Under the pieces are notes generated by a model. That model worked only from the letters and a program-made list of their open reading frames with translations. It made no database searches and was not told the origin of the DNA. Positions 1 through 36,116 of a DNA stretch of 36,116 nucleotides are shown piece after piece (positions within the stretch are counted from its first letter, which is position 1; every line of letters begins with the position of its first letter). The stretch lies in the NCBI GenBank assembly GCA_027604185.1, contig JADGKB010000124.1:1-36116 (forward strand), written 5' to 3'. A program made the translations under genes and the position numbers. This stretch comes from Boothiomyces macroporosus (Eukaryota > Chytridiomycota > Chytridiomycetes > Rhizophydiales > Terramycetaceae).

Positions 1-1516
1 TCGGTGAATTCTTCTTTTATCTCCCTAATGTAACGTTTCTTCTTTAGTTCATGATTGTGCAGCTTTTTCACATATACTGGATCACTCCATTTCCAGGTTA
101 CCTGCCTCAAAACTACTACATTTCTACTTTCCTTGTCTGTGATTATTTGTTCTGGTTTTTCTTCTGAATTCAGCATATCTGTGACTATAGCATATCCTTC
201 GTAAGTGTCCAGAGCAGCCCCGATAACTAACCGCAATGATTGGAGCTGGCCAGCTATTGAATCTAAATACAAGTACGCGGGAAATATGACGTGTGGGTTC
301 ATTGTATTTCCAAGAATACTGTAAATAACAAATGTAAAGCAACTTAGAATTGTAGTAAAACTTCCCACGGCAGTGTTGATTACTCTATTCACGATATAAA
401 GGTTGTACCAAACATCCATATCTTGGTCGATATTTTCCTTTACAATGCCAAAGAAATAGTCTTGAATGTTGGATAATTTGATTTTCTTGATATCTACCAT
501 TAAATAAGTATACTCTTGAAAATTGCACGCAACGTATTTAGTCTACTGTCTTGAAGTATATTTGAACTAGTTGCTATTTTTTGCAGTTTCATTTGCAACA
601 AGATAACAGGGATCAACAGAATAAAATACCAGATACCAGTGAATATTGCAGTGATCCCAATTAAGGACTGCAGTAATATCAAATTGGTGAGAATTTGGAC
701 TATTGGGAGAGCACAAGTGTTTACAATAGTTAGTCCTTGCAAAACCCGGTATGAATCCCGATCAAACATTTGAATCAGGTTACCAGTTTCAAATTTCTAT
801 CTTAATACCAGGTTACCAAGCGACTGATGGAGCTTAGTCTCAAGATTTTCTCGTACATGATCGTGTAGAATTGCATGTAGAATTTAGCTCGAAACCGCGC
901 ATCAATTCCACCTGTAAAAGAATCGATTGCCGGAGTGCATACAGAAGTCAACAGCAACAATAAGAGTACAATTGCAATATTACTGAACCAATATACATGT
1001 GGTGCTGACGGATCTAAAAACGATATAAACTAGTTTCAAGTTGGAATTACCTGACCAATCAACAGCGGTTTAAAAGAGGCAACTAAAATGGACACCAATT
1101 TTAGAATAGTTATTGACAGTCTATTTTTAGCTGTACTTACATTTCTTTGCGGTATATCTTGAACAGGTGCCAATACAGACTTGGTGGTTTTGGGTTTACA
1201 CCATCGAGATGTAACTTCAACTCGTTGAAATAAGCTAGGGTTTGAACAGTCATTTTTTCATAGGAATCAGACAGCTCTGGAATATCCTAATTTGGCGAAA
1301 AGTTACCTCATCTTGAATAATTTCTTTTGCTGCTTTTTTGATAATAGGTGTAGCCCAAGAGTGCGTAAATCGATTAAACAAGTTGAATTTTGCTCTAGTC
1401 ATTCGAGTGAAAGAAAATGCTTTGAATTTTGGCCACAGTAACTGCAAAATCCAAAAATAGCATTTTTGCCTTAATTTGGAAGAATGCGCAACGGCTAGAG
1501 TGGTACCCATCTTCAT
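1..1516 (-). CDS. ABC transporter, ABCC/MRP family, 5' part (runs off the left edge)
   Basis: This is the N-terminal part of an MRP/cystic-fibrosis-type ABC exporter. The start is the ATG at 1516. Removing introns 1287-1306, 1121-1140, 1030-1050, 797-816 and 494-513 (20, 20, 21, 20 and 20 nt) gives one open frame to the window edge. An FNLFNRFTHSWATPIIKKA segment matches the 'SRLTFSWVTPLI' opening of MRP cores. It is followed by the first membrane domain, with the loop ISRLKFETGNLIQMFDRDSYR and the IKKIKLSNI coupling segment. The frame reaches the linker before nucleotide-binding domain 1 (VTWKWSDPVYVKK). Walker motifs would lie outside the window. ABCC proteins export glutathione or other conjugates across plasma or vacuolar membranes; the substrate here is unknown. 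The family call is firm and the exact N-terminus less so. Confidence 0.85.
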
Positions 1517-2252
1517 TGAATATGTTCAACGACTATATCCGTCTTACTGTTCTGAATATCCGAGATAATTCAACTGCTCTGTTTTTATGATTGAGTTACA
1601 AGAAACTAGAATTCATTACTGACGGTAAAAGTAAAAAAGGCTACTTTCAAGCTTCTTGGTTAACTTTACTTTTTCTGAAAGCCCCTTTCAAAGCTTTAGA
1701 TTTGCTCATTTCAAATTGGTATCTGGTGTTAACGACTTTTCATGATCACATATTATTGAGGGAAAGGGATTACGAAGAGATCTATTGAAATTTAACCATT
1801 TGTACAGCTGTTTATTATTTCCAAGCATTTAAAAGTGGATATTCCACATTACACAGTACCAGCCTTGCCTTCATCAAATAACGAAACAGGAGCTGCGTCT
1901 TCCTGTGATACAGGAACATTCAATGCAAATACAACAGAAGCACAAATTGCAGCTATTTTGATAAAGTTCATTTGGTCAAAACAGCGATCAGCCGTTCTTT
2001 TAAGTGCAATGGGTACTGCGCCACAAACACACAATATTGCTGAAAAGAGTCTATCCATTCAAATAAAGTTTTCAAACAATAAAAGATAGTACCATATTCC
2101 AACAGCGAGATTTTCATGGCAAAGTATCTAATTGCTGATTAGGCAATCAAAGTCTCACTTCAATTGAGTTTAGTGCCACTCCCAAAAGAGAAAGTTTTCC
2201 CATTTTGGGACAACCAATCAATTTAAAAATGTGCTTTTTCATCCTAGTCTGA
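1517..2252. other. Intergenic region between divergent genes
   Basis: This gap separates the ABC transporter start (minus strand) from the unknown gene at 2253 (plus strand). The only coding candidate is the 40-residue minus-strand ORF at 1849-1971, listed separately. The other short frames start with TTG or lack coding character. I see no RNA gene or repeat. Both flanking promoters must lie here. Confidence 0.5.
1849..1971 (-). CDS. Possible small secreted peptide (40 aa)
   Basis: A 40-codon ORF starts at ATG 1971 and ends in TAA. Its first ~17 residues (MNFIKIAAICASVVFAL) look like a signal peptide: a Lys near the start, then a hydrophobic core ending in small residues. A short acidic tail follows (NVPVSQEDAAPVSLFDEGKAGTV). 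An AATAAA motif lies about 35 nt after the stop on the same strand. No family is recognised and no Cys or Kex2-type dibasic site is present. A chance ORF in intergenic DNA remains quite possible. Confidence 0.35.
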   Translation of the reverse strand: MNFIKIAAICASVVFALNVPVSQEDAAPVSLFDEGKAGTV

Positions 2253-3508
2253 ATGGATCAAGTTTGTTTGACTGACCAGAACAGTAAAGATAATTAATTG
2301 AAGGGCCTGAAAAACTTATCCCCTGTTCGGATAATAGCTCTGACGACGAATCAAATATCGCAGAGCTATCGATGGATGTTGACTATTTGGCGTTACCAGC
2401 ACAAATGCTACCTTTCATTGATACCGCATGGGGTGGGGAGCTCTATTGTTCTGGAAATAGGGCAACTTTCGGTCAAAGTATATTCAACTTTAATGTAGGC
2501 TTTCCAGAAATTTGTAAAGCCTTTGAGAAACCGTGTTTACAACAAAATTCCATTATTTCCAATTCTGATGATGATGAAACGCTCTCTAGCAATGTGTTTT
2601 CTGTTACTTCAAGTGACCAAAGGGCCTTTGAAGAGATGGATGACGGTTCCTCAGACGATTCGTCAGAATATATTCGTATTTTGTGCAAATCAAACTCTAA
2701 TGACAAATTGAACAGCTCTAAAACTACCATAATCCATGAATCCGCGTCTGAAGATTTCACTATCGTACTTACAGATGAATTGATTGCTCTGATTGAAGAA
2801 CAAAAAACTAAATCCCTTGAAGGATTTTTAGACTGGAAAGCAATGATACCACAATACTTTGGAAATCATCTTGGTTTGCTAGCTGAAGTTTTTAGAGTAC
2901 ATTTACCTTCTCTGGATGAGGGAGAATACTGGTTTGGGTCTGACTTTATCATAAATTGCAATGAACAACAAATTCCAAATGGTGTTCAATTTGTAGGGCT
3001 AATTATATCAGAAGGAACTGCTGGGAAAAAGTTTCTACTACTAAATGGCCGTAAAAAGGTGGAATTAAAGATTGGCTATTACGAAGCTATTACAAATATA
3101 CTAGCAATTAAAGTCCACGGAGATGGTGTGTTTTCCATGTATAACAAGAACAAACCGTCGTTTCAAAAAGTGTGTGCGGAGCCATCTGATTTGGTCTTTG
3201 ATTACAACCCAAGAATGCTTTTTGTAGGAATTATAACTAAAATTGGAACGTTCAAAGTAAACATTTTGGGCCGTGATCAAGAACACGACATTGATTTTTT
3301 TGGAAATGGTTGCCAGGTAATCTACACTGACCGTCTAACTAAATTGCAAAATATCTACTCTGCAAGAGTAGTTATTTTAAAAGTTTTATCATCAAATATC
3401 GCAATCATGGATTTCAATTATTCATCTGCATGCTACATTCGTGGGGAATATGATCCAAAGTTTATTGATATATTCATCCCTGCTGGAGCCAATCCACACT
3501 ATTTTTAA
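2253..3508 (+). CDS. Unknown protein, 411 aa, acidic/Ser-rich N-terminal half
   Basis: The start is ATG 2253. A 31-nt first exon is joined to 2304 by removing a 20-nt intron (2284-2303, GTAAAG...TTGAAG), and the frame then runs to TAA 3508. I do not recognise a family. Residues ~1-140 are low-complexity and acidic/Ser-rich, with S-D-D-E and S-S-D-D-S-S runs typical of casein kinase 2 target regions. From ~150 the sequence looks globular, with alternating hydrophobic strands (for example VQFVGLIISEG, RMLFVGIITKIGTF) that suggest a beta-rich fold. There is no signal peptide or membrane segment. AATAAA overlaps the stop codon. It probably acts in the nucleus or cytosol, but that is inference. 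Confidence 0.75.
2284..2303 (+). other. 20-nt intron after a 31-nt first exon
   Basis: A GT...AG intron with an AATTAATT branch-like stretch. Without splicing, the only in-frame ATG would be 2372; splicing adds 33 acidic residues in frame. It follows the same pattern as the introns proven by conserved proteins elsewhere in the window. Confidence 0.7.
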
Positions 3509-3785
3509 TAAAGGTGTATTCTACAATCATAAATTTAAATGAATGTTCTAAGATATCGTACAGACACTAATGGATTCTGATTGCAAGTAGTTTGTAGAAC
3601 AATGTAGAAACGTTCGCAAAGGGAAACTTTTAAAGTTTGTTCAACAATGAAGCAACTGGTGTTTTATTGACAATGAGAGTTTTGAGGACTTTAGCATTTT
3701 CTAATTTACATATGGTAAGTGGTACACAAAGGGTTGCAAGCGCACTTCTTAAGGTTACTTTTTCTAAAGTTTATTTATTCAATTG

Positions 3786-6700
3786 TTAATTAAAGAATTT
3801 AAATTGTTGAGCGTATTTTTCCCATCCATGTTGCTCCACTACCTCACTGCAATCTAACTTGGATATATCAGATATGTGTTGTGGAGGAATATTATTGTGA
3901 ATTGAATAGTATACCCAACTATCAGTCAATGAATACGGTAAAATAGATTTAGGCTGATTGTCTTTGCCTAAAATTTTAAATTGGGAGTTGAATGAAGTTA
4001 TTGTTCCTTTTAGTTCAAAATTATTCAGTTCATTTAAAATGGCTGTTGTAAAAAGATTCGGTTGAACTTCAAATGCGATAGCATCAGCATCTGTGATAGA
4101 TTCGTCACCGGAAGCAATATGGCAAAGTAATTGGGCAGCGAATCCTCCTGATTTAAATCCGCAAAATACAACTTTGGTAGTTGTTTCTAAAACCTTTTTC
4201 TTGATAAGAGGATAGTATACATTTCTGAGTATTTCGAATGAATTTTCGGTCAACTCAATACTACTATGAATTGTAATGAATGCTCTACCATACTTAATTT
4301 TGAAGGATGCTGGAGAGTAACCACAAAGAGTAATGTCCTTCAATGAACTTTCCAATTCAGATATGGACATAATTACATAGGAAAGGTATGGAACCATTTC
4401 AGTGGTTTGTTTATAAGCTTCTTGTTGCGAATTTAATTTGTCCTCAGAAACACGGTATTCTACATTTGTTTGCCCAGGAATTAGAGGAAGACATTCTTTT
4501 TCAACGCTAATTCGAATACATTCTTGATCTTTACCTATTCGTAGGTGACAAACTAATTTAAAATAGTACTTACATTCACACTCATAGTCATGTATTACAT
4601 GCATATGACATTCTCTGTTACTCCATCCAAATGGTTTGTACATGAATTTGTGGATTTTAAAATGACACTTTGGCGCAGTATTAAGAGTTGCGTCTACTTG
4701 AAGTCGCAAGTCCTTATACAAAGACATTACATTATCAGCTAGGGTAATCCAATCTTGATTAGTTTCTGTACTTTTCATCTTTTGAAGGTCTTCTTTCAAT
4801 TTCTTTGCCCCATTAAATGAATCTTTAATAAATTCATCGAGTTCACGATTATATTCTGCAAAGTACCTTTGAATTGAGGATTTATCACTTGACCGTGCTG
4901 CTTCTTTAATCTTTTTCCAAATGTTGTTTTCAATATGATTAAAAGAAAAGTTCAGTCCAATAGCTGTTACTTGAAGAAGCTGTTCTTTCACACGTTGGAA
5001 ATAGATAATAATGGCAGCAGATGCTACTGCTATTCCTACTCCAACTATTAATCCGCCACCAACCAACAATGCTGGGGAGATAGCGATGCCTGCTGCATCA
5101 GCTGCCGTACTTGCAGTAAAAGCACCGAAAGATGTTGCACTTACTATTTGTTTTACATTCATTAACCCCAACAGATATTTGTACAGCCCCGACTTTTTAA
5201 ATTCTTCCTTTTTCAAGAAACTTGCAATGTTTTTAAGCACTTGGACAATCACTGCGAGATCCAAATTTTGTGGAAGCGGTTGTTTTTTAGTCGAATTCTC
5301 ATGTTTTTCAGACATTTGTTTTTGTATATCATCCAACTCAGCATTCAATTCTAACCAAGTTTGTTTCATCTTTTGATAGATCTTTTCCTTGAAATCAGCT
5401 AAACGAATAATATCAGTGATTTTTGAATCGTCCAGCATTAACTGAAGAGCTTTTCGTTGAAAATTGGCGTTTGAAATAATGTGCTTTGTTACTTGTTGAT
5501 TCCACTGCAGAAGCTGTAGAGTAAACTTTATACTTTTATCAATAGCAAACTCTGGCTCTGGTTCGTAAGAATCCAATTTTGATGAAAAATACTTGATTGG
5601 CGAAAAGGAACCTTGATTTCCTAGTCCCATCGCACTTTGCTCTTCCTTTGTCAACGAAACAATCGAAGAGCACCATGAAGATATTGGCATTTCATCTAGT
5701 GTTAAATTTCATTACTTTTAGTATCTAGTAATTCCTCAATCAAATCCAATTCTTTGATTTGACATAGTATATCTGTACTCTGATGCTTTGAGATCAAATT
5801 CAGCTGGAGCAGTTTGTCCACAGCTTCCTTTGCAGTTGCACGAGTGTGGAGTAGATCTTTAAAATCAGAAATATCATATGGTTGAATAACACAGTCTTTA
5901 TAAATTCCTTTCCATAATTCTCCAAATTTTTCCATTATTAATGCTACCAACCGATCTTTGAATTCATAATTAAACTTTGACACTGTGTCGCTGCATTTAA
6001 TCTTGAGGCCATTTTCATGAAATTGGGGCTCCAAATTGTTGAAGAGATTGGTCATGTTATCCAGAATGGGGAGAAAATCATTAATTCTTGAATTTGTTGC
6101 AAGAGGTATTTTCTGAACTTCTAAATGTTTTGTACAACCATTTTTAGTAAATTGGTTAGCGTCCCAAACAACTTTGATTAATTCTTCAGGACATTTGGTA
6201 AACACGATCATGCAATGTTTTCTATCTATCCAGTCGTATTTGTTTATCGATTCGAAAAACCATTTCCCATCTTCGTTTAGAGCGTGCATGGATTCCACCA
6301 AAATGTATTTGACATTTCTACCTTTTGTAAGATGAGATATCAAAAGCGATTGCGTAATTTCAACTTCAGCACCAAAGTTAAATCATCAATATACCTCGAT
6401 TGTCCCAAAACCCAGGGAGATCTACCATCAAATATTCACAGTTATTCGAAAACCTAGTTGGTAATTCTGTGGCAAAAGGAAAATATGTCAAGGAGTTATG
6501 GTTGTCATTAACACCAACGACTGGGTTGGTAAACTGAATACAAAAACCTCCAATTATGCCATCTTCAATACGAAATTCGCAACCCGCAAACAGATTCAAA
6601 AGGGTAGATTTCCCCATTCGAGACTTTCCCATTAGTAGTAAAAGTGTTTTTTTGTTACATTGTGTGCAACTAGGTAGAAATTTGTTCATTACTTTCTTTG

Positions 6701-6857
6701 CCTCGTTGATAAGGGTTAAAGTTTGCCTGATTTCGTCAAAACTGAGGGATTTGATTTTATCAATAGATAGCTTGGAAAAGCGCTCCAAGTTAACCATTTT
6801 AGAAAGGTCGTTTCTCCAGTCGTTTTGATTGCATATAAAACATTTTGTTTCAGTCAT
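3786..6857 (-). CDS. Large GTPase with membrane segment and lipase-like C-terminus (~1009 aa)
   Basis: Three exons: 6857-6395, 6372-5716 and 5695-3786. The P-loop is GKSRMGKS (residues ~77-84) and the G3 motif is DLPG (~146-149), followed by WDNRG and then AEVEI. That G3 region resembles dynamin/AIG-like GTPases whose motif reads D-x-R-G-x3-E-I. The G4 position reads TKCP instead of NKxD, so base specificity is uncertain. A CxxC pair lies at the very N-terminus. Helical middle parts precede a Gly/Ala-rich membrane segment (~579-604), then a Cys-rich patch. The C-terminal ~150 residues resemble a class 3 lipase alpha/beta-hydrolase in which the usual GxSxG elbow is altered to GFKSGG (~885-890), so activity is doubtful. 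Intron 5696-5715 is standard; intron 6373-6394 lacks AG. AATAAA lies 7 nt past the stop. The substrate is unknown. Confidence 0.75.
6373..6394 (-). other. 22-nt intron with apparent GT...TG ends (GTPase gene)
   Basis: Splicing GTATAT...ACTTTG gives DNRG joined to AEVEI, which restores the R-G-x3-E-I pattern expected after the G3 motif. Using the next AG (31 nt, 6364-6394) also keeps frame but deletes GAE from that conserved segment. A TTAAC branch-like motif sits 4 nt before the TG end, the normal distance for this genome. A single T-to-A change would make a canonical TAG. Confidence 0.5.
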
Positions 6858-7223
6858 GCGAAATGTTATCTTTTCAAAATATTTAATAAATTACAACAAT
6901 GACATTTCACAATGCTAATTTTCACAAATATTTGTTTCTTACGTATCTTGATATCGATAAGGTAGAAATCATCAAATTTAACCATACTAACAATTTTGAA
7001 AACCAGAATTTTACAATATGGGTAAAAATAACAGAAATAACATTATTGTTCACATATTAATTCGACTGAATATGAAAATACTACATTTGTATAAAAGAAA
7101 GCATTCCATAAAGCTAATTTTAATTGTTCAAAGCAATACGATAAAGAAAATACACTTCAACAAGATTATCCAAAAGGAAGAGATTATCGTGCAAGTACAA
7201 AGTGATTAAAAGTTGTTGAATTG
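6858..7223. other. Intergenic, very AT-rich
   Basis: The region lies between the start of the GTPase gene and the 3' end of the ankyrin-type gene, both on the minus strand. A 63-codon plus-strand frame at 7018-7209 is Lys/Ile/Asn-rich, as expected of AT-rich noncoding DNA. I see no other feature. Confidence 0.5.
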
Positions 7224-8698
7224 TTACCACCAACACTCTTCTTTGAGCAGCTTCATCAATTCTTCATTTCCATCTTGAACAGCATATTTATAAGCCCATT
7301 GATTCACTGAACAGCCATTGTTTAAAAGCCATTTCACCAATTCTACATTTCCATTTTGAACAGCATATTCAAGTGTTTCTCCGTTGAAAGGGCATCCGTT
7401 TTCTTGTAACCATTTGACCAACTCCCAGTTATTGCATTCAACTGCATCTGTAAATGTACCTGCATTCCATGGACATTTGTTTTCTCTGAGCCATTTCATA
7501 GTTTCAAAGTTACCAACAAGTGCTGCAGCTCTGAAAATATGTGCATTCCATGGACACCCATTCTCCTTTAACCACTTTATATTTTCAAAGTTACCATTCT
7601 GCACAGCACCTCTGAATGCATATGCATTCCACTTGAAGCCGTTTTCTTTTAGCCACTTCATGACTTTCAAGTTACCAATCTTTGCAGCAGAAGTAAAAGG
7701 GGTTTCATCATACGGACATCCATTCTCTTTTAACCATTTCATGTTTTCTAAATTGCCATTCTTTACAGCACTTCTGAAGGTACTTACATCCCACTTGCAG
7801 CCATTTTCTTTTAACCATTGCATAATGTCTAGTCTTCCATTTCTCGCCGCAATGTCAAATGCAGTAACTTTCAATGGACATCCATAACTTTTCAATCTCT
7901 TCATCTCTTCCAAATTTCCAGTAGCCACTGCCTGATCAAATACATTTTCACTCAAAGGGCAATTGTTCTCCATGAGCCATTTAATAGTTTCAGGGTTGGA
8001 GACATTAGCCATAGTCTTGTTATTCCACGGACATTTATTCTTTTTTAACCAAATCATATTCTCCACGTTCCCAAGCTCTGCTGCAGCTTGAAATGTAAAT
8101 GCATTCCAAGGACATTTGTTCTTTCTAAGCCATTTCATTATTTCAAGGTTGCCTTTTCTTGCAGCGACTGCGAACGTGCCTTGATTCCAAGCACATCCAT
8201 TCTCCGTGAGCCATTGTATTGCTTTCAAGTCGCCTTTTTTATTGCATTCTTGAGAGTACTGGAATCAAAAGTATATCCATTTTCTTTTAGCAATTGAAAT
8301 AATTCCAGGTTCACACTTTTTGAATTGATCTTGCATCCATTGGGATCAAATGGACATCCATTATCTTTGAGCCACTTTATATTCTCATACTTGTCACTCT
8401 CTACCGCAGCACTAAATGTTTTTGCATTCCATGGACACCCATTCTCTTTTAACCACTTTATAATTTCCAAATTGCTTTTTGCAGCAAAAGTAAATGTATC
8501 TATATCCCAGGGATATCCATTTTCTCTCAGCCATTTTAAATTCGCCAAGTTTCCATTTGCTGCTGCTTGGCTAGTAGAGAAATATTTCGTTTTTTTCTTT
8601 ACATGTTCGCTCTGTAGTTCCCTATTCCTAGAGAGTGTTTCTGAGTCGCAAAACAGCCAAATCCTATCCACTACTTCAATTGGCAATGCGTCAATCAT
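7224..8698 (-). pseudogene. F-box-like/ankyrin-type repeat protein with one-base frameshift
   Basis: Two overlapping frames form one protein of ~491 codons if a single base is added in the T6 run at 8235-8240 (A6 on the coding strand). The first frame starts at ATG 8698 with an F-box-like opening (LPIEVVDRIWLFC). Upstream in-frame codons reach only a TTG start, so 8698 is preferred. About 17 degenerate ankyrin-type repeats of ~27 residues follow, each centred on a WLKENGCPWN-like motif. Repeat spacing runs straight across the break (LKNAIKK then GDLKAIQWL), so the break is recent or a sequencing error. Such proteins are often expanded in chytrids, oomycetes and giant viruses and may be ubiquitin-ligase adaptors. 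No intron was found. Whether this is a true pseudogene is uncertain. Confidence 0.7.
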
Positions 8699-9018
8699 TC
8701 TTATTTTTGAGGGCGTCTCTGATTGTGGCAAAAAATTCAAAAGTTCACAGCAACATTTCCAAAGCAAGTTGGGAAATAATGTCTGCTATTAATACTGGAC
8801 TCGGGGTAAATTGCCAAAGTTCTGCTCAAATAGTAATGTCTTTATCTAACACATTGATCTGATTACTTGCTCTTTAATCATATTTGGCTTGTTCTTATTT
8901 CGCAAACTCCAAAGTTGCTTAATTTAGAATCCCATATCCTATGATTCATCTGATTTGGTCTCATGCGCCACTTCAACTGTATTTTTGAGAAAAAATACAT
9001 TTCAGAATTCTTTATAAA
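8699..9018. other. Divergent promoter region
   Basis: This 320-nt gap lies between the ankyrin-type gene (minus) and the HEPN-TPR-MYND gene (plus). A TATAAA lies at 9012-9017, directly before ATG 9019, too close to serve as a normal TATA box for that start. No other structure is seen. Confidence 0.4.
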
Positions 9019-12000
9019 ATGCATCAATCAGTAGATAAGAAAACCTTACTAGATATACTATTGGAAAGGTGTACAGACCGCTTGCACAGTATTTTCATCA
9101 ATAGATGGAACCATTGCATGCCTCTTTGGGTTGATGGGCAGAGTGGGCATTTGCTACTTCCATTTATGAAAAACTCTTTTGCAGCCCAGAAAGAAACGGT
9201 AGCCGAAGGGAATTCAAAACTATGGGATATTTCGTTGCTGTCTAATATTCTCCTCACTTCAAATGGTTGGGATACACAGGATTTAGATCAATCTACTAAA
9301 GCCCTAATTGAAAATGTAAGAAAAGCTAGAAATGAATTTGTGCATGTCAGAAATACGAATTTACAAATGATTGAAATTTGGGACACGCTCTATGAGCTGT
9401 TGATACAACTTGATGATAAAGAGGATGAACTCCACCAAATCAAAAAAGATTTCAATGTGGGATTTTTGAATGATGATAATATTGAAGAAGTGAAGGCTAT
9501 AAAAGAAAAGGGAAATTTGCATTACAAACAAGGGCAGTTTGAATTAGCAATTGAATCTTATACTCGTGGGATTCTTAGCAGTTCGAGAATTCCCCTCTCT
9601 GATAGGGCAATTTTACATACCAATCGGTCAGTTGCATACTTGGCTTTGTACAATAGCAAGACACCTTTGGAGAACAAAACGCCAAAAGAAAAGGAACAAT
9701 TTAAACAAATTTCCCAATCCCCAAACTTTGCTGAATTATCTCTTGAAGATGCAGAGAAAGCGATTGAATACCAACGCGATTGGTGGAAAGGTTATTACAG
9801 AAAGGGATTGGCGCTTGAAAGTTTAAAAGAATATGACAAAGCATTGTCCTCTTTTGAAAAGGCTAAACTTTTGGAAACCCCAACTAAAACTGCAGAAAAA
9901 GCTCTTCATCAACTAAGATTTAAACTGGTTCAAAAGGAAAGGCAAGACCATCTTGATCCCATAGCAATGCCCATGCTATTTTCAGAAAGATTGGACATTC
10001 TCCATGCTAAAACTGGTGGAATTGCACATTCGAAACTTATTCCAAAAATGACTAAAATATTGCCCCCAGCAGAAAAAGCTGTACTTATGGGACACCAGTA
10101 TCGTGACGGAGACATTGACTTGCAACAAGACTATGAAATGGCTGTAAAGTATTATTCCAAGGCTGCTAGTTTGAATAATCCAGAGGGCATTTACAACTTG
10201 GCACTTTTATATAAGAATGGTTTTGGAGTTGAACAAAACCTTCAAGTATCTTTCAACTTGTTTAAACGAGCAGCACAAATGAATCCAAAGTTTCTAGGTC
10301 ATTGTCCAAATATTGGTAACATGTAGTTTACTGTAGGTGTTGCAGAAAGCCAGCACGCCCTTGGTAGTGCATATGCTGATGGACTCGGTTGTAACATAGA
10401 CCTTATCTCAGCTGCGTTTTGGTATGAGAAGGCTTCAGAAAATGGTAGCCCTCAAGCAGCTAATAATTTGGGACTGCTTTATCTAACAGGATGTGGTGTA
10501 AAGGGAGACTTGGTCAAAGCTGAACAATATTTGTCACTTAGTGCTTACAGGGGAAATACTAAAGCAATGGTAACTCTTGCCGAGCTACTTTTGGATGAAA
10601 ATTTTGATTTTGATCGAGCAGAAATGTATTTTGAAAGAGCAATTAGTTCTGGTTCCGTATTGGCTCAGACTATAGAATCAGATTTTAGAGATAAAGTTAT
10701 AGAGAAACGCGCATTGTTTCTTAAAACTGTTGTTTCTTGGGAAAAAAGCCAAAATCTACCTACTAATCTATCCTACAAAGAAAGATATGAACGCTTCAAG
10801 TCAAACATTGGATTGCCAGGCAAAGAGATGAGGAACAATTCAATTAATCCTACCTCTTTTTACCTGGAAGAGATAAAATATTCTGCTCTTGAAAAATTGG
10901 AAATCCTCCAAGAAAGAGCCAAAAATCAGTCGCATTATGCCAGCAGAATGATATCGGCCTTAGAATCGTTCATATCCTCGGTGATAGCTTTGGAAAACGA
11001 CATTGAGCTATGCCTTGTTGATTTAGCTCAATGCTATTTGTTGGAACATTCTGTTGCCTCTCTTCCATTAAAGTTGCTTGAAAAATATCGGGAAACTGTG
11101 GACATGCTTTTGGTGAATTCCAAAGTCAACACGACTTTTGATCGCAACCTAAAGATTTGCCGATCTATTTTATTTATGCAGAATCATGAACAAACAACCC
11201 TATTTTTAGATGGCTGTATCAGGGATTACCCAAATGAAGACTTTTTTTGGAACATTCGAGGTTGCATGAAAGGGTTCATGCAAAAATATGAAGATGGAAT
11301 TATCGATATTAATGAATGTATTCGCCTCAACCCAGATCGGTATGATTATCTCTATGATAAAGCTGTTTTGCTCAGGTTATGTGATACCAAACCATATCAA
11401 AAGGTTATTGAAGCTTATCAAGACTTCATCATAGTTTCTCCTTCAGATCATCGAAAATTGCCTGAATCGTATTATGCAATTGGCATGACATTGCTGGTTT
11501 ATAATGATAAAGATACAGTGAAAGCTCGACAGTATTACAATATGGGATTGGAGGCAGAAAAATCACAGTTCCCTTTTTATTTGCCTTACGAATCAAGATC
11601 CAAAGAAATGCTAATTCGAGCTCTAGACAAACCAAACAGCAGTTCCTTTTCCAAATCTTCTTCATCAAAAGAAGAATATTTATCGGACCCATTACGTACT
11701 GAAATGATTGTGAATTGCAGACAGAAAATATCAGCTAAAGTTGAGTGGCAAATTAAGATTGGTAACTCTTTCCAACATATTACATGGAAACCACCAAAAA
11801 CTCAGACACTTCAACCTGAAACTTTCGTGCCTATATCTTTGGAAGACATGGACCCCACTATGGATCGTATCTATGATGGTAAATTCATAAATGTCACAAT
11901 TTTTGAACGAGCCGTTTCCTATCTCCCATCAATATCTCTTTTGATTTTGGATTCAGATTATTCAATGCAGAGAATGTATATTTATGGACATCCAAGGGAA

Positions 12001-12333
12001 GTCGGTCTGGACTTGGTTACAAAAGCCTATTTGCCTGGAAGAAAGATGACTATCTTTAATCCGTATTTCAGATTATGCAATGATGGTAAACCTGCTATAA
12101 GAGTTGATGATCCTAGTAATATCGTGTTAAGGGAGATATCCAACATCTGTGCTGCATGTGGTATGACGGAGGCTAACAAGAAATGCAGCAAATGTGATTA
12201 TGCAGTGTACTGCTCAAAGGAATGCCAAATTTTCGATTGGAAAGTCTACAAACATAAATTGATGTGTCAATTACCAGCACCAAAACAGACACTGAATAAT
12301 GCAACAGTATATACATTATCTCATTCCGATTAA
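9019..12333 (+). CDS. HEPN-TPR-Sel1-MYND multidomain protein (1097 aa)
   Basis: Two exons are joined by removing a 21-nt intron (10316-10336) inside the Sel1 region. Domains in order: an N-terminal DZIP3-type HEPN-like domain (~65-145) with LWDISLLSNIL and the R-N-x3-H motif RNEFVH (~104-109), which forms the RNase site in active HEPN proteins; TPRs (~155-300, beginning IKEKGNLHYKQGQFELAIESY); Sel1-like repeats (~355-530, for example ALGSAYADGLG and NLGLLYLTGCGV); further TPR-like helices (~700-860); and a C-terminal MYND zinc finger (~1037-1075, with C-x2-C pairs and a final His/Cys). The layout suggests a scaffold that binds peptides through MYND and TPR, perhaps with RNA-cleaving ability. 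That function is inference. AATAAA overlaps the TAA. Confidence 0.85.
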
Positions 12334-12666
12334 ATAAAATGCTTGAAATTAACTCTAACCCAGTTCCCCAGTCCACAAAAGAAAACTTGATTCACATTTC
12401 CAGTTCCCAAGTGCACACTTTTACCACAATGAGGGCAGTTTGATGAGCAAGAATCACAAAGATTGTAATTGATGAGGGCACTATTGGAAGCTGTTATACC
12501 TTAAAGTGCCAAAGCGAAACTCGAAATGTCAACAGGAGTAATCAAATGTATCGAGCTCAGTATAAAGCGCAATCTTGACCCAGGCGGTTGAAAAGTATAT
12601 CAAGCTCAGTAACCCAACCCAGGCGGTTTACAAGAATGAAAATAATATCACCAGATATATATATTA
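12334..12666. other. Intergenic region holding a degenerate direct repeat
   Basis: The region lies between two convergent genes. Apart from the imperfect repeat at 12549-12628 and an (AT)n stretch near 12655-12665, nothing recognisable is present. Confidence 0.5.
12549..12628. repeat. Imperfect tandem direct repeat
   Basis: Two copies share TATC(G/A)AGCTCAGTA at one end and ACCCAGGCGGTT at the other, starting near 12549 and 12597. They differ in inner length, so one copy carries a small indel. The repeat is noncoding and lies 3' of both neighbours. Confidence 0.55.
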
Positions 12667-13212
12667 TCAGGTAAAAGTCCTTGAAATTCCCCACAGTAAA
12701 TCCAAAGAAGGATAAACTAATAATCCGCCAACAAACCAATATTTAAAGTAAGACAATTTCACAGTTCCCCAGAGATAAGCGTCATTTCCGTAATAGTGCC
12801 AAGCAGGATTCTTTCCAAACAAGAAAATCAAATAGAATCCTTCTACGATTTCAATCAGCCATACAACAAAAGGAAACAGAAACGCAAATGGAACAATTGA
12901 TTTTGGCATGAAAGTTAGGATTTCTAGGATATACGGAAGAAACAGAATGTTGCTAAAGAATTGGTGGAGAGTAGTGTGGCCCTTTCTATTTGGAAACTTT
13001 AATGGTGCGAATATTACTCTTCCTTGATCCTCTACTGTGAGTTGATAAAACAGGTACTCTGTCGGCGCAAACCCTATAGCACCAATTAATCCTCTGATTT
13101 TCATTTCCAATGTTGAAGTTGTCAAGTACAGAGCAACGCTGATAATAACTACCAACCCAAACACAGCAGTTGATAATGGCTGCTTGTATAGAGGCGCTGG
13201 AACTGCATTCAT
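12667..13212 (-). CDS. TMEM229/CmpB-like multi-pass membrane protein (181 aa)
   Basis: A single exon runs from ATG 13212 to TGA. There are about five hydrophobic segments. Two features recall the TMEM229 / 'putative ABC-transporter type IV' family (PF06541): HTTLHQFFSNILF near the first third, and the later stretch IEIVEGFYLIFLFG followed by AWHYYGNDAYLWGTVKLSY. That second stretch resembles the family's 'E...G..L...W-D-Y-S.....G.I.L.Y...W' pattern. Its function is unknown even in better studied members. No AATAAA was seen near the stop. The family assignment is tentative; that it is a membrane protein is clear. Confidence 0.6.
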   Translation of the reverse strand: MNAVPAPLYKQPLSTAVFGLVVIISVALYLTTSTLEMKIRGLIGAIGFAPTEYLFYQLTVEDQGRVIFAPLKFPNRKGHTTLHQFFSNILFLPYILEILTFMPKSIVPFAFLFPFVVWLIEIVEGFYLIFLFGKNPAWHYYGNDAYLWGTVKLSYFKYWFVGGLLVYPSLDLLWGISRTFT

Positions 13213-13416
13213 CTAGGAAAAATTGTTTGATCCAAGTAATATTTACCTTTCCGCATTGCCCAATCAAAAGACAATTTACTCGTGATCTACGAAAACAAGT
13301 GATAATATAGTTTGATCTGCACGAGTCTATCAACATCCATTCCAGGAATAAGCCTACTTTGGTTGCACAAAATGACTCGATTGGGCTTTAAAACAATCGA
13401 AATTTTTACAACTTGA

Positions 13417-14370
13417 ATGGCAGAAAAAAACTCTCCGCATTACATAGAATTGGAAATAACTACAGAATTCCTTTCAAAATTAATTGGGATTCCGGTACTT
13501 GAATATACCGAAATTCCAGTTGGCTGGAACAACAAAGCAATCAAAGTAATTACCAAAGATGAAGAGTACCTCTTGCGTTTATCGAAAACGACATGGCCAA
13601 AGGAAAAGATTACTAATGAAGTCGCAGTTCTGCAGTATCTGCAATCAATAAATGTAAAATGCCCTCGGATCTATTCCTATGGGTTTGACAAAGTACATTG
13701 GATCCTTATGGAACTCGTAGAAGGAAAGATGCTTGAATCTGAATGGAGGAATCTAAACAACAATTTGAAGCTGGAATTGATTAAACAAATTGGGGATCAA
13801 CTCTTGATTCTGCAACAAAAAGAATATCCTAGTATTTCAGGATGGGGATTAAAAGATGGGTTACCAATATTAACTACTTATTTTGATGGAAATTACGAGT
13901 ACAGCAGTGAAACAGAATATATTACCAAACAGCTGGAATCAAATATTAAAAAGCTTGACACAGTGATTGATACTGCGTTTTTGAAAGACGTGGTGTTTAA
14001 AGTAAAACAGATTGTGGATAGACTGGAGCCCGTTCCTATAGTATTATTTCACGGCGACTTTGCTTTTCGTAATATGATTATTAGCGATAATCAGCTAGTG
14101 AGTATCTTGGATTGGGAATGGGCTGGCACGAGACCTATTTACATGGACTTGCTCGAAGATATGTTGGAGAATGAAAATCCAACTGATGAAATGGAAAATG
14201 AATGGATAAGAAATGAATTCCGAAACCTTGGTTTTGAGTATCCAAATGAAAGAGAACGAAAACTACTATTGGATTTGGTTGATGCTACATCTGCATGGAG
14301 GTTTGGTAATGTTGAAAAAGCCAAACTGCGAGTGATAGATCTGGTCAATAAAATATCGGGTTTTCCCTAG
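13417..14370 (+). CDS. APH-fold phosphotransferase (aminoglycoside phosphotransferase / choline kinase-like), 317 aa
   Basis: A single exon from ATG 13417 to TAG. The protein-kinase-like APH fold is shown by the N-lobe IKVITKDEEYLLRLSK with a likely ATP-contacting Lys, the hinge-like WILMELVEGKML, the catalytic loop HGDFAFRNMII (His-Gly-Asp with a downstream Asn) and the metal-binding ILDWEWAG. The length suits the family (~300 aa). Members phosphorylate small hydroxylated molecules; the substrate cannot be told from the sequence. The family spreads easily between bacteria and fungi and this gene has no intron, so past transfer is possible. Base composition does not obviously differ from its neighbours. 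The stop is TAG and no AATAAA follows directly. Confidence 0.85.
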   Translation: MAEKNSPHYIELEITTEFLSKLIGIPVLEYTEIPVGWNNKAIKVITKDEEYLLRLSKTTWPKEKITNEVAVLQYLQSINVKCPRIYSYGFDKVHWILMELVEGKMLESEWRNLNNNLKLELIKQIGDQLLILQQKEYPSISGWGLKDGLPILTTYFDGNYEYSSETEYITKQLESNIKKLDTVIDTAFLKDVVFKVKQIVDRLEPVPIVLFHGDFAFRNMIISDNQLVSILDWEWAGTRPIYMDLLEDMLENENPTDEMENEWIRNEFRNLGFEYPNERERKLLLDLVDATSAWRFGNVEKAKLRVIDLVNKISGFP

Positions 14371-14749
14371 TCTGCTTGTATCAATTAAAGTTATTGGAAT
14401 AATTCGACTATAAATCTAAAGATTATCCAGCCAAAATCCGAAATACAAAGAATCAACGCATAAATCCAATTTTTTTGGTTCAAACTAGCTGAAACATGTT
14501 ATTTTTACCATTATAAATGTTATTGCCGGATAATGTTGAACCACGTCATCACCATTTGAAAACATCATGAGCCTGCTCTAGAATTGCTACAATGGACTAT
14601 TATCTGTTTCTCATTTCGATAGCAGCACCTGTCAAGATGCTCCAAACACTGTCTGCTTGAATCAGATAATAGTTTTACTCCAGGATATCAATTTACTTTT
14701 TCAATAAAACAAAACCAGATGAAATAGATAATGCAGAGCAAGAGCTTTA
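14371..14749. other. Intergenic between convergent genes
   Basis: About 380 nt lie between the kinase stop and the GPCR stop. An AATAAA on the plus strand occurs near 14702. I see no ORF, RNA gene or repeat. Confidence 0.5.
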
Positions 14750-15784
14750 TTACATCTTTACTGTGGCCAAACCTTGTTGATCTGGTTTGATTTGCATCAT
14801 TTGCGGATCAACAGATCGATGAGTATTGTCAGACACCCTTGTGGATTTCTTTGTGCTCATAGGCACTGATTCACTCAAGAATGAAGCCAAAAAGTACTGT
14901 TTCAATACCTTTTTGAATCTAGGCTCGCTATTCATGTATGCTATAGGATTTGCAACTCCATTCATTAATATCAACCAGATATTAAAGTTGTCGTACATTA
15001 CTGGTGCTCTCCCGTGAATGGAGGTTTTCACAATATGGAAACCCACTGGATATGCGTAGCACACCAGGTAAATAACAAATACCAAGAGGCCTCTCTTTGC
15101 GACATAGAGCTGTAATGTCTTTGATCTGTCTGATGATACTAAATCTTTATCCATGTCATCTTCCTTTTCGACTTTGAAGCACTTCCATAACTGTAGATAC
15201 AGGTATAATGTAATTAATGTAGGGACTGTATAGCAAGACAATGTAGCAGCTAGCACAACCACAAAGCCAATAGTTTCGGCTTCCAGATTCAAACAGCAGT
15301 ATCCTCTGTTACGCCTGACCACATAAGGCTCGTTGATGAAAAATCCCAAAGATGAAATGAATGCGGAAAATAGAACAATCAGAACCAATGCTACATATGT
15401 CTGACGCGTTGATAATGCCTGCACTTTCTTTACTAGTATCCTGTAAGGGGAGATTGCAATAGAAAATACACAAAACAAGGAGCATATCGAGAGAAAGTTG
15501 ATTAGCCATCCCAGTATCTGACAAGTGGAATAATCATACAAAAAGTTGAGATTGATAGTGGCATATGAAAATTCAAACACGGCTAGCAACGCAGTCAACA
15601 AATCAAATATAATCTGTCCCAAAGTAAAGTAATTGTCGTATTTCGTAAGTGTGCTAGATTTGCTAATCACAAACAAAATCCCAGAGTTTAGCAATATCCC
15701 TGTGAACGCGATTAGAATCGACAGTAAATTTCCCGTCATTTGCGTCGCTGATAAAGGCACAGAAGGATCCATTGATTCTGACAT
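14750..15784 (-). CDS. Class A (rhodopsin-like) G-protein-coupled receptor, 344 aa
   Basis: A single exon. The start is ATG 15784 (MSESMDPSV); the frame extends upstream only to a TTG. Seven hydrophobic helices carry class A landmarks: Asn in TM1 (GILLNSG), Asp in TM2 (IIFDLL), Cys at the top of TM3 (STCQILGW), Cys in the second extracellular loop (RGYCCLN), CYAYP in place of CWxP in TM6, and NPIAY (NPxxY) in TM7 followed by an amphipathic helix 8. The DRY motif is degenerate (SPYR). TM7 lacks the retinal-binding Lys, so it is not an opsin. It presumably signals through heterotrimeric G proteins at the plasma membrane; the ligand is unknown. AATAAA overlaps the TAA. Confidence 0.85.
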   Translation of the reverse strand: MSESMDPSVPLSATQMTGNLLSILIAFTGILLNSGILFVISKSSTLTKYDNYFTLGQIIFDLLTALLAVFEFSYATINLNFLYDYSTCQILGWLINFLSICSLFCVFSIAISPYRILVKKVQALSTRQTYVALVLIVLFSAFISSLGFFINEPYVVRRNRGYCCLNLEAETIGFVVVLAATLSCYTVPTLITLYLYLQLWKCFKVEKEDDMDKDLVSSDRSKTLQLYVAKRGLLVFVIYLVCYAYPVGFHIVKTSIHGRAPVMYDNFNIWLILMNGVANPIAYMNSEPRFKKVLKQYFLASFLSESVPMSTKKSTRVSDNTHRSVDPQMMQIKPDQQGLATVKM

Positions 15785-16032
15785 TTCGATTTTGAAAAAG
15801 TAAAATGACGTCGTCTCAATTGGAGAGGCAATTTTCCGAATCACGCATCCCAAGCGGGACTATTATGGCTACGGAAATCTATTCCTGGGTATTTAAAGAA
15901 GGAAACTGCTTAGTAGATTTCATGCTTGATCCCGATTGCTGGTATTGGTCTAGAGAATTTACATTCGCGCATTGATTTTAAAGTATACGCTTAATTTCCT
16001 GCTACTTGGCCTGAATTTCATGCGCTTACTTG

Positions 16033-16038
16033 TATAAA
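16033..16038 (+). promoter_or_regulatory. Candidate TATA box for the UspA gene
   Basis: TATAAA lies 24 nt upstream of the preferred ATG (16063). If it works as a TATA box, the 5' UTR would be only a few bases long. It is a motif match only. Confidence 0.35.
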
Positions 16039-16062
16039 TGGTCTCTAACGGATTATTCTGCA

Positions 16063-16572
16063 ATGAAACAAGTAGTCAACGTAAAATACCTCAAAGATAA
16101 CGAATTCAACCGCGTCATTGTTCTTCCGCTTGATGACTGCGAATCCAGCCAGTACGCTGTCGAGTGGAGCAAAAAGTACCTGTTCAACAAGTCTGATAGG
16201 ATTGTCTTGGTAAACTGCAAATCCATCACTGAACTTGCCAAAGCCGCTTTGCCAAGCATCAGTCTCGGAAAAGACAAGGATGAAGATTTGCATGAAAATG
16301 ACCAGCAAAAAATGATGGAATGCTATGTAAGTGAACTCGAAGGCTTCAACGTTGAATATTACATTGGTGTCGGGGACGTCAAAAAAGACTTGACTGAATT
16401 TGTAGATTCTTTGCACGGCAACTTGGTCGTCATTGGGCAAGAAGGGGAAGGCATTGGCAAGACCCTGATGGGTACTGTCAGCACTTTTGTAACAAAGTAC
16501 TGCAAGGCGCCGGTATTGATAGTAAAGTGGGACGAACAAAAGCAAGGTTACAAGGAAGTTACAGAACAATAA
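16063..16572 (+). CDS. Universal stress protein (UspA) family, 169 aa
   Basis: A single exon. ATG 16063 (MKQVVNVKYL) is chosen because the longer frame begins with TTG and the protein aligns from the first beta strand (NRVIVLPLDDCESSQYAVEW). The C-terminal half has the UspA ATP-binding pattern G-x2-G-x9-G-(S/T), seen in VVIGQEGEGIGKTLMGTVS, followed by the last strand APVLIVKW. UspA proteins are small Rossmann-like ATP-binding proteins linked to stress responses; a role for this one is not shown. AATAAA overlaps the TAA. The gene converges on the secreted-protein gene with only 37 nt between stops. Confidence 0.9.
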   Translation: MKQVVNVKYLKDNEFNRVIVLPLDDCESSQYAVEWSKKYLFNKSDRIVLVNCKSITELAKAALPSISLGKDKDEDLHENDQQKMMECYVSELEGFNVEYYIGVGDVKKDLTEFVDSLHGNLVVIGQEGEGIGKTLMGTVSTFVTKYCKAPVLIVKWDEQKQGYKEVTEQ

Positions 16573-16609
16573 AATATTCGCTTGCTGTATTTTAATTTAT
16601 TTAAATAGT

Positions 16610-17473
16610 TTAAACACCACCTTTGACACCTCCGCATTCTGGTTTGGAAAAGTTGGCACCACCGCAAGAAGCAGGAGAGACTGATTTCTTTACAAATTTC
16701 ACAGTACCAGAGGAAAAGTCTGGAGCGGTTCCATCACGGCAAGTTTGGACACCTTTCAAAGAATCAGGAGCGCGGCACAAGAGGCCATCAGAGCAACCAG
16801 TGCAGCATTGTTCATCCTTGGTGGATTTGGAAGTAGTAAAGCCAGTTCCTTTGCACCTGTTGTCGAAAAGCGCAAATTGAGGACCTCCTAGTGGAGAAGT
16901 GGAAGTCTTGGCATCATGGCATTGTGGAGATACCGCAAATGAAGATCCAGGTGGACATTGTGAAGAGTTTTGAACTTGAGGTTGGTTGTTTTGGTTTCCA
17001 TTGTTGTTTGCTAATGGTGTTGCTTGGCAATCAATGGTTTTAGTTACAGTTACAGTTTGTACAGCTTGGTTGTTATTTTGGTTGCCTTGATTTTGGTTGT
17101 TATTTTGGTTGGCTTGGTTGTTGCTCTGGGTGTTTCCAGAGATTTGACCATTTTGGAATGGGTTTGGACCAGTAAACTTTGGAGATACCACAAAGAAGGT
17201 TCCTTTTCCAGAATTCCTAGCAGCAAAATCGATAGTTAATCCATTTGAACAAAATTCAGCGTCAGATTGGAAAGCTTCTGGGTTACGGCACTTGAGGTTG
17301 TTTTGTCCGCAGCAGGATGATTGACAGTCGCTATCTATTTTACATGGGCCAGTAGTAAATTGCTTTCCAGGCTGGTCTTTGAAAAAGTCTTTAGTTACAG
17401 AATTTGGAGGCTGTTGGGCAGATACAGAGAGGGCTTGGAAAGCGATAATAGCAATGGCAGTGAATTTAAACAT
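16610..17473 (-). CDS. Secreted cysteine-rich protein, BAS2-like, with Asn/Gln-rich linker (287 aa)
   Basis: A single exon from ATG 17473. A clear signal peptide (MFKFTAIAIIAFQALSVSA) precedes the mature protein. The first Cys-rich module (~40-75: TGPCKIDSDCQSSCCGQNN and then CRNPEAF) resembles fungal biotrophy-associated secreted protein 2 (BAS2-type) and related secreted modules. A long Asn/Gln-rich linker (~110-165, NNQNQGNQ repeats) follows. The C-terminal part has a second, related Cys pattern (RCKGTGF, then QCCTGCSDGLLCRAPDSL). The even, paired cysteines suggest disulfides and an extracellular or wall location. The two halves share the order C...CC...C-R-x-P, so an internal duplication is likely. 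Its role is unknown; nothing indicates a toxin. AATAAA lies about 11 nt past the stop. Confidence 0.8.
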   Translation of the reverse strand: MFKFTAIAIIAFQALSVSAQQPPNSVTKDFFKDQPGKQFTTGPCKIDSDCQSSCCGQNNLKCRNPEAFQSDAEFCSNGLTIDFAARNSGKGTFFVVSPKFTGPNPFQNGQISGNTQSNNQANQNNNQNQGNQNNNQAVQTVTVTKTIDCQATPLANNNGNQNNQPQVQNSSQCPPGSSFAVSPQCHDAKTSTSPLGGPQFALFDNRCKGTGFTTSKSTKDEQCCTGCSDGLLCRAPDSLKGVQTCRDGTAPDFSSGTVKFVKKSVSPASCGGANFSKPECGGVKGGV

Positions 17474-18112
17474 TATAACGACACTGATTTTCCTTCTGTT
17501 TTTATACTGGGACTAAAAGCCTGCTCGGGATTTGGGCTTTGGAGAGGCTCAATAGGCTTTTCAAAAGTAAAAGAAAGCAGTACCAATGGATATGCTAGAG
17601 TTTGGAATCAGTTCTATCCCTAGTGCTGCTTGGGAATCTATTATTCTCCCAAATCCCAAATATCAATTTCCCTCTTTTTAGAAATGAAAATTCTGGTTTC
17701 TGTTACCACTGGCTCACTCCCAAAGGTCCCAAGTGACTGCGGACCATGGAAAGATTAAGCAGATCTTACTCATTCCGCATGGCTCAACTATGATGCATCA
17801 ATCTTTGCCTTTTTCAATTTTGGTGAGCAAAACGGTAAATCACTTCTCTTAGAAATTGATACTGGCAGAGAATGTATTTCTCTGAGATACTTTATTCTCA
17901 TTTCAGTAAATATCTCCATGTTATACCTGCTAACGCCAGGTGCCGTGTATAATTGGTACTTGTACCAGTCAAGGACCCCAAAACCAAATACCAATGAAAT
18001 GTTTCATTTTCAAAATACTATTTGAATATTAAACTGTATGGTGGTTGTGTAGCCAAAGGAAAATAAACAAATATTTATCCATGACCAATTCTTGTTTACT
18101 TTATAATTCTAA
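17474..18112. other. Long intergenic region (divergent promoters)
   Basis: About 640 nt between divergent genes, the second-longest gap in the window. It holds the TATA candidate at 17501-17506 (-) and a minus-strand frame at 17788-17994 with coding-like composition but no ATG at its start. An in-frame ATG at 17919 leaves 43 codons. I cannot tie that frame to any gene; it may be a gene remnant. Confidence 0.4.
17501..17506 (-). promoter_or_regulatory. Candidate TATA box for the secreted protein gene
   Basis: TATAAA on the minus strand lies 27 nt upstream of ATG 17473, nearly the same spacing as at the UspA gene. It is a motif match only. Confidence 0.35.
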
Positions 18113-20262
18113 ATGTCCAGCCCTTCAGCAAGTTCACCTACCCATCGAAAGAGAGCATCGTCCGTGAATTCCAGGCCTGCCAGTGATAAAACAGTTCATC
18201 AACGCAGGCGATCGTCGTCAGCAAGTGCCAAAAACTCACCATTGGGACAAACAGTTACGGTACCAACAAATACTTTTAGTGTAAGCAAAAACTAATCTAG
18301 AATGTTTTAGAAAGTAAATCAAACGATCTCTTGAATCCAGAATCGTCGCGTCCCGTTATTCCAAAAGAAATCAAACTAAGCACACCACGCGCTTCTGCGA
18401 ATTCACTTTCTTTAAAGCCAGCTCCGATATTGGCAATAAATACCAGTCAAAGAATATCATCTAATGTAGAAAAGGGAAAAGCACCGCTGCCTGTAGAACC
18501 TTTACCAGAAACCAGACAAAGCGTTGCGACTGCTTTTGGATCCACTACCGAATCCAGCGCTAGCCTTAGAGAAACTGCTATAAATAGCCGATCTAGTTTG
18601 TTCAAAGACGGCCAAGCTTCTGTACAATCAAATTCTTCAGAAAACATTCAAGAGCAAAACGAAATCTTGCATTTACGAATTAGCTCATCCAATTTATCAG
18701 GATTAGCAGACAGACTAAAGCAAAACAGTGCAACCATCAATGTATTCGATTCCAAGAGCCCTGAAATCCTCAATGTGTTTAATGATTCTGCTAGTCCAAA
18801 TACTTCTGTAAAACCAAAAGCGATCCGCACTCTTGCTGATGTTCCAATGTTCAATCAAGACGAAGGATTCACGTCTGAAAGCTCTTTTGCGTCAGAAAAC
18901 TCAAGAGTACCTATCGTATGTTTTATTAATGTTAGGAAGTCAAAAGAGGATCTATACTCCTTGGATCAGATCTAAAGAAAGGAGACAGTAGAAGAAAATC
19001 AGTTTCTTTCAACGAACCACCTCCAGAAAGTGCTGGCTCACCAATAAAATCACCTCCTATCACTCAACCAAGGAATAATTCACCTACTGATTCACTAAAA
19101 TCTGATGGCTCTGGAAACAGTAAAGCCTCAAGCTCAGCAAAAGGCTCCGATACTAGTAAATCAACCATTTCAAAGTCAATCAAATCAAACTCGAGCAAAT
19201 CCTCCAAAGTATCCAGTTCAGCCAACACCAAATATGACGAAGATGATGAAATTTTAGGAGCCAAACTAGATAGAGACGACAATGAAGCCCTAGGAAAACG
19301 GTACAGCAAGAAAATAGAAACCGATAGCGCAAAGATTCTCAAAAAGAAAAAGGATAAATCTGAAATCCATAAAAAGAAACACCAGTCTTACATTCCGCCA
19401 GGCTTCCAAGTACAAAAACCAAAACGCGAAGATAAACCGAGAAAACCAAAGATTATTGAGACTGAAGACGGTGATTTGGCAAATATCGATAAAGATTTAA
19501 TAGAGAAGCGTATTCAGAAACGCCAATCGCAAAAGAAGCTCGTCTCAGTTCCACAATCACCATTGAAAACAACTGTAATTCCACCAACAATAGTAAAAGA
19601 AACAAACTTCAAAACGCAAGCCATTTACAAAGGATTCTGTATTGTCATTACTCTACTATATCTAGTAATACTTTTGATTACCCAAAATATAAAGACTCTG
19701 AATACACTACTATTCTGGCACTGGGCAGGAATGTGTGGCTACTTTACAGTACTATGAATTAATCTAGGTATCGTTTTTCAGTATATACAAGAACGTTGTT
19801 CAAGCACAGCAATCATTCTACGACATGGATTACAAAATCAGTGATACATTAATGCTCTCTAGCGCAACTTTCTCTTTACTACAAGCAGCAATCTATTGGG
19901 GATACTATTTCTTTATCCAAAAAGATGTGTTTATTGGAGTAGGCTTTAATTTACCATTAATTTTGATGTTTGTTGATTTGGCAATTAGTAGTGTAGAAAT
20001 TACAAAAATCACTTCGATATTCCCGCCTATATTTCTGATTGCATATGAATTTGGTGTTTGGTTCTGCAAGTACGTTGTAGGCTGGGACTGGCCAATGCCT
20101 ATATATGGTCAGTACTTTAGTATTGACGCTAATCCGGCAATGATAATTGCTTTTATTGTCGTCTCTTGTTTATTTGTAATTGTGGGTGTCAATATCGTGT
20201 ATTTCTACCTGTTGCTAAAGAATTACATCAATACTAGAGTCAAGAAAACTAATCCAGTTTAA
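18113..20262 (+). CDS. Protein with long disordered N-terminus and multi-pass membrane C-terminus (696 aa)
   Basis: Four exons are joined by removing introns 18281-18300, 18916-18935 and 19749-19767 (20, 20 and 19 nt); all junctions keep frame. Residues ~1-480 are Ser/Lys/Pro-rich and disordered (SPTHRKRASSV, KSVSFNEPPPES and similar likely phosphosites). A basic stretch and about six hydrophobic helices follow from ~495 (FCIVITLLYLVILL, FWHWAGMCGYF, LLQAAIYWGYYFF, LPLILMFVDLAI, AMIIAFIVVSCLFVIV). The membrane half loosely resembles FAR-17a/AIG1-type proteins (DLAISSVEITKI position and a VGWDWPMPIYG loop), but I would not assign it. AATAAA overlaps the TAA. It probably sits in the ER or plasma membrane with a cytosolic regulatory tail. 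Confidence 0.8.
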
Positions 20263-20309
20263 ATAAAAGAATCTCTTTAAACAATCGATAAAATAAGCAA
20301 AATTGTATT

Positions 20310-21521
20310 TCAAATCCCACCAAGCCCAGTCCTCTTACTACGTACAACTACTTGAATAGGTTCAACGATACCATCTTCTTTTAGTCCTCCGCCTTGCCAC
20401 CCCATCATTTGCATCATCAAATGCCCAACATTATCGCTATCAATTGGCTTGATATTCTGTCCAACAACATCACCAACTTTTAATCGGTCGCTCTTGTCTA
20501 CATTCTTTTCCTTTTTCTTTACTTTTTCCTTCTTTGGTTTGAACTGCTTGATTTTTATTGGTTTATGCTCGTAAATTATACTATCAGGAATGAATGAAGT
20601 GGATTTACGAAATATCTGGAGCATCTTTTTGTCTTGTTTTCCAATTACTTTGACCGTGGTATTGAATTGCTTTGCTATTCCTTGGATTACATGTCGCAAT
20701 TCTTTAGGCATTGGGTCTGTAATGTAGCAATCATTGCCACTCCTTACAAATTGTCTTAAACGATCTTGCTGAGATTCGATATAGCTGTTGAGTCTTGCTT
20801 GATCATTGCCATTGACTAATTGATCCATCTTTGACTTGCTTTCCTTTCGCTTTTGTTTTACTTGCTTTTTTTCTTTGCGATCATCTTGCAGTTGCTTTTT
20901 CCTTTGTTTCTTCAATTGCGATTTAGAGAAATTCACTCTGCTATAATCGCCATTGAGCCTATCTTCAAATGGATCATTTTTCCTAATATTGAACCGCTCG
21001 TGGAATTCATCCTCGTCATAGTCCCATTGCCCATGAATTTCAACAGACTCTGACGAATCGCTTTCGTTAAACTCTTGTTCATAAATTTCAGAAACATCAG
21101 AATTCGATTCTTCAAAATCATTGAAATCGACAATCTTCATTCGCTGTAAATATTCCAAATCAAAGTCTGCATTCTCTATATAATCATCTTCAATTTCATT
21201 TGCGAATTCTTTTTTCTTTCTTTTTGCTTTTGAATGTAATGGAATGAAATCCTGATTTTCAGACTCTACTGCATCAGGCGTGGTGTCAATAGTGAATCCA
21301 AAGCCATCAAAACGATCGCCGGTGGTATCGATAGTGAATAAATCTGAATCCATGGAATTCTCGATATTCTCTGGTTCTTTGAAGGAAGAAAATGAGTCAC
21401 TCCCAGAGCTCTGCTTTCCCTTCCGCTTTGCTTTTCGCTTTCCGCTTGCTTTGACGGGATTCTCTTCAGTGTAAATATACTCTCCATTCACCACTTTGAA
21501 ACCTATAAAATCATTTTTCAT
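20310..21521 (-). CDS. SQS1: R3H and G-patch protein, Sqs1-like (403 aa)
   Basis: A single exon from ATG 21521 to TGA. The N-terminal ~190 residues are acidic and Lys-rich. A coiled, highly basic region (~195-240) follows (KSQLKKQRKKQLQDDRKEKK). An R3H single-strand-binding domain lies at ~250-315 (MPKELRHVIQGIAKQFNTT). A C-terminal G-patch (~360-403: VGHLMMQMMGWQGGGLKEDG then RTGLGGI) ends the protein. This order matches yeast Sqs1/Pfa1, which activates the helicase Prp43 in ribosome biogenesis and splicing through its G-patch. It is shorter than the yeast protein (767 aa). Given the extreme introns in this genome, a Prp43 partner is of interest. The stop is only 47 nt from that of the convergent neighbour. 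Confidence 0.8.
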   Translation of the reverse strand: MKNDFIGFKVVNGEYIYTEENPVKASGKRKAKRKGKQSSGSDSFSSFKEPENIENSMDSDLFTIDTTGDRFDGFGFTIDTTPDAVESENQDFIPLHSKAKRKKKEFANEIEDDYIENADFDLEYLQRMKIVDFNDFEESNSDVSEIYEQEFNESDSSESVEIHGQWDYDEDEFHERFNIRKNDPFEDRLNGDYSRVNFSKSQLKKQRKKQLQDDRKEKKQVKQKRKESKSKMDQLVNGNDQARLNSYIESQQDRLRQFVRSGNDCYITDPMPKELRHVIQGIAKQFNTTVKVIGKQDKKMLQIFRKSTSFIPDSIIYEHKPIKIKQFKPKKEKVKKKEKNVDKSDRLKVGDVVGQNIKPIDSDNVGHLMMQMMGWQGGGLKEDGIVEPIQVVVRSKRTGLGGI

Positions 21522-21821
21522 TTTTGGGAAAAACTAGGAACGTTATTATTTGCATGACTCATCCCAATTCTACATTAACCGCAGTATTTCTACAGTCCAT
21601 CTCTACTGGGACAGGTTCTATGAGGACACAGGCGAGAATGGTTCTATGAGGACACAAGCGAGACAAGTACTGAGGATATAATTTATCCACCGAGCTGGTA
21701 AATAGGCTGGTCAAATCAATATATACATTGGTCTATAAACTGAAGAGTCATTCAGCCTTTTTAAGCCTAATTCAAGTGTGCCACAGGTGGTCAATGCACC
21801 GCCATCCAGATCAACTTTTCC
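21522..21821. other. Divergent promoter region with tandem duplication
   Basis: This region lies between the R3H/G-patch gene and the glutamine synthetase-like gene. It contains the 26-bp direct repeat at 21614-21663. No ORF starts with ATG in frame with the downstream gene, and no RNA gene is seen. Confidence 0.5.
21614..21663. repeat. 26-bp tandem direct repeat
   Basis: GGTTCTATGAGGACACA(G/A)GCGAGA occurs at 21614 and 21640 with a single mismatch. It is noncoding and upstream of the glutamine synthetase-like gene; it may be a simple duplication or a doubled regulatory site. Confidence 0.7.
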
Positions 21822-23214
21822 ATGCTCGATTCCAACGACACCAAAGTTCAAGTTACCGGATGCGATATCGACGGTATTCCCCGCGGTAAAATCCTCAATG
21901 TAGACAAATTCAATCACTGCGAAAACGGATTCGGTACTCTCCTCTAATCCAGGCTTTTGTAACGTAATCTTTGGATGGGATATGCATGACGCTAACTACG
22001 ATCCGAAAACACCAATTCAAAAGACAGATGCTGGGTACAGTGATATCCTTGCCAAGATTGACTTTAACACTTTTCGAAGATGTCCAATTACAAAAACTCC
22101 TCATTACTTGGTGGATTTTTACAATCCGCTTACTAACCAACCATTAGCTTACTGTCCAAGGTCACTGCTGAAATCAGTCGTAAACAAGCATCCTCAAATG
22201 AGAGCGTTTGCTGGGATTGAATTTGAATTCTTTAATTTCAAGGAAACCAGTGATTCACTAGCTCAAAAGAAAGGTTCCAAATTAGAGCCAATGACTCATG
22301 GAATGTTTGGATACTCTGTTGCCAGACCTTCGGTTAACCAACAGTACTTTGATGACATTTACGAAAAATCTAGAGAATTTAATATTCCATTAGAATGCTT
22401 CCATACCGAAACAGGTACTTGTATTTAATACAGGTCCGGGAGTTTATGAAGCAGCTATAGCGTATGCGGATGTACTGGAACTATCAGATCGCGCTCATTT
22501 GTTTAAAATGTTGACTAAAAAGATTGGAACGCTGCGTAATTCAAGCTAATTTAGATGGAATTACTCCTTGCTTTATGGCAAAGCCTTATGGTAATCAACC
22601 AGGTTGCTCGGGACATTTGCATTTCAGTCTACAGGATGAGAATGGCAACAATCTATTCGCTGACTCAAATGACCCTCAAAAGATTTCAAATACCTGTCGC
22701 CAATTTATTGCTGGTGTATTGCAAGGGCTTGAATCCATCATGGCTATACTTGCGCCTACTATCAATAGGTAAATGATACTAAAATAGTTATAAACGATTA
22801 AACATTGCCTATTGGGCACCAGTAACTGTTTCTTATGGGTTTGAAGATCGTATTTCGGCAATCAGAATAATTACTCCCCCAATTTGCTCTTCATCTGCTA
22901 CTAGAATAGAAGTTCGTGTTCCAGGAGCAGATGTGAATTGTTACTTGGCGACATCAGCAATATTGGCTTGTGGATACTATGGGATAGAAAACAAGTTAGA
23001 GTTGCCTCCTCCAAAGAACGCAAAAGAATGTAAACTACTTCCACAAACACTAAGTCTAGCTGTAGAAAAGATGGCTGGTAAAGATAGCTTTGCAAGAAAA
23101 GTGCTTGGGAATGATTTTGTAGACCATTATGTCGCTACTAGACAACATGAAATCAGATTATGGCAATTGGCTGTAACCGATTGGGAATTAAACAGGTACA
23201 TGGAAACAGTCTAG
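21822..23214 (+). CDS. Type I glutamine synthetase-like ligase (GlnA/FluG-type), 438 aa
   Basis: Five exons are separated by four introns of exactly 19 nt (21934-21952, 22415-22433, 22536-22554, 22769-22787). Removing them rebuilds the family motifs across each junction: GFGFCNVIFGWDMHD, FHTETGPGVYEAA, HGITPCFMAKPYGNQPGCSG and LAPTINSYKRLNIAYWAP. The N-terminal segment TGCDIDGIPRGKIL is the beta-grasp start. The ATP/Glu-site motifs of glutamine synthetases (E-T-G-P-G, G-x-S-G-H-x-H with HLHFS, R-I-E-x-R as RIEVR) are present. Fungal members of this branch ligate gamma-glutamyl to amines or polyamines rather than ammonia, so the substrate is open. ATG 21822 is the first possible start. The TAG stop is followed directly by AAATAAA. 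Confidence 0.9.
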
Positions 23215-23245
23215 AAATAAAACGTGGAAACAGTCTAGAAATAAA
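23201..23245. repeat. 24-bp tandem duplication across the stop codon
   Basis: A 21-base unit beginning TGGAAACAGTC and ending AGAAATAAA occurs at 23201 and again at 23225. The first copy contains the last codons, TAG stop and AATAAA of the glutamine synthetase-like gene. The second repeats them in the 41-nt gap before the convergent acyltransferase stop. Confidence 0.85.
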
Positions 23246-23255
23246 GCAGGTCCAT

Positions 23256-24582
23256 TTATTCCTTTTTCTTTTTAGATTTTAAACTCATAGTATAAGCATA
23301 CAACCCCGCATACACCAGCACTGGCCCGACTATCCCACAGAAATACATTGACTTCCATACCAACAAGCCGTAATCCAACCGTTTAAGTTGGAACGCGACA
23401 ACCAAGAAATTTAAACAGAAAATAGACAGGAACCAGCCTATAATATCATAAGCCAATTGAAACTTTGCTGCCATAGGTTTGAGAATCTTTCTGCATAATC
23501 TACTCGCCTGTTGCGCAGGTACAGCCCCAATAAAACACAAGTAATACTGAATTAGTATAATTTACCCCAGGATAAAACCCGTGCCATATAGCTGAAGTAA
23601 ACAAAGTAAGCTCCAATTTGAACATTGGCACTCTGTTGTAAATATACCTACGCAACCAATTAGCAGTAAATATATTCCAGTTATCCATCATCATTTTTAT
23701 ATTTTCACCAAATTCTACCTTGAATACGTTTACATTTTCACATTTGTTTGTTGCAGTGTCATCGTATCCTATGCCTACCAGTAGCGATTGTATATGCCCT
23801 ATTTTCCATGCACAATAGTACTTGCTACGTACTACGATTCCACTGATTTGTACATATAGTATTTTGTAAAGGAACGGTGCTTGTATGAACCAGTCCTGGT
23901 AGAAATCTTTGAAATGCAGAGGGAGTGATTGGAGGTAAGCCAATAAAACAACCAACCCCAAGTTTTTGTAAATTTCAGTCGTAGGTAATTGAAATTTCGT
24001 TTTCTTCAAATAGTTTTGGTAAGTTTTAAACTCTATAGCTGGCCCTACAACGAAATGGATATAAAACATCATGAACGACATGTACTCTAATAAAGACGGA
24101 AATTCATCAATTTGATACTCTTTTTGGTAATCATCCAAGTCTAATTTAGACACAACTTGCCTTTTCTCTTTGAATCGTAAACGCTAAACGCAAACGAGCT
24201 TTGCTTTATAAACAGTACCATCAGAATTGCTGAATCATCAACGCCGATTCCTAAATTAGCTGTAATTACCAAGCACTTGTGTCTAGGTTAGTTTTTGGAT
24301 TACCATGTAATGGGTGTACACTAGTGAACTAGATCCAATAACCAAACAAACAAACGCATTCATTTTGTTGCTTCCGTTATAAAGTGTAAGATAGTAAACC
24401 AATAACGACGGTAAAACAACGCGGAGGAATGAATAGAATGAAAATAATCCAATTGTCATTAGCGTTGAACAAACGATTGAAAATATTTGTTTTTGAGTTG
24501 GGTTCAAGAATGTGTAAATGTAGGATAGCGGAAAGTTCAACACCAGCGTTACTAGATATCGATTCTCGTAAATCACATCCAT
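23256..24582 (-). CDS. ALE1: MBOAT lysophospholipid acyltransferase, Ale1/LPCAT-like (415 aa)
   Basis: Five exons: 24582-24304, 24282-24270 (13 nt), 24250-24161, 24140-23566 and 23546-23256. Introns are 21, 19, 20 (GC-AG) and 19 nt. The total is a whole number of codons. Start ATG 24582 is preferred over an upstream TTG. Membrane helices fill the protein. MBOAT hallmarks are NWNIFTANWLRRYIY with the conserved Asn, and AIWHGFYPGYYL with the catalytic His, the latter rebuilt across the last junction. FPSLLEYMSF and VVGPAIEF match the Ale1/LPCAT branch. The enzyme would re-acylate lysophospholipids in the ER (Lands cycle). The C-terminus ends in a Lys-rich KSKKKKE, a possible ER-retention tail. 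AATAAA overlaps the TAA. Confidence 0.88.
24141..24160 (-). other. GC-AG intron of 20 nt (acyltransferase gene)
   Basis: GCAAGTTG...AAATTAG joins SKRK to DLDDYQKEY. No GT donor allows the two conserved exons to stay in frame. A CTAAAT branch-like motif sits at the usual place. Confidence 0.75.
24270..24282 (-). other. 13-nt micro-exon (acyltransferase gene)
   Basis: The exon encodes TQVL plus one base, between a 21-nt intron (24283-24303) and a 19-nt intron (24251-24269). Skipping both introns would leave a TAG in frame. Inclusion links HYM to TQVLGIGVDDS, matching the 'GIDDS' region of Ale1-type enzymes. Confidence 0.75.
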
Positions 24583-24712
24583 CTTGGATCTAAAATTTTT
24601 AGTAAAAAATTCCTGACTTGACCTATCCAATAATCATGGTATCAGTAAATTCACCGCGTCTACAGTTGCTCTAGTATTACAAATAGTGGCATATAAAAGA
24701 TAATGATTTTAT

Positions 24713-27700
24713 TTAATGTTTTTGTTGGTTCTTTTGAGCAGTGGCAACAATAGTGTTCAGAGTCGCTCTCTGTGCTGTGCTTAAACGGCTATCCAGGATA
24801 CTGCCTTGGCCAGTTTGTTGCAAGTGGTTCATTGTTTGCGTAAACCTGATGTATGCATCAATAGTATCGAGTGGGGTGATGAAATAAATATCTTCCTGCA
24901 TAAATTCTTCTACGTCCCATTCTTCATCATCGCTATAATCGTCAGTATGGGCTTGCGCAGCATCATCAGCCAAAGACTCTAAAGTTTCCTGCTCTTGGTC
25001 ATCAAACTCTTCCGCTTCTTCAAAATCATCATTGTTTTCGTAATCTTCGTATTCTTCTGGCTCGCCTTCCATCGACTCACGATCTAAATTAGCAATAAAC
25101 TACATTCTAGTGCACCTTGATATGTTTGGAAAATCTTTAAAATTCCATCAAACAAGTGAGTCCACATGTTTTGCAAAGATCCCAATTGGTTTTGTGGTAG
25201 CTCCAACAACGTGCACAATGCAAGAATGGACAGTTTCTTGTCATGCACTCTATGGAAATGATCAATATTCTTGAACCAAATTTCACAAAAGGCAGTAGTC
25301 CAGTTAATATGTTCCAATAGTCCAAGTGCCATGGTTGGATTATAGTAAATGGCGTTCAAGACTACTTCAATACAGTGAACTCGAAGTGCGACTGTCTTTA
25401 CTTTGTTCTTTAGTAAATTGTACGCTTGCTCTACAAATTGCGGCACAAACTAGATTAAAATTAAATTACAGAGTCAATCAATCCTCTAAGGTTATGCAGC
25501 ATGGTTTCCATTAATTGAATAGCCCTGATTTTATCAGCTTCTCTTCCTAGTTTATCATTCATTATAGTCATGATCATTTCAAATAACTGATTTTGTAAGG
25601 TAGGGTTGGCAGCAATGACATCTTTACCATATGAAATATAATTGTCGAGCGATGGAGACATTTCTTCAAGATATTCTAATGCATCCTGTTTAAAAGTGTT
25701 GACAATGTATGGGAACAAATTCCACATTGTTGGAGATACTTGCTTGGCACAGAACAATGAGGTTTCAATAATTTCGAATAGTTCTTCATAGAGATCCAAA
25801 ATAGAGTTTTCCAGAATGAACTTCAGTGCAGGCTCAATAACAATTTCAATTTCCAAAATAATTGCAGGAGATGAATCAACAGCTAGAATAAGCGAAGCAA
25901 TAGTCTTCAAGACCCCCATAGCAGCCATAGTCTTGTCTTCGGCATCTTCAATATCAAAATCGTCTGAATTGAAATTTCCTTCGGCCATTATACGCATAAA
26001 TGTATCTCTCAATTGAGAAGCAAGTTGAGTAGCGTACGGCTTTAGTTCTTCAGAGAATTCAAATACCAACAGCTCCATTGAGTGAGTAAGAGTGTCTAGA
26101 TCAATTTCATTGGTAGTATTCAATAGCCCCTGCATAACTTGAACAACATGAGGTTTCATGGCAGTAACAACTTGTGGATACTTCAAGAATGGTCCAAGTG
26201 CCAATGATGAACTAACTCTGACTGGTAATTGCGCATCATTCATGCAATTCAAAATATTAGTAAATGCAAATTGCAAGTTGCTTTCTTCCTTGTATGTAAT
26301 ACCAGAGAATTGATGAATAACATCGCATGCTTTAGCTCTAAGGAATGCGTGGGGTGAGGTCAAGTCGGGAAAGACGTGCGACACCAAGAACTGTTCCATT
26401 TGATCTTTAATTGGCGATTTCTGGGATTAAAATATCTTTACATCAGAGAGAGCCATATCTGCCAATTGGGCCATAATGTTCAATGCACCATATTTCTGGT
26501 TTGGATTAAACTGCTGAGCCAAAGAAGTCAAGATACCGTTAACCATTGTAACAATAGGGATAAATGTCTGGCTGAATCTTGACTTGACCAACGAAACCAA
26601 TAACTCTTCAGCAGCTGTAACTGGAGATCTGAAATCATCAATTGGAGGATCGACTTTTTTATGCTATTGTTAGTCTGTTCGAAATCAATATTTGCAAAGA
26701 CAAATATCATCACTTACAATATATTCAACTGGATCTTCATCCCATAGCTCTTGATCTTGCTCAGTAAAGCAAAGTAACGGGAAAATAAATTTAACAAGCA
26801 ATTCCAATTTTGTAAGAATCATTGGCCAAATTGGTTTTAACCCAATGCAGTGCCCTACAAAAGATAATTGCAGCTGAATGGCTCTTGGTGATGAATAGGC
26901 ATTCAACTCGAACTGCTCAAAATAAACGTTGAGAATCTTTGGAACGAAATGTTCAACAAACAACTTTGAGAACTGAGTGTACTTTTTATCTCCCTTTCTT
27001 CTCCCATATTTACCTAAATTAACTCTTGTTTACCCATCAATGTATTCAAACATCCGAATGCCCATTTCTTTAATTTCCAGAAAACATGCTTTTCGTCAGT
27101 TTCGTTGGATTTCTTTTGAACGACATTCATAAACAGAGTGCACCATGGAACTAGCGAATCCATTGATTGTAAAACAGGAGACAAGTCCATTCTAATTGCG
27201 CAGTTGTAGGTCTTGATGATTGTCTTGAGCATCAACAGGGATTCCGGATTATCAATCTGCTCCAGCTTTTGTCCAATAGACAACAGAATAGGAAACAACG
27301 ATTGGATGATTGCGTATAAATTAGCTCGCTTTCCAGCCTGAGTCCATTGAAGAGTTTTTACCTTGATTAGCTAGACAATACCAATTCTAATAGAACCGCC
27401 AATCCGGTAAATAGTAAATTAGAATCTTGGCTCTGCAATAATTGCACAATTGTTTGGTTCAATTCGGGCCATGAGTTCTGCAGATTTTCACTGCTGATAA
27501 TCAAGTGAATCGAATTCAGCAATAACTGTTTCTTGGTTCCGTTAGTTTGAGCAATAGCTTGAATAATATGCTGCTTCACCCACTGTTTTTCTTCGTTTGT
27601 GATTTGGTTCTGGCTGGCGGTCCATCCATTCCTCACTCTATTTTTGAAATAAACAGCAGCTACATTAAACTATTCGGAACCTGGATTAGAATACTTTTAC

Positions 27701-27885
27701 CTGACTGGGAAACACTGGCATCTTGGTTGTTGATAATTTGCAATAAACAAGAAAGGAATCCGGGCATTGTTTCAATATAAAATTAGACGAATTAGTACTT
27801 GTTTTAAATGAGCCTCGGCTTGCTGTCTTACATTAGCGTCAGCTTGAATTGTTGCTGATAGGGTGTTGAATACCTCTTGCTCCAT
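24713..27885 (-). CDS. NMD5: Importin-7/8-type karyopherin beta, Nmd5-like (984 aa)
   Basis: Nine exons; the start is ATG 27885 (MEQEVFNTLSATIQAD). Introns: 27777-27798 (22), 27660-27700 (41), 27362-27381 (20), 27014-27033 (20), 26664-26717 (54), 26421-26441 (21), 25450-25469 (20) and 25084-25103 (20). Their removal leaves 985 whole codons including the stop. The N-terminal importin-beta/Ran-binding repeats are recognisable (AEAHLKQ; PGFLSCLLQII; SAAVYFKNRVRNGW). HEAT-like helices fill the middle (DPVEYIHKKVDPPIDDF; HVFPDLTS). The acidic C-terminus (EEYEDYENNDDFEE) ends with DIYFITPLDTIDAY, as in importin-7/8 and Nmd5/Sxm1. It would carry cargoes such as ribosomal proteins or TFIIS into the nucleus with Ran. 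Slightly shorter than yeast Nmd5 (1048 aa). AATAAA overlaps the TAA. Confidence 0.92.
26664..26717 (-). other. 54-nt intron, the longest that does not divide into units
   Basis: GTAAGT...GACTAACAATAG joins DPVEYI to HKKVDPPIDDF. It has an excellent donor and a CTAAC branch site near the end. It contains no internal AG|GT boundary. It has an in-frame TGA, so retention would stop translation. Confidence 0.8.
27660..27700 (-). other. 41-nt intron made of two adjoining intron-like units (20 + 21 nt)
   Basis: On the minus strand the first unit (27681-27700) runs GTAAAAG...CTAATCCAG and the second (27660-27680) runs GTTCCG...TTTAATGTAG, with no base between. Removing both joins SVSQS to AAVYFKN, the conserved start of the importin 'YFKN' helix. 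Removing only the first leaves an in-frame TAG before the conserved helix. Confidence 0.8.
27777..27798 (-). other. 22-nt intron with apparent GT...AT ends (importin gene)
   Basis: GTACTAATTC...TTTTAT must be removed to join HLKQ to IETMPGFLSCLLQII with the exact residue spacing of Nmd5. No AG is available until far downstream, which would delete the conserved helix. A CTAAT branch site is followed by TTTAT, where other introns have TTAG. One G-to-T change at the last base would explain it. Confidence 0.6.
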
Positions 27886-27983
27886 TTCCTTAAAAAAAAT
27901 TTTTGTCCAGCCTCAGTTATTATTGGCACCAGCCACTTTTCATTCGCCACAAACGGAAATCGAACCCTGGTTAATTTTTACAA

Positions 27984-28843
27984 ATGTCAGGAAGAGGAGC
28001 AGGATACGACAGGTATTTCAACCTAACAGAAAGACACATTACAGTATTCTCACCGGAAGGAAGATTGTATCAAGTCGAATATGCATTTAAAGCAATCTCT
28101 AACGCCGGTATCACTTCAGTTGGTGTGAGAGGGAAAGATTGCGCAGTTGTAGTTACCCAGCGCAAAGTCCCTGATAAACTGTTGGATCCTAGCACTGTGT
28201 CAAACATTTATTCCCTCACTTCAAAGATTGGGTGTGTGATGACTGGTTTGATTCCAGACGGAAGAGCACAGGTACGGTTCTACTGACTTTAGGTTATTTT
28301 TGATTGATCATAGGTAATATAGACTTATTCAAGGTTCAAAGAGCACAAGGAGAAGCCGCCGAATGGAGATATAAATACGGATATGATATTCCAACAGATA
28401 TGCTGGCAAAGAGAGTCGCCAATATTAATCAAGTCTATACTCAGCAAGCAGCAATGAGACCAGCTGGTGTATCAATGATCTTGATCGGATACGATGATGA
28501 ATACGGTCCACAACTGTTCAAATGCGATCCTGCTGGGTAAATTGTTACTAACAAGTTATTATATGGGATACAAAGCAACCACTGCCGGAGCAAAACACCA
28601 AGAAGCTCTGAACCACTTGGAAAAGAAACTGAAAAAAGACCCTGAATTAAACCAAGAGGAAACTATTGAAGTATTTCATTCTAATTGTAGCTGGCTATAA
28701 TGACACTCTCCAACGTCTTGTCGATGGATTTCAAGCCAAAAGATTTGGAAATCGGGATCGTCACCAAAACCGAAAGATTCAAAATAATGACCGAGCAAGA
28801 GATTGAAGCTCATTTAACAAGAATTATTGAACGAAGCGATTAA
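27984..28843 (+). CDS. PSMA6: 20S proteasome alpha-type subunit 6 (alpha1), 252 aa
   Basis: Four exons are separated by introns 28272-28333 (62), 28537-28555 (19) and 28671-28690 (20). Splicing rebuilds [33 protein letters not shown] and [15 protein letters not shown], matching PSMA6/Scl1 throughout. The start is ATG 27984 ([13 protein letters not shown]). The N-terminal alpha-subunit signature [17 protein letters not shown], which forms the gate helix H0 region, is complete. The length suits the family (~246-252 aa). The protein forms part of the outer heptameric ring of the 20S core in cytosol and nucleus. Divergent from the importin gene with 98 nt between the two ATGs. AATAAA overlaps the TAA, and the convergent neighbour's stop is 21 nt away. 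Confidence 0.97.
28272..28333 (+). other. 62-nt intron made of three adjoining intron-like units (21 + 21 + 20 nt)
   Basis: Unit 1 (28272-28292) runs GTACGG...CTACTGACTTTAG, unit 2 (28293-28313) GTTATT...GATTGATCATAG and unit 3 (28314-28333) GTAATA...ACTTATTCAAG. Each begins GT, ends AG, is 20-21 nt and has a pyrimidine-A branch-like site near its end. No exon bases lie between. The whole block falls inside the conserved PDGRAQ/VQRA join of PSMA6. Confidence 0.8.
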
Positions 28844-28864
28844 TAAAATCTGTTTTTTAAAAGA

Positions 28865-30250
28865 CTATTCTTTGCATTTCATTTGTAATTCACGAATTAG
28901 TTCGTGGCAGTTATCCAGCATCTCGAACAGAATAGCTTGGCCTTCAGGAATATTCCCTTCATCATCGTGAAACTTTCCATCTACTTGAAGCCCGTTGATT
29001 GCTTGGATTTTGACTTGGTATGGAATGAGCTCATCATAAGTGAGATTAACGTTCCATCTTTTCAGTTGCAAAAGACACTTTTGAAGAGTTACTAGTTGGT
29101 TAAAGATGTACATTAGAGATTCATCAACTGGTTCACAAGCAGATTGTAGCTTGTAGATAAATCTGTAACACTACATTAAAATAAAGTACTTTGTGAAGGA
29201 GATAGTGCAATACAGCTTGCCCAGGCGGTACAGTATCACCAACCATGAATTTACCATCCACCCGCATGTTGTCAATCTGTCCCAACTTTACTTGGTACGG
29301 AATTAGGTCATCTCCCTTCAATGTCCTGAAATTAGCAATATGAACCATCTTGAATACATGGTGAAATGTTCTAGTTTGCCCTTGATTTTAATCAGTTCTT
29401 CATAAACATGGCGCAACGGATTATCACCCACCACTGGATCCCTTGAAGCCAATAGTTCATGCTAGATTAATAAATATTACTATATCATCAAAACAAGCTT
29501 CTAGTAGATTGATTACACTGGCTTGGCCAGGAACTACCTTTCCATCTTTGGTCATGAATTTGCCGTCTATTCTCACAGAATCAATTTCTCTTACTTCATC
29601 CTGTAATATTTGAACTTCAACAAGTGAAAAGGCGTGCGGGTTCTTTCTAGCAATCAATTGATTCAATTCTAGTTTAATTTCAATCAATCGACTGTGGATT
29701 GGTATCAAAGCATCAGAAATACTAGACAACTCAGTTTGTAACTCTTTCAAAACAGTTTCTAGTTAAGCTTAGGCTTACCGCAGTGCTGTTCTTTTAATGA
29801 GAGCATGGATAGTCCCTGTTTGTAGCATTCACCATCCGCGCATTTCAATAGAGGAATATGTTTCTTTTGCATATTGATTTCATTCGATAACTTGGTCAGT
29901 GTTTGACTGTTGAATAATCCAGATATTTTCAGATCATCTAGTTTATGGTGGATTTTAGTCAAAGCCAAGTATCCAGTGAATGTGTTGGGAGACATCAGGT
30001 CTTGCTTTGACCATAATTTAAAAAACAAGGGCAAGATATCATCAATAAGCTTATCCGATTTTGTTGAAATGTGGTGGCCTTGTGAAACTTGGTGTTCGAT
30101 TTCAGTTGATGACCGAAGAGAAAACAATTCCTTTACGAGAGACATCAAGTCGTTCCATAGCTGAGTTAGATTAACGTCTTCCGCTTGTACTTTGTTTAGA
30201 ATATCCTCCAATTTGGTTTGAATGTGTTGCTCAGCTTTGGGTGATTCCAT
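28865..30250 (-). CDS. DUF2408 / UPF0662 family protein (435 aa)
   Basis: Five exons; introns 29759-29778, 29462-29480, 29326-29345 and 29171-29189 (20, 19, 20 and 19 nt). The start is ATG 30250 (MESPKAEQHIQTK); the frame upstream offers only a TTG. The protein is helical and repeats a motif of the form D-G-K-F...(V/I)-P-x-G-Q-A three times (about residues 220, 310 and 395: IDGKFMTKDGKVVPGQA, VDGKFMVGDTVPPGQA, VDGKFHDDEGNIPEGQA). This and the RWTLKGDDLIPYQVKL segment rebuilt across intron 3 match the fungal DUF2408 (UPF0662) family, whose function is not established. It lacks a signal peptide or membrane segment. The TAG stop has no AATAAA close by. Confidence 0.82.
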
Positions 30251-30505
30251 GTAATCAGGAAAAATTTCGGAGACTGAAAATGAGTTTATCAATTTGATTC
30301 GGATACTATATCTTGGGATTCGGATAAAGCAGATTCTTGATATCAGGTAGCATTGGTACTACAAGTATATGCTATATCTGAGGTAGATTGTTAATATCAG
30401 GCCCTATACGTAGCATTGGATCGTAACGACTTTTGGATGTCCAACAAGTAGATGCGGATCCGAGAACCTATTATAGGATCTCCCAATAAAAATGGATTCT
30501 ACTAT

Positions 30506-31668
30506 TTATTGAACTCGGACAATATTACTCAACTCTTCGCCTTCACTAAACGTTTCCTGTGATTTAAGCGGACGCAACCCCTTCCCAAAATAAGTCATGT
30601 TCTGCCAAGCAACCGCCATTGTTGCAACAACGAGGAGCATGGTAATTGCAACTACATTAAACGAATACATACTAAAGAACGTAAGCGAGTTTTTGCTTGA
30701 ATCAAACCTTGGCTCATTGTCCACCCAGATATTCCACAGCTTGGAAATTAAATATCCAAAGCCAGTTAGCAGACCTGCCAGTGTCAAATAAACCAAGTAT
30801 TTGTTTTCTTTTCGCACCTACATAAGCTAAAGTTACTGAATAGTAAGACACAATTAAAAGCAAGAAGGTAGCCGGGAAAGCTATCAGCACATGAGTGACA
30901 ATGGTAGCTGTTGAGCTTTGGTAAGAGAGAACTAGAGCTACGAATTGAACAGAGAAACCCAGGAAAAAGTAAACGTCGACTATGTTAATTAAGAGTACTC
31001 TTGATCAACAATACGTAAATGTGATATAAATAGGTAACATTTCTAACAACCAAATCACATCCAAGCTCCTTGTAAATAGTCCATCCAAAGACATAGTACA
31101 ATTTAAAGGTCAAGTATCCAGATCCCAACAAAGAAATGAAAAACAATACAATTAAAATGACCTCTGGTGCAGAGGTAGGATGTGCGTTTACTCCTGGCAG
31201 GATGCTTGCTACCGAATTTGCCCAGGATTGTGCTTGAACTGACTGCATAATGGAATACACAAACAAAGCGAAATTAAAAATAAAAGTGGTTACTAGTTGT
31301 ATGAGAGATGTTTCCTTCAACTACGTTAATAACACTTACAGCATCTGCGGTCAGTACCAGTTGAAATAGCTGCGCAACGATAAAGAGCCCATGGTAGACT
31401 GTCAAAGCTGCTCCGTTTTTGTAGACGTTTGGGATTTGAACAGAGTCCCGATATCCATACAAATTTGAATCCAGAAACTGCCTAAATCGAATCGCTATGT
31501 AGAGCTCAAAAGCAGAAATTACTATTGCCTGGAGAAATGATAGTTGTAACAAGTACCTGGACCATTTATTATCCGGGATCTATATCAATTGCTGTTTACC
31601 CATCCTTTTGGCTTTGGTTTTTCATATCGTTCAACAGAAGTTCGCTCTAAAGGACCATCACCATCCAT
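30506..31668 (-). CDS. UPF0658 Golgi membrane protein, paralogue B (354 aa)
   Basis: Six exons; introns 31580-31599 (20), 31321-31339 (19), 30980-30998 (19), 30818-30836 (19) and 30652-30672 (21). It starts MDGDGPLER at ATG 31668, as does its neighbour. The length is 354 aa if the last, stop-free intron is spliced and 361 if retained. Seven or eight hydrophobic segments carry UPF0658 marks: ALTVYHGLFIVAQLFQL, LTFKLYYVFGWTIYKELG, YLYHIYVLL, IDVYFFLGFSVQFV and VRKENKYLVY. In S. pombe the family is placed in the Golgi; biochemical function is not known. It is a tandem copy of the gene at 31858-33135. AATAAA overlaps the TAA. Confidence 0.88.
30652..30672 (-). other. Stop-free 21-nt intron (paralogue B)
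   Basis: GTATGTATTC...TTTAATGTAG sits at the same phase-1 position (after TFF) as the proven 20-nt intron 31986-32005 of paralogue A. Because it is 21 nt with no in-frame stop, retention would insert seven residues (SMYSFNV) without breaking the frame. Splicing gives LTFFIAITMLLVVATM, aligning with MTFFIVIMVLLSIATM of paralogue A. Confidence 0.75.
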
Positions 31669-31857
31669 TGCTCCGAAAAAATTATTTGAAAATTTTGGAC
31701 AGCTGTAAACCTTTTCACCAGAATTGTGGTTGAATTCAAAGCAATTCGCCGACAGTATTGGTGATCGGTAGATCGCTTCGAATACAACTGGATCAATTTT
31801 TCGGGAATTGCACAAAGCTGGTTTAGAGTCACATATTAAAAGAGATTGATTTATTAC

Positions 31858-33135
31858 TTATATGGCATACTCTTGTTGAAGCGTATCTTTAGACGAGTCT
31901 CGATTAATATATCCATGGCCAAATTGAAGCATATTGAGCACCGCAACCACCATAGTAGCTATGCTTAGCAGAACCATAATAACAACTAATGTTAGGAATA
32001 TGTACTAAAGAAAGTCATGGAATTCTTTGACGATTCAAAACGAATATCTTTTTCAAAGTAAATCGCAGCGAATTTGGAAAGCACATATCCAATAGCAACC
32101 AAGAATCCGGCCAGAGTAGCGTATACCAAATACTTGTTTTCTTTACGCACCTATCATTATCATTCACTTACTGCATAGTAGGCTAGTATAAGAATAGCCA
32201 CTGCTCCTGTAACAGACACAGTGACATTCAATGCTATCGCAGAGTTGCTATCTACACCATTATTGGTACCGTATGCCAACACTAAAGTAACAAACTGCAC
32301 AATGAATCCGAGCCAGAAATACACATCAATCTTCAATAAAAGAATGTAAATGTGATATAGGTACAATACATCTACATTAATTCAAACTTACTTTTGACTC
32401 GCACATCAGCACCCAATTCCTTGTATGTGGTCCAACCAAACACATAATACAACTTCCAAGTCAAAAAGATCCATGCAATACAAAAGAAGAGCAATACCAC
32501 AATCAAAGCAATAGAGGCACCTCCATACGGATACCCACCATCAATCTCTTTTAATAATGACGAATTGAGTTTGTACACCATGTCTGGATAAGCCTTTGTA
32601 ATATTGTAGGAATCACTGGCCCAAGTTGAAGCTTGACGAGTTTGAATAATTCCGTAGCCAAAGGTAGCCCAATTGAAAGCTGTGGTAGTGACTAATTGAA
32701 TCAATGACAATTGGAACAACTAATTTAAATATAACCTTACTGCATCGGCAATTAGAACGAGTTGAAAGAACTGGGCTCCAATGAGCAATCCATGATAAAC
32801 TGTAATCGCTGCTCCACTCATGTAATCCTTATGAACTGTATAATTGAAACTGTATTCGTATTGCACATGAATGTTGGTAGAATTAGTGTTTGGAGGAATA
32901 CTGGAGTAGTTGCCAAACAAATTCTCCAAGAATCCTCTGAACCCAACCATAATATACAATTCTATTGCTGATACTATTACGAATTGGGCGAATGATACCA
33001 ACAAAGCTAATTTGGCCCAGCGGTTCTGTGGAATCTTTTGTTAGGTTTATTTACCCATGCTTGCTTCTGCTGAGACAAATGCGAACTCCTGTTTCTTTCC
33101 AGAGTGACTCTTTCTAATGGGCCATCACCGTCCAT
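31858..33135 (-). CDS. UPF0658 Golgi membrane protein, paralogue A (391 aa)
   Basis: Six exons; introns 33035-33054 (20), 32720-32740 (21), 32372-32391 (20), 32151-32171 (21) and 31986-32005 (20). The start is ATG 33135 (MDGDGPLERVTLERN). The topology and motifs match paralogue B (AAITVYHGLLIGAQFFQL, LTWKLYYVFGWTTYKELG, IDVYFWLGFIVQFV, VRKENKYLVYATL). It has a longer first lumenal loop with three N-x-S/T sites (NYSS, NSTN, NYTV type), suggesting glycosylation. Four intron positions are shared with paralogue B and one differs. AATAAA lies 3-5 nt past the stop. Only 189 nt separate its stop from the start of paralogue B. Confidence 0.88.
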
Positions 33136-33511
33136 TTGTTTTTTGTTTAGTTTTTCACTTGACTGCTTGTTTTTGTTTGCAACGCCACAAATGCAATCCG
33201 TCCTTGATTGAGCCTCACCATTTACACCTATGAAACGATTCAGTTCTCGGCAATAATTATAGAATTATTTTGAGAGAGATAATTATTTTAGTAATTAGAG
33301 TTCATGAGAGTTGGCAGAGTGAATTGTTTCCCGTTGAAAATTTCAATATAGTTACAATTATTCTTTGGCAAAATGGGCAGAATTAACCTTGGATCTAATA
33401 GCCTGATGCAAACTTTCTCTTTGATAATCTCAGGAAAAGAGTGGGTGGCAACGTTCTACTATTGTCAATGCGAGTCAGCCTCAATTTGATACACACTGAT
33501 GGTATGTTTTA
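33136..33511. other. Intergenic, nothing recognisable
   Basis: 376 nt between the Seb1-like stop and the UPF0658 paralogue A start. The frame continues open for ~35 codons upstream of ATG 33135 without another ATG. No RNA gene or repeat is apparent. Confidence 0.45.
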
Positions 33512-35580
33512 TTAATTTCTTCTTTTTCTTGGTTCATCTTGATGATCACTATTTTGTCTCTTATACTGCTTCTCCAGTCTAGGTGGGAGGGGTAATCCTT
33601 CCCTTGGAGCACTAGCATTTCCTCTCGCATTCAAGACATTCTCCATTGGAACATTTGGTTCTTCACAAACAGTGCCTCCTATAATAGGGCCTAGAATTAG
33701 AAAAGAATACCTCCTCCTCTTGGGGAAGCAGCGATATAAGCTTGATCATTTATAGGTATCTTTGAAATTGGGAATATTGTGAATCCTTCGGTGTAATTGA
33801 AGTGCTCTCTTGGTCCATAGCCGCAACCCCAACCAATTTTAAGATTATGTCCATCCACATGGTATGATTGTAATTGAGATCTTATCATTTCTGCTTCTTT
33901 TCTAGTAGCTATTTTTACAAATGCATTCTTTTTGTTTGAATTGACCTAGCATTAAGATCAGTTACTCTGATTGTTTCGACTCTGCCTACTCTTTCTAGTA
34001 TTTGCTGTAATTGAGTTTGACTTACAGATTGCGGCACTTCTGAAATATATAATGTTCTACTCAAGTCTAATATTAGATAAATGTACATTTTATGCAGTCC
34101 TGCGGAACAGATGGGTCAGGATGACTAGGGACACAATCTGGGCCAGGTCCAAGTTGGAGGGAATCTTGTTTCTTTGGTTTCAACTCGGCAGAGTTAGATC
34201 TGCTCTGACTTTTGTATCTGTCATTATTTGAATTTTGTTGAAATTGATTTTGGAACTGGGAGGAATTACTTGGGTATGTAGGTGATTGAGTATAAGAGGG
34301 AGATTGATTTTGTGGTTGACCCAATAATTGATTTTGTAATTGTATGTTTGGAGGTAATTGATTAAACCCAAAAGGTTGTTGAAACTGAGCCTGCATGAGC
34401 TGTTGGTATTGATTAATATCCTGTGTAGGAACTTGACCGTAGCTTTGTGGAATAAATTGTGGATTTGGAGGGTTCTGCTTTGAATCATGATACTGTCTAG
34501 GGTCTTGATTTCTATCATTATAGCCTTGTCTCGGATCTTGATTTCTATCATTATAGCCTTGTCTAGGGTCTTGATTTCTGTCATTTCTTTGCCTTGGATC
34601 TTGATTTCTGTCATACTGTCTTGGATCTTGATTCCTGTCATTATACCCTTGCCTATCATTCCTGTCATTATACCCTTGCCTATCATTCCTGTCATTATAC
34701 CCTTGCCTATCATTCCTATCATTGTAGCTTTGTCTATCATTTCTTCTAGGATCTTGATTTCGTTCATACCCATCTTGCTTGCCATATCTATCCTTTTCAT
34801 ATCGCTCTTTATCATACGGACGATCTCTAGAGTCTTGCCTTTCAGGCCTATTATCAGATTCTTTACGAGGATCAATTAATTTAGGTGGCTCTTTACCACC
34901 AAGCATTCCAATCAAATTAGACAAGCCAATAGTTTCATTAGACATATTGCCCAATCCCAGTGAATTTGGCTTTACAGAAGATAATAAACTGCTCAATCCA
35001 GAAAGACTAAGGAGGGATTGGCCGCCTAACCCTACTTCTTCAGATTTCCCAAACAAGCCGATACCCGCGGTACTCAAAGGTGAACCTGCAAGTGGCTGTT
35101 GCTGCAACAGAGGAGCAGAAACACTTTCCTTTATTTTTTCAACAGGTTTAGGGCTAGATTAATAGAGATTACTTGAAACACTCGAGCAGCTTCTTCAAGT
35201 CTATACTTGCCAGTAGTTCATTCTGCATCCATAAATTTAAAACTCTCTTCATTTTTTCCTTGTTATTAAATCATTTACTTTATCGTTATCGGGGGCTTGA
35301 GACAGGATATTGAACCAGTCTAACAAGCGAGGTCCTATTATCTTAGGATACTCTGTCTTTTTGCTCTTGAATATGGAATCAATGAGATACACTACTCCCA
35401 GCTTCACTGGGGGAGGACACCTCTTGATGAATTTTTCAATTAAATTAGTTATTTCCACGGGAGGCTGCATTAAATTATGATTACGTTCTTGTGTGCGATT
35501 TTAGTTAGGTTTGTAATTTTAGATACGGATACTGGGATCTTTTCTCCTAGTGAATTTATTTCTCTTTCGAAATCCTCCAT
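33512..35580 (-). CDS. SEB1: Seb1/Nrd1-like CID-RRM transcription termination factor (649 aa)
   Basis: Seven exons; introns 35465-35484, 35259-35278, 35154-35172, 34067-34086, 33946-33965 and 33691-33710 (20, 20, 19, 20, 20 and 20 nt). The start is ATG 35580 (MEDFEREINSLG). Residues ~1-130 form a CTD-interacting domain (VSVSKITNLTKIAHKN; IEKFIKRCPPPVKLGVVYLIDSI). A long Asn/Asp/Arg/Gln-rich linker with tandem repeats follows (~200-330), then a Gln-rich part. An RRM (~485-560: TLYISEVPQSVSQTQLQQIL, NAFVKIATRKEAEMI) is followed by the Seb1/Nrd1-specific GWGCGYGPREHFNYTEGFTI. Homologues bind Ser5/Ser2-phosphorylated RNA polymerase II tails and nascent RNA to direct 3' end formation. AATAAA overlaps the TAA. 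Confidence 0.92.
34504..34602. repeat. 33-bp tandem repeat in Seb1-like linker
   Basis: Units starting at 34504, 34537 and 34570 share CTTGATTTCTATCATTATAG-type sequence and encode the repeated protein unit DRNQDPRQGYN (11 residues). The third unit is diverged. The repeat stays in frame. Confidence 0.85.
34634..34741. repeat. 27-bp tandem repeat in Seb1-like linker
   Basis: Four units start at 34634, 34661, 34688 and 34715, each of the CCTGTCATTATACCCTTG type. They encode DRNDRQGYN-like units of nine residues. The first three are nearly identical, so expansion is recent. Confidence 0.85.
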
Positions 35581-35723
35581 GATTAAAAATTTTTTTAAAA
35601 GTGAAATGAAAATGAAATTAAATTTAATTATCGTATTTTAGAATAGTTGGGATAACGGATTTAAAATCTTTATGCCTTGAGCCGATAAACCTGCAAGTAC
35701 TAGTAAATCTTTTTGGAAAAAAA
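35581..35723. promoter_or_regulatory. Short divergent promoter region
   Basis: 143 AT-rich bases between the ATGs of the Seb1-like gene (minus) and the gene at 35724 (plus), including an A8 run just before the plus-strand ATG. No clear TATA box is seen. Confidence 0.4.
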
Positions 35724-36116
35724 ATGAATTTGAATCAGGAATTCAAGTTATTCTCTCGTCTCTTGTACAAGAACAAGAACCAATTCAAGCACTTTATTCA
35801 GTACCGGAAACTAGAGCATGTACACCGAATATACAAAAAGTATTTATTGGATCCAAAGGATGAACTACTACTACTTGGAATCAAGATCCTAATGCAAGCC
35901 TATGCCTGGCTACGATTATTATGTAAGCAGACTTACTTTATGCCGTTTACACTATCAATGATGTCAATCTGTAGTAGATTAATGTATTATTCCAAAGAAA
36001 TGATTGACAAGGAATATCTCTGCAATATTCATATGCCAATATCATTTAAAGATTCCACAGTAATAGAACAATATCCCGATATAATTAAACCAATAGAACA
36101 ATATCCCGATATAATT
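35724..36116 (+). CDS. Partial gene, possible Rmp1/NEPRO-like protein (131+ codons, runs off right edge)
   Basis: An open frame starts at ATG 35724 (MNLNQEFKLFSRLLYKNKNQ) and has no stop before the window ends. The N-terminal segment, a leucine-rich helix followed by LYKNKNQFKHFIQYRKLEHV and later KILMQAYAWLRLL, resembles the N-terminal helical domain shared by RNase MRP subunit Rmp1 and NEPRO. The marks are a K-N-x-H/F core with aromatic and basic residues around it. The resemblance is by eye and moderate. If correct, the protein would act in nucleolar pre-rRNA processing. The last residues are a 10-residue repeat (IEQYPDIIKP), which the window edge cuts. No intron has been found in the visible part. 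Confidence 0.5.
   Translation, partial: MNLNQEFKLFSRLLYKNKNQFKHFIQYRKLEHVHRIYKKYLLDPKDELLLLGIKILMQAYAWLRLLCKQTYFMPFTLSMMSICSRLMYYSKEMIDKEYLCNIHMPISFKDSTVIEQYPDIIKPIEQYPDII
36062..36116. repeat. 30-bp tandem repeat at the right edge
   Basis: AATAGAACAATATCCCGATA plus five more bases occurs at 36062 and again at 36092, a period of 30. It encodes IEQYPDIIKP in the partial gene. The window ends within the second copy, so the copy number is unknown. An assembly artefact at a contig end is possible if this is one. Confidence 0.8.

Follow-up and report, generated by a model that had tools for sequence, protein, structure and literature searches.

Predicted spliceosomal micro-introns of 19-22 nt in the window and genome of the fungus Boothiomyces macroporosus, with candidate tandem arrays

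The window, i.e., the whole stretch of 36,116 nt analyzed here, is an entire contig of Boothiomyces macroporosus (Chytridiomycota, Rhizophydiales). On both strands, its genes contain predicted GT-AG introns, most of them of 19-22 nt. The following features are referred to below; the names of the UPF0658-like and Seb1/Nrd1-like genes were taken over from an earlier note on this DNA.

18281..19767, plus strand: membrane protein gene with predicted micro-introns of 20, 20, and 19 nt at 18281, 18916, and 19749 (gene model)
21934..21952, plus strand: glutamine synthetase, predicted 19-nt micro-intron in the N-terminal region; the join keeps two residues more than Terramyces (gene model, comparison)
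22415..22433, plus strand: glutamine synthetase, predicted 19-nt micro-intron within Gln-synt_C (Pfam, Terramyces match)
22536..22554, plus strand: glutamine synthetase, predicted 19-nt micro-intron, join TLHGITPCFMAKP (Pfam, Terramyces match)
22769..22787, plus strand: glutamine synthetase, predicted 19-nt micro-intron, join INSYKRLNIAYW (Pfam, Terramyces match)
27660..27700, minus strand: importin-7-like gene, candidate tandem of two abutting units, 27681-27700 (20 nt), then 27660-27680 (21 nt), join SQSAAVYFKNRV (tandem scan)
26664..26717, minus strand: importin-7-like gene, predicted 54-nt intron, not divisible into micro-introns; join PVEYI|HKKVDPP by reading (gene model)
25084..27381, minus strand: importin-7-like gene, five more predicted micro-introns of 20-21 nt at 25084, 25450, 26421, 27014, and 27362 (gene model)
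28013..28033, plus strand: PSMA6, predicted micro-intron 1 of 21 nt, in frame and stop-free, join GYDR|HITVF; removal completes Proteasome_A_N
28272..28333, plus strand: PSMA6, candidate triple tandem of 62 nt, 28272-28292 (21 nt), 28293-28313 (21 nt), and 28314-28333 (20 nt), join DGRAQ|VQRAQ (protein join)
28537..28555, plus strand: PSMA6, predicted 19-nt micro-intron, join DPAG|YYMG (gene model, conserved protein)
28671..28690, plus strand: PSMA6, predicted 20-nt micro-intron, join ETIE|LAIM (gene model, conserved protein)
28865..30250, minus strand: DUF2408 gene with four predicted micro-introns of 19-20 nt at 29171, 29326, 29462, and 29759 (Pfam)
30506..33136, minus strand: two putative UPF0658-like membrane protein genes with ten predicted micro-introns of 19-21 nt (gene model)
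33691..35580, minus strand: putative Seb1/Nrd1-like gene with eight predicted micro-introns of 19-21 nt (gene model)

The earlier note had reconstructed 51 introns in the window, 48 of them of 19-22 nt, and a tuned gene model likewise returned 51 introns of 18-24 nt, with 13, 23, and 14 at 19, 20, and 21 nt, respectively, and one of 24 nt. Two of the 51, in frames that remain open even when unspliced, are probably false (10391-10411 and 15654-15674), and the calls in the first 2 kb, which hold a partial transporter-like gene, are of low confidence. Conversely, one real intron of the window, PSMA6 28013-28033, was overlooked. The model misses stop-free introns of 3n length and, therefore, lengths divisible by three are not taken as a sign of selection. 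It also joins the UPF0658-like genes with the neighboring gene, and the tightly spaced introns predicted at 34005-34086 in the Seb1/Nrd1-like gene are less sure.

Conserved proteins fix many of the joins. With 28013-28033 retained, the Proteasome_A_N profile matches PSMA6 at 3-23 with 48.4 bits, and after removal at 1-23 with 55.1 bits. The deposited PSMA6 model translates this segment as protein, has the 62 nt of the triple tandem as a single intron, and ends at an in-frame TAA inside 28537-28555. The PSMA6 model of Terramyces lacks ten conserved residues exactly at the site of the 21-nt intron of Boothiomyces. The spliced glutamine synthetase has 438 residues and matches a Terramyces protein along 100% of its length at 87% identity; the Terramyces model is complete and uninformative on intron lengths in relatives. 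In the importin-7-like gene, where the gene model had placed a 35-nt intron, IBN_N extends across the tandem join, and a weak Cse1 match spans the join of the 54-nt intron. Two of the four micro-introns of the DUF2408 gene fall inside the best DUF2408 stretch. The earlier claim that conserved families force the joins holds for PSMA6, glutamine synthetase, and DUF2408. Among 20 Pfam-matched genes, 59 micro-introns were counted, 33 of which lie within domains, and retention of 32 of these 33 would shift the frame or bring in a stop codon.

The length distribution was assessed over 216 kb with a gene model with a flat prior, in which GT-AG ends were required and all intron lengths of 15-200 nt were equally likely; TG..GA sites served as decoys for the splice-site ends. 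A second stretch of contig C18 (L027-L028), ~17 kb of which duplicates the first, was left out of the gene-model counts. With true sites, 121 of 224 introns were of 19-22 nt, vs. 4 of 170 with decoy sites. Above 26 nt, decoy introns were the commoner ones (159 vs. 97 with true sites), and 151-200 nt was the only bin in this range where true sites exceeded decoys (28 vs. 24). Thus, a narrow length class was found without a class of ordinary length, the pattern by which near-uniform micro-intron genomes are recognized. The near-uniformity described in the earlier note is borne out, with the addition that longer introns exist too, i.e., of 54 nt in importin-7 and two of 122 nt in RPL7, the latter outside the window.

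The predicted introns share a strict geometry. A YTAAH motif is present in 101 of the 127 short introns called by the flat-prior model and absent from 26. In these 101, which were called without a branch model, the distance from the first base to the branch A is 13-15 nt in 98, and that from the branch A to the final G is 5-6 nt in 90. In the whole set of 127, position -7 is A in 88% and position -9 is C or T in 91%. The introns would thus consist of a GTA(A) donor, a short A/T-rich spacer, a YTAAY-like branch site, and AG, and these distances leave no space for a polypyrimidine tract. GT..AG ends combined with a YNYURAY-like branch site are the mark of U2-type introns; GT-AG was imposed by the model, yet with decoy ends the 19-22 nt class all but vanishes.

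In the whole genome of 15.2 Mb, the spaced motif has 5,178 matches, vs. 531 when 10 nt are added to the spacer and 941 when it is read backwards. This roughly tenfold excess places micro-introns across the genome, where they number about 20,000 by estimate. The presence of 19-22 nt GT-AG introns in the window and genome-wide is thereby confirmed at the level of sequence. Long open frames showed no depletion of cryptic micro-introns: 7 sense matches were found, while 200 synonymous shuffles had 1.8 on average, a test confounded because all 7 are introns called by the gene model. A looser pattern gave 12 vs. 8.2 in the same test, again without depletion.

The U1 5' end, the branch-binding stretch of U2, and the ACAGAGA box of U6 are ordinary sequences, so that the pairing stretches expected of a U2-type spliceosome are intact; the U1 match (68.8 bits) is slightly below the cut-off of 69.5. 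SF1, Slu7, Prp18, and U2AF65 were all found in the genome, and the first three look ordinary. In RRM1 of U2AF65, however, both RNP1 aromatics are lost (RNP1 is H-C-H), whereas the same two positions are F/Y in 118 and F in 117 of 120 listed homologs. This is the single deviation found among the splicing factors, and it is a correlation in one species. U12 of the minor spliceosome and RED were not found in searches that had no positive control. The earlier note had inferred an adapted spliceosome and proposed inspection of U2, U6, SF1, and U2AF. With the ordinary snRNA stretches, the presence of SF1, Slu7, and Prp18, and the co-occurrence of 54-nt and 122-nt introns, that inference is not sustained beyond U2AF65 RRM1, the one inspected component that proved unusual.

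The sequence pattern, the joins in conserved proteins, the geometry, the genome-wide enrichment, and the presence and sequence of the splicing factors were all observed, and they argue for RNA splicing at these predicted sites. Very probably, these are U2-type spliceosomal introns that have shrunk nearly to their functional floor and make up nearly all introns of B. macroporosus. Their recognition probably proceeds by intron definition through fixed spacing, in which U1 and U6 would bind at GTA and the branch site would be occupied first by SF1, later by U2. Since RRM1 of U2AF65 lacks the aromatic RNP1 pair, U2AF would act chiefly via protein contacts and AG.

It is highly improbable that the frames were disrupted by short insertions, whether from errors of assembly or sequencing or in pseudogenes, which a reader then repaired as introns. 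The assembly, with long near-identical stretches inside contigs (~17 kb in C18), is not flawless, but GT, AG, and a branch motif at a constant distance would not recur in random insertions, and neither the 121 vs. 4 for decoy sites nor the tenfold genome-wide motif excess would be expected from them. Single-copy essential genes, such as those for proteasome subunits, U2AF65, SF1, and Slu7, are also among the interrupted ones.

A far stronger alternative accepts the introns as real but ordinary for the group: many Rhizophydiales would have them, already annotated, and only a description would be missing. This has a substantial chance of being right, somewhat below a half. In the deposited U2AF model of the species, introns of 19, 20, 19, and 19 nt had been placed independently, and the gap in the Terramyces PSMA6 model is what a gene finder stretching a tiny intron might produce. 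In contrast, the complete glutamine synthetase model of Terramyces is neutral either way, and the available passages of the Batrachochytrium and Homolaphlyctis genome paper give counts of introns, not lengths (PMC5364385). The earlier statement that no fungal genome had been so described stands insofar as a literature search found no published description of these Boothiomyces micro-introns, but not for annotation, as the four introns of 19-20 nt in the deposited model show.

A new observation is that some longer introns appear to be composed of micro-introns. Introns of 39-62 nt in four conserved genes (PSMA6, importin-7, PSMA7, and TOP2), among them the 62-nt and 41-nt introns of the window, divide exactly into abutting micro-introns; the units of the PSMA6 tandem score 6.6, 6.3, and 8.9. 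Five junctions in these genes have the AG|GT arrangement between complete introns, without an exon, that characterizes recursive splicing. In a joint reading, which comes close to an even chance without reaching it, 19-22 nt introns would be the standard spliceosome substrate, some 39-62 nt introns would be chains removed singly through zero-length exons, and RRM1 of U2AF65 would no longer read a polypyrimidine tract, the fixed donor-branch-AG spacing being measured instead. Alternatively, the splitting introns may be single introns removed in one step, with their inner AG|GT junctions as relics or products of chance, which is a serious contender at a little less than even. Both routes yield identical mRNA, and the deposited PSMA6 model has one 62-nt intron. 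Also, the excess of abutting pairs over 216 kb is only modest: at a score of at least 6, there were 4 at gap 0 vs. a mean of 0.84 at gaps 1-199 (3 gaps had at least 4), at a score of at least 5, 5 vs. 1.93 (7 gaps reached 5), and at a score of at least 2, no enrichment was seen (17 at gap 0, other gaps up to 23). Besides, the PSMA7, TOP2, and importin pairs came out of the tandem scan itself. Against one-step removal, every unit retains the full micro-intron geometry, and among random introns with good ends, only 216 (39 nt), 426 (41 nt), and 0 (62 nt) per 200,000 each split likewise. Furthermore, 285 kb contained six abutting pairs with a score of at least 5, of which five belong to introns of conserved genes and the sixth is antisense to a predicted gene. 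If removal proceeds unit by unit, the arrays would represent recursive splicing with the smallest units known to us.

The earlier note was right to compare these introns with those of nucleomorphs and ciliates, and spliceosomal micro-introns would now extend genome-wide in a fungus; mikrocytids and the microsporidian Encephalitozoon are added here. According to the accessible parts of the sources, chlorarachniophyte nucleomorphs have introns of 18-21 nt, narrowly distributed and numerous (>800 in ~300 genes) (PMC10245619), but in a relic endosymbiont nucleus, whereas in Boothiomyces about 20,000 are estimated in the main fungal genome, with tandem arrays. Heterotrich ciliates (15-16 nt) and mikrocytids (all 16-17 nt, conserved in sequence) share near-uniform tiny introns; theirs are shorter, however, and the mikrocytid spliceosome is highly reduced (PMC10245619), whereas Boothiomyces keeps SF1, U2AF65, Slu7, and Prp18. 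In Paramecium, ultra-short introns are likewise standard and many, of 20-33 nt (PMC3629993) or around 25 bp (PMC5014332), but sizes are broader and stop-free 3n introns are in short supply. Encephalitozoon cuniculi is, among those found, the nearest published fungal relative with introns so short, but this reduced parasite has about 37 introns in a broad range of 22-76 nt (PMC3629993). Recursive splicing at zero-length exons and stwintrons resemble the model proposed for the tandems in stepwise AG|GT removal, but involve long or nested introns, whereas the Boothiomyces units are abutting, complete, and of 19-21 nt.

In human extracts, a donor-branch distance of ~50 nt is said to be needed, and one transcript is reported to have lost assembly altogether at 35 nt (PMC6692369). 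In this fungus, which has ordinary pairing stretches in its snRNAs and the customary early factors, 13-15 nt are apparently enough for an estimated 20,000 introns, and the lower limit could be studied closer to yeast models than in ciliates, nucleomorphs, or mikrocytids. Public protein sets are affected as well: each of the two mapped deposited models of the species departs from its conserved protein where such an intron lies.

While a search of Rfam at the gathering threshold gave zero snoRNAs in the window or the sample, an E-value search on one 122-nt intron of RPL7 gave a weak match to a snR39-like snoRNA (25.5 bits vs. a cut-off of 40, E 0.021), a further new candidate, and to SNORD2 (E 0.034). 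Longer introns may thus persist where space is needed, as for the putative snoRNA in RPL7, or where micro-introns adjoin.

Over 216 kb, a gene model in which all intron lengths from 15 to 200 nt were equally likely a priori and branch sites were not modeled predicted 26, 55, 24 and 16 introns of 19, 20, 21 and 22 nt, respectively (n = 224 in total), versus 2, 2, 0 and 0 (n = 170) when decoy TG..GA sites took the place of GT..AG. The peak at 19-22 nt recurred under all four penalty settings. Among introns of >26 nt, the decoys outnumbered the real sites (159 vs. 97), and only in the bin of 151-200 nt did the real sites exceed the decoy (28 vs. 24). A spacing test that used no homology, covering the window plus 200 kb from elsewhere in the assembly, revealed a donor peak about 10-12 nt upstream and an AG peak 2-3 nt downstream of YTAAY motifs. 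Genome-wide, the pattern GTAHN{6,8}YTAAYN{2,3}HAG has 5,178 matches, versus 941 for the reversed pattern and 531 when the first spacer is 10 nt longer. A tuned version of the model yielded 291 introns of 18-24 nt, at least one of them in 82 of the 104 gene models, whilst the remaining 47 introns appeared on inspection to be mostly gene-to-gene bridges. For the entire assembly (15.2 Mb in 216 contigs, of which the window is C124), the number of such micro-introns is estimated at about 20,500 from their density and 19,600 from the motif excess.

Conserved proteins fix many of the joins. A pool was formed of 28 sample genes, each having two or more micro-introns and encoding no more than 560 residues; 18 conserved-looking ones were chosen from it, and two genes of the window were added. 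All 20 spliced proteins were matched in a Pfam scan, and 33 of their 59 micro-introns are located inside the matched domains (8, 15, 4, 3 and 3 at 19, 20, 21, 22 and 23 nt, respectively). If retained, 24 of these 33 would introduce an in-frame stop and eight a frameshift, and one would leave the frame open and intact. PF00227 was matched, from position 1 or 2 to 189, by the spliced products of four proteasome subunit genes on contigs other than the window. Longer domain-internal introns are found in RPL7 (122 nt) and in a tropomyosin-like gene (67 nt). Judged by these sequence tests, the micro-introns are very probably real, and the near-uniform length of 19-22 nt proposed in the earlier note is borne out by the decoy comparison, the genome-wide motif excess and the Pfam-internal joins.

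The introns have a G+C content of 29%. Introns of 18-24 nt called without a branch model number 127, and 101 of them contain YTAAH. Within this group of 101, the branch A lies 13 nt from the first donor base in 43 introns, 14 nt in 38 and 15 nt in 17, and in 90 the last G is 5 or 6 nt away from it. The donor approximates GTA(A), with an information content of 1.35 bit at +3, 0.30 at +4 and 0.08 at +5.

Some longer introns can be divided into abutting micro-introns. The 62-nt intron of PSMA6 consists of exactly 21+21+20 nt, each unit with GT..AG and a branch-like A in place. A scan for abutting pairs, covering 216 kb and later another 69 kb, yielded importin-7 (20+21 nt), PSMA7 (20+19 nt) and topoisomerase II (21+19 nt). 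These joins are fixed because conserved sequence runs across them: the IBN_N domain in importin-7, the proteasome signature in PSMA7 and, in topoisomerase II, a gapless end-to-end alignment of a 116-residue piece with solved topoisomerase 2-alpha. Five of the six abutting pairs with a score of at least 5 are in these four genes, of which only PSMA6 had been spotted prior to the scan, an ascertainment effect to be allowed for; the sixth is antisense to a predicted gene. No such division is seen in the 54-nt intron of importin-7, the 67-nt intron of the tropomyosin-like gene or the two 122-nt introns of RPL7. The second 122-nt intron of RPL7 contains the following element:

Stretch L013:9892-10000 (contig C1:49892-50013): snR39-like C/D snoRNA candidate, in a 122-nt intron of RPL7

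In Rfam, it scores highest against snR39 (E 0.021; 25.5 bits, below the gathering score of 40), shares ACCAUCUUUCGGG..CUGA with that family, and looks like a C/D snoRNA. In yeast, snR39 reportedly also sits within an RPL7 intron. No RNA was recognized in the other 122-nt intron of RPL7.

As to the splicing machinery, in which adaptations had been envisaged, U2, U6 and SF1 have kept their characteristic stretches and domains, and the one deviation found is in RRM1 of U2AF65. The U2 snRNA, present in two copies, retains GUGUAGUAUCUGUUCUU, and U6 retains ACAGAGA (read on the other strand). The two U2 genes, at position 1501 of stretches L029 and L030, have near-identical 5' halves and clearly different 3' halves. 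The U1 snRNA starts with AUACUUACCUG and scores 68.8 bits, slightly below the cut-off of 69.5. SF1 carries helix-hairpin, KH and zinc-knuckle domains, Slu7 has a complete domain, Prp18 was found, and U2AF65 can be aligned to the solved RRM1-RRM2 and C-terminal domains. Prp18 left aside, the genes for these proteins are themselves interrupted by micro-introns. Searches for RED and U12 found neither, a result that does not establish their absence.

The aromatic residues of RNP1 in RRM1 of U2AF65 touch uridine. Here, this stretch reads NKEHCHVEF, encoded by contiguous codons with no splice join among them. Among the 120 homologs listed out of 1,310, F or Y occupies the first aromatic position in 118 and F the second in 117, and the only one of these 120 with H at either position is the deposited protein of Boothiomyces macroporosus itself. 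The corresponding residues are YAF in Globomyces, FAF in Kappamyces and SAI in one further relative. RNP1 of RRM2 is ordinary (SKGFAFCEY).

The deposited U2AF model has introns of 19, 20, 19 and 19 nt; therefore, micro-introns are partly on public record. Its 52-nt intron deletes eleven residues that are present in Globomyces, and its 253-nt intron fuses U2AF65 to the preceding gene, as does the tuned model:

Stretch L034:433-2551 (contig C2:121475-123593): KOW/uL24-like ribosomal protein gene (PF17136), preceding U2AF65 and fused to it in both models

In the deposited PSMA6 model, the 21-nt first intron is translated as protein, the 62-nt intron is used, and the model stops one base inside the 19-nt intron at 28537-28555, whose GTAA provides an in-frame TAA. 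In a protein search with spliced PSMA6, the nearest matches from other species came from Terramyces sp. JEL0728, at 88% identity, and Globomyces pollinis-pini, at 82%. The Terramyces model lacks ten conserved residues exactly at the position of the Boothiomyces 21-nt intron, a weak hint that the trait may be common to the family.

B. macroporosus (Chytridiomycota, Rhizophydiales, Terramycetaceae) is presumably a free-living soil saprotroph. Genomes built on micro-introns are already known outside this fungus. Searches of the openly licensed literature turned up no paper whose title or opening lines of abstract describe introns of this kind for chytrids or other free-living fungi. None of the 21 papers there that mention Boothiomyces is, judging by the titles, a genome report; one for this species may exist elsewhere. 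In a survey of 644 fungal genomes, the example of short introns is Cryptococcus, with a mean of 63 bp (PMC8476143).

Several stretches of the assembly occur twice on the same strand: about 17 kb in contig C18 (62391-80000 and 110001-127610; L025-L028) and, in C20 (74242 and 119309) and C2 (279329 and 321925), one match per copy, equal in score or sequence. The copies are about 42-48 kb apart within each contig and could represent assembly redundancy or recent duplications. Within the window, the minus strand encodes, at 14750-15784, a 7TM receptor of the rhodopsin family (7tm_1, E 2.6e-14), in a fungus, with one predicted micro-intron that is doubtful, and, at 7224-8698, an ankyrin-repeat protein with numerous similar repeats, in which the 56-nt intron of the gene model is doubtful.
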